This document shows, one piece after another, positions 1 to 64,000 of a stretch of DNA of 64,000 nucleotides. The position numbers and the translations under genes were made by a program. Each line of letters starts with the position of its first letter. The stretch's first letter is position 1. Source of the stretch: Loxodes magnus (taxonomy: Eukaryota > Ciliophora > Karyorelictea > Loxodida > Loxodidae); NCBI GenBank assembly GCA_946699065.1, contig CAMPDV010000521.1:1-64000 (forward strand), given 5' to 3'. The notes under the pieces were generated by a model. It saw nothing but the letters and a program-made list of their open reading frames with translations. It ran no database searches and was not told the DNA's origin.

Positions 1-2150
1 TGAATTTATATTTCAGTTTAAGATTTTTTGATTTAAAATATTAAAAAACTTGATAATTCAAAATTGATTAAAAGTCACTTTTATTATTTCCCTTTATACT
101 TAAAATTAATTTAGATTAATAAGACAAGATACTTGGCAAACACATTTTTACAAAATTCCATTTATTAAATATTTCTAAGAGCTTTATTATGTAGTAGAAT
201 ATGAAATTTAAAACTGTTGTAATCAGCATTTGGCAACTGTTTGTTTTAAGATTAAAAATAAATGATTAAGCTCTACCTTTGTTCAGTCTTCATTTTTTGC
301 TAGTTAGTTTAGCAAGAAATTCTGAGATATCTATATTTGGATATTAGTCGTAACTACATGGTCCTGAAATTGACTTGGTAATTAAATTTCAGTATGATAA
401 ATAATGCTTAATTCTGAATTGATTGCTAAAGGTAAATTTTTTAAATCTACTAAGCAAGGAGTAATTTTTCAAGTTTCTTATTATAAACCTCATTAGATCT
501 GATAACTTCTTCTTTAATTAACTAACTAAGATTTTATCATCAAATATAGTTCCTGATCATTTCTATTAAATTTGGTAATAGGTTCTGAACTTAAAGCAAA
601 TCAGAAGCTCATTGAAGTATATTTAATCTGTTTAAAGGTTAATGTTTCCCTGCAGATAAAATTGAGATGCTATCTCTTATTTATGTGAGTATTGTGAAAG
701 TTTGTACTGTAAATATTTGAAACTGTTGTATTTACTAATTGACATTTGAAGATAAAATACTTTAGTCTAATAATATGGTTGAGGACAGTTAGAGTTATCA
801 GAAATAGTAAAAAATTTCATACTTGTTAATCGTAAAAGGATTTATAATATAGAATTTTCCAGTTTAATTACTTTTGTTCTAATACTCACTAATTTTCCTA
901 AGAATTAGCAACTTTATTATTAATTCTTATCTTCAGCATATTCCCATTTTAGTTTAAAAAAGAAGGAAGTAAGGATATAACAAAAGAGGAAAAAGAAATA
1001 AAAATTACTACCTAGGACTAAGATATTAAGAAATTAAGAAAAAACTGACACAAGTTAGGATACCTAACTGCTTAATTTACTTAGGAGTAATTGATGGAGC
1101 AAGGGCTGATATAAACAAAATTTAGAGATTAAAAGAACATTTATTTAATGAGATTCAGGATATGAGGAATTCATTAACTTGTTTTTAAGTATGTATAAAA
1201 GCAAAAATATCTAAACTATAACAGATATAAAAGATAAGGATTAACTAATAAAAGAAAACTATAAACAATAATATCTATAAAATTTCAAAAAGTGAGCTTC
1301 AAAATTAGATTTTATTAAATTGTATAGCTTAGAAAGAGGTAACAAATTGAAAACTAAAAAACTACTTTTAATGACATAAGCACATCTTGGTAAACTATTT
1401 AGCATATTTAAAAAACGTTAATCAATTAATTAATAACAATAAGAAATTGTTATAATAGAAGTAAGTTTTAAACAAATTGAAGGAGATAAAGATAAAAATT
1501 ATGCTGAATTAAAAATTAAAAAAAGGTTTGAATTTGAAATAAAATAATAAATAAAATCTAAAATTTCTATAAAAATGATTGAAAAATAAAAAAGTATAGC
1601 TTGATAAATGTATTTCATTTTTTAATTAAATATACATTAGAACTATGAAAAGCTTTAAAACTAATTTCTTTTTTAATATTCCTATAATTTTTTATAATGT
1701 ATATATATTAAAATTTCTTTAAAACCTATTTTTTAACTACTTTCATAAATTAAGTTTGAGAATAATTTAGATCCTTACAAATAATGACATGTCATTTAAT
1801 AAGCTGCATGTAAAAATTTAAGTTTCTCAGTTATTTCCAAATATCTATTAACAACTTAATGCTATCAAGTAAAATCGATTTAATCTAATTTACATCTATG
1901 AAATTAAATTCCTTTTTTAACATTAATCACAAACATACTAGATTTAAAGAATGAGCACATATAGCAAATAATATTAGGAAATTTAAAATTATTAAGTTAC
2001 TACAAAAAGTAAAAAACAAGTATAAGCTAAATAGCTAAAATTATTTATTTTCAATTAATAAAAAAGATTAATTTACCTCTAAGATTAAAGTATACAACAT
2101 TTTCCATATTTTCATATTTTTATAAATAAATACGAAAAATCCTCCAACTC
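1..2150. other. AT-rich spacer, no gene recognised
   Basis: Very AT-rich sequence (about four fifths A+T or more) with many short homopolymer runs. I found no conserved motif, tandem repeat or RNA-like GC island on either strand. Because TAA, TAG and often TGA are sense here, open frames occur by chance and were not called. Confidence 0.5.
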
Positions 2151-2153
2151 ACA

Positions 2154-2390
2154 ATGACTTAAGATCTCCTACCAGCAAGTATCCATGGAAGAAGCACTGA
2201 ACAAGAATCTTAGTAGGAGCCAAGAGAGAAGACAAAGACTAAAGAGGTATCAATTAACGTTATTGATGAAAGATGTCAGATACTAAGATGGGAGCTATCC
2301 GATCAAGCCCTATAGAAGACGAGACTCACATTCTAACAACGGAATTTCTTATTACTTTTGAGGTGCGGACATTCTCTTGCTCGGTTTTGA
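2154..2390 (+). CDS. Small unidentified ORF in a GC-richer patch
   Basis: Reading TAA/TAG as Gln, an ATG opens a frame of 78 residues that ends at a TGA. The product is rich in Glu, Lys, Arg and Gln (for example EQESQQEPREKTKTKE) and its codons are clearly GC-richer than the flanks, which is why I think it is or was coding. A second frame starting at 2273 is also open for 104 residues (from MSDTKMGAIRSS) and contains a hydrophobic stretch, so either could be the real one, or both may be exons joined by a tiny intron. If TGA is Trp here the first frame runs on but becomes Trp-rich and implausible. No family recognised. Confidence 0.3.
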
Positions 2391-2590
2391 TGTTTCTGCT
2401 TTTTCTCTTTAGATTCTTATTAATTTTTACTTTGCAATTTAATTTGGTAAAAAATGGGCTTAATTTTGAACTGAGGTATAATGATGAGTATAATAAATTA
2501 GATTTGAATCATATAATTTTGGCAATAATGTTCAAGATGGTTATAAATATATTAATGATTTCTTTTGTAAGAAATTTTAAATATTGAAGA

Positions 2591-3840
2591 TAAATCAAAA
2601 TGCATATAATATTCTAATATTAGACTATTGCATTTCCACAATTTTTACATATGACTTAAGATGTCTAATACTATATTACAGACATTATATGAACTAACTG
2701 TAATATTTAGAATTATACAAATTACTTCTCCAAATATGTATATTAAGAGAAATTGAGAGGTTTATAATTAGAAAGGCGTAAAAGAAGAGTTAAAAATAAG
2801 GAGGAAAGAATAATGAAGAACTCTTCATAATATTTAAAAAAGTTTTTGTGATTAAAGGAAATAATTCCGATAATTAGCAAAGTTAAAGGTATGTAGTTTA
2901 AATATAATTTAAGCTTATATGGTATTCTAATTTTAATTAATCTTTTCAATTAATTTATTAAAACTAAAATATTTTTTTTAATAATTCTATAATGAAAATA
3001 ATGGTTAACTTTGAGTATTTAAAGCAGCATAACTTCACTTTCTGTTTATTCTTAAGTGAGTGTCAATGTACTTAATGGTGATATTCTGCTGGTTATTTTC
3101 TACAATCAGGGACTAAATACTCCATATCATAAGATTTAAGCTTTACAGATAGGCACTGAGATACTTTCTCTTAAAGATCTCGAATCCAACTAGCAATCTC
3201 CGAAAGTTGATTGATATATTAAGATCTAAATGTTACTGATGGCATTTTTGATTAAGTAAAGAATAGTAAAATATATATGGTTGTAAAAAAAGTAGGATGA
3301 TTTGCTTAAATAAAATAGTTTTGTTAATATCTGACTATGAATATTATTTAATTTTGATATCCAAAAACATCACTAAAATAATTATAAAATGAATCTAAAA
3401 ATATTTCTAATTTTCTGAGTTAATCAATTAAAAAGATTATTTTTGTACCTTAAAATGTGAAAACTATTAGTATATTTTAAAATGATTTTAATTAATAATG
3501 ATGATATCACTTTAATTATCTTATCTTTATCTTATATATTTTTAAACAAAATCTTTCTCAATCTATTTAAAACGGAATAGATTAAAAAATATTTTCTATT
3601 TCATTATAAATTTCAAAGGCAGTTTATATTAAATCAGAAAAATAAAGACTTAAATAAACTTATTTAGGTTAACAACAAATATTAGCTTCATTTATTTAAA
3701 TAGAAAATTACTGAGAATCATGTCAGATTTTACTAATTTAACTGATAGTATCATAATCAAATAAATATCTAAGCAAAAAGATCTAGTCAAATCATAAATT
3801 AAAGCCCAAAAGGTGATACAAAGATTTATATATACAAAAT
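2591..3840. other. AT-rich spacer
   Basis: No family motif or repeat seen. A 68-codon frame on the minus strand (2743-2949) is only Ile/Leu/Lys/Phe, as AT-rich DNA gives by chance, and was not called. Confidence 0.4.
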
Positions 3841-3847
3841 GTCTAAA

Positions 3848-4380
3848 ATGGGATAATCTTTTGGTAAGATATGGAAAATATTAATTGGGAAGATAGAATA
3901 GAAAATATCATAGGCTTAGATGCAGCTCATTAAACTACAATTTTATATAATCTGAAATTAGGTGAAGTAAAAGCCAATATTCCAATAATAGGGTTTAATT
4001 TGAAACAGTCGAATATAAAAATATAATAATGAGATGTAGGTGGAGCTGATAGAATAGATGCTTTAATATATTAACAAATGGATTAATTTTTGTAGTAGAT
4101 TCTAATGATAGAGAAAGGAAAATGCTAAAGAAGAATTATTTAAAATATTAAAAGAAGATGAATTAAGAAACACTTGCATTTTAGTATTTACAAATAAATA
4201 AGACTACACTAATGCAATGGATATTGAAGAGTTAAAGGAAAAATTACAATTGAATGCAATAATGAAAATTACATATTCCAGGATTATGTGCAATAAATGG
4301 TGATGGTTTGTATGAAGGATTTGACTGGTTGACAAAAGCAATGTGTGGAAATGAAGATAATTTTAAAATATTTGATTAAT
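3848..4380 (+). pseudogene. Decayed ARF-family small GTPase
   Basis: Pieces in three frames line up in order with ARF GTPases: an N-terminus MGQSFGKIWKILIGKI; the P-loop region GLDAAHQTTILYNLKLGE (3913-3966), where the usual GKTT has become HQTT, so the key lysine is lost; switch II WDVGG at about 4030, with the Trp written TGA; GLIFVVDSNDRER; the guanine-specificity motif NKQD near 4191; and a C-terminal GDGLYEGFDWLTKAM. The WRHYF segment after switch II is missing and at least three frameshifts separate the pieces. No intron is visible, so it may be a retrocopy. Functional ARF proteins recruit vesicle coats; this copy cannot bind GTP normally. Confidence 0.8.
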
Positions 4381-4384
4381 GTAA

Positions 4385-5640
4385 GGTTATAAATTAATAA
4401 ATATAAAGGCTAAAATTTTAATATTTAAATCCATTGCTACTTAAATTATTTTAGTCTAAAAACATTTTACTAATAAAATTTCTATTTAAAGTCATAAATA
4501 TAACTATTAAAAATTGATTTTTTATCTATATTTTTCCAAATATTTAAACAAATGAATGTTAGAAAAAATAAAATTATACTATCTATCTTTGATATTTATT
4601 AAGATTAATAAGATATCAAAATTAGGAAATGTTCTAAAGTTAACTCTTTTATTCATCCTAATAAACATGTATGCTAAACTATAGCTGTAATAAAAATTAT
4701 AAATTTAGAGTAAGTAATTTAAACATAGCAAAGATATTCTAGATAATAGAATATTAATAGATAAAACATTAAACTTTTCCTAATAAAATTATTATTTACC
4801 ATAGGAAAAATAGCTATTATGAGCATAAGAATAAACATTTGGTAAACTTAAATATGATCAATAAATTAATAAAGTGATACCATACTTTTATTTAAGATTA
4901 AATTAAATCAAAATTAAACATATTTTAACATCAAAATAAACGCTTAATTTGAAAAATTAACAATTACTGATAAGTTATAGTAAATAAATAATCTTGCTAA
5001 GCTTTAGGTATGAAACTTAATAATAGTATCGAAGTTAGAAAAATGTTTCAAATGCTCATAAATTAATAATTTGTCATTTATATAATTCTCTTAGCATAGT
5101 AAAGTATCATACATTGATTCTCATTTATGTATAAAAAATAAGAATATAAAAACTCATAAAGAAGGAGATTGTTTATAAATTACTTCAAAACAAGTAAAAA
5201 TTTAGAATGCTTTGAAAGGGTTATCTAGATAATTGAAAATCGAAAAACTTAAACCAATTAAGTGTTTTATTTGAAATCTTTGAAATATCCGGAAAAAACA
5301 ATTGAAAATTAAAGGCAATAATTAAGTTTTAATTTTATATCAAGTTAGAAAGGAAAAATTGTTTCTATAATTTAAAAATAAAGAGAAAAATGAATGTACT
5401 ACTGAAGTTTCTTATTTAGAGATCATAAGGATGAAAAAACCTTAAAAATTTAAGAAGGGTTATTATAACTAAGATAATTCGCTAAGTGGCTGAAAGATTT
5501 ATCAAGTGAATAAATTATTTTAATTAAAGGACTGATTGTTGATATAACTATGCTTGAATATCTTAAAGTTAAATTATAATTATTTATTATTTGATAAATC
5601 TTAATCCTCTTAAGGTATCTATTTTAACTATATGGTTTTT
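4385..5640. other. AT-rich spacer
   Basis: No motif, repeat or RNA-like island recognised. The membrane-protein frame called downstream is open some way into this stretch without a convincing start. Confidence 0.35.
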
Positions 5641-5659
5641 AAGTAAAATATTATATTAC

Positions 5660-6665
5660 ATGATTTATTATTAGGATAATTAAGTGAATATATGAGAATA
5701 CTATTATTTCTCTTTTTTATAATTATTTTACCTAAGATATTATAAATTCTAATGTTAATAGCTTACTTAATAAATTGTTAAATTAATTTTATAGACTTTA
5801 GTATATATTGTTTTGATAATTTCCTATTTAGAACTAATTATCTAGTCCCAAAAAGTTATTCTTGATGCCTTAATTTAAGCCTGGCTTATTATTATATTGG
5901 TTCAACTTATGTAAGATTAATGGTAATAGAAAATAAATGAAAAGTATGATAGATTGAGTATAATTATATGGTTTACTAATAACAAATACAAGTATTATTA
6001 TTATATCATACAGTTACTTATTATAATCTATTTAACATTAATTTTAATTATTATATCCTTTTATAAACTAAATACTATTTATATTTTTAATTCCTATATC
6101 ATTTAACATTTATAACAGCATTCTAAAATTATTTAGTTAAAAGTATTAGGGATTTCAATAGCTCTAAGTTTCATTAAAACTTAGATTATTAAAAAGAATA
6201 TTCAATTACAAAGAAAATTAAAAAAAGTGCTTAAGTATAAAATAAAAAGTCTGTAGGAGTATTATTATGTGCTCTAAGAGAGATTCTTAATATGATTTTC
6301 TTGAGGTATGTAGCTATGTTTACTTTATGCTTTAATGAAACTTACTCAAAGCTAATATAGTAACTTAAGGCAAGACTTATATTGGAATATTTCTTGTACT
6401 GTGGATACTAATGAGATTGGCAATTATCTTTTCGAATTAAATTTATTTGGCAATAAATTAAAAATTAATCCTTATATCTAATCTATTATATCCTTAATAG
6501 GTTATTTCCTTTCTTATCTAGCAAAGTTTAAGGTTTTAAAGTATTGTAATTTAATAATAGTTTAAAGGAATAAATTATAGAAGCTATTCTATTAATTTTA
6601 GCTTTAGTAAATGAGATTTATTTTATTTTAAGTTATTTAGTTTAAAAATAACTAAAAATAGATGA
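5660..6665 (+). CDS. Possible multi-pass membrane protein, unidentified
   Basis: One plus frame reads through with TAA/TAG as Gln and TGA as Trp. It has at least five hydrophobic stretches of 15-25 residues (for example YYYIIQLLIIIYLTLILII and IISLIGYFLSYLAKF) separated by a basic Gln/Lys segment and a more polar loop (NISCTVDTNEIGNYLFELN). Base composition of 6330-6450 is GC-richer than the flanks, which supports coding. The start at 5660 is a guess; the frame is open further upstream. AT-rich DNA gives Ile/Leu/Phe-rich frames by chance, so this is tentative and no family is recognised. Confidence 0.3.
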
Positions 6666-6696
6666 AAAAAAAAGGATAAAATTAAGTTTATAGTTT

Positions 6697-7521
6697 TAGA
6701 AAAGAGCTCCAGGATTCACTTGTTTTTGTTCCTGCTCTTTCCTGAACTAAAGGACTGCGTAGGACTACATTAGTCCGCCATCCTTGTCTCTCCCTCATCC
6801 ACTAATTATCGTTATAGTTTCTTCTTCCATTTATATAAAACTCGTTGTTTCTTGAGTTGTAGAATTTCTTTCTGTATACTTATCCTGTTCTTGTTGGTCA
6901 TATTCTGAAAAGTTAGTCTAATATTTATTACTTGTTAATTTTTTCAATTTCTTGTTTCTTCCAGCATTTCTTCCGGCAATGATTTTTCTAGCATAAATAG
7001 CACCGAATCTTTTTGCGATAATAATTGATCTTATTTATTTCTTATTATTAGAATTCCGATTCGATTTCCATTGAAATATTTGATTATTAATCTTATTAAT
7101 CTTATAATTTTTAAATTATTACTTGTTATTATTCTTGTTTTTCTTAAAGTTGCTTTATTTGATATTCAATTTAAGAAAAATGAAATTGGAACATTTGAGT
7201 GACTTCGTTAAATTATTTATCAATTTATTCCAATTTAATTACTATTTACGATTAGATTTTATTTAATGATTCATCTATGGATGGGAATTATAGGTTTAAT
7301 TATTCCATTAATTTTTCTAGTAAGTTTTCTAAATTTTCTATTTTTTATCTTTGCTTTTTCAAGTCATATTGGATATTTGATATCCTTTGCTGAACTGATT
7401 ATGCAAAGGATTCCTTAGATTATTAATCTTTATCTTATTAAGGCTATTCTTCAATTAAATTAGGTTATTCTTATTTTTTCAAGTATTCGTTAATAGAGGT
7501 CTATTATTTCTTAGGTGCAAT
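6697..7521 (-). CDS. MxPKK coiled-coil/zinc-knuckle protein, copy a
   Basis: About 275 residues in one frame without a frameshift. The N-terminus reads APKKQQTSINEYLKKQEQP, the same start as the other MxPKK genes, but the expected ATG is ATT, so the start may be lost or shifted. A long Gln/Glu/Lys coiled coil follows, then a zinc knuckle CYLCQKNHCRKKC (C-x2-C-x3-H-x4-C, about 7000-6960) and a basic tail. One TGA in the tail is read as Trp; stopping there would remove some 70 well-composed residues. No TGA closes the frame; a TAA follows. Sequence upstream (TTTATTATAT) matches that before copies d and e. Zinc knuckle plus coiled coil suggests a gag/ORF1-type nucleic-acid-binding protein; that role is inferred. 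Confidence 0.6.
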
Positions 7522-7559
7522 TTTTCTTTATATAATAAATTAACTAAAATAAATGCAAC

Positions 7560-9660
7560 AAAAATGAGATAGAAAAAAGAATGTAAGTAAAATTAAATGT
7601 AAAAAAAAAATTTAAAGAAAAAATTTTTCAAATCAAAATTAAAATAAAATACTCAAATTTTTTCATATTTTATCTTTCTTTGTCTTTTTTCATATGTTTC
7701 AATTTTATTTTGATTCTCTTTTTTTCTTATTTTCTTTTTATTAGATAAAGTTTTTTGGTGTGTTCTTTACTTTACTTTCAGATTTGTTTATATTGATCTA
7801 TTTTTTTCTATTTATTTAAAAAAAATTAATTTATTTTATTTTTTTGAAAAATGTTAATTTTAGTTCTTTATAATTTACTTTTATTAAAGATTTTTATCTT
7901 AATAATTTAAAAGTTTTGGATATAAACTGGTAGATTTTAAAAGAAGCTAAATATAATTTAAAGATTAACTGATAAAACCATCAGAGGTTTAGAAGAATTA
8001 TTACTATGAAAGAATAGTTTGAGCTAAAGGAAATTAAAAAAAGTAAAAAGTATAGGAATATATCCCATCAACGCAAGATTTTTAAAAATTAAAGAATCTC
8101 AATGAGTCTCCTATTGCTTTTAACATGTTGAATATAACTGCCAAGTAAAGCTGACTAGTAAAAAATGCTTAACCTGCCTGCTTTCAATTTTTTAAATTGC
8201 AAGTTTAGTCTCGGAGCTACGCTACAATGAGAAGTTTAATCTAGCAGTAAAAAGACACTAAGCAACTTTCTTTAAAAGGGAAGAAAAAAGAAAAAAAAAT
8301 CTAAGCTATAAGATTTAAGGATTAAGAAACATGCATATCATTTACTTACCTAATAAGTAGAATCTAGAGTTTAAAACAAAAAACATTTGATAGATTTATT
8401 TTTAAGATTTTCGTAAAATAAAATAGACAACTTCATATTATTCTTTTTTTAAAGGTTTATAATATTGAGGCTAGAAAGTAGATTTACCTTCAAAGTAGCT
8501 GTTTCCTTACATGAATAAATTAAGATAGTTTAGTTGTTGGTTCAATTTTTTTCAGCTTATCTAATTAAAAAATTTATGTTAAAGAAAGACAAACTAAGTG
8601 TAAGAGCGAGGAACTACATATCAATGAGCAGTAAATAGAAATGATTAGAGAAGAAAGCAAGCTCAAGCTGTCCAAAAAACAACTTTAAAGTACTAGCCTC
8701 AGAGTTAATAAATTAATTAAAGTATTTAATTGATTATTTATTATATTGGAGCATTACTAGTTAAACAATAAATTATTAAGATTACTAGACTCAGTATCTT
8801 TAATTAAAGATAATCTAATTCTGTATAATACTTCTTATTTATGTATCTTAATAAACTAACAAGATACATTAAACCTTTAAATATACGATATATTTCATTC
8901 TAAGCTTTTATTTGCAAGAGATTTGTTAATAAGTATATTAAACTAATTTAAAAATAAAATTAAGCTTTAAAGTTTTTTTATGGTAGTTAATATTTTAGGT
9001 TTATTTTAGCTTAGAAATATAAGGAAAATCAAAATAGAGTAGTATTATCTAAATTAAGTAAAGGGAAGTTAAGCAGATAGAGTTTTAAAGGATTAAACTG
9101 ATAATGTTTTTAAGAGACTAAAGTATGAATGCTTTTGTAATTTTGGGGTTTAAATTTATGCCTATTGAATAGTGTAGTGAATGAAGCAGCAAATTCAATC
9201 TAAGATATTGAAAAGTTGGAGAAAAAGACAGCAATTTTTCATATTCCTAAGAAAATTTAAATCTCAAACTATTGCATGAATATTTCAATCTAAATTTTAT
9301 AAAAGCCATTGAATACTTGTAGTTCTAGAAGGATTTACATGTTTTTGTTTTTTTCAAAAGGACAATTCTTAGATTTATAAGTTCAAAGTAGACATTTTGG
9401 CAATCACTTTGGACATGTACATTTCTAATTTAATCGCAGCTTTTTATTTAAGACTTCGATTAATTAAATTTTAGTGACTTCTTTTTTCTATTTAGAAACA
9501 CTGGAATTATATAATATTTAATTCTTCTATAAAACTTTTGTTATTATATTTAATCTATAGAAACAATTGTTAAACCATGCTCAATATCCAATCTGTAACT
9601 ACTTGGAAACTTTAATATTTTTTAAATATCAAGCATGCCTTTTTGTTGCAATTTATTATT
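7560..9660. other. AT-rich spacer with two GC-richer patches
   Basis: Patches at about 8090-8260 and 8590-8700 have more G and C than the surroundings and could be remnants of genes, but I could not match either to a family in any frame. The remainder is plain AT-rich DNA. Confidence 0.35.
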
Positions 9661-9666
9661 TTATTT

Positions 9667-9682
9667 ATTAAGAAAAATTGTT
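9667..9682. repeat. 16-bp target-site duplication, left
   Basis: ATTAAGAAAAATTGTT, repeated identically at 10001-10016 on the other side of the SINE-like insertion. Confidence 0.7.
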
Positions 9683-10000
9683 GATAATTAAAAAGATGGT
9701 GGAAGCTGAGATTGACTTTCTGAATCATACTTTCTGGTTTTATGGCTAGGAACAAGTTCCATTCCTGTCGCTGAGAAAGCCCCTGGTCAAAGTCAACCTT
9801 TGCAAGGGAACGCCTTCCTCTTGATTATCCACTCCTGGTAGGGGCTTGAAGCCTGGCTGCCCATAGTGATGAAGCTCCCTGGCAGCTGCTTTTCGAAAGC
9901 GACAGGATATCCCCGTTATCCCATGAAGGGAGTGTTGGGGTCGTTAAACTGCAAAAAGTTGCAGTCCAAAAACTCTTTGAGTTTAAAATTAAAATTAAAA
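9683..10000 (+). mobile_element. SINE-like GC-rich retroposon, copy A
   Basis: About 300 bp of near 50% GC inside DNA of about 20% GC. It is flanked by a perfect 16-bp direct repeat (ATTAAGAAAAATTGTT at 9667-9682 and 10001-10016) and ends in a (TTAAAA)-type tail, which is the layout of a short retroposon. A box-A-like TGGCTAGG (9743) lies 42 bp before a weak box-B-like GGTCAAAGTCA (9785), compatible with an internal RNA polymerase III promoter. A diverged relative is at 53.73 kb. All frames are largely open under this code, so it could instead encode peptide, but the tail and target duplication favour a retroposed small RNA. The parent RNA is not recognised. Confidence 0.65.
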
Positions 10001-10016
10001 ATTAAGAAAAATTGTT
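10001..10016. repeat. 16-bp target-site duplication, right
   Basis: Second copy of the 16-bp direct repeat, directly after the A-rich tail of the GC-rich insertion. Confidence 0.7.
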
Positions 10017-11528
10017 ATTTAGCAGCTATTTAATTCTAGATTACAAATGATATTCTTGAATCTTTTAATTCAATTTAAGATTTAAAACTCTTATCTTGTA
10101 GGTTTAATTTATTTCTCACTTTCATTATGTTTATTTAAATCCTTTCTCACTATTACTAAAGACTGTATTATTTTTAAATCTTATGACTAAAGTCAACTAG
10201 ACTCAGGATTTATGTAACATTAATTTTAGTTTTAAATAGCTTATATTAGCTAATCTAATACTTATATTATCTCATACTTATTACAAATAAGCATATTATG
10301 TTAAGTTTACTCTTTCTATTAATTTAGAAAATAATAATAGAAGATATTAAAAATATGCTTTCTTTCTTAAAAAGCTTTTAATTTTCTTAGTAACAAACAA
10401 GTTATTTTAAGAAAGAGAGTATTAATAGTGGTAGCAATATAATATAGATTTGTATAGAATAATAGAATTAAGTTTTTATCTTTAAATAATCTAGATTAAT
10501 TTAGGTATTATTAGATTGAAATGATAATTACAAAAATAACATAAATAATAAATATAATATTAGTTTGATATAAAAAGAGAAAGTTATCTAAATGTATTAA
10601 TTATAACTAATCTAATATCTAAATTAAAGAGAAATTAATTAATAACTAATAAAGCTAAAAGGATAAAATATTAAGTATTTTAATAGATATAACTAAACAT
10701 ATTAAAGCTTATTTTAATAATAAAATTAAATATTACTATTTAATAATTGTAAGATAAAATTAGTGATACACCATTTCTAGTTAGTTTAAATATTTACTTT
10801 CTACTACTTCTATTTATTACATTTATATATTTTGCTTATAATCAACATTAAAATAAATTATGTTAGTTTATTATTTTAAGAGAGACCTTTATAAATAAAA
10901 AGTTTTAATGAAATAGTAAGAAAGTGGGCAATTAAAAGAGTTTATCTTATAAATACTAAAAATACTTTTTTTTAAGTAATTTGATGTTTTTTAATATTTA
11001 TTTAAGCTAATTAATAAGAAACTTATTTTATTTCATTTCTTTTAATTAGTAAAAGCTTAAAGAGCTCACTTTTTTTGATTAAATGTAAGTGAAAAGCAAT
11101 AATTAATAACAGTAGATTTAAAAGAATTGTAATATTTTATTTATCATTTAAAAGGGTCTACAACGAAATAAAGTTTTCTTATTAAGAGTCTTTGATTTAA
11201 AGCCAAAATAAATTGTAATTAATAAATGCATATTAAAGTTATTATAATAAGGATATAATTCTTCTTTATAAACTTTTTAAATAATAATTTATCCTTTTAT
11301 TTAAAAGTAAAAGAAATAAAATAATTAAAATTGTAAAATTTTGTATACTATTAGTTTAATATCTTGTCTCGTTTTAAGACAAAAATAGAAAAATATGTTT
11401 AAGAAATAAGATATTTATAAGTATGCTTAATAAATAATTTAATTGCCTAATTATATTGAAATTAAGTAAGTAAAATTAATTGAGTTATTTTAATTAAATA
11501 GTTATTGAAATAAGTTATAAAAATTAAA
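10017..11528. other. AT-rich spacer upstream of the WD40 gene
   Basis: No gene, RNA or repeat recognised. The last part should hold the WD40 promoter, but no element can be named. Confidence 0.4.
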
Positions 11529-12604
11529 ATGGAGAAAAAAGAAAAGCAATTTACTAAAAGTATTTTTTTAAGAAAACTCTTAAGAGCGAGAAACCATATT
11601 TTAGGGAAAATATCTCTACTTCATTTTAAGTATGAAATTCTGCCCAACTTATGCTACTAAAAGTTAATAAACAAGATCAGTTATGACCAAAGTAAAGGTA
11701 TTTCTTTAATATTTTTTAGACTAAGTCCTCACTGGTCACACTTCAGTTGTTTACTCGGTAGCCATATCAAGTGACCTGAATTGAATTGTATCAGGTTTAG
11801 GATATCCTGAATATTCGATAAAGATCTGGAATTTCCAAACAGGTGCTCTCCTAAGAACTATAACGGGACATACTGGTTCAATTTTCTCGGTAGTAATATC
11901 CTCAGACTCTAGCTATATAGTATCAGGATCTTCTGACAAAACCATAAAGATCTGAAATTAATTGACTGGTTCTCTCTTAAGAACTTTAACGAGTCATACT
12001 TCATATGTTAACTCGGTAGTAATCTCCCCTGACTCTAATTATATCGTATCAGGATCTTATGACAAAACCATAAAGATCTGAAATTTCCTCAATGGTGATC
12101 TCCATAAAAACTATAACGGGACATACTTCTTTCATTTACTCGGTAGTACTCTCCTATGACTCTAGATATATTATATCGGGATCTTCTGATACAACTATAA
12201 AGATCTGGGATTTCTAGACTGGTCAGCTTGTGCGAACTCTTACTGGGCATTCAGACTTAGTTTTATTGGTGATAGTGTCTAAGGATAATAGGTATATAAT
12301 ATCTGATTCTGGTGACAGTACTATTAAGATATGGGACTTCTCTTCTGGTTAGTGTATTCGTACTCTTTAAGGTCATGCAGATGTTATATCAAGTATTCAG
12401 TTAAGTGTTGATTCAAGTGTTATATTTTCTGGTTCTGGTGACAGAACAATCAAGATATGGAACTTTGATAAGGGAGAGTGTATATAGACTTTAAAAGGGC
12501 ATGCAGGATCAATATATTCTATAGCATTGAGTGTTGATAATAGATGGTTGGTATCGGGAGGAGGATGGGACAATACGATAAGAAAATGGAGAGTTTCGAG
12601 TTGA
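11529..12604 (+). pseudogene. WD40-repeat protein, copy 1 (one frameshift)
   Basis: Exon 1 (11529-11697) encodes 56 residues from MEKKEKQFTKSIFLRKLL; a 22-nt intron follows; exon 2 (11720-12604) carries about seven WD40 repeats with the usual GH...SV...S-D-TIKIW pattern, ending in IRKWRVSS and TGA. A WD40 propeller is a protein-interaction scaffold. Three Trp positions are TGA and seven are TGG. One extra base near 12100-12108 breaks the frame (880 bases from the first full codon of exon 2 to the stop, one more than a multiple of three), confirmed by alignment with the intact copy at 49.8 kb. Otherwise well preserved and GC-richer than its surroundings, so decay is recent or the insertion is a sequencing error. 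Confidence 0.85.
11698..11719 (+). other. 22-nt intron in WD40 copy 1
   Basis: Begins GTATTT and ends TTTTAG. Removing these 22 bases joins exon 1 to the WD40 frame as K-D-Q-V-L-T-G-H. The paralogue has a 20-nt intron at the same place; the two lengths leave different remainders modulo 3, yet both restore the frame when removed. Confidence 0.75.
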
Positions 12605-13110
12605 GTAACTTGCTATTTGACTTAATTAAATTTTACGATTAAAGATATAAGATATTGGTTATGCATTTAAATGAATGTTGAATGGTAATAATGTTTTTTG
12701 TTATATGAAGTATTTGCTTTATTTATTAAAAGGTTGTATATTCTTAAATATTATTGGTTTAATAAAAAAGGTTGAGTAATATAGGTTATTGAAATTAGTG
12801 AGGTATGCGATTTAAAGTGGTAATATTTAAAATATTAAAAATATAATTTTGTTAAATGAAGACGTATAATAAATTAAAGTTTAATTTTATTCTATAAAAT
12901 TTTATAGATTTATTTTTAGATTTTGTAAAAATTTCAAGTTGAGTATAAATTTTCATTTTTTTTGTGGAGTAGTTAAAATTTTATTTATACATGCTAAGTT
13001 AGTTTATAATCTTGATTATAAATAAAAAATTTTAATTAAGTATTTTATTTATTTTTTATGATTGATATTTAATATTGATTATTATTAATTATTAATAATA
13101 ATTATTATAT
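12605..13110. other. AT-rich spacer downstream of the WD40 gene
   Basis: Contains only weak homology to the sequence after the second WD40 gene for the first 60 bases or so (a shared 3' UTR). Nothing else recognised. Confidence 0.4.
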
Positions 13111-13111
13111 A

Positions 13112-13617
13112 TTATTTTTTAAAACTGCCATAGTTGTTCGAAGGTGAACAACAAAGTCATCTTCATCAGAGGTTGGGGAAGTTAAATACCCATAATCGAC
13201 TTTATGTCTTCCTCTGCTTTGGTTTGACCTCGAGACATAAGATTCTTAGACCTTCGACACTGGCTTGGCTTGGCTTCGTTTATTTTTAATTCTGGAACGA
13301 AAAAGAAATAATATTGCGAGCTTCATCAGAGGTGGGGAATTTAAGTACCCATAATTGACACATGTCGTCCTCTGCTTTGGTGATGCAATGAGATGCAACC
13401 CTGCCATGTCCTTGAACCTCCGACAAGTATTAAAGATTACGAGTATTCTAAAATTATATCAGTATTGAACATTTTTATCAGTACTGAATAATTATACCAG
13501 TATTGAACAAGGTTTATCAGTATCTGATAATTTTATCAGTAACAAACATTCTTGTCAGTATGAAACATTTTTTTAAAGAGCTGCGCACCAACGAGAGTGC
13601 TACGCGCTCTATAACCA
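13112..13617 (+). repeat. Long inverted repeat, left member
   Basis: About 0.5 kb that reappears inverted at 34625-35120 with about nine tenths identity. From the outer end it holds a hairpin (GTTGTTC/GAACAAC, 13133-13152), two related ~60-bp blocks (13160-13225 and 13321-13385, each with CATCAGAGG and CCTCTGCTTTGG), then six CAGTA-containing 19-bp repeats and a GC-rich inner end (GAGAGTGCTACGCGCTC). The layout recalls Tetrahymena Tlr elements, whose long inverted ends contain 19-bp repeats. Confidence 0.85.
13457..13575 (+). repeat. Six tandem 19-bp repeats (left)
   Basis: The CAG of each unit falls at 13460, 13479, 13498, 13518, 13537 and 13556, so spacing is 19, 19, 20, 19 and 19. Units follow TATCAGTA-TGAA-ATTTT. 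The same spacing, mirrored, is present in the right member. Confidence 0.9.
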
Positions 13618-13647
13618 AATTTCTTTATTTATTATTTATAAAATAAA

Positions 13648-14438
13648 ATGGCTCCTAAGAAATAATTGACCAAAAACTAACAGGAAATCGAACAATAAAA
13701 CTCTCTAATCGAAATATACTCCCTAGAAGCGGAAAACAAAAAATGCAACAATCACTTCTAGACTTGATTTAACAATTAGATTCTCTAACTTTTACTGTGC
13801 AATAATTACAAAACGAAAATTAATGGTTAAAAACGGAAATAAGCACTAAAATCTTGATGTTGCAAGGTAATTAAAAACTGGAAAAAATGGAGCAAAAAAT
13901 AGTAGAAATTAATAAATCATACAATTTTAATCTTAATAATAATCCTATGGTAATAGAAGGATAAAATTTAAATTCTTTTTCGGATCGGAAAAAAATTATC
14001 AATTTTTTAAAATTCCAAAAATGCTAAAAATGCTTAAAAATAGGACATAACTCGAAATATCTTAAAAAGATGTTTTTATTGCTAAAAGGTTGGACACATC
14101 TTTAGAAGATGCTGGTATTTTCAGAAGAAGCAAGAATCTAATACTTGAAAGATATGAAATAATATAACAAAATTATACTGTTCTCCAGAAGGAAGAATTT
14201 ACATGAAAAATTATACGGTGGAGATTAATTACTATTGGATATAGTAAATGCTCAAAAAAGAAGGACGAGGAAGATGTTGGGACCTAATTGAGATCGAAGA
14301 AAACTTCTTAAGATCAAGAAAGGTTAAATCTGTACAACACGATATGTAATAGAAGAAGCAAGCTCTGAAGAAGACCTGAACGATTCATTTACATCTTTAA
14401 ACTCATAAACTAATTAGTGGCAAACCAAATAAAGGTGA
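13648..14438 (+). pseudogene. MxPKK coiled-coil/zinc-knuckle protein, copy b
   Basis: Starts MAPKKQLTKNQQEIEQQNSL just inside the left inverted repeat. After about 30 residues a one-base slip in an A-run near 13740 moves the frame; the following frame gives a clear coiled coil (LDSLTFTVQQLQNENQWLK) and a zinc knuckle CQKCLKIGHNSKYL in which the fourth ligand (Cys) is missing. The tail is basic, then acidic (EEASSEEDLNDSF), ending at TGA 14436. One internal TGA falls at a Trp-like position (GPNWDRRK). The frameshift and lost ligand suggest an inactive copy. Role inferred as nucleic-acid binding. Confidence 0.6.
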
Positions 14439-14444
14439 AGTCAC

Positions 14445-14770
14445 TTTAATAAATTATGCTATGTTATGTTTATGAATGGTTAATTTTTAATTTATTTTTA
14501 TAACATGATTGATTTATTTCCTTCTTTTATATTTTAGTATCTGAGGATTTTTTTTGTTTGATTTTATTTAGAAGCGGTATGATTTTTTACTTTTTTCAAT
14601 GATATTTTTGAATTTTTAAATTAAAATATTTTATCTTTAAACAAAACATAATTAGAATATAAATTAAGATATTAATTACAACATAATTTCCCAAAAATAG
14701 CCTTAAAAGCAGACTAAGTAAGTTTAAAATAAGATTATAATATTTACTATTTTTAATAATAATAATATAC
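14445..14770. other. AT-rich spacer
   Basis: Separates two convergent MxPKK genes. Nothing recognised. Confidence 0.4.
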
Positions 14771-14776
14771 TAAATT

Positions 14777-15558
14777 AAAGTTTTCCTATCTAAGGAGGAT
14801 TTTACCCTTCAATATATACCTCCATAGTTCGTTCTTTTAGGTTTAAAATAAAAGTTCGGGAATCCTAAATTTTTTGGAGTTTTGACACTCCCTTGAAAAA
14901 ACCTCCTTCTAAATAGTCTTCAATGTCTAAATAAATCATTGACAGTTCTCTCCAAATCTCTTCACTGTTTCTTCGCTGCTTATCCAAATATATCTTGCAT
15001 CTCTAATATATGTGGAATCTTAATTTGCACAGGTAGTACAGCTTGACGATCCTTCTGGGAGGAGTTATCTCTATGGGTTTTATGTAATCTAGTTTCATTT
15101 TATTTTCAGCTAAAGTTAAATTCTTTTTTCTCCCAAAATTTTCATTTCGATTTCCTGTTTCACTAATCTTTCTTCATTTTTTTAACTTATCTATAATAAT
15201 TTTTGGTTTTCTTTCTTTAATATTTCAACTTCTTCTTATATGTTACGAATAGATTTCACTATTATTAGCTATTCATCATTTTTCTATTTCTACATTATTT
15301 TTTAGTTACCACTTTCTCGTAGTTGTTTGATCATGGCTATGGGAGTAAAAAGTCTCGCTTGCTTTAGTCAATTTCTGTTGATTTAATTTTTTATTCAATT
15401 TAAGATTATCTTTATTTTTCTAAATATTGGGGTTAAAGAGCCTAAGAAAATTATTATGTTATTAAAGAAGATGTGGTAGAAGAAGAATTAGCAGTCTCTG
15501 GTTTTCTTTCCTTTTTCTATGGAGCTGGAAAAAAACCCTTCTTGGGAGCTTGTGCCAT
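14777..15558 (-). pseudogene. MxPKK coiled-coil/zinc-knuckle protein, copy c
   Basis: Starts MAQAPKKGFFPAPQKKERKP. The product then moves through two frame changes: a Gln/Ser-rich segment, a coiled coil (EEVEILKKENQKLLQ), then LYYLCKLRFHIYQRC, a zinc knuckle (C-x2-C-x4-H-x4-C) whose first Cys has become Tyr (TGC to TAC). It ends with an acidic/aromatic segment and a short basic tail; no TGA closes the frame and a TAA may be the stop. Same architecture as the other MxPKK genes but strongly diverged in sequence. The frameshifts and lost ligand make it a probable pseudogene. Confidence 0.55.
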
Positions 15559-15857
15559 TTAATTTGAAAAATGGATTAGATAGGTAAATTGAAATGAATT
15601 ATGAATGATATTTTGATATTAGTATAATTATATTGGAGTAAAATATTTATGACTATAGTAATAAAAACTAGTATTTAAATTTTGGATATGGCTACATATT
15701 ATAGTATTTACTATTATATTCTGTTTCAACTATGGTAATAAATAGCGTATTTATGATTTGATTGTTGTTAGTTACTAATAAAGACTAATTTAGATACCTT
15801 AAAGGAAAAATGTAAATATTATGTATTTGATTAATAATTTATAATATATTTACTAAG

Positions 15858-17926
15858 TTATCAGCTTATAGTTTTAAAGTTTATTTTAAGTTTTGTAAAT
15901 TTTGCTTATTAGCTAGTATTTCTTCAATACTATCATTATAATGGATTTAATTAATTATTATATTTAATTGATTAGTTATAGAATTAAAGTCACTTTTCTT
16001 TACTCAAAAGTATTTTCTCAATAACTTATAAAGTAAGAGTTAATCAAATAGGCTAATATAGCTAAAATATTTTCTTAAGTTTAAAGAAATTATTCATGTT
16101 CTTACCTTTTAATTAGATATTAAATAGTAAGATAATTACAGTTTAATGGTGAAAACATATCTGTTTGCTATTCAAATTACCTTTATTTATTTAGTCCATG
16201 AAAATGTTAAATTTTTCAATCCATTATCTCCTTTTTGTTATCTTATGTTAGTATACAATATTTTCTTTATCTCATTAAATTTATTTTTGATACTTTTTTA
16301 ATTCATTTCTTAAACGTTTCTTTTAAGTATTAGCAACATATCCACAACTTAATTTAACTTCTTATTTTTCCTATATCATTATCTACCTTAACCAGCTTCA
16401 AAGAATATGTAGCTCATTGTGAAGCTTTTCCAATATTTTTCCAATTTTCAGTTTTTAGTAATATAACCTTCTTACTTATGATCTATATCTGCTATTTTAA
16501 CAATTAATAGATATCATCTAGTATTCTTTCCTAAACAATTCTTATGCTAATTATGCTATTAGTCCCTTAAAAAATAGTCTTAAACTTTCTTTTGTAGTAA
16601 TCTAGGTTGGATCTTATGCTGAATTATTGCATTATAGTTTTAATTAATAGCTACTATCCTACTGGATTTAGTTTATTTGCTACAAATTATGTATATGTGC
16701 ATTAAATCTCATACTATACTTATAAACTTAAATTGCTTTTAATTAGGCTTTCATAGAAACCGATTCATTATTCCTCAAGTAGGCGCATATACATTAAGTA
16801 AGATTCATACAAATTACAACCCTTCCAGTATTTCATTTTATTCCATTTACTTCATACTCTCTCCATATCAATTCTTCTTTAATATATAAAGCCACTCCTT
16901 TACTAAGTCTAGTTCCATTATTCCTTTATTTCAAGCATATCTTTAATTCAATCTATAAACACTTCTTGAGTCACCATAATATATCTTTTTCAAGCATTCA
17001 TTTACATAACTCTTCTTTATTCGACTTTATTCCTCTTATATTATCAGTTCTTATGTTTAATTAATTTCAAATATTCAAATTTTCTTTATCTTCATTGTTT
17101 GATTCTTTAGTATCATCAATTTAGCTTAGTCTTTTTCAAAACTAAATTACTCTAATGTTTGTATTTATGTTCAGGTTTTATGTATCCTATCTTTTCTCAT
17201 ATTATTTCTTGTTTATTATTCAAAGTAATTGCCTCAGTTATCAAAATAGCTAGTTTATTATTGAACCTTATTTTTTCAAAAGGTTCAATTCCATTTTTTC
17301 TCTCATGATGTTAAACTTTGGCTTTTTCATATGACTAAATAGCAGAAATCATTTTATCTCAGCATTTATTCAGTTAAATAATCTTTTATTATTCTATCAA
17401 TTGTTGCCTATCTCACGTATAATTATTTAAGCAATTTTATACTTTAGAATCCAAGTTTTTGCATGCTATTCTTCTTTATAATTTCTTTAACATTTCTTTA
17501 GTTTTTCTATTTTTATTTATATATCTTTTATTTCAGTTTGTTATTTCTTCTTACATATTCTACCACTTTTTTTGATATTCCAATATAATTGATTATTAGC
17601 TTGATTTATTTTTATCTTCTATATTACTTAGTACTGTGTCTTATTTTTTGACAGTTTGCATATCCTCATATTACCAATTAATTTAACTTTACAAGTAATC
17701 TTTTTTCTTCTAGCCAAGTAGGAATACTTTCTGGATAAGTGTTTTCTGTTAATTCTGGGTACATAATAGTTCTATCATCAAGTCCTATTGTTCCTTTTAT
17801 TTTAAGCAAAACTGTTTTTTTTATATTTCCGAAGTCTTTTAACTATTTTTATGTTTGAGCTAATCAGTTATCTAAACCTAAAGAGTATTTTATTAGTTCA
17901 TCATATTTTCCTTGCTTTTTCTCCAT
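15858..17926 (-). pseudogene. LINE ORF1 plus APE endonuclease remnant (family C), copy 1
   Basis: From an ATG at 17926 the minus strand encodes a Lys/Gln-rich protein beginning MEKKQGKYDELIKYSLGL and containing KGTIGLDDRTIMYPELTEN. From about 17060 it gives an apurinic-type endonuclease N-terminus (NIRGIKSNKEEL-type, then GVALYIKEELIW). Several frameshifts are present and no reverse transcriptase follows before the element edge at 15858. The related copy near 59.5 kb keeps LEKDIDIMVTKK in frame. Such endonucleases nick target DNA for LINE insertion; this copy is incomplete. Confidence 0.6.
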
Positions 17927-18000
17927 TCTAAAAACTTAATTTGGATGTTACTGAGTAGTTCTTACTGGTTTATCATATTAATCTCGATAGTTTATTATAT

Positions 18001-18752
18001 AAAAAAATGGTCCCGAAAAAGTAATCACCTATCTAGCAAAGCTCAAAATTATTACTTAATTGATCTGGAATTTCTCTTAAGCAAGAACCAAAAGCTATAA
18101 TATTCGTTTTAAGAGCTACAGAGAAATATAATAGTCCTATAGGAAAGCATCACTGGAATTCACATCAATAGCAAGGACATCAAATAGCAACTTAACCTTA
18201 TTCCATCGACTGAGCAAATTAATTAGAGAATTTAAGCGACCGAAGCAAAATTAGAGTTTTTTTAGATAATATAATCAGCAAATTTGTGAAAAATGGATTT
18301 CTTAAATCATGCAAAATCAAGGAAAGGATCCGAATGGACATAGAGGCGAAAGACTCATAGTATTTATTATCAGGAAAAGAAAAATGCTGATACTGTAAAA
18401 TATGGGACACAAAATAAGAGACTGTTGGTAGTTATTAAAAAAACAAGAATACAAAAGTCAAAAATAATGGTATAATTTAAAAAAGTTGTGAAACACGCAA
18501 GATGGCAGAATATTCAGAAAAAATGATTGTAAATCATTTAGAATGACCCTTAAATTCAAGCGGCTGTAAGTAGTTTCAACAGAAGTTGGTTAACATTCGA
18601 CATAGAAGAGATACTGAGAAAGAAAAGATTCAGATTTGTCAAGAGACATGATAACGAAGATCGGAACAAATTTAAAGTAGAAAGTGAATTTTATTAAGCT
18701 AAAACAAAAATTTATTTGTGACAAAACTAATAATGTTGAAGTCAAGATAATC
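18001..18752 (+). mobile_element. MxPKK insertion in repeat copy 1
   Basis: 752 bp present here and in copy 3 (757 bp) but absent from copies 2 and 4, which have the uninterrupted sequence at 30990 and 60904. The insertion is bounded by TATTATAT on both sides (17993-18000 and 18753-18760), an 8-bp target duplication. It carries a single gene and little else. Confidence 0.75.
18007..18690 (+). pseudogene. MxPKK coiled-coil/zinc-knuckle protein, copy d
   Basis: Starts MVPKKQSPIQQSSK six bases inside the insertion. After a frame slip it reads LEFLLSKNQKLQ and a helical region; then KCWYCK (Trp as TGA) begins a zinc knuckle that is completed in the next frame as MGHKIRDCW, followed by a basic tail. 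At least two frame changes. The paralogue at 45793 keeps the knuckle in one frame but has Gln for the His ligand. Neither copy is intact. Confidence 0.55.
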
Positions 18753-18760
18753 TATTATAT

Positions 18761-19314
18761 TATCTTATCTTATGATTGAGTTTTTATCAGGAGCATAGGT
18801 GTTATAATGGCTTGGCTTTATTATTGATAATACAAGGGACATTTTTAAATATATATAGTAGTTAGTTTAAATGATTAAAGGAAATAATATTAGACTTGAA
18901 GATGTTGTCTTTATGATAGTAGTGATGACTTAATTAGTATTTAGATATAGGTATAGCTTAAGTATTATTTGATTATAGTTTTGATTTGATTAGATAAATA
19001 ATAGAGTAATCTAAGTAGTACTTGTATAATTTGAATATATGGATGTATTTAAAGATAGTTTTTTTGACTGTGTTGAATATGTTTTGGTATTCTATAAGTT
19101 GTATGTTTGTATCTGAATAATGATAATATTTGAATAATAGGTTTTTAAAGATGTTTAAAATAAAATTTGATTCTTTATTTATTTCGGACGCTTTTAATAT
19201 TTTAATAAGTAGTAGCATATTTAACTAATTATAGATCTTTAAACTACTTCTTTACATATTAAATTATATTTATTATAAATACTATTAATAATATAGATAT
19301 TATTATTAAGTTTA
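18761..19314. other. Conserved AT-rich stretch between MxPKK site and RING-kelch 3' end
   Basis: Present in all four repeat copies with modest divergence and no frameshift-tolerant protein signal; probably 3' UTR of the RING-kelch gene plus the upstream region of the minus-strand LINE ORF1. Nothing more specific seen. Confidence 0.45.
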
Positions 19315-20709
19315 TCAGTTATGACTTCTAATACTTCTATAACTCAATTTTTCTAAATCAATTCTCATTATTGAAAATCTTAGCGCTTCTACAGCAAAAG
19401 CATATCCATAGTTATTTCTTATTTTCATCTCCGTTAAAGCTGCAACATCTTTAAAAATTTAACTTTATTGTCATTATTATTTGCTTCTTTTATATATTCT
19501 TCTTGAAAATTCTTTCGTATAATAATTTTTCATACCTCCACATATGACAAAAGGCTCTAAAGAAACTATAGGATAAAATACAGCTTCAGGAAGATTCAAA
19601 TTTTACTTACTTCATCTATCATTCTATATGTTATATTTTCATATATCTTTTAAAGTTTATCCTTTCTAATTTACACCTCCAAAAGAATAAATATTTTATT
19701 CATCTTTATCTACTACTAAAGTTTAACCTGCTATTTAAAATGAAAACTAGGAACAGTTTTATCATTTACTTTAGTTTCCTATTTTTAACTTTTCTACTGA
19801 TTATAAAACCTTATTATTATCAGTTAACCCTCCAACCACATAAACATATTTTTAAGCAGCTGCTATTCCAAAGGCACATCTTCCCTCATTTAGATCACTA
19901 AATTTTATTCTATTACCTTCATAATCAAATTATCAAGTTTCTTTTATTCCTTTATTTTAATTTCTGTTATATCCTCCAATTAAATATAACTTATTTTAAT
20001 ATTCTATACTTTTATTGCCATCAGGAATTATAATTTAAACTTAGACTTATCGTAATTACTCTGTTTAAATATTAAATAAACTTAATTTTTAAATATCTCA
20101 ATTAAAAAAGTGAATATAGTTAGATTATATAAAGTGTTAGCTTAGTTTATGTTAATTAGTCTAAATAATATTTGGTTACTTAGTATTGTGTTATAGTTTT
20201 TATCTTATTAGATTGTAAGTTAATTTAGACTTTAGTATTGTAGGTGGTTATGAGTTATATTAGAGTATAGTTGGTTTTAGTGATTAGTAGAATTAGATAA
20301 TATTTGAGTGTTATTTTTGGTAGATAAATGTTGGTTAATGATTGATGATGATATTAGTTAGTGGTATTATGAGAGTATTACTAATGTTTGATTATTTGGT
20401 TGTAATGGTTTTAGATTTTTCCATAATTTACCTCCTTATCTCTTTTAATTTCTATCTAGCATCTTAAATCTTTTATATGTATTATTAGTTTTAAAATATC
20501 ATTCTTATTAAATCACTTTCTTAAGGTAAATCATCAAATCTAAAATGGAATCCTTTTTAACAAATAGGACATTACATTATGCCTTATAATCAGTACTCAG
20601 TATTCAAACACAAACCACAGTAAATATGTCCACAAGGTAAGACAGTTGGAAGAGCATTAGTTAAGTTGTAATCTTCTAAGCAGATTAAGCATTTTGGTAA
20701 CGCTTACAT
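19315..20709 (-). CDS. RING-kelch protein, copy 1
   Basis: 464 residues plus stop, no frameshift. Residues 7-50 form a C3HC4 RING finger (C7, C10, C26, H28, C31, C34, C47, C50), the usual E2-binding domain of ubiquitin ligases. Residues 97-200 are a low-complexity Ile/Asn/Gln/Thr linker whose coding strand is almost free of G. From about 237 kelch repeats follow (YLIGGYN, YVYVVGGL, IYSFGGV, FVICGG), expected to form a substrate-binding propeller. Trp codons 40, 204, 259, 316, 357, 366 and 413 are all TGA; the final TGA is followed by several TAA. Divergent from the CCHC gene starting ~390 bp away. Function as an E3 is inferred from architecture. Confidence 0.9.
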
Positions 20710-20739
20710 TTTTATTATTATTTAGACTACAAAAGCTAT
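20157..20739. repeat. ~580-bp invariant core shared by four copies
   Basis: From the linker through the RING start codon and about 30 bp of leader I see no difference between the four copies by eye, including third codon positions, whereas the kelch half and the facing gene differ at roughly one site in ten. Confidence 0.8.
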
Positions 20740-21096
20740 AAAGGTAATTTATAACAGTTACCATCAAAAATTAGTATATAAATATCTATTATTACATTAT
20801 TACTTTATTTACTTAAATACTACAATATTAAACTATTATATCAAGTAGCAATCTCACATTCTGCATGCCACCAGACTTGGATAGAGATTGCTAGGTAAAT
20901 TTAACAAAGGCATGAAAGAGCTTTACAAAATATCTTTGATATTATTTTTAAGTAAAACGTCTCTATCGCAAAATATTATAACTACTAGAAGTAATGCAGA
21001 AAAAAAAGGATAGAAATTTAAAATCTAAGCGACCTATCAAAAAAGTAGGTAATTTAGAACATCATATCAAATCTCAGCTCTGTGCAAATCATTATA
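20710..21096. promoter_or_regulatory. Divergent intergenic region, probable bidirectional promoter
   Basis: Separates head-to-head RING-kelch and CCHC ORF1 genes in all four copies (also 32920-33318, 48507-48900 and 62834-63221). It holds a short GC-richer segment with imperfect symmetry around 20848-20895 (AGCAATCTC ... GAGATTGCT). That it is a promoter is inferred from position only. Confidence 0.4.
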
Positions 21097-23250
21097 ATAG
21101 AAGAAGAAAAGAACGAGCAAATACCATAAAATGAGGAGGAAAATACACAGCTCAAAACTGCTAAAAGAGTAGGAGTTACCTGTTTCAATAAATGTTTATA
21201 AGAAAATTTCTACAACCAAAGACTCAGTCCAGCAGAAATGCAAGAAAATGAAATCGTTCAAGCATTTCTCAAGATATCTGAAATAAGAATATGGTAAAAA
21301 TATTGAGAGTATGAAAATCTTTCAGACACTAATAATTTTTATAGAATTCAAAAATAAGGAAACACTCACACAATTCGGAAATAATTAAACATAGAATATT
21401 AGAAATGTTGTAATACCAACAGAACAAAGAAATAAAGAGGAATTCTACAACATTAAGAACTACCCGATTCACTGAACATTTAACATGTATTCAAGTTTAA
21501 GCCAGGTAGAAACCCATCTATATCAGTACAGAAAAATAATATGTACACAGAGATCGGAACCGTTAAAGGTTCAACGTGAGCCAATGGGAAAATGAAAAAT
21601 TATTTAGAATTGAAAGAGATCAAAGTTGATGAAAGTTTACTAGATAATCAAGACGAAGGAGATATAAGCACTTACTTGAGTTATCCATCAATTTGAAAAT
21701 GTATGAACTGTAACCGAAAAAGGCTCAGCTCAAATTAATGCTTAAGAAAAAAGCTATATGGGAAGCAATTAAAAATGCTAAGGAAGTAAAAATCAGGTTG
21801 ATACATTCAGAAATCAGGAATAAAATGCCTTACTATAAAGAGAAACAGATCATGAAGGAAAAGAAGGTGAAGAAAACTGAAGAGGATTAACTTTCAAATA
21901 GAATATCACTTTTTATTTCTAGTAAAGACAACAAGTTTAAGACATACTAAAATTACTTTAAAAGCGATCGACTAAAATAGATACTTAACTTCAAAATTAA
22001 ATAAATAAAACTGAGGCAAAACTATCAATGTCACAAAAAACAGAAAGTAAAATAGGAAATATGGAAAAAAAACTGAAAAAACTAGAAAACAGTGACAGAA
22101 AGGAAGTATGCATAAATACAGCACTGTCTCAAAAAATATAGAAAAAAATATATAAGATGATAGTATTGAGTAAAAAAATTGAAGAAAAAAGTACAGGAAA
22201 AATAATAAACATTAGAACGATTTGGTTTTCACACTTTAAAGAAGAGGAGGCTAAAAATGCAGGGTAGGAAGATCAAGAAAAATAGGAAGTACAAAGAAAT
22301 ATTAAATAATAAAATAGACAAAATTAAACATAGGCACAGCAAATTTCAGAGGAATAAAATCAAACAAGGAAGAATTAAACAAGTTTATGTGTAAAGGAAG
22401 ATAGAAATTATGGCAATTTAAGATATATTTGCGGATCAAACTGATGAAATACCTTATTTATACAGATTCAGAGCAATAATAAAATTGAGCAAAAAACACT
22501 ACAAAAGAGTAGCATTTTATATAAACGATGGAACTACCAGTAGAACCAAAGTATTGAATATAACGGATCTCAATCAAGCAGAATTATTTTAGAGAGGAAG
22601 ATTAAATGGTTTAACACTTGATGATCATGATCGGCTGGTATTGAAAAACGTATACAACATCCGACTCTGATTAGCTAATACCCTTTTATGAAAGTCTTTA
22701 ATATTAAAAACAAGCAGCAAATAGATAAATTTTAATTTTAGGGAATTTTAATGAGCATAATAATGCAGGTTAATACTTATTTAACTTGATAAAAGATTAT
22801 ATTTTAGATCGTAAAGATCCAAATCAAGATTCAAACTTCATCACAACTTAAGGAAAAGGAAAATTCAAAATAGAATACTTCTAAACGAAACAGTATATAT
22901 TTCCTAACATTATCAGCACAAAATTCTATCAATAGAGACCAATAGGAGATTATTAGTCAGACAAAATAAAGATAAAAATTACGAAAGAATATCGAAAAAG
23001 CCTATAAATTAAAAGGATAAACTTTCAAAAATTAAAGCAGAAAAGATTCTGGAGAGATTCAAAGAATGATTCGAGTAAATGGATCTTAGTGAATTCGAAA
23101 ATTTTGATAGCGAAGCATAATATGAAAAATGATCTGAATATATCAAAAAATCTACCAAAGCGATATGTGGCTTTGTAACAAATTAAATGAGAAAATACTA
23201 ATATACAGCAGAAATAATAAAACTAAGAAAAGACTTATAATAGCAGGCGG
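21097..23250 (+). pseudogene. LINE-type CCHC ORF1 and APE endonuclease (family D), copy 1
   Basis: ORF1: the expected ATG is ATA. Frames give VGVTCFNKCLQENFYNQRL, then (with TGA as Trp) an RNA-binding-like segment (YPIHWTFNMYSS), then a zinc knuckle KCMNCNRKRLSSNQC with Leu at the His position. ORF2 begins near 22330 with NFRGIKSNKEELNKF, DIFADQTDEIP, KRVAFYINDG and ILILGNFNEHNN (usual GDFN, Asp changed to Asn), then FKIEYFQTKQY: an APE endonuclease. No reverse transcriptase is recognisable after about 23100. Several frameshifts. The order matches LINEs whose ORF1 has a CCHC knuckle. Confidence 0.65.
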
Positions 23251-24850
23251 AATAAGTAAAATATCTAATTAGATAAGGATACTAAGAAATTGATAATTGA
23301 ATTAAAGTGAAATAAGAAGCAAGGAGAAAATTTAGACTGCATCATAAAAAGATAGGAAAAATAAATTAAATATTTTCTTAGATGAAACTAGTTAAGGAAA
23401 CTTGAAAAGGAGTATAAAGATAATTAAAGTAGAGAAAATATGTACTATTGACATTAATAAAAGGTACTTCTATCAATAATGTTTAATTTAAATATATAGC
23501 ATTAAAAGAATATCTAGAGTAAAATCTTGCATCTATTAGCTTGATAGTACATTTATACTGGTAGAGGATATTTAGGTTATGTTTAGCGCTGAATATGAGG
23601 TACTAATTAGACTATATTTATTAGTTAAAGGTATAGTCTTATGAAGACTAAGTTGTTGACTTAGATTTAAGTAGTCTATACTTGCATTTAAAATTAGAGG
23701 TAAATAATTTAGTATGTTTTTAAGTTTGGAAGATATATTGAAATAAGTATTTGATAAAATCTAAGGAGTATTAAGGTATAGCTTAAGCATATAGGCAAAT
23801 TAAAGTTAGAAAATATAGTAATAAAAGTTGATAAAGCTAAGTATAATATATACTATCTCAATTATATATTTTAAGGTATATAAATAAGCTAGTGATATCT
23901 ATTAGGTAAATAATAAAGCTCAGATTTAGTATGAAGCAAATTAAACCTAATAAATTTCAGTAAGTAATAGAACGTTAAGTTTAGAAAAGAAAATATAGAT
24001 TAACTTCAAGCTAAATAGGAGTAAGATATTATTAATGAAGTCAACTCTTAATTCACTTACTAACAAAATTTGAATCAGTTTAGTTGATTTTAGTCTAAAA
24101 GTGTGTTTTGACATGCTTAGTAAGAAAGTTTGACTAGAATCTGTAGGAAATAGAAGCTGGTAAATAACTTTGATGAGCAAAATAAAGTAATGTTATTATA
24201 TAAAAAGCTTAGTTAACTTGAATAAATAGCAGAATATTTTAAGGTTATTCATGTTCTAAGAGATTTTATAGGGATTTGAAGATAAAGAGTATATCAATAG
24301 ATAAATTATATCCCTAAACTTGAGGGAATAAAATAAATTTATTAAAAGAACTCTAAAAATGAACGAGAGTATAACTATCTAGCTTCTTTTCATGTAAGAA
24401 GTCAGATATCTAATGGTTAGCTTGTATTATTAAGAAGTCAAGGAAAGAAGTTTGATAAAGAGGAAATTCTTAAGAAATATTAAAAAAGATTAATGATAAT
24501 TAGAATCATCCTGAGTTGAATAAAAAATGTAAGATCAAGAAATAATTTGTCTTCAGAATAAATTATCTAGACAATATAGAGATATAAGATTTGAAAGATA
24601 AATAAAGAACTTTATTTACTTAAGAAAGAAGAGTAGATGATTTTAGTTTGAATCAAGAACGTATATATATAGTATATTATAGAGATTATCTTAAGTTATA
24701 CTTCTAATGCTTTTAGTCATTATAGAAAATTAAATTAATGCATAAATACGAGTACTAAGAAACGCTATACATTCTAATTAATTTGATATATGTTTATAAG
24801 AGTTTTATTATAATTTACTTAATAAGAAATTATTAAGATTTTATTTTTAA
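23251..24850. other. Undeciphered stretch after repeat copy 1
   Basis: A plus frame at about 23950-24190 (containing LVDFSLKVCFDMLSKKVW) and another at 24358-24660 (from MNESITIQLLFMQEV) have protein-like composition with TGA as Trp, but I could not match them or fix starts and stops. They may be exons of an unknown gene or remnants. Confidence 0.25.
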
Positions 24851-24854
24851 ATTT

Positions 24855-27800
24855 ACCACAAAATATCCATTATTTTCATATTTCTGTCTTCCTAACTAGC
24901 AATATTAGTAAAACTTTGTTCTACAAGACATTTGACGAATCCTTCTATTTAATAACATGTCTTAACAATACTTTACTATTCCATTATTTTCCATATTTAT
25001 ACTCTTTCTAGGTTTTCATTTGGAAATCTTGCTTGATGTCTAAATAATTAGTCTAGGGGTTATTTACAATGTCAATTGGTATGACTTTTGATAGATATTT
25101 TAGATGATTAGTAAGGCACTTTTTAGAAATTTTAGATTGACAATGTAACATCCTTGTTGATCTACTTCTAGGATACTTTTGTTTAACTGCAGGTTCTTAA
25201 CTTTAATCTTGCTATTAATTCTCCTAATTGAATAGCTAAACCTAAATTTCCTCTATTAATCATTTGAATTTCTTATATAAAAACTTTATCTATTTTCTCT
25301 TAAAAATCCCTTATAGATATTTTGCTTAAGTTCATACTTGATAGAACTCCAAGATATTGGGTCTTTATTAATATTCATACTAAAAGCATCTTAATAGCAA
25401 ATTATTAATTTAGTGAGCTTACTAGATCATTTATCTTCAAAAGGTTATAATTAAATCTAGGTAACTGTACAAGGTATTAACTTGTACAGAATCAGAAAAA
25501 CTCATAATTGATTAAAAAGTAAGTTTAAGGGTATAAAGCTATACTTTTAACTTTAGAGTACAAAGATAAAAGATCTATCTCAGTTATTAATCATATAAAT
25601 GATTATTCAATAAGCTTCTATATTAGTCATTTAAACTCATTTTTCAAATATTACAATGTATAGAGCTTCATATATATAGATTTAGGTAAAAACCATTCAA
25701 ACAAAAACAGACTATTATTAACTCTTTAAAACTTATATAATCCATTCTTTTACAAGGACAATCAACTTTAGCTTTATTTCCACAAGGACATTCTATTTTA
25801 CAATTTGCTTTATGGATCACAAAGGCACATTTTAGACTATTTATTCAATCGGATTTGAATAAGAGATAGTGGCTTTTCCTATTTAGATACTTACAATGTT
25901 TCCTATTAACTTGATTCATTTTCATCTTTTTTAAAATTTTGAGCATGATATTAATCCAAAGCTTCTTACACCTTACCTAAGAAGCTATATGTTGATTCTT
26001 GATGCTTGACAGATGTCTAAATAATCTAATAATACTTGTCACTATTAATTTAAGAAGCCAACTTGCTTTCTTGTTCTAATTTTATAGCCAATATTCTAAC
26101 TTCTGACTAAGAAGAACAGCTTGATTTGGCTAAAATATCTCTCTACTATCTCTTATCCGTTTGATTTGGCTTTTAATTAGGATGGATATAAGTGTATATA
26201 ATTTGATTTATAGATGTCCTTTAGAGCTGAGGTTAATAAAGGCGTAGCTAATCTTGCATATAATTAGATAATAATGAAATAAAGGCCTATGGCTAATTGA
26301 TGGCATTTTCATATGTTTCTCCTTTAATACTTTGATGGTTATTAATTGGTAGCTAGCTATATATATAAGTGCTTCTTTTGAAGGTTGCTTGTGTTTTTCA
26401 TTTGAGATAAATCTCTTAAAAATAGAGTTTCTTAGATAGCTATATTATTATACATAAGAGTATCTAATGGATATATAGTAATTAATACTCCAGATATTAA
26501 TAAATCTCTATAGAAGGGATAATTCTTAATTATTAGTAAAGTAGAGATAAAATGCCATATATGATGTATTAAACTCAGTTAGATATATAAAAATGAGCTA
26601 AATCTAGTTAATAGCTAATTAATATATGCAATTAGACAGTTAACCTTACTCCTATCATTAACTCAAAAGTGTTTGATGTAAACTGAAAATAGGGAAGTTT
26701 ATAAAGGTTATGTAGCAAGATATTAAACTGCAAATTGCTAGGATCTAAATAAGAAGCTAAAATACTATAATGTTGATTATGATCTCTATTAGCATCTTAA
26801 ATACTTTTAACTATTTACTTAGTAAAATTGTATACCTAGCTAATCACTTAAAGACTAGAATCAATAAATTTCATAATGTCACTCAATCTAGAGTATTGGC
26901 CTAATATCATTAGTATGTCTTAATGATTGTTTAAACTCATCTTACTGAATTTTAGATGTTTTTTCAATAATTTTCAAAAGCTTAAGGCTTATAACTGGAA
27001 ATTAAATTAAGATTTGTACAGAAGATTAAAGCTTTTTTATAGAATTATGTAAATAGGTCAGCTTCTTATTTTTCAACTAGGTATTATGCTTCAGTCAATA
27101 TCTTAATTATTATCTTGGATTAAAACAAGCATAGAAACTAGTTCAAGAGTAAGATATCTTTATTTCTAAAACTGTTACAAATTACTTGTGCCAATCAAAA
27201 AAAGACTCACAAAAACATTCAGCTTTTATTTTTCTTGCTATGATAGACAAACTGATTTCAGATTATAGTTCCTTAATATCTTTCTACTAGTTTAATCTAA
27301 AGTGGAAAAAAGTAAATATTCTCTATATAAAGCGAAAGAAACCATCCATAAAAAAGTAAGAGATATTATTATAGTGCAGGTACTTAATTAACTTCAATTG
27401 ATCAATTTCATTTAAAAAACTTGCTTAAATAAATAAATCTTTTAGAAAGGTTAAAGATGAATATTCCCCTTCTTTGAGCCTTAGCCAATAAGAATTAAAA
27501 GAGTATAATTAGATATTCGTTATTGTAAAATAGGTCCAACATTTAAGTTCTTCTACTTTAATTTTCTTCTTCCAATTATTCTTATAAAGCTAAAACTTCT
27601 ACTCCTTATTTTTACTTTTATTCTTGTAAATCCTTAATTTAACACAAGCTATGGAGCTAATAGCTGGTTTAAGACTTAGAGCCTTCAAAATTTAACATCA
27701 TCAAAGATACCTTTTAATTTCATATTTATATGCAAATTTCCATTTACCATCATAAAATCAATATATGCACTTTTCATCCTCATTATTATGTAAATCATAG

Positions 27801-27900
27801 ATTCAAGTACTCCCACAATATTTCCTATCTTAAAACCTAATTCACTCTCCTTACTTCAAATTGTCAAAACATTAACCAAGTAAATACAAATAGAAGAGAG
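24855..27900 (-). CDS. Unidentified large protein with Cys-rich segment
   Basis: Several minus-strand stretches have convincing composition: near 27050 (EADLFTQFYKKALIFCTNL), near 26050-25930 a helical Gln/Glu/Lys segment (KLEQESKLASQINSDKYY), near 25830-25740 a metal-binding-like run CAFVIHKANCKIECPCGN followed by KAKVDCPCKR, and near 25000-24860 FPNENLERVQIWKIMEQQS ending in MDILWQI. They are not all in one frame, so there are tiny introns or frameshifts. Extent and even unity as one gene are inferred. The Cys/His run resembles no family I can name with confidence. Confidence 0.3.
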
Positions 27901-28113
27901 GCTTTAGATATGAGACAGCACTATGTTACATAATTAATCAATGCAGATTAGTTTTTATATCTCTAAGTTAATGGACCAGAAGTCTATAACTAATTCAGAC
28001 TAAAGCAGTTTATAACACTAATGGACTAATACTACTTAGTTGTACTTTGATTAAGAAAATGCAAACTCTTTGCTTTTATATAATACTACAACTGGACTAA
28101 TCTTACATTTTTA

Positions 28114-29110
28114 AATGAATCTAATTAATACAATGAAGCAGTCAGTATTTGAATAGGATTTAACTATGAACAATTTTTCAGAATCATTCCCAAAAAGTCC
28201 TTGAATCTTGAATCTAAAAAAAAAAATTCATCAACTATAGTAGAATATGGAGTCACTAACCTTTTCTTACTTATTAACAAAGATTACTCTTAAAGGATTT
28301 AGACCATAGCCAACTATCCTTAAATCTACAAAAAGGGATTTGCTTTAATCCTTAGCTACAGAAATTCTCATAGTCTTTGGAAAAATTAGTTTTAATGGTC
28401 TTATTGGATTCTAGTTCGGTGATAGAGTGACTTTGAGTGAGGTAAAATATCAATTTTATTGCTTAGAGCTATCTTTAAACTCAATTTTAGAGTAGATCTC
28501 TTTAAATTAAATAGACTAAAAGTAAATGATTAGTATTAAGTTCAAGACATATAACATCTTGAAATTTAAGCTAATTTAAGTAGGAAGTATAGAGGATTAT
28601 AAAGTTGAGATATTTAAAGACATTATCTAACCTCCAAATGCAACAGACAGACCCTCTCAAAGTTAAAACGAGTTACCAATTTCATGATTATAACAATACA
28701 GTTGGTAGCTATATAAGCTAAGTAGATGGATATTGCAAGGGAAGATAATTTGATTTCCACATAATAAATGTAAGAAATTATATTTTAGTATTTTACAAAA
28801 TCAAGCAAAATATTTATACAGGCGCAAGTATATTTAACTATGATTTTGCTATGAGTGAATGATCACAAAAGAAGGATTAGTATGGACTTATCCGTTTCAT
28901 ATCTGCAAGTAGTTTACTCACTATTCAACTAACGGAGTTTTATGTAGACAAAATATTTATTTTACTTTTCACTTCTAGAGGAAATGTAGCTCTTAATTTA
29001 TCTGACTCTTTGTGATTTCCTTATTCCATCCGAATTAAGCCAAGATTTGCTTTTTAAGGATAAGTTTCTGCTTTATTATGTGTCCTTTTAAACGCAAAAT
29101 AAATCTAAAT
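28114..29110 (+). CDS. Unidentified protein, probably broken
   Basis: From ATG 28114 a frame runs about 190 residues (MNLINTMKQSVFEQDLTMNN, later GKISFNGLIGFQFGDRVTLS and QPPNATDRPSQSQNEL). After about 28690 a different frame continues plausibly (RQFDFHIINVRNYILVFYKI, with Trp as TGA further on) to about 29100. One frameshift or tiny intron is needed. No domain recognised. Confidence 0.3.
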
Positions 29111-29960
29111 TAGGTTTTTAATAAACTATGTTTTTTTACCTTTTTCTATTTTTTGTATCTCCATCATCTTTATTTTATGTTTCCTAGTCTTCTACACAGT
29201 CAACATATAAGTGATCTTCTTTTTATTACTTGATTAATTATCTAAATTTTTTAGATTTTATTAGTATATAAGTTTGATTACTCAATCTCCATTGGATTGT
29301 ATATAGCTTTAATTATAACTTATTCATGGTTTATTTAATTAAGATTTCTAGTTTCTTATATTTTATTTTCTGTTTTTTTTCTTAATTAAATAGAAGTGTA
29401 GAAGCTTTTAAGCTAAATTCTGTATTTTAGATTTATTACTTAATTTTAAAGTAAATGCTGCTTATTTGCTTAATTATTTGCTAAACATTTAAACAAACAT
29501 AAGAAAAAATGAATTTTATTATTTTTACTTTTTAGATTAATGTATTTCTCTCATTATTTATAGAAAATATTAAAAAATGTACTCTAATTATTGAGATAAA
29601 GGGAAGTCATTAAGGTCTTATCATTAGGTTATCTATGATTCGAAGGGTTGCAGATCTTAAAGCTAGTATTATCTCAGTTTGATGAGCTAATAATTTGATA
29701 AGGAAATATTTGTAGATAAGTAATAAATTGTAAGATGAAATGAAGTAAAAATTTGATTAGAAAATTTTAACTAACTAAATGAAAAATGAAATATAAATAG
29801 GATCGTAAAGATAAGAATAAAATAATAAAAGAATTTAATCATTCACAATCAAAAAGTAAAGCTATATCTCTTGCAAACAATTAAATTAATTGTATAATGC
29901 ATTAAAAGGATTATCTTTTCGAATTGGAGATTTAAACAATTATTTAAAAAGATTGGAGTG
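29111..29960. other. AT-rich spacer
   Basis: No gene or RNA recognised; ends where repeat copy 2 begins. Confidence 0.4.
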
Positions 29961-29969
29961 ATAAAAATA

Positions 29970-30930
29970 TAGCAGTTATTTTTTGGAACTTATTTTGTTC
30001 AATGGGTTTTTGACAATACCATTTTTTTCTTCTATAATGCTAAACTTTGCTTTTTTCCATAAATCTAAGGTAATTAAGTCATTTTATCTCAGTATTTATT
30101 CATTAAAAGATCTTTATTATTCTATCAGTTACTATCTATCTCAGGTGCAATTTAAATAATTATTTAAGCAATTTTTATTCTTTAGAATTAAATATTTTGC
30201 TACCAATCTTTATATCTTCTTATCCTTTATTTAGCATTTCTTTAGGTATCTTATTTATATTTATGTATCTTTTATTTCAATGTACTATTTCTTGTTACAC
30301 ATTTTACTACTTTTTTTTATTTTTCAACCCAATTGATTATTAATTTTATTTGCCTTTTTTATCTTCTTCATAATATCGTATCTAATTTTTTGATAATTTA
30401 TACGTCATCATATTGCCAAATGACTTAACTTTACGCATATGTAAAACTTTTTGCTTGATTTTAGTGAAGGGTTTTAGCTATTTTTCTGTTGGAACTAAGC
30501 TTTTGCTTATACCAAAGTGAATTAGGTAGTTATTATTATTGTCGTATTAATTTACATTTCTCTTCTTGTTAAAATATAAAAAGTTTAATATTATTATTTT
30601 TGCTAAGAATTTATTAATTTATTCTTAATCAAATAAAACAGTTAGAATAAGTCCAGCTGCTATTGTTCGTACTTAATTTATATATTATCCAAATTCTAAC
30701 AGTACTCAAGAGTTTCATTAACGCAAACGCTATTTTTTTTTGCTATACTTGAGTTGTAACGTTTAAAATTTCTCTCTATAATCGATAGATTATTTCTTAG
30801 ACGAAATTTTTTATTTTATCCTCTTAATTTTTTTCAAAAAATTGCTCATTAAAAAATTTTATTTTCTGCTAAATTATTAGTTTATCTTATTTTTCTTGCT
30901 TTTTCTCACCATTAGACATCCCTTCTAAAA
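29970..30930 (-). pseudogene. LINE ORF1 remnant (family C), copy 2
   Basis: Homologous to the minus-strand ORF1 of copy 1 but shorter and more diverged, with many indels; no endonuclease left. The empty target site for the MxPKK insertion (TATTATAT, 30990-30997) follows. Confidence 0.5.
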
Positions 30931-31524
30931 ACTTTATTTATATGTAACTGAGAATAGTTTAATGGTCTATCATATTAATCTCGAAAATTTATTATATTTG
31001 AGTTTTTATCGAGAGTATATGCGTTATAATGGTTTTATTTGATTATTGGCTATAGAAGATACATTTTTAAGTATATAGTAGCTAATTTAAATAATATAAA
31101 GGAAATAATGTATTTAAGAGTTTAAGATGTTGACTTGATGATAGTAGTGACGACTAAATTAGTATTTAGATATAGGTATAGCTTATTTATAATTAGATTT
31201 GATTTGATTAGATAAATAATATAGTAATCTAAGTAGTACTTGTATAATTTGAATATAAGAACATATTTAAAGATAGTTTTTTTGACTATGTTGAATATGT
31301 TTTGGTATGTTATAAGCTGTATATTTATATCTGAATAATGATAATATTTGAATAATAGATTTTTAAATATGTTTAGATAAAATTTGATACTTTATTTATT
31401 TTTGACGCTTTAAATATTTTAATAAGTAGTAACATATTTAACTAATTATAGATATTTAAACTACTTCTTTACATATTAAATTATATTAAATAATATTATA
31501 ATATAGATATTATTATTATGTTTA

Positions 31525-32919
31525 TCAGTTATGACTTCTAATACTTCTATAACTCAATTTTTCTAAATCAATCCTCATTATTGAAACTCTTGGTTTCTCT
31601 ATAGCAAAAACATATCCATAGTTATTTCTTATTTTCATCTCCGTTAAAGCAGAAATATCTTTAAAAATTTAACTTTATTGCCATTATTCTTTGCTTCTTT
31701 TATATATTCTTCTTGAATAATCATTCGTAAATTCATTTTTCATACCTCCAAATATGATAAAAGGCTCTAAACAAACTATAGGTTAAGCAACAGCTTCAGG
31801 AAGACTCAAATTTAACTTACTCCATCTATCATTCTATATATTATATTTTCATATATCTTTTAAAGTTTATGCTTTCTAATTGAACCCTCCAAAAGAATAA
31901 ATATTTTATTCATCTTTATCTACTACTAAAGTTGATTCAGCTATTTTGAAGGGAAATTAAGAGCAGTTTTATCATTTACTCTAATTTTCCATCTTTAACT
32001 TTTGTACTGATTATAAAGCTTGATAATTATTAGCAACTCCTCCAACCACATAAACATATTTTTAAGCTGCAGCTATTCCAAAGCCACCTCTTCCTTCATT
32101 TAGATCACTAAATTTTATTCTATTACCTTCATAATCAAATTATCAAGTATTTTTTATTCCTTTATTTTAATTTTAGTTAATTCCTCCAATTAAATATAAC
32201 TTATTTTAATATTCTATACTTTTACTATTTTATGGAATAATATCTTAAACTTAGACTTATCGTAATTACTCTGTTTAAATATTAAATAAACTTAATTTTT
32301 AAATTGTATAATCAAAATAGTGAATATAGTTAGATTATATAAAGTGTTAGCTTAGTTTATGTTAGTTAGTCTAAATAATATTTGGTTACTTAGTATTGTG
32401 TTATAGTTTTTATCTTATTAGATTGTAAGTTAATTTAGACTTTAGTATTGTAGGTGGTTATGAGTTATATTAGAGTATAGTTGGTTTTAGTGATTAGTAG
32501 AATTAGATAATATTTGAGTGTTATTTTTGGTAGATAAATGTTGGTTAATGATTGATGATGATATTAGTTAGTGGTATTATGAGAGTATTACTAATGTTTG
32601 ATTATTTGGTTGTAATGGTTTTAGATTTTTCCATAATTTACCTCCTTATCTCTTTTAATTTCTATCTAGCATCTTAAATCTTTTATATGTATTATTAGTT
32701 TTAAAATATCATTCTTATTAAATCACTTTCTTAAGGTAAATCATCAAATCTAAAATGGAATCCTTTTTAACAAATAGGACATTACATTATGCCTTATAAT
32801 CAGTACTCAGTATTCAAACACAAACCACAGTAAATATGTCCACAAGGTAAGACAGTTGGAAGAGCATTAGTTAAGTTGTAATCTTCTAAGCAGATTAAGC
32901 ATTTTGGTAACGCTTACAT
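31525..32919 (-). CDS. RING-kelch protein, copy 2
   Basis: 1395 bp, the same length as the other three copies, and no frameshift. RING residues are identical to copy 1. Trp 366 and 413 are TGG here but TGA in copies 1 and 3, while Trp 40, 259, 316 and 357 are TGA. Position 204 reads Tyr. The kelch half differs from copy 1 at many residues (YLIGGIN, VYVVGGV, SFGGFN, FIIFGG) but keeps every glycine pair. Equal length plus intact frame indicates the protein has been under selection or copied recently. Confidence 0.9.
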
Positions 32920-33318
32920 TTTTATTATTATTTAGACTACAAAAGCTATAAAGGTAATTTATAACAGTTACCATCAAAAATTAGTATATAAATATCTATT
33001 ATTACATTATTACTTTATTTATAGTATTAATTTAAATACTACAATATTAAACTATTATATCAAGTAGCAATCCTATATTCCACATGCCGCAAATCTCAGA
33101 TCGGGACTGCTTATTAAATTTAATAAAGGCATGAAAGAGCTTTACAACATATTTTTTATATTATTTTTTAAGAAAAATGTCTCTGTCGCAAAGTCTTTAA
33201 ATTACTAGGAGGAATGCACTAAAATAAGGGACAGAAATCTAAAAATAACCAACCTATCAAAAAAAAGTAGGCAATTTAGAACACCAACTCAAACCAAAGC
33301 TCTATGCAATTCATTATA

Positions 33319-34518
33319 ATGGAAGAAGTAAAGAGCGAATAAATTTCATAAAATGAGGAGGAGAATATTCAGCTCAAAACTGTTAAAAGAGTAGGAGTTA
33401 CTTATTTCAATCAATTTTTAGAAGAAAATTACTACAAACAAAGACTTAGTCCAGCAGAAAGGCAAGAAAATGAAATCATTCAAGCATTTCTCAGATGTTT
33501 GAATTAAGAATATGGTAAAAATATTTAGAGTGTGAAAATCTTTCAGACAGGAATAATTATTATGTGATAAAAAAATAAAGAAACACTCTCACAAATTGGA
33601 AATAATTAAACATGGAAGTGAATAAATTTTGTAATACCAACAGAGCAAAGAAATATAGAGAAATTCTACAACTTTAAGAACTACTCGATTCATTGAACAC
33701 TTTACATGTAATAAAGTTTTAGCCAGGTAGAAACCCATCGATATTAGTACGGAAAAATGATATGTACAGAGATCGGAACCGTAAAAGGTTCAACGTGAGC
33801 CAATAGGAAAATGAAAAATGTTTAGAATTGAAGGAGATCAAAGACGCAGAAAATATACTAGATAAGTTAGACGAAAGGTAAAGCACTTACTTGAGTTATC
33901 CATCAATTTGAAAATGTATGAACTGTAACCAAATGACATAAGTACAAATTGATACTTAAGAAAAAAAGCTATAAAAGAAGTAATTAAAAATGCTAAAGAA
34001 GTAAAAAACCAAGTTGATGCATTCGGAAAACAGAAATAAAACGCCTTACTATAAAGAGAAACTGATAGCGAAGGAAAAGAAAGCGAAGAAAACTAAAGAA
34101 GATTAACCTTCAAATAAAATACCACTTTTTATTTCTAACAAAAGCAACAAGTTTAAACCATATTAAAATTACTTTAAAGGTGGTCGACTTTAATAGATAC
34201 TTAGCTACAAATTAAATAAATAAAACTGAGACAAAACGATCAATGTTATAAAAAGCAGAAAGTAAAATAGGAAATACGCCAAAAAATCTGAAACAACTAG
34301 AAAACAGCGACAGGAAGAAGTATACATAAACACAGCGCTGTCTCAAAAAAAAGAAAAATATATATAATGGCAAGGAAGATAATATCGAGTAAAAAAATTG
34401 AAGACAAAAGTACAGGAAAAATAATAAGCATTAGAACGATTTATTTTCACGCTATTAAAGAAGAAGCTAAAAATGCAGGGTAGGAGAATCAAGAAAAATA
34501 GGAAGTACAAGGAAATAC
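33319..34518 (+). pseudogene. LINE CCHC ORF1 (family D), copy 2, 5' part
   Basis: Keeps an ATG: MEEVKSEQISQNEEENIQLK, then VGVTYFNQFLEENYYKQRL. Later frameshifts, and the zinc knuckle is eroded: only the first C-x2-C (CMNC) remains. Interrupted at 34519 by the 1.07-kb insertion. Confidence 0.55.
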
Positions 34519-34624
34519 TAATATAAATTAATTAATTAAATTAGCCTGGTTTCACCATTGTTTGGTTCACTACGAAAAATAAAGAAACCAAATTTAATTA
34601 TTAAATAAATAAATTTGATTATAG

Positions 34625-35120
34625 AGCGCGTAGCACTCTCACTGGTGCGCAGCTCTTTAAAAAATGTTTCATACTGATAAGAATGTTTGCTACTGATAAA
34701 ATTATCAGATACTGGTAGACCTTGTTCAATACTGGTATAATTATTCAGTACTGATAAAAATGTTCAATACTGATATAATTTAAGAATATTCGTAATCTTT
34801 AATACTTGTTGGAGGTCCAAGGACATGGCAGGATTGTGTATAATGCATCACCAAAGCAGAGGATGACATGTGTCAATTATGGGCACTTAAATTCCCCACC
34901 TCTGATGAAGCTCGCAATATTATTTCTTTTTCGTTCCAGAATTATATTAAATTTAAATTAAGCCAGGGCCGAAGGTCTAAGAATCTTATGTCTCTATGCC
35001 AAACCAAAGCAGAGGAAGACATAAAGTCAATTATGGGTACTTAACTTCCCCAACCTCTGATGAAGATGACCTTGTTGTTCACCTTAGAGCAACTACGGCT
35101 GTTTTAAAAAATATATATAT
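34625..35120 (-). repeat. Long inverted repeat, right member, with six 19-bp repeats
   Basis: Reverse complement of 13112-13617 with about nine tenths identity. TACTG motifs at 34672, 34691, 34710, 34730, 34749 and 34768 mirror the left spacing (19, 19, 20, 19, 19). The outer hairpin is GTTGTTC/GAGCAAC, a pair change that keeps the stem through a G-U pair in RNA. Confidence 0.85.
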
Positions 35121-35590
35121 TAATAATAGTCTAGAAATTTTTCTAGCTTCATTTGGTCTCTTTGATTCTTATCTTGTTCTCTCCGTTTTTATAATCAAAA
35201 TTAATTGTCTTCATTCTTTAAATTCTTTAAATTCTTCCAAAGGCTGGAGTTAGAGAACATTCCATTATTCGCGTCAAATGACCCAATTATGTTAAATTCT
35301 TCTAAATAATAGTTATTTGTGATCTCAGTCATTTCTTTGTTGTTTTCTAAATTCCTGATTAGAATAGCGACATGTAAAATCAGGATAACTCTGAGATCTG
35401 GATTTCGGTTCCCTCTAGTCGACTTCTCGTACCGAAAGAGAGAACCCTCAAACAAGTAAGGCTTGTCACACAATGGGCCCGTTCTTACTTGTTTATGGTG
35501 GTATCTATTACAAGAGTACTTGCAGTGCAGACATGACTGCGCCGGATTGCCTACTTGGTCAACTAGAAACCAGAATCCATTTTAAAAATG
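35121..35590 (-). CDS. Cys/His-rich ORF in the 1.07-kb insertion
   Basis: Reading from the outer edge toward the inverted repeat, one frame gives about 155 residues: QVGNPAQSCLHCKYSCNRYH, then HKQVRTGPLCDKPYLFEG, RYEKSTRGNRNPDLRVILI and a basic tail (KRREQDKNQRDQMKLEK). The cluster C-x2-C-x3-C-x3-H-H could bind zinc, reminiscent of transposase-associated fingers, but I cannot assign a family. Codons are much GC-richer than the window average, suggesting recent arrival. No clear ATG; the start may be outside the inserted fragment. Confidence 0.45.
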
Positions 35591-36345
35591 AATACATAAT
35601 AAAATAGAAAGAATTAAACAAAGGCACAGCAAATGTCAGAGGAATAAAATCAAGCAAGGAAGAATTAAACAAGTTGATGTGTAAAGGAATATAAAAATTA
35701 TGGCAGATTAAGAAATATTTGTGGATCAAACTGATGAAATACCGAATATATACGGATTCAGAGCAATAATAAAATTGAGCAGAAAACACTACAAAGGAGT
35801 AGCATTTTATATAAAAGATGGAATTACCAGTAGAGCCAAAGTATTTAATATAACGGATCTCAATCAAGCAGAATTATTTTAGAGAGGAAGATTAATAGGT
35901 TTAAAACTTGATGATTGGCTAGCATTGATAAACGTATTCAGCACTACAAAATCCGACTCTGATTAAATAATACCCTTTTATGAAAGTCTATAATAATACA
36001 AAATAGCAGCATGCAGCAAAGGATTATAATTTTAATATTAGGGGGTTTAATGAGCTTATTCGCCAATTTTTACCGTATAAGCAGTATAATGCAGGCTAAT
36101 ACTTATTTAACTTGATGAAAGATTTTCTTAAAAATGTAAAGATCCAATTCAAGATACAAACTTCATCACAACATAAGGGAAAGAAAAATTCAAAATATAA
36201 TATTTCTTAACGGATCAATATATCATGACTAACATTATCAGCACAAAATTCTATCAATAGAGACAAATAGGAGATCATTAGCCAGTCAAAATAAAGATAA
36301 AAATGGCGGAAGAATATAGAAAAAGCCCATAAATTAAAAGGATAA
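35591..36345 (+). pseudogene. APE endonuclease (family D), copy 2, 3' part
   Basis: Resumes the endonuclease after the insertion: FADQTDEIPNIYGFRAIIKL, GVAFYIKDGITSRAKVFNIT, GLKLDDW and IPFYESL. Clearly an APE-type LINE endonuclease; truncated at 36345 before any reverse transcriptase. Confidence 0.6.
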
Positions 36346-36637
36346 TGAATTTACCTATAGTTGAACTACTTCCTTTGAAAGTCCTATTATTTTCTTACTT
36401 TTCTTTATCTTCCTAGATTCTTCTCCTTCATCTTATACACGACAAGTTTGGAAAATTAGTTAATAAATTCATTTTGGATGATTTAGTTCTAGCTTGCAGT
36501 ATAGAATAGAAGTGATTTTCTCTAGCTGCTTTTAAATGTTGTATAGTGACTTAGATTCAGAGGGAAAAATCTTTTATTAGATGTAATAATTTTAAAGTAG
36601 GTAATAACTATTTTTGATAAGTAATTTATTACAATTA
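36346..36637. other. Short spacer upstream of RING/coiled-coil gene
   Basis: AT-rich; presumably the promoter region of the following gene. No element recognised. Confidence 0.35.
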
Positions 36638-38133
36638 ATGCAAAACAAATTTACCTTTAGTTACTTTTTTAAGTGATATCTATATAATAAAATATTAAGT
36701 AACTTTTTTATTTTTCACTTATTCAAAAATAAAATATCAGCAGCTAAGTGTGAAGCATGTGAAGAAGACTTCAACTAAGAACTGAGATGACCAAGGAAGT
36801 CAGGCTGCGAGTGTATTCTTTGTGAGAAATGCATAAAAAATATCTAAAATCTCTATTAGAATTTACTTGTAGCAAGTACAATCTTATTACTAAAGAACAA
36901 TCTAGATATTACCAATTATGAATAAAATCAGTCAATAGATATAGAACTACAATCTTTAGAACATTTGCTAGATACATTAGTAGTATTATTTAATTCTAAA
37001 TTGTATATAGGATAAAATAAGAATCTGTGTGTAATGCTAGTAAGAATCTCATCAGGAGCATAGATGCATTACTATATAAAAGGCAATATAGCAATTAAAG
37101 AGTTACATAGAATCTACTTTAAGAGACATTAATAGAGACTACTATATATCTATATTGAATCAATGATATAGGAAGCTAAGCTAGAAGTAGATATCGAGAA
37201 TAGATAATATAGTTTAAATATAACTATAGGTAAAATAGAATATCTAGTAAGCTTGTTAGGAGATAGAAAATAACTAATAAAGCTTAATTAAGAAATGAAT
37301 GTAGTTACTTTAAGAAACATCTGATTACTATCAGCAGATAGATAGCTAGACTAATTCTATCACAAGTATCTCTTAAGACAGTATCAATCAGTGCGAGAAT
37401 AATAGGAACTAGTTGGATAAGTTTTAGTTTGCAATCTAGGATAAGTTCTAGAGCATATCATAATCCTCTAATGTGTATCGTGAGCATTTAAGTATATAGG
37501 ATCTCTAGAATTATATTATAGCTAATCTAGTGTAACATTTTTAGCCTAGCACAGTTTATTAGATCTTAATGATAAAAACTAACTAGATAAAGTAATTAAA
37601 GTTAGAATGAAACAATTATATAAAGACATGCAGGAAATACTCCTTTAATAAGAAAAGTAAGAATAAGAGTATCACAATTAAATATCTTCCTTAGAGCGAT
37701 AGATATCATCTTACATAAGTTAGGGCAATAATTTAAATCAATAATTCATTGGATAGAATAAGTCAATATAGGATCTAACTGATTAACCTTTGTTACTGAA
37801 TAAGGATAGCTAACTACAAACCAAATGGATTTAATATGTTTAAGAAATTTAAGAATTTCAATAGAAATAAGTAAATCTTCAATAGGAACTTACTATTAGT
37901 TAACCAACAATCACTTAATTATAAAATTAGTTAAAAAAGTTATCATAAGAGTATCTCGATTACTAAGAGTAGATAAGAATCTTATTATTGAGTAAGAGGT
38001 GTTAAAAACTGCTGATGTTTAGTTGGAAAACAACAATAAAAGTTATATTGACTTATTAGAGTAATAAGGATAATAAATCAAATAAAAAGCCTATTATTTA
38101 TAATAGTATAAGGAATAAATTCAATAACTCAGA
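36638..38133 (+). CDS. Half-RING / coiled-coil protein
   Basis: From ATG 36638 a frame runs over 440 residues. Residues 38-65 have C38, C41, C57, C59, C62 and C65: C-x2-C-x15-C-x-C-x2-C-x2-C, the same spacing as the first six ligands of the RING-kelch protein, with Cys in place of His; no final C-x2-C pair is visible. A helical region follows (LEHLLDTLVVLFNSKLYI) and a Gln-rich coiled coil (LLQQEKQEQEYHNQISSLER). Trp codons 51 (LRWPRK) and two later ones (NIWLLSAD, CVSWAFKY) are TGA. Near 37975 the coiled coil moves to another frame, a frameshift or tiny intron. The 3' end abuts the tail of a retrotransposon, which may have cut off the C-terminus. A start after an intron near 36740 is possible. 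Confidence 0.6.
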
Positions 38134-38164
38134 GATAATAATAATAATAATAAGATAAAAAAGT

Positions 38165-38187
38165 TTCAATACTTTGAGTATTGGGAC
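38165..38187 (-). other. 3' terminal hairpin of retrotransposon A
   Basis: CAATACT-CAA-AGTATTG on the minus strand (38168-38184) just before the (TTA)n tail. The same design, with different paired bases, closes retrotransposon B. It may be the RNA structure recognised by the reverse transcriptase. Confidence 0.65.
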
Positions 38188-38499
38188 ATAATTGCACTAC
38201 TTATAGTTATATTTCATGCGAATTATGTTAAATATAAGAGTTTATGCAAGTTTATTATCAACCTCTAGTTAATATTTCCTGCTCCTGTTCTTTTTTTCTT
38301 CTATATTAGTTCTAAATTGTGTTCTCGCATTTTCCTCTCTCTCTTCTTATTTTCAATTTTCTTCTTATTTATTTTCACAGCCATAACTTAAGTTTCTTTT
38401 TTAAATTATATTTATTCTCCCATCAGTTTATCTTTTTGTTTCAGCTATTAAATTTTAAAATTTCTATCCTTTTTTTAATCAATTTTTTATGAAAATTTT

Positions 38500-41400
38500 T
38501 AATATATTTATCAATCTTAGGGGTTTTACTTTTTGCAAAGTTAGAATTAATATAGATTTAATCGTACAGAATTAGTTTTTTATAATCTTTGTCATTAAAT
38601 ATTTTTCGATTAGATAGTTCCTAAAAGACATCTTTATATAAAGTACATTCAAATATATGATCGAGTTCGGCATGAGCTAAACCACATGCACAATCAATTC
38701 CATTTTATGTGCTTATGTGACGCAAACCAAGTTCGTATTAGAAATTATAGGTGAATATCCTCAGTTTGAAAATAGAAGTTATGTCTTATATTCTATGTCT
38801 GTTAAACTTAGTATAAGTTATTTAAGGAAACACACTTTGATTATTTCAAATAGATTACAATTATCTTTAAGCCGTAGGCATTTATGCCTTCCTTTATAAA
38901 CATTCTTATAAAAAATTTTAACTCTTAGAATAATATGCTAATTAAATTATTTTATATTTGTCATACTTTCAATATCAATTTTATATTATTCAAGGCTTTT
39001 ATTTATGTATTCATATATGGCAAATTTTACTGCTTGCATTTAGAAAACAAGAATGCTATATCAGAGTTCAGATTTTCTCTACTGATTTATTCTAACTCAA
39101 AATAAAAACGCATGAATTTTAATATTGTCATGTGTGTAAATGGAAGTCAATTAAGATCAATGAAGTAAGATTCATTTAATGCCGATAAAGGAGATTTAAG
39201 TGCCTTCTTTGAAATGAGTCTTTGTAATTTAGTTATTTATTTTTCATTCCTTTGAGTCTAGAAATGATACTTCAAGGAGTTATATAACTTCCATACTCTA
39301 TTTTAGTCAAAATAAATATTCTGTAAAGTGTTCTAAAAATGAGCGGTGATATTACTCCGTACTTAAAAAGAATTACTGATGCTTTCAAAACTACTACTCT
39401 GAATTCAGATACTTTGCTTGCACAGTGTAGTTTATAATTTTATTTATTTCCCAATTTGTATCCAAGATATGTAATTTCGACCTTTTAAACAATAGGAATT
39501 CCATTAATATTTAAATTCTATTTTTCTTTCTTTTTTAAGAACTAATTACTTCACATTTTTCCACATTTATATTTAGTTTTACTCAAGAAAATATTTTTTT
39601 AATGGCTTCAAGTAATTTTTATGCATGTTACTATGAATTAGAAAGCTCAATTAAGTTGTCTGAAAAGCCACGAACCACAAAATTTCTCTAGCAGATATTA
39701 TAGCCATATATATTTATGTTATTTTTCTTCTAAGAATCTAATTACCCTATCATAGTAAAGTATTGTAAGTATAAGTCCATAGCTGCATCCTTATAATACT
39801 CCATTATTTAACTTAAGTGATCTTGTAATATTACCATCAATAAGGAACTTAGCATCAAAATTTTCACAAAAAGATTCAAGTGCTATTATCAATCCCAGAG
39901 GTAATCTAAGTCTTCTTAGATGTTCAAATAGCAATTTCCTTGGTATACTGTCAAACATTTTTTCTACGTCTATTAGAGTAGCAATTAACTATTTTTTTAT
40001 GACCATCTACGATGCAAGTCAATAATCTATTAAATTGTTTAAATTTAGATATTTTACGATAAAAGCCAAATTAAGCTTGATGAATGATATTTCTTTCATA
40101 TATTAAATTATATAGTCTTTAAGTTAATGCTTTATTTTAAGTAAGCAATTCAGTAGGGCTATTGATCTTCAATTTCTTGAAACATTTTTACTTCCTTTTT
40201 TGAAAATAGGTAAAATATGAATTCTTTTAAATTAATTTGGTGTGTTCCTAGCATATTGTTACTAAAGCTTGTAACTATACTATGTAATTCCTATCCTTCA
40301 TATTGAATTAATTCTGGTTTTAAAGCATCACTACCTGAGGCTTTGGCATTTGCTAATTGATTGATTATTTTTTGAATTTGAGATTCTTTAAAAGAGGCGT
40401 TTCTTATAAAGAAGGATAAAAATAGAGGTTAATTTTGATATATTGTATTAATGTTTGTATTTGAATTTTGAATCTCTTCTTTATTTAAATTTGAATGTTT
40501 GTGAAAAAGTGAATTTAGTGAATTTGAAATAAATAGCTATTGCTACTGATAATTAAAATGAATCTAATTAGTATTTTGGATTAATTAAAGTTTTTGCTTA
40601 TTTGAACATTATTTATGCATTCTTATTAAGATTTTGATGTTTTTCTTATGTCTTTTTTAATTTCCAAAATTAGTATTTTTTATTGTTGATAAGTTGAGAA
40701 TTTCTTAATTTTGAGGCCCAGCTTAAAGAATTTGAGTATTAAATATTATGTTATTTAGATGAACTGGAAGTTGATAATAATGTTTTTTGTACACTTGCTA
40801 AGTGCAATCTGAGCATTAATATTAATTAAATCACAGATAAATTAGTACTACTTTTCAACATTATTTTATTCTATTTGTTTAAATTGGGAGAACTATCCCT
40901 AATAAAGATTTTGATATTATCTTCTTACATTAGGATCCTACAATTTTGAAATTTTAAAGAGTAAACGATATTCTTAATTTTGATATATTCTAGTTAAATC
41001 ATAGAGTAATAATTAATGGGAAATGATCAGTATGAAAACCCCAATTTTGAATCACACAAAAATTAGAGAAATCATCAATATTCAAGTGTTTAGTTGCTAG
41101 GAAATAATCATTACAGTAATTTTAGTTGTTTACTCTATGAGTGAATGTGTTGTATTATTAATCATTCAATACTATTAGGTCATTTGCTTTTATGAAATCT
41201 AATAGTCTTTAAGTATTATTGTTAATTTGTGATTAATTACTGCCCAAATTAGGAAGTAAAGCATTGAAATCACCACAAAGAATAGTAGGCCTCTAATTGT
41301 CATTATTATATTAGAAAGATATTCATAAGCAAGTTCTTTGTTGGCTTTTCATTTGTAGGCAAATAGCATGAAGCAACTGTTAAATACCCAATTCTTATAC

Positions 41401-41660
41401 TAATAAAATGTCCAGGAAGAGAAATCTAATTCATTTTAACAAGAATCAAGTTACTTCTTTACTAATAGACATACTCCTCTTGCTCTAATATTAGCATTTT
41501 AAAAATATGTACGATACTATTCTATTATTATAGGGCTATGTTAGTCTTATGTTTCATTTATAGAGAAAATATCAAAATCATTATCAATTATAAAAGATTA
41601 TAAAGCAAATTATTTACTGCCAATCGAATTTATATTAATATGTCCTATTTTTAATTATTT
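38500..41660 (-). CDS. ORF2: APE endonuclease + reverse transcriptase (element A)
   Basis: Endonuclease: KIGHININSIGSKQF, then DIFSINETQ (catalytic Glu block), SIRIGYLTVASCYLPTNEK, LCGDFNALLPNLG, NDYFLATKHL and TDHFPLIITL. Reverse transcriptase: RIHILPIFKKGSKNVSRNWR (motif 1, Trp as TGA), LIDVEKMFDSIPRKLL (metal-binding Asp, about 39,945-39,990), NGVLQGCSYGLIL (about 39,790) and GFSDN near 39,665 where active enzymes have an F/Y-x-D-D pair, so the catalytic pair is altered. A few frameshifts. It would copy element RNA at nicked target DNA; this copy is probably dead. Confidence 0.8.
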
Positions 41661-41699
41661 TTGTGCTGCAGGTAATCCTCCTTTATAAATACATATTTA

Positions 41700-43640
41700 T
41701 TTTATCCCTTTTTTATCAACCTAAATATGTACTAATTCTTTTCTAATTTCAGGGTGTTAATGGTAAAATTAGATTAGAATGTAAATTACCTGAGTTGTAT
41801 ATTCCTCTAACAGCTTTTTGTCTATTACTATTTTTTGTACTATCTACTGTACCTTATGTTAATTCTTTATTTATTGTTACATATCTTCCTTGTATGTTTT
41901 TCATTTCATATTAATTTCTTCTTCATGTTTCCTCTTGAGTTAATTAAAATAGTTATTAGTAGTTTGAGTTGCAATGTTGATTTAAATATTAGTTGTCTAA
42001 ATCTGCTATTCTTTTTTCCAAGGTTGAGTCTCTTGCTTAAATAATTATTAATTTCTTATTTTCTTAATTTCTTCCAGTTTTCTAAGTTATTCTAGATATT
42101 TAAAATAAATTCCATATTAAGTTAATGATATGTTTATTGAAGTTTTTAGTGATTTATATCTATAAAGTTTGTTTGACAAAATTTTTAACTTTATTCCAAT
42201 TTTTCAGTGTTAACTTAAACTTCTTAATGTTATCATTAAACTTAAATTTCCTAATCTTATTATAAATTAATTGTTTAGATAATTTTATTTTCTACATTAC
42301 ATTTTATTTAAAGGTTTTAATCTGTCTAAATTTATTTATTTTAGCTTAGTAATTCTGTTTAGGTAGAATTTTCTGCTGTTTATTAAAGTTTGAGATAATA
42401 TTGTTTTTATATGTCTATATTAGATTTTTCTATGGCTAGTAGTTATTATATATTAGAAGTTTTTAATTTTTCAATTTCATTATGCTTTTAAGATATCAAT
42501 ATTTGAAATTCCATATCTTTTTATTATAATTCTTCTTGAAACTCCATGCTTTATTTAAAATTCTACTAATTTTATATTTTTAGCTGATTATTTAAAGTTA
42601 TTAGCTTTATAGTTATTAGTCTTTATTTATAAATAATTAATTTTAAATTATCAACTATTGGCTATTTAATAGATTTAATTAATTTCATCAGTTTATGCAG
42701 TTTAATTATTATATTGAGAAATTAAATCTGTTTAAACTTCTATCTCTTTAGAATTATTTTGCTTTTTTCCAAAAATTAATTAATTATATTTAAACTATTG
42801 TTATTACTTTTAGTATTTAGATTTTAGTATTTAATTTTAAATTTTCTTTAGTTTCTTATAAGTTTTATTTACATACACTTTGTACTATTCTATTACTGCT
42901 TCATACTTACTTATAATCCTTTCCTCATTTTCTTAAGTTGATAGAAATTTTTAAGAATAATTTGATTATTTTATAGATTTTATATTTATTATTCAAGTTC
43001 TTTAATCTAATTTAAGAACTATTTTTTACTAGTTTCAAACTCTTAGGATTACATTTGATCCTTTACTTCAATAAGTTAAGCTTAAAGTTATATGTTTTTG
43101 ATTTCAAGATTATTTATATTTTTTAGATTTTAATTTTCTTAATTCTCTTGGTTTAAAAGATTATTGAATTTTTAATTTTAGTACTATACATGATTATACT
43201 CTAAATTTTAAGTAAATATGGAATATTCTATAATTCCCTTATTATTTTCATTTTTATTCATTCAAATCTTCTATCTTAAATATCTTTATTATTCCCCCTA
43301 TTATTTAACATTTATACCTTTTATTCAACTGTGCCGCCAAAATTCCTTTTCAACAGTATATTTCTCAACTTTTAAAATGCGCTTCAACTGATGACATCGC
43401 TCCAAGGAATATTTAAGTTATCTTAGTGGAACCCTAAGAAAAGTATTTATTGTCTATTAGCTACATTGTTTTAGTATTTATCTTATTAAATTGACTATTC
43501 ATTTTATTTACTTCAGTTGAAGCGTTTCCAAATTCTAGATTTATGAAAGTGTAAACATCTGCCTATGCTTTTTTTATAAGATCACAGCTTCTTTATTGCT
43601 AGATAAGAGTCGCTAAGAGTTTAAATTAGCGATTTTGAAT
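41700..43640 (-). CDS. ORF1: coiled-coil protein of retrotransposon A
   Basis: Two blocks in different frames. The N-terminal block (43,620-43,300) reads VYTFINLEFGNASTEVNKMN and SSVEAHFKSWEIYCWKGIL with two Trp written TGA. The second, from MNKNENNKGIIEY at 43261, is an extended Asn/Gln/Lys coiled coil (LEIKNIQLQAQLIEVKDQM; FLNQIKELEQQIQNLQNN). ORF1 proteins of this type trimerise and bind element RNA. No zinc knuckle seen. At least one frameshift or a small intron near 43,270. Confidence 0.55.
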
Positions 43641-43658
43641 TAGTTTCCATATTGATAG

Positions 43659-45713
43659 TTATCAGCTTATAGTTTTAAAGTTTATTTTAAGTTTTGTAAA
43701 TTTTGCTTATTAGCTAGTATTTCTTCAATACTATCATTATAATGGATTTAATTAATTATTATATTTAATTGATTAGTTATAGAATTAAAGTCACTTTTCT
43801 TTACTCAAAAGTATTTTCTCAATAACTTATAAAGTAAGAGTTAATCAAATAGGCTAATATAGCTAAAATATTTTCTTAAGTTTAAAGAAATTATTCATGT
43901 TCTTACCTTTTAATTAGATATTAAATAGTAAGATAATTACAGTTTAATGGTGAAAACATATCTGTTTGCTATTCAAATTACCTTTATTTATTTAGTCCAT
44001 GAAAATGTTAAATTTTTCAATCCATTATCTCCTTTTTGTTATCTTATGTTAGTATACAATATTTTCTTTATCTCATTAAATTTATTTTTGATACTTTTTT
44101 AATTCATTTCTTAAACGTTTCTTTTAAGTATTAGCAACATATCCACAACTTAATTTAACTTCTTATTTTTCCTATATCATTATCTACCTTAACCAGCTTC
44201 AAAGAATATGTAGCTCATTGTGAAGCTTTTCCAATATTTTTCCAATTTTCAGTTTTTAGTAATATAACCTTCTTACTTATGATCTATATCTGCTATTTTA
44301 ACAATTAATAGATATCATCTAGTATTCTTTCCTAAACAATTCTTATGCTAATTATGCTATTAGTCCCTTAAAAAATAGTCTTAAACTTTCTTTTGTAGTA
44401 ATCTAGGTTGGATCTTATGCTGAATTATTGCATTATAGTTTTAATTAATTCTAATAGCTACTATCCTACTGGATTTAGTTTATTTGCTACAAATTATGTA
44501 TATGTGCATTAAATCTCATACTATACTTATAAACTTAAATTGCTTTTAATTAGGCTTTCATAGAAACCGATTCATTATTCCTCAAGTAGGCGCATATACA
44601 TTAAGTAAGATTCATACAAATTACAACCCTTCCAGTATTTCATTTTATTCCATTTACTTCATACTCTCTCCATATCAATTCTTCTTTAATATATAAAGCC
44701 ACTCCTTTACTAAGTCTAGTTCCATTATTCCTTTATTTCAAGCATATCTTTAATTCAATCTATAAACACTTCTTGAGTCACCATAATATATCTTTTTCAA
44801 GCATTCATTTACATAACTCTTCTTTGTTCGACTTTATTCCTCTTATATTATCAGTTCTTATGTTAATTTCAAATATTCACATTTTCTTTATCTTCATTGT
44901 TTGATTCTTTAGTATCATCAATTTAGCTTAGTCTTTTTCAAAACCAAATTACTCTAATGTTCGTATTTATGTTCAGGTTTTATGTATCCTATCTTTTCTC
45001 ATATTATTTCTTGTTTATTATTCAAAGTAATTGCATCAGTTATCAAAATAGCTAGTTACTTATTGAACTTTATTTTTTTAAAAAGTTCTATAATTCCATT
45101 TTTTCTCTCATGATGTTAAACTTTGGCTTTTCCATATATCTAAGTAGCAGAAATCATTTTATCTCAGCATTTATTCAGTTAAATAATCTTTTATTATTCT
45201 ATCAATTGTTGCCTATCTCATGTATAATTTATTTAAGCAATTTTATACTTTAGAATCTAAATTTTTGCATGCTTCTCTTCTTTAGCATTTCTTTAGTTTT
45301 TCTATTTTTATTTATATATCTTTTATTTCAGTTTGTTATTTCTTTTTACATTTTCTACCACTTTTTTTGATACTCCAATATAACTGATTATTAGCTTGAT
45401 TTATTTTTATCTTCTATATTACTTAGTACTGTGTCTAATTTTTAGACAATTTACATATCATCATATTGCCAATTAATTTAACTTTACAAGTAATCTTTTT
45501 TCTTCTAGCCAAGTAGGAATATTTTTTGGATAAGTGGTTCGAATATTTCTATGTACATAGTTGTTCTACAATCAAGTCCTATTATTCCTTTTATTTTAAG
45601 CAAAACTGTTTTTTTTATATTTCCGAAGTCTTTTAACTATTTTTATGTTTGAGTTAAGCAGTTATCTAACCTAAAGAGTATTTTATTAGTTCATTATATT
45701 TTCTTTTCTCCAT
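43659..45713 (-). pseudogene. LINE ORF1 plus APE endonuclease remnant (family C), copy 3
   Basis: Nearly identical to copy 1 over the endonuclease half. The ORF1 start MEKRKYNELIKYSL is kept (ATG at 45713) but soon frameshifts. No reverse transcriptase. Confidence 0.55.
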
Positions 45714-45786
45714 CCTTAAAACTTAATTTGGATGTTGCTGAGTAGTTCTTACTGGTTTATCATATTAATCTCGAAATTTATTATAT

Positions 45787-46543
45787 AAAAAAATGGTCCC
45801 GAAAAAGTAATCACCTATCTAGCAAAGCTCAAAATGATTACTTAATCGATCTGGAATTTCTCTTAAGTGAGAACTAAAAGCTATAATATTCGTTTCAAGA
45901 GCCAAAAAGAAATATAATAGTCCTATAGGAAAGCATCACTGGAATTCACATCAATAGTAATGAGATCGAATAGCAACTTAATCTTATTCCTTCGACTGAA
46001 CAAATTAATTAGAGAATTTAAGCGACCGGAGCAAAAATAGAGTTTTTCCAATAATATAATCTACAAATTTGCGAAAAATGGATTTCTTAGAACATGCAAA
46101 ATCAAGGAAACTATCCTATGGACATAGAAGCAAAAGATCCATAGTAATTTATTATCAGGAAAATAAAATTGAATGCTGATACTGTAAAAAAATGGGACAA
46201 AAGATAAGAGACTGTTGGTAGTTATTAAAAAAACAAGAATACAAAAGCCAAAAATAAGGGTATAATTTAAAAAAGTTGTGAAACACGCAAGATGGCAGAA
46301 TATTCAGAAAAAATGATTGTAAATCACTTAGAATGCCACTTAAATTCAAGCGGTTGTAAGTAATTTTAACAGAATTTGGTTAGGATTCGACACAGAAGAG
46401 ATACTGAGAAAGAAAAGATTCATATTTGTCAAGAGAGATGATAACGAAGATCGGAAAAAATTTAAAGTAGAAGGTGAATTTTATTAAACTTAACAAAAAA
46501 TTTGATTTGTGGCAATACTAATAATGTTGAAATTAAGATAATC
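45787..46543 (+). mobile_element. MxPKK insertion in repeat copy 3 (gene copy e)
   Basis: 757 bp flanked by TATTATAT (45779-45786 and 46544-46551). The gene starts at 45793, MVPKKQSPIQQSSK; after one slip it reads DYLIDLEFLLSENQKLQYSF and a helical stretch (NLIPSTEQINQRIQATGAK). The zinc knuckle reads ECWYCKKMGQKIRDCW: both Cys pairs present, Trp as TGA, His ligand replaced by Gln. At least two frame changes, so a pseudogene. Confidence 0.65.
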
Positions 46544-46551
46544 TATTATAT

Positions 46552-47111
46552 TATCTTATCTTGAGATTGAGTTTTTATCGAGAGTTAAGGTATTAAGGTG
46601 TTATAATGGCTTGGCTTTATTATTGGTTATACAAGGAACATTTTTAAGTGTATAAATTTTAGTTTAAATGATTACAGGAATAATGTATTTAAGGGTTTAA
46701 GATGTTGGCTTGATGATAGTAGTGATGACGTAATTAGTATTTAGATATAGATATAGCTTAATAATAATTTGATTTAGTTTTGATTTGATTAGATAAATAA
46801 TAGAGTAATCTAAGTAGTACTTGTATAATTTGAATATAAGGATGTATTTAATGAAAGGTCTTTTGACTATGTTGAATATGCTTTGGTATGTTATAAGTTG
46901 TATGTTTGTATCTGAATAATGATAATATTTGAATAATAGATTTTTAAAGATGTTTAGATAAAATTTGATTCTTTATTTATTTCAGACGCTTTAAATATTT
47001 TAATAAGCAGTAATATATTTAACTAATTATAGATCTTTAAACTACTTCTTTACATATGAGACTATATTTATTATAAATATTATTAATAATATAGATATTT
47101 TATTATGTTTA
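46552..47111. other. Conserved AT-rich stretch before RING-kelch copy 3
   Basis: Counterpart of 18761-19314; no separate gene seen. Confidence 0.4.
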
Positions 47112-48506
47112 TCAGTTATGACTTCTAATACTTCTATAACTCAATTTTTCTAAATCAATCCTCATTATTGAAACTCTTGGCAATTCTAAAGCAAAAACAT
47201 ATCCATAGTTATTTCTTATTTTCATCTCCGTTAAAGCAAAAACATCTTTAAAAATTTAACTTTATTGTCATTATTCTTTGCTTCTTTTATATATTCTTCT
47301 TGAATATTCTTTCGTAAATGGATTTTTTATACCTCCAAATATGACAAAAGGCTCTAAACAAACTATAGGATATAAAACAGCTTCAGGAAGACTCAGATTT
47401 TACTTACTTCATCTATCATTCTATATGCTATATTTTCATATATCTTTTAAAGTTTATCTTTTCTAATTTGCACCTCCAAAAGAATAAATATTTTATACAT
47501 CTTTATCTACTACTAAAGTTTAGCCTTCTATTTTAAATGGAAATTAAGAGCAGTTTTATCACTTACTTTAGTTTCCTATCTTTAACTTTTCTACTGATTA
47601 TAAAGCTTGATTATTACTAGTAATTCCTCCAACCACATAAAAATATTTTTAAGCAGCTGCTATTCCAAAACCACCTCTTCCCTCATTTAGATCACTAAGT
47701 TTTATTCTATTACCTTCAAAATCAAATTATCAAGTTTCTTTTATTCCTTTCTTTTAATTTATGTTATATCCTCCAATTAAATATAACTTATTTTAATATT
47801 CTATACTTTTACTATTGTATGGAATTATAATTTAAACTTAGACTTATCGTAATTACTCTGTTTAAATATTAAATAAACTTAATTTTTAAATTCAGTAATT
47901 AAAAAAGTGAATATAGTTAGATTATATAAAGTGTTAGGTTAGTTTATGTTAGTTAGTCTAAATAATATTTGGTTACTTAGTATTGTGTTATAGTTTTTAT
48001 CTTATTAGATTGTAAGTTAATTTAGACTTTAGTATTGTAGGTGGTTATGAGTTATATTAGAGTATAGTTGGTTTTAGTGATTAGTAGAATTAGATAATAT
48101 TTGAGTGTTATTTTTGGTAGATAAATGTTGGTTAATGATTGATGATGATATTAGTTAGTGGTATTATGAGAGTATTACTAATGTTTGATTATTTGGTTGT
48201 AATGGTTTTAGATTTTTCCATAATTTACCTCCTTATCTCTTTTAATTTCTATCTAGCATCTTAAATCTTTTATATGTATTATTAGTTTTAAAATATCATT
48301 CTTATTAAATCACTTTCTTAAGGTAAATCATCAAATCTAAAATGGAATCCTTTTTAACAAATAGGACATTACATTATGCCTTATAATCAGTACTCAGTAT
48401 TCAAACACAAACCACAGTAAATATGTCCACAAGGTAAGACAGTTGGAAGAGCATTAGTTAAGTTGTAATCTTCTAAGCAGATTAAGCATTTTGGTAACGC
48501 TTACAT
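47112..48506 (-). CDS. RING-kelch protein, copy 3
   Basis: 1395 bp without frameshift. All Trp codons seen in the kelch half (259, 316, 357, 366, 413) and Trp 40 are TGA; the Trp of the linker junction is shifted one residue (FNYW). The kelch signature glycines are kept (YLIGGYN, FYVVGGI, SFGGAN, FVIFGG). It is closer to copy 4 than to copy 2 in several codons. Confidence 0.9.
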
Positions 48507-48900
48507 TTTTATTATTATTTAGACTACAAAAGCTATAAAGCTAATTTATAACAGTTACCATCAAAAAATTAAGTAAAAATATCAACTATTACATTATTAC
48601 TTTATTTACTTAAATACTACAATATTAGGCTATTATATCAAGTAGCAATAATATATTCCACATGCCGCCAATCTCGGATCGAGATTAGTTATTAAATTTA
48701 ATAAAGATATGAAAGAATTTTACAACTTAATCAGATCTTTGATAATATTTTTAAGAAAAATGTCTCTATCACAAAATATTATAACTACTAGAAGTAATGC
48801 AGAAAAAAAAGGGATAGAAATCTAAAATCTAGGCAACCTATCAAAAAAGTAGGTAATTTAGAACATCATATCAAATCTCAGCTCTGTGCAAATCATTATA

Positions 48901-49745
48901 ATGGAAAAAGAAAAGAAAATAGCAAATTACTATAAAATGAGGACTAGATCATGTTGCTTAAAACTGATAAAAGCGAAGGAGTTACCTATTTCAATAGATT
49001 TTTAGAAGAAAATTACTACAACCAAAGACTCAGTCCAGTAGAAATGCAAGAAAATTAAATTTTTCAAGCATTTCTCAGATATCTGAATTAAGAATATGGT
49101 AAAAATATTTAGAGTGTGAAATTCCTTCAGACAGGAATTATTATTATATGATTCAAAAATAAGGAAACACTCATGCAATCCGGAAATAATTACACTTGAA
49201 AAAGTAGAAATTTTGCAATACCAAAAAAGCAAAGAAATATAGAGGAATTCTACAACATTAAGAACTACCCGATTCATTGAACATTTAACATGTATTCAAG
49301 TTTTAGCCAGGAGAAACCCATCTAAAGCAATACGGAAAAATAGTATATACAGAGATCGAAACCGTAAAAGATACAAAGCGAACCAATGGAAAAATGAAAA
49401 ATTATTTAGAATTGAAGGAGATCAAAGACGCAGAAAATATACCAGATAAGTTAGACGAAAGGTAAAGCACTTACTTGAGTCAGTCTGGAAATCCCATACA
49501 CGTATCGTTGTGTCGCTAACCATCAATTTGAAAATGTATGAGTTGTAACCAAAAGGGCTCAGCTCAAATTAATGCTTAAGAAAAAAAGTTATAAAGGAAA
49601 CAATTAGAAATGCTAAGGAAGTAAAAACTTGGTTAATGCATTCAGAAATCAGGAATAAACAGGAATAAAATGCCTTGCTATAAAGAGAAACAGATAGCAA
49701 AGGAAAAGAAAGTGAAGAAAACTGAAGAACATAAACTTCAAATAG
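48901..49745 (+). pseudogene. LINE CCHC ORF1 (family D), copy 3, truncated
   Basis: ATG 48901, early frameshift, then VTYFNRFLEENYYNQRLSP and, with three TGA as Trp, IIIWFKNKETLMQSGNNYTW and YPIHWTFNMYSSFS. The knuckle begins CMSCNQKG but is out of frame after that. Carries a ~40-bp insertion at about 49480-49520 shared only with copy 4. Ends at 49745. Confidence 0.55.
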
Positions 49746-49776
49746 ATCAATTTTATTGTAACCTATAATTATGAAA

Positions 49777-50843
49777 ATGGAAAACAAAATACAATTTACT
49801 AAATGCATTTTTTTGCGAAAACTCTTAAGATAACGAAACGGTTCCTTTGGAAGAATACAATTTCTTCTATTTAAATATGAAATCTTACCAAATTTATGCT
49901 TCTAAAGACTTGTTAGTAAGATCAACTACGATAAAAGTTAAGGTTTTTTTTAATATTTTTAGACTAAGTAATCACTGGTCACTCCTCATAAGTTTATTTG
50001 GTAGCCATATCAAATGACCTGAATTGAATTGTATCTAGTTCAGGATACCCTGAAAATTCTATAAAGATCTGGAAATTCCAGACTGCTACCCTTCTAAGAA
50101 CTTTATCGGGACATACCTCTTGAAATAGTTCGATAGTTATCCCACCTGACTAGAAATAAATTATATCAGCACATGAAGATACAACGATCAATATCTGAAA
50201 TTTTCAGACTGCTACTCTCCTTAGAATTTCATCGGGACATAACTCTTGAAGCAACTCGGTAGTTATCTTGCCTGAATAGAAATGAATTATATCAGCTTCT
50301 GAAGATACAACGATCAATATCTGAAATTTCCAGACTGGTATATTCCATAAAAATTTGGCAGGACATACTAATTGAGTTAAATCGGTAGTTATCTCCCTTT
50401 ACTAGGAATGAATCATATCAGCATCTAATGATAAAACGATCAAGATCTGGGATTTCCAGAATGGCCAGCTTATTCAAACTCTTTCGGGTCATTCAAGTTA
50501 TGTTTTATCGGTAATTTTATCTTTGGACAATAAGTATAAAATATCGAGTTCTTCTGATAAATCAATTAAGATATGAGACTTCTCTACTAGTTAGCTAGTT
50601 CGTATCTTTCAAGGTCACACGAAAGGTGTATCAAGTATTCAGTTAAATTCTGATTCAAGTGCTATATTTCCTGGTTCTTATGACCATTTAATCAAGATAT
50701 GGGATTTTAATACGGGTGTGTGTATATAGACTCTTTATGGGCATGCATAACCAATTGAATCTATAGCATTGAGTAGTGACAATAAATGGCTAGTATCTGG
50801 AGCAGATGACAATACTGTGAGGAAGTGGAGGATTGCGAGTTAA
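49777..50843 (+). CDS. WD40-repeat protein, copy 2 (intact)
   Basis: Exon 1 49777-49942 (MENKIQFTKCIFLRKLLRQR), 20-nt intron, exon 2 49963-50840, giving 348 residues in one frame. Repeats show GHSSQVYLV, GHTSWNSSIVI, GHNSWSNSVVI, GHTNWVKSVVIS and D-TI-IW strands, closing with VRKWRIAS. Of 14 Trp, nine are TGA (LNWIVS, TSW, NIWNF twice, NSW, QKWIIS, TNW, QEWIIS, KIWDFS) and five TGG. The next codon is TAA, aligned with the TGA stop of copy 1; it is either a stop or a Gln that extends the protein. A second ATG upstream at 49771 is in frame; 49777 matches copy 1. Scaffold role inferred from the fold. Confidence 0.85.
49943..49962 (+). other. 20-nt intron in WD40 copy 2
   Basis: GTTTTTTTTAATATTTTTAG: GT start, AG end, almost all T and A. 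Same position as the 22-nt intron of copy 1, and its removal restores the shared frame. Confidence 0.75.
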
Positions 50844-50859
50844 GAGTTGAGCAATAAAT

Positions 50860-53725
50860 TTATTGAAGACTAATTAAATTTGAGGGTTTAATTTTTGAAT
50901 GATTAAAAGTAGATAAAAAGTATATATTTGATATTAGATTTGCTATAAAGTTTAAAAGGATTAGTTAATTTTGTATTGAAGGTATATATATTTTATGTTT
51001 ATACTTCTTAGTAATTTTAAAGGCCTTAATATTGTTTGGTATTAAAAGATATTAAGATTTGTAGTTCGGATAACATTATAATAAATATTAATAAAATTAC
51101 AAACATTATTTAGACCATTTTATGCTCAGCGATTTATCTAGCAAAGATTTTTGGATAGAATAAATAAATTTTTTTTAATATCTATAAAAGGAAAAATAGA
51201 ATAGAAGTTTGAAAGTATTGGAATGTTTTAAAAAATGAATTAAAAAAAACTATAAATGCAAATAGATCTGAAATGGGGTAAGCATAAATCTACACATAGG
51301 TATAATATAGAATTATAATAAGTTAGCCAAATATAATAATAATATGTAAATAATTAATATAGTTCTCCCTTATACTTAAAGTAAAATTTAATTTGTTAGT
51401 ATATTTAGTTGTTCTCCTATAGTGAATAAGTATAAAATAATTTGATGATTAAGCAATAAATAAAAAAATAAGAAATAGAGTTTGAAATAAATGAGAAGTA
51501 GAAGGAACTGTTGATAATATAATAGTTATTGATATAAATTTTGGAAATAGATTTAAAATGATAAATAGTTTGAAATAATTGATATTTGTTTAAATGAAAT
51601 ATAAATAATTTTACATGATATCTAAGAGATTATTAAATACTTTATATATTATATTAAAATAATTTTAATATTTTAGATAATTTATTTATTTATCAAATAG
51701 AATATTTTATTTAAATTCAAGTTATATTTGTCACTATGAAGAGCAAAATTTAATTTTAATAAACTTAAGTTTAATCATATTTCATTAATACAGTTAACAT
51801 TATTCCTAAATACTTCTAACTCAAAAATTTAAAAATATCGTAAAATAAGTTACAAAATTTCTATAATAAATTTATATTAAATGTATAAAGGAAAATTACA
51901 CAAAGTAATCCTAAAGGAAACTCCATTTGTATTTTAATTTAAAATGCTATAAATTATATTTTTAGTAAAATTAATAAAACAAGCTTGATTTTTGTTTCAA
52001 TGAACTTTCAAAATATAACATATAAAATAATGTCAAAAACAAAAAAATTAAAACTTATTCTAAATTTAATTTTTAACAACCAACTTTTAGGATTCTAAAA
52101 AATGTACATAATTTAGTTTAATTTATAAAAAAATAAGGTTTTAAAGCAAAAGATATTGTCTAAATAAAAAGTTTCTGTAATATTTGAAATATAATAAGAT
52201 AATAAATAATATTTGATAATGAATAGCTATAATGAAAGTTTGAATATTAAATAAATAAAATTTAATAAATAGATTGATAAATATTAAAAAAATTAGTGAT
52301 TAAGCTAATTTAAAAGAGTATATTTTTTGATAAAAGAATAAATAATCTATTTATAGGCATAAATAATAAGGGAATATAAGATTAAATTTTTAATTATTTT
52401 AAATTTTACTAAAATATTAAATAGTTTTAAATAAATAAAGAAAAATACATTTTTACTAAAGTTTCTAAATACTAAATTAATTATATAGCATGGTTACACA
52501 TGTAAAAGCTAAGTTGTTCTAAATTTAAAAAATAGTATTTTGAGATTAAATCAAACTATTTATTTATTTTATTTAAAAACATTATTATGAAAGAATATTC
52601 ATAATTATATTATAAAAAAGATAATCTAAGTTTGTACCATTTAATTTTCTTTATCTATAATAGTCTTAATATAATAAAATATAACAACCTACAAATAATT
52701 AAACTTACAATCTTATATACACTACAATCAATATATATAACTCTATAAATCTATAATCATCATTTAATATATATCTACTGTAGAACATTTATACATCAAA
52801 TTAGAATTTGCAATCAAACCTTTATTAAAGTTGCTTTAAGAATCAAAAGTTATAACATATAACAAACATTTGCTACCAAATTATTTAAATTATTTAAATA
52901 TATCTAAGTATCTTTATACTTAGTAATAATAAAAATGATATTCTAATATAATGCATATTAGCAAAATAAAAGTAATTAACAAATTAATATCATATTCATT
53001 ATATCTAAAACATTAAAACTAAAGCTTTTTTAATTTATTAAGATATACTAAGTGTAAGTTAAAGCTATTACTATTATATCTATACAAAATGCATATACAT
53101 AATAATATTTCAAATATTTTATTTAATATCAATTTTAAAAACATTAATCATTTATTTCAATTTAAAAGATCAACTAATTCAATTCAAACATTTTCCTATT
53201 CATTTTCTAATTATAAATAGTCATTATTTATTACTCATCTATTTTATTTATATTTTACACATTATATGTATTCAACGTGTCTCAAACTCTAAAATTCCTA
53301 CATTATTTTAACATCAAACTTAACTCTTAAAAAACTACTTTTTTATAAGATAAACTGTCATAAGGTGAAATTATAGTTTAAAAGCAAAATATTTTCATAC
53401 AAACTATAAAACAAACTATTTATAAGAAATTAATTCAACTTGTGCAAGAATTTAGGGCACTAATATAACAGTAAATCTCTAAAAATTCCAATTCCAAAAG
53501 ATATAGATGCAATGCTACAAGAAGACTTATTATTTAGTAAGTTAATCTAGAAATAAGAATTATACCATTATAATAGATTTATTTAACAAACTTCATTTAT
53601 CTTCAAGTTCATATCTTTTAGTCTTGTTAAATAATAGAAAATTAAAAATATGTAATTTTAAAATTTTTATATGATATGTATAGTTATATTTAAAATATAC
53701 ACTAATTATTAAAAATACCATAGTT
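50860..53725. other. Long AT-rich spacer
   Basis: About 2.9 kb with some of the highest A+T in the window. No gene, tandem repeat or RNA-like island on either strand. Confidence 0.5.
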
Positions 53726-53730
53726 AATAA

Positions 53731-54030
53731 GATGGCTGTACCTGAGGTTTATTTTTTGATAAAAATTTCTAATCTTATGATAAGGTCAAGTTCCTATTCG
53801 CTGAGAAGTTCTCTGGTTAGAGTCAATCTTAACATGTGAACAAAATCTTTCCGATTATCCACTCTTGCTAGCGGTTTGAAGTTTGTTGGCTCATAGTTAT
53901 CGAATCCTAGGCCGAAGCTTATTGAATTAAGTAGCAGGATATCTACGTTGTGTGCATTAAGAGAGTGTAATTTATTGTCTAGCAGAAATTTTCAGCCCCT
54001 TGAAAGAGAAATTTGAAAATTTATAATTAA
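53731..54030 (+). mobile_element. SINE-like retroposon, copy B (diverged)
   Basis: Shares with copy A, in the same order: AAGATGG at the start, CAAGTTCC, GCTGAGAA, CTGGTTAGAGTCAATCTT against CTGGTCAAAGTCAACCTT, GATTATCCACTC, and CAGGATATC. Box-B-like GGTTAGAGTCA (53815-53825) matches the RNA polymerase III box B consensus at most positions, and a box-A-like sequence lies 39 bp upstream. No target duplication is visible, consistent with age. Less GC-rich than copy A. Confidence 0.55.
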
Positions 54031-54541
54031 TTAATTGTAAACTGCTTATTCCTCTTTAGATCATTTTTCAAAGATTTAATATACTTAATTGAAAATATTT
54101 GTTACTATGCTTGGAGAAATCTGAATATATCATTTACCCAGTGAGGAACTTAATTGAAGATGGTATCACTATTAGTTATTGCTATTATATGGAAATATTA
54201 ATAAAATATAGGCATTAAAAATATTAAATGTTAATTAATTTTTAATAATAAATATAAAATATTTTCTTTTAAATAAAAATAAATTTATTAAACATAAATA
54301 AGAGCTTAATAATCTGCTTAATTATAAGCATTAAAATAATATCTATTTAAACTAATTTTATTATTTATTTTACTTTTATTTCATTAAACTAAATCTTTTA
54401 ATTTTAGTTATTACTATAATTAATAAAAATCTATAAGTCTAATTTTAGTTTAATAAATGGATTAGGAAAGTTGTAAAATATCTAAAAAATAATTTGATTC
54501 TTTAAAAAAAAATTCATAAGGTACTTTAATATAGTTTCTTA
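54031..54541. other. AT-rich spacer
   Basis: Nothing recognised. Confidence 0.4.
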
Positions 54542-55790
54542 ATGTGCTCAAAATTTGTTAAAGTTGGTCTTAATGTCGCTCAATAAGTATTTTGTAAGCA
54601 TATTAGTGAATATTTAAAAGCTTTATATCTGAGTTAAAAATCTATATTTCAACCGAAAAATATGAGAAGCAGCTTAATGAATTTCAACAAAAAGCAAAGC
54701 TAAATAAAAATGTATAGAATTTTGCAAATATTTAAATAATGAAAGATATAGTAAATTAGTTGAATTAAAGTTATTTTGATGATTTAAAAACTCTTTTCTA
54801 AATATAATAAATTAAGTATATCTTCAAACCACAAATAATATTAGAGGGTAATTATAAAATATTATAAGAAAATAGAAGAAATAATTTAAATCTTACATAA
54901 TTAAATACAAAATATATAAAAATAATTACATTTACCATCATAAACTAAATAATAACAAAAAGAAAGAGTAACATTATTAAATATAATTAAACAGTAATAC
55001 GAGCAGATAAAGTAAAAGAATTAGAAATTTAATTAAGCTGAAAATTAAGAAATAAATGTTAACTAAATTTCTGATCAATTAATTTAAAATTGTTTTAGCG
55101 TGATGAGTTTTGTTGAATGATATCATAGAATTATCTAAGGCAGATAACAAAGTAAAATAAGCTTTAGCAAATGTGATAATGATCTTAAAATGTTTGGACT
55201 ATAATTTTATACAAAAAACTATGGGGGAATAAGAACCTGAACTGTTAATTTGAGGGGATTAAATTTTCAAGATTGAAATCTAAGAAACTAAAATTTATAA
55301 GAGATTAATTTAAGGATTACGAAACTAGCAAACTGCAATTTAAATGAAGTAAACTTAACTAAAATGTAATTGGAATTGCTCTAGACATTCCATTTCTCCA
55401 AATGAGAAATTCTTATGCGATCTTGGATGTTTTCAAAACAAAAAAATTATTTTGAATATTTATTAATTTTAGAAAAGTGTAAGTTTCCTTAAGACTTAAC
55501 ATCATCATCTGTATTATTTGCTTCATTATACGACATGTGAAGTAAGGAGATTTGAATCAAGAACCAGGAATCATAGAATTGGAGAAAACTGTCAGTTGAG
55601 CTTTAAAAAAGCGATAACCTTGAATAAGTTAAGTCTATCCTCTAGAGACCGTCGATTCTTATCTACAGTAGCTAGCTTATAGACCAAACTGACAGTAGCC
55701 ATAAACCAAATTTTAAATTATTAAAGTAAATATAATATAAATAAACATAATTGATTAATCTACAAAATTATGAACAAAAAAGGATTAAAA
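54542..55790 (+). CDS. Pentapeptide-repeat protein
   Basis: The opening reads MCSKFVKVGLNVAQQVFCKH and a helical region; near 55100 a conserved lead-in (VKQALANVIMILKCLDYNF) comes just before pentapeptide repeats NLRGL-NFQDW-NLRNQ-NLQEI and NLRIT-KLANC-NLNEV-NLTKM (about 55,215-55,350), which fold as a right-handed quadrilateral helix. Trp in the repeat is TGA. A helical C-terminal region (FEYLLILEKCKFPQDL; WSKEIWIKNQESQNWRKLS) follows in the same frame, with TGA at three more Trp positions. At least one frame change before the repeats, so tiny introns or damage. The related minus-strand gene at 59.1 kb continues into WD40 repeats; this one does not. Confidence 0.55.
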
Positions 55791-55856
55791 AATAGAATAT
55801 TTTAATAAAAATATATCCATTATAAAATATATGTAAAATAAAAAAAATTTAATTTT

Positions 55857-57950
55857 GATATAATAATAATAAACAATAAGAGTTTCAATATTTGAAATAT
55901 TGAGACATAAATGCATAATTATCGGTAAATAATTAGGCAAATTATGTTAAATTTAAAAGTTCCTGCATTTTCAATCATGGCTCTCTTTCACTCTCATTTT
56001 GATAAGGGTTCGATTAGCTCATTAAATCTATTTATTGGTTTCTTTTAATAGGATTTATTTCTTCACTCTAGTCTTTAAAATATTTAATCTTCTTCTTAAT
56101 AATTATTGATGGAATATTTTTATGTACATATCTATTTAGTCATCTTACTTTCTGTAAATTATTGGTTAATATAGTTTTAGTCATATAAAATTAGTCTTAT
56201 TTAATCTTTTCCAGTAATTATTTTTTGCTTATTAAAATTCTTAAAAATGTCTGAATAAGTATTACATTGGAAAATGTGCTAAAATGTATCAAATTCCTAT
56301 CTACATAAACAAACTTAGTTTAATTATGTTTCGATATGTCGTTGAATCAGTTCATATTAAAAATTATAAGTGTAAGTTCTTAATTTATATATTGAAATAG
56401 TTTATTGGATTAGATGTCTATTGTATTTTGTGTATGTTATTAAAGGGAAGACATTATAATTACTTTCTATTTAATTAATAAATCTTTTTGCAGTTCACAT
56501 TACTGCATTCTTAGAAGAATTCTTTTTAGATTTAAATATTAAGATGCTTATTAAATTCTTTGAAATAATAAGTTATTTGAATATCTAAATTATATTTTTC
56601 AATGTTTTTATCTACATATTTCTTGTAGGGAAGGTTAAATTTAAGTTAATTTCAGTTTCTTTCTTTTTTTCTCAGAAATTAAACCGTTTCACATTTCTTA
56701 ACATTTATATTAAGTCTTAATCAAGTAAAAATTTAATAATTTTTGGGCGTTTTTTTAGGAATTTGCAAATTAAATTAAATCATCAGCAAAACCTAACACA
56801 AAGAAAGATCTGGAACAGATATTAAATCCTAATTTTTTTTAACTATTTTCTAAATATCTCAATGTCATAGTATAGAATTGCAAATACAGGATCATGATTA
56901 CTTCCTTATATAACAACATTATTAATCTATATTGTTCTAGTAAGATACCCATCAATAATAAACTTAGCATCAATATGTTATAAAATGATTCTAGAGCAAG
57001 AATTTAGTTTAATGGAAACCTCAGTTTTCTTAAATTATAAAAAAGTAACTTTCTATGTATACTATCAAACATCTTTTCTGCATCAATTAAAGTAGCAATT
57101 AATTATTTTTTCGTGATTATCTACAATTTAAATCAATTATTTATTAAGCAGTTCAAAATTAATTAAATAGTAGAAGTTTACAGAGAAATCCAAACTAAAC
57201 TAAGCTTAAAATATTTCGTTCATATATATAATTATTAAGCCTTTAAGTAATTACCTTATCATAAATTTTTAACACACACTTTAGCAAAGCAATAGGTTGT
57301 AATTACTTCAAATATTTTTACTTCCTTATTTGAAAATAGGAATTATATTAACTTTTTTTAAACCATTCGGTATATTAAACTTTCTAAACATATTATTTAT
57401 AAAAAAAGTAATTATTTTATATAATTATTACCCTCCATATTTAATAAGTTCAGATTTAAAACCATCCTGAGGCTTTATTGTTTGATAGTTAAGATATTAT
57501 TTTTTTAATTTAAAATTCCGAAAAAAAAATTCTCTAAAGATGACTCAATTGCTAGTTGTTAATAAAAGACTTATTTTTAAATATTTAATTTATCTTATTA
57601 TTCTATTTCTTCTTAACTAAGATTCGAATGGTTATTAAAAACTTGAGTTTCTCAACTGTTATTAAATAGTTAGTTTAATTATAATTAATTTAGTTACGAA
57701 TTTTTGAGTTTCTGTCTAATATAATTAAATCATCTTTTTCTATACTAATTTTACATATCATTTTATATTTTTGCTTAACCCTTATTTTCTCTCAAAGCTT
57801 CTTTCTATATAAACATTAAAATATTTTCTTATGAGATATATAGATATTTTTTCATCCAATACATTAATTTTAAATAGTTTCATAATTAACTAATGTCAGA
57901 TTTTCAATCCAAAATTAATTTATCAAATAATATAAAAATAATTAAAAGCA
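55857..57950 (-). mobile_element. Non-LTR retrotransposon B, 5'-truncated
   Basis: Minus-strand reverse transcriptase related to element A: DGFKSELIKYGGQQLYKIIT, KVNIIPIFKQGSKNI, LIDAEKMFDSIHRKLLFYNL (about 57,060) and an intact active-site block VLGFADDLIQFAN (about 56,780). Several frameshifts. The 3' end repeats the design of A: a hairpin (TCAATATTT/AAATATTGA, 55885-55903) followed by a (TTA)n tail. No endonuclease or ORF1, so truncated at the 5' end as is usual for LINE copies. Confidence 0.75.
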
Positions 57951-58149
57951 TTTCTTTTACATAAAATTGCCTTTTTTACTACATTTATTTAACTATTTCA
58001 CTTTTAGGACTCAACTATATTTTCAAAAATACAATTAAACATCTGCAATGCATCTCTCTATTGCAGCTCACTCTAACTTCACACTTATTCAATTTAATTA
58101 AAAACTTACTTGCTTTTGAACTTTACTAATTTTCAAACTTTAAAGCAAG

Positions 58150-59110
58150 CTTTGCACACTTCACTTTCTCACTATTTATCACCATCTCTTGATAAGAGTC
58201 ATTTGTTGTCCTTACTTAATGTAACTGAATAACCTTAAATGTCCTATTTAGGTTGTTAGATTATCGTCCGATAAAAAACTCAATAATTTGATAGTTTAAT
58301 CACAGTTATAAACTTATTACATTATTAAAATGTTCTGTTAAAGTTCGAATACATTACCTATCTAAAAGTCCCATATCTTTATTGTTAATTCTCTCTGTCA
58401 TTATGAATTTATTATCATTACTTAAAATTATCGCTTTAATCAGGTCTTTATGTTTTTGAAAAGCCAATACATTGCCAAGTTTAGAAATTTCATATCTTTA
58501 TATTCTTATCAAAACTTTCCGATATTATTTATTTATAATCTCATGTTAAAATTATCAATCTTACTCAATTCATATGACCCTACAAAGTACTCTTACAAAT
58601 AGTAATTATGAAGTCTCAAATCTTTATTTTATTATCATAATTCCTGTTATTATTTATTTCTAGTCATCCATTACATCTACAGAAAGAATATCTTCCTATA
58701 TCCTTCAAAGTACTCTTACAAGTCCCATTCAAAAATTATCATATTTTTATAGTTTTATCGGAACTTCCCGATACTATTCATTTCTAGTCACTTGCTTCAG
58801 TTACAGATAAGATGAAACCATTATGTCCTGCAAAGTCGCTAATTATTATGGTGATTCTAGTTATACGTTAGTTAAATTTGCTCCATTAAAATTACAATTT
58901 ATTAGACATGTATTTCTTAAATTGCCACCATACATGTTGGTCTTTTTTAAATTGCAATTTTACAGCAATATATCACTTAAATAAGCACCTCTAATTCTTA
59001 TTGCTTCTAAACTTTTATGTAAACGCATATTTAAATTCTTCATAATAGTTATGGTATTAGCTGAGGCTTGTTCTACATCATTAAAAGTTTTAGGTAATTC
59101 AATTACTTTT
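58150..59110 (-). pseudogene. Pentapeptide-WD40 protein
   Basis: The N-terminal lead-in EQASANTITIMKNLNMRLHK is followed by pentapeptide repeats (ILLQNCNLKKTNMYGGNLR; NCNFNGANLTNVQLESP), then WD40 strands in shifting frames: ASDQKWIVSGSSDKTIKIW, NKIKIWDF, GHMNWVRLIIL, SFDKNIKIWNFQTW and a final VRKW. Nearly all Trp are TGA. At least four frame changes, too many for introns alone, so it is probably decayed. It shares its lead-in and repeats with the gene at 54.5 kb and its propeller type with the two WD40 genes. Confidence 0.7.
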
Positions 59111-59399
59111 TAATTTTATAAGTTTTAACTTGAATTCTACTTGAACTGGTTTAAAATTTTTTTATTATACCATAATTAGATTTATTCAAATAATTTTTTT
59201 CTACTTTGGATCTGATAAAACTTGTTTTGAGAATTTTACTGCAATTATAACAACATTCTCATTTGATATCATATTATACCTTTTAAATTATATAATCACC
59301 TATAAATTTTCTACTTAATATGTCTACGAAACTTGATTCTTGGTTTCAGTTTACATGAATTTCGTTGAAACAATTTTGAGCTAACTACTGAGAGATTGA

Positions 59400-60840
59400 A
59401 TTTACATAAAACTCTTCATTTTAGAATTAGCTATAAGTCTAAATCATTTACTTTTATTATTTAAAGCATATCTTTGAATGAATCTATAACAATTTTTTTT
59501 GTTACCATAATATCTATATCTTTTTCAAGCATGAATTTACATAACTCTTCTTTGTTCGACTTGATTCCTCTAATGTTATAAATTCCTATCCTTAAATATT
59601 TTTTCAAATTATCAAATTTTCTTAATCTTCATTGTTTGATTCTTCCTATTTAGTATCAACTATTTATTTAGGATTAATTTGTCTTTTTCAAAACCGAATT
59701 ACTTTAATTTTTGTATTTATGTTCAAGTTCTATGTATACTATCTTTTCTGATATTATTTTTCTATTTATTATTGAAATTGATTGCCTCTATTAATTTTGG
59801 AAGCAAACTAGTTACTTGCTGGAATTTATTTTGCTCAATGGGTTTTAACAATTGCACCTTTTCCTCATGGTATTAAACTTTAGCTTTTCCATAGATTTAA
59901 GGTAGCTTAAAGGATTTTTTTAAGAATTTATTAAGTTAAATGATCTTTTATTATTTTATCAATTATTACCTATCTCAGGTTAATTTAAATAATTAGTTAA
60001 GCAATCATTATGCTTTATGATCCAAATTTTTGCTTGCTACTCTTCTTTATAATTTCTTTAGTTTTTCTATTTTTATTTATGTATCTTTTATTTCAAAGTG
60101 TTATTTCTTGTTACATATTCTACCACTTTTTTATGTTCAAGCATAATTGACTATTGACTTTGTTTCTTTTTGTCTTCTTCATTACTTAGTACTGTATCTA
60201 ATTTTTCGAAATTTTTCGCATCATTTATTGCCAATTGATTTAACTTTACACATAATTTTTTTCTTCCAGTTAAGTAAGAATATTTTCTGGATAAGTGGCT
60301 TCTGATAATTCTAGGTACATAGTTGTTGTGCCATCAAGTTATATGTTTCTTTTACTGTATTTAAAACTGTTTGTTTTATATTTCCAAAAACTTTTAACTT
60401 TTTTCTTTTGGAACTAAACTTTTGTAGTAGCGAATTAAGTAGTTATTACTTTTGAATATTAATTAATATTTCTCTTCTTGCTAAAATATCAAAAGATTAA
60501 TATTATCGTTTTCTATGCTAGAGAATTTATCAAATTATATTAATCAGATAAAAAAAATAGAATAAATTAAATTGGTATTTTTCGTACTTAATCTATATGT
60601 TATCCAAATTCTATATATCGGTACTGAAGAGTTCCATTAATGCGGCACATAATTTTATTATGCCTGATTTGTAATTTTTAAAATATCTCTTTATGAAAAA
60701 TTGAGATAGATTATTCTTATTCTTAGATGAAGTTTTCTACTTTATATTTTTAAAGTTACTTATTTTATAAAATTTTATTTTCTGTTAATTTTATTAGTTC
60801 AACATATTTTCCTAGCTTTTTTTCACCCTTAGATATCGCT
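59400..60840 (-). pseudogene. APE endonuclease and LINE ORF1 remnant (family C), copy 4
   Basis: The best preserved endonuclease N-terminus of the family: IYNIRGIKSNKEELCKFMLE and KDIDIMVTKKIVIDSFKDML (about 59,590-59,470). ORF1 upstream is recognisable by alignment to copy 1 but has lost its ATG and has many indels. Confidence 0.55.
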
Positions 60841-60911
60841 CCTAAAAACTTGATTTCTTAGTTGTTTTAATCTTACTGGTCTATCATATTAATCTCGAAA
60901 AGTTATTATGA

Positions 60912-61438
60912 TTGAGTTTTTATCGAGAGTATAGGAGTTGTAATGGCATGATTTTATTATTAGCTATAGAAGGACAATTTTAATTATATAGTAGTTCGTT
61001 TAAATTATTGAAGGAAATAATCTATTTTAAATTTGAAGATGTTGAAATAATGATAGTAATGATGATTTAATTAGTATTTAGATATAGGTATAGCTTAAGT
61101 ATTATTTGATTATAGTTTTGATTTGATTAGATAAATAGTAATCTAAGTAGTACTTGTATAATTTGAATATAAGGATATATTTAAAGATAGTCTTTTTGAC
61201 TGTGTTGAATATGTTTTGGTATATTATAAGCTGTATGTTTGTATCTGAATAATGATAATATTTGAATAATAGATTTTTAAATATGTTTAGATAAAATTTG
61301 ATTCTTTATTTATTTCAGACGCTTTAAATATTTTAATAAGTAATAACATATTTAACTAATTATAGATCTTTAAACTACTTCTTTAAATATTAAGATATAT
61401 TAAATAATATTATAAAATAGATATTAAAATTATGTTTA
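60912..61438. other. Conserved AT-rich stretch before RING-kelch copy 4
   Basis: Counterpart of 18761-19314 without the MxPKK insertion. Confidence 0.4.
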
Positions 61439-62833
61439 TCAGTTATGACTTCTAATACTTCTATAACTCAATTTTTCTAAATCAATCCTCATTATTGAAA
61501 CTCTTTTCTATTCGTAAGCAAAAACATATCCATAGTTATTTCTTATTTTCATCTCCGTTAAAGTTGCAATATCTTTAAAAATTTAACTTTATTATCATTA
61601 TTCTTTGCTTCTTTTATATATTCTTCTTGAAAATTCTTTCGTAAATCCATTTTTTACACCTCCAAATATGACAAAAGGCTCTAAACAAACTATAGGATAT
61701 AAAACAGCTTCAGGAAGATTCAAATTTTACTTACTCCATCTATCATTCTATATGCTATATTTTCATATATCTTTTAAAGTTTATCCTTTCTAATTGGACC
61801 CTCCAAAAGAATAAATATTTTATTAATCTTTATCTACTACTAAAGTTGATTCAGCTATTAAGAATGGAAATTAAGAGCAGTTTTATCATTTACTTTAGTT
61901 TCCTATCTTTAACTTTTCTACTGATTATAAAACTTGATTATTACTAGTAACTCCTCCAACCACATAAACATATTTTTAAGCAGCTGCTATTCCAAAGCCA
62001 CTTCTTCCCTCATTTAGATCACTAAGTTTTATTCTATTACCTTCATAATCGAACTACCAAGTTTCTTTTATTCCTTTCTCTTAATTTCTGTTATATCCTC
62101 CAATTAAATATAACTTATTTTAATATTCTATACTTTTACTATTGTATGGAATTGTAATTTAGACTTAGACTTATCGTAATTACTCTGTTTAAATATTAAA
62201 TAAACTTAATCTTTAAGTATCTCAATTAAAAAAGTGAATATAGTTAGATTATATAAAGTGTTAGGTTAGTTTATGTTAATTAGTCTAAATAATATTTGGT
62301 TACTTAGTATTGTGTTATAGTTTTTATCTTATTAGATTGTAAGTTAATTTAGACTTTAGTATTGTAGGTGGTTATGAGTTATATTAGAGTATAGTTGGTT
62401 TTAGTGATTAGTAGAATTAGATAATATTTGAGTGTTATTTTTGGTAGATAAATGTTGGTTAATGATTGATGATGATATTAGTTAGTGGTATTATGAGAGT
62501 ATTACTAATGTTTGATTATTTGGTTGTAATGGTTTTAGATTTTTCCATAATTTACCTCCTTATCTCTTTTAATTTCTATCTAGCATCTTAAATCTTTTAT
62601 ATGTATTATTAGTTTTAAAATATCATTCTTATTAAATCACTTTCTTAAGGTAAATCATCAAATCTAAAATGGAATCCTTTTTAACAAATAGGACATTACA
62701 TTATGCCTTATAATCAGTACTCAGTATTCAAACACAAACCACAGTAAATATGTCCACAAGGTAAGACAGTTGGAAGAGCATTAGTTAAGTTGTAATCTTC
62801 TAAGCAGATTAAGCATTTTGGTAACGCTTACAT
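61439..62833 (-). CDS. RING-kelch protein, copy 4
   Basis: 1395 bp without frameshift. Trp 259 and 366 are TGG here whereas 40, 204, 316, 357 and 413 are TGA; with copies 1-3 this gives three positions where TGG and TGA interchange. RING half identical to the others. Kelch glycine pairs intact. Confidence 0.9.
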
Positions 62834-63221
62834 TTTTATTATTATTTAGACTACAAAAGCTATTAAAGGTAATTTATAACAGTTACCATCAAAAATACAC
62901 TCAATAATATCAACTATTACATTATTACTTTATTTACTTAAATACTACAATATTAAAATATTATATCAAGTAGCAATATCACATTCTGCATGATGCCAAT
63001 CGAGATTGCTAGGTAAATTTAATAAAGGTATGAAAGAGCTTTACAACTTAATCAGATCTTTGATAATATTTTTAAGAAAAACGTCTTTGTCACAAAATAT
63101 TTAAACTACTAGGAGGAATGCACTAAAGTAAGGGACAGAAATCTTAAAACTAAATAGCCTATCAAAAAAATTAGGTAGATTAGAAACTCAATTCAACCAC
63201 AGCTCTATGCAAATTATTAAA

Positions 63222-64000
63222 ATGGAAGAAGAAAAGAAAATAGCAAATTACCATAAAATGATTAGATTATACAGCTCAAAACGGCTAAAAGTGTAGGAGT
63301 TACCTGTTTCAATAGATTTTTAGAAGAAAATTACTACAACCAAAGACTCAGTCCAGCAGAAATGCAAGAAAATGAAATCATTCAAGCATTTCTCAGATGT
63401 TTGAATTAAGAATATGGTAAAAATATTGAGAGTATGAAATTCCTTCAGACAGTATAATTATTATATGATTCAAAAATAAGGAAACACTCATGCAATCCGG
63501 AAATAATTACACTTGGAAAAGTAGAAATTTTGCAATACCAAAAAAGCAAAGAAACATAGAGGAATTCTACAACATTAAGAACTACCCGATTCATTGAACA
63601 TTTAACATGTATTCAAGTTTTAGCAAGGTGGAAACCAATCTGGAGCAGTACAGAAAATAGTATGTATAGAGATCAGAACCGTAAAAGGTACAACATGAGC
63701 CAATGGGAAAATGAAAACCCATTTAGAATTGAAGGAGATCAAAGACGAAGAAAATATACCAGATAAGTTAGACGAAAGGTAAAGCACTTACTTGAGTCAG
63801 TCTGGAAATCCCATACACGTATCGTTGTATCGCTAACCATCAATTTGAAAATGTATGAGTTGTAACCAAAAAGGGCTCAGCTCAAATTAATGCTTAAGAA
63901 AAAAAGTTATAAAGGAAACAATTAGAAATGCTAAGGAAGTAAAAACTTGGTTGATGCATTCAGAAATCAGGAATAAACAGGAATAAAATGCCTTACTATA
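63222..64000 (+). pseudogene. LINE CCHC ORF1 (family D), copy 4, partial
   Basis: ATG 63222 (MEEEKKIANYHKM), frame change, then GVTCFNRFLEENYYNQRLSP and the same RNA-binding-like segment as copy 3 with TGA at Trp positions. Has the ~40-bp insertion shared with copy 3 (about 63,799-63,838). Cut by the window end. Confidence 0.55.

Follow-up and report, generated by a model that had tools for sequence, protein, structure and literature searches.

The 64,000 bases analyzed herein, referred to below as the window, belong to a contig (C521) of 88,234 bases in full length, and are rich in repeats with a GC content of approximately 25%. When the window is translated with NCBI table 27, four copies of a gene match the Pfam RING and kelch families, and they are accompanied by a coding stretch of WD40 repeats, a second, decayed WD40 stretch and the remnant of an ARF gene (Table 1). 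An earlier note on this DNA had proposed that TGA stands for Trp, beside TAA and TAG for Gln, as in the karyorelict (table 27) or the Condylostoma (table 28) genetic code.

Table 1. Features of the window and of other contigs. Positions given without a contig name refer to the window; codon coordinates in kelch copy 1 were counted by hand from its start at 20709.
Feature	Position	Strand	Details
RING-kelch copy 1	19315..20709	-	465 codons; 8 TGA (last = likely stop), 0 TGG; Pfam RING and kelch with table 27
RING-kelch copy 2	31525..32919	-	5 TGA (last = likely stop), 2 TGG (codons 366, 413); Pfam
RING-kelch copy 3	47112..48506	-	8 TGA (last = likely stop), 0 TGG; Pfam
RING-kelch copy 4	61439..62833	-	6 TGA (last = likely stop), 2 TGG (codons 259, 366); Pfam
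Codon 259, kelch copy 1	19933..19935	-	TGA; TGG in copy 4
Codon 366, kelch copy 1	19612..19614	-	TGA; TGG in copies 2 and 4
Codon 413, kelch copy 1	19471..19473	-	TGA; TGG in copy 2
Fifth kelch copy	start C521:78266	-	just beyond the window
Identical 5′ kelch block	20156-20739, 32366-32949, 47953-48536, 62280-62863; fifth copy C521:77713-78296		
WD40-repeat coding stretch	49962..50846	+	9 TGA, 5 TGG; Pfam WD40, 7 stretches, E 2.7e-54
Second, decayed WD40 stretch	11731..12610	+	broken; repeats go on in another frame
TGA at the WDVGG Trp, ARF remnant	4030..4032	+	Pfam Arf, E 2.8e-7
Two eRF1 genes (L010, L011)	C196:19713-20081 and C196:54613-54981		~35 kb apart
Tandem array, 4-bp-stem tRNA-Trp(CCA)	C67:482313-491186		48 among the matches listed; spacing 182 to 195 bases (~187)
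Tandem array, 4-bp-stem tRNA-Trp(CCA)	C148:157310-169431		at least 51 of the 52 listed C148 matches; spacing ~241 bases

The four RING-kelch genes have the same length (1395 bp), as had been noted before, and share one common 465-codon frame, all of them lying on the minus strand. Codons 259, 366 and 413 read TGA/TGA/TGA/TGG, TGA/TGG/TGA/TGG and TGA/TGG/TGA/TGA in copies 1 to 4, in exact agreement with the earlier note, and codons 40, 316, 357 and 465 are TGA in all four copies, codon 465 being the likely stop. Each of the genes ends with AAC TGA followed by TAA. Sense TGA occurs for the last time at codon 413 or 357 of the 465 (a figure from four relatives, not a genome count), the final 50 codons before the likely stop contain no sense TGA, and the 3′ flank is GC-poor; the GC content of the frame itself is 24-25%. 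The claim that TGA appears only where Trp is expected proved to be overstated, since codons 204 and 205 carry TGA at places with no conserved Trp. The four copies show TGA/TAT/TAC/TGA at codon 204 and GAT/ACA/TGA/GAT at codon 205, so that opposite these TGAs other copies carry codons for Tyr, Asp, Thr or Gly. The fifth copy reads TGA, TGA and TGG in the columns of codons 259, 366 and 413 and possesses one extra base near codon 441. Hence, the reported absence of frameshifts holds for the four kelch copies in the window, whose frames show no gap events, but not for the family as a whole.

We aligned the four copies together with approximately 1.15 kb of upstream and 1.5 kb of downstream sequence and summed the gap events over the six pairs, with the upstream flank taken to end 60 bases ahead of the ATG (~1.09 kb). 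The 1395-base frame exhibited 0 gap events and 5.1% difference, compared with 75 gap events and 13.6% difference in the upstream flank and 193 gap events and 25.5% difference in the downstream flank (~1.49 kb), a contrast that carries no probability since the pairs are not independent of each other. In the first 100 bases past codon 465 there are 11 gap events. Had TGA closed the frame, one accommodating 4 to 7 internal TGAs would hardly have stayed so clear of indels. The dN/dS ratio, obtained with a simple counting script for the variable part of the gene only, was 0.47-0.67 in all six pairs. Over the whole gene, the three codon positions have nearly equal shares of the differences, and amino-acid differences outnumber silent ones in each of the six pairs; thus, the constraint acting on the copies is weak.

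It could be argued that the host uses TGA exclusively as a stop, that its kelch and WD40 genes are pseudogenes in decay, and that their TGAs are nonsense mutations from TGG. The abundance of repeats in the window, the broken state of the second WD40 stretch, the frameshift of the fifth kelch copy, the TGAs placed off Trp sites at codons 204 and 205 and the weak constraint would all suit such decay. However, the lack of gap events in four frames whose flanks contain many of them on both sides, along with dN/dS values below 1 in every pair, argues against it, and so do both the TGAs found at Trp positions in two genes elsewhere in the assembly (described below) and the code published for the genus, together with the transcript analysis published at the genus level (PMC11441545, in excerpt). 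We therefore regard decay as a very improbable origin of these codons, and prefer to read the internal TGAs as sense.

The kelch copies share a further feature, namely a 584-base block that starts 30 bases ahead of the ATG and reaches into codon 185, and which is identical in the four copies and 99.8% identical in the fifth. Outside of this block the remaining gene is approximately 8% different and the upstream flank approximately 14%; judged from these figures, the 5′ part looks as if it had recently undergone gene conversion. Additionally, a direct duplication of approximately 5.9 kb (15846-21681 and 43649-49480; 93% identity) sits inside segments that recur each 12-15 kb along the contig.

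For the WD40 repeats, the earlier note had described an intact gene at 49777 with nine TGA and five TGG codons. These counts hold for the WD40 coding stretch, but the intact gene was not confirmed: the frame opening at 49777 matched no Pfam family, and the repeats sit in a different frame, so that one would have to invoke an intron, a frameshift or a different start. The proposal that TGA provides the W of the WDVGG motif in the ARF remnant was borne out, the remnant being matched by the Pfam Arf family. WD40 repeats are also found on other contigs. One of them (C1503, loci L001-L008) contains long arrays of a 126-base (42-residue) repeat, many of whose units are near-identical, and many further matches lie on contigs C119, C9, C1832, C620 and C272. 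The C1503 frames include 25-31 TGAs in seven of the eight loci and 5 in L005, and the Trp of their WD column is encoded 175 times by TGG versus twice by TGA over the eight loci. We gave these arrays little weight as evidence on the code, because their WD column is almost entirely TGG and the openness of their frames is a property of the 126-bp unit, which is a multiple of three.

To follow the use of TGA elsewhere, we searched the assembly (705,730,643 bases in 7,843 contigs) and took a sample of 22 loci amounting to 214,234 bases: 18 were taken at a fixed position of long contigs, one was selected for its eRF1, and three complete the contig of the window. The 15 coding segments counted in this sample, all above one fixed score, comprise 62 TGA, 95 TGG, 330 TAA and 180 TAG codons. 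Three overlapping segments of a retrotransposon-like locus (L029) supply 45 of the TGAs; the other 12 segments contain 17 TGA versus 80 TGG, with some of the 17 located at or past gene ends. Three sampled segments were aligned to solved structures with TGA entered as X. In both chains shown (ABCC2 and ABCC5), the only TGA of an ABCC transporter is matched by a Trp of the first nucleotide-binding domain, and in the weaker matches to the second nucleotide-binding domain it corresponds to Ile or Val. An anoctamin has two TGAs, one opposite Trp and one opposite Met, each in both chains shown (anoctamin-6 and anoctamin-1), and a dynein heavy chain segment has four TGAs, all of which fall outside the alignments shown. 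Together, the seven TGAs of these segments are thus divided into two at Trp, one at Met and four outside the alignments shown. Given that TGA is aligned to Trp in the ABCC transporter and the anoctamin, no special rescue has to be assumed for the genes of the window. The predicted use of UGA as Trp reaches beyond the window, and in the conserved genes seen it is sparing.

The release factor eRF1 is encoded by two genes on contig C196. One copy was compared with known proteins and is 95% identical to eRF1 of Loxodes striatus over 100% of its length, whereas the next-best matches, the other 119 among the best 120 of 7989, reach at most 59% identity; the taxonomy places Loxodes in the Karyorelictea. 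In both copies all four Trp codons are TGG and no internal TGA occurs. The earlier note had held that housekeeping genes using only TGG for Trp, with TGA confined to gene ends, would count against its reading; the outcome is mixed, as eRF1 does use TGG alone, but TGA stands at Trp in the ABCC transporter and the anoctamin. The eRF1 frames contain 20 or 21 in-frame TAA or TAG codons (13-15 TAA and 6-7 TAG), several of which align to Gln of solved eRF1, e.g., in GTLQGN, GGQSALRF and SQEGSQF. The surroundings of the NIKS motif read AHGRAQNIKSR and AHGRAQNIKSK in the two copies and EFGTASNIKSR in the solved relative. The best match to the eRF1_1 family lies on contig C2 (L009) and is, by eye, a putative Pelota. 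As read from the genes alone, the gene-end codon is TGA in all four kelch copies and in both eRF1 copies.

These data bear on the choice between the two codes originally considered. The DNA could come from a heterotrich resembling Condylostoma, with table 28, under which each of the three codons may be sense or stop. In the Condylostoma code UAA and UAG serve as terminators too. The sense meanings of UAA, UAG and UGA are identical in the two tables (PMC4967479, in excerpt), and on this point the sequence would fit either of them. However, an eRF1 95% identical to that of L. striatus, together with TGA at the end of the four kelch genes and of both eRF1 genes, makes a heterotrich origin extremely improbable. 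The proposal that TGA encodes Trp beside TAA and TAG for Gln is supported, and eRF1 points to table 27 as the code concerned.

No tRNA gene was found by a scan of the window, and a scan of the 22 sampled loci (214,234 bases) yielded one tRNA-Ser and nothing else. A search of the assembly with a tRNA-Trp-like pattern gave 279 matches, versus none for the reversed control. The 100 of these 279 matches that were listed comprise one tRNA-Trp on C110, 79 genes on C67 and C148 whose anticodon is CCA, and 20 with a GCA anticodon (Cys by position, unfolded); tRNA-Trp(UCA) was not present among the 100. ARAGORN folded two C67 genes (L034) with A.C at 27-43 and one C148 gene (L035) with U.C, so the anticodon stem of these tRNA-Trp(CCA) genes has 4 pairs, and that of L036 is a full 5 bp. 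An exact 25-base pattern for the 4-bp-stem type matched 124 times (reversed control, 0), and at least 99 of the 124 matches are located in the two tandem arrays; the 100 matches listed are divided into 48 on C67 and 52 on C148. The 5-bp-stem gene appears to be single, as the C110 gene is the only one at one mismatch or fewer among the tRNA-Trp-like matches listed, which are ordered by mismatch, and others may exist beyond this listing or at greater distance from the pattern. Mis-assembly of low-complexity repeats is suspected in Loxodes assemblies (PMC11441545, in excerpt); thus, the sizes of the arrays are uncertain.

According to published work, tRNA-Trp(CCA) with a 4-bp anticodon stem is found in Blastocrithidia, Condylostoma, Blepharisma, Loxodes and Amoebophrya, and the shortened stem raises UGA decoding (PMC13092985, PMC12005148, both in excerpt). 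The 4-bp-stem tRNA-Trp(CCA) with A.C or U.C at 27-43 most likely reads internal UGA here, and we infer that the tRNAs of the arrays are the UGA decoder in this species. Possibly, dosage contributes as well: a leaky 4-bp-stem tRNA-Trp(CCA) in at least 124 copies, next to a single 5-bp gene, may support the reading of UGA as Trp, a suggestion that we put forward tentatively and with some doubt. Under such a scheme the supply would come from two apparently separate arrays, which differ in spacing (~187 versus ~241 bases) and in base 27, and termination at the end of the mRNA would depend on outcompeting a near-cognate tRNA that is present in abundance. We found no report of array amplification of tRNA-Trp in the literature searched, which did not include the original Loxodes tRNA paper, and the main text of PMC11441545 does not use the word "tRNA" at all. 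If the short-stem tRNA-Trp is amplified, the dosage idea would become testable through both tRNA gene counts and tRNA levels, compared between ciliates that read UGA as Trp and ciliates that do not. The tRNA arrays, and likewise the 584-base block shared by the kelch copies, may be of further interest.

Taking these observations together, we are highly confident that the window is nuclear DNA of a karyorelict Loxodes read with table 27, in which internal UGA is most likely decoded by the 4-bp-stem tRNA-Trp(CCA); the source species is almost certainly L. magnus. In the proposed mechanism, UAA and UAG would be read as Gln, an internal UGA as Trp and a UGA near the mRNA 3′ end as stop, the context dependence of termination being taken from the literature. 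The use of UGA as Trp described here is a rediscovery, as it is already published for the genus. A code that gives a single codon two meanings, Trp and stop, is among the stranger facts of translation, and the earlier note recovered it from raw sequence alone.

The closest known system is the karyorelict code itself (NCBI table 27), in which UAA and UAG encode Gln and UGA, the sole stop, is Trp if it lies far enough upstream of the poly-A tail, sense UGA being depleted over the approximately 20 codons that precede the stop (Seah et al., 2024; PMC11441545, in excerpt). Our sequence resembles it in UAA and UAG as Gln, in UGA both as Trp and at gene ends, and in belonging to the same genus by eRF1. 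Moreover, sense TGA in the kelch genes ends at least 50 codons before the likely stop, ahead of a GC-poor 3′ flank. The one difference seen is the GC content of the kelch frame, which is lower than the mean of 33.5% given for L. magnus CDSs (PMC11441545, in excerpt). The code of Condylostoma magnum (table 28) is similar in that all 64 codons can be sense and UGA is Trp, and there nuclear tRNA-Trp(UCA) was not detected (Swart et al., 2016; PMC4967479, in excerpt); it differs in belonging to a heterotrich, whereas the eRF1 found here is that of Loxodes. Finally, the tRNA genes resemble the known 4-bp-stem tRNA-Trp(CCA) in their CCA anticodon and in the broken top pair of the anticodon stem, but differ in their number and arrangement, as the 124 pattern matches are mostly placed in tandem arrays.
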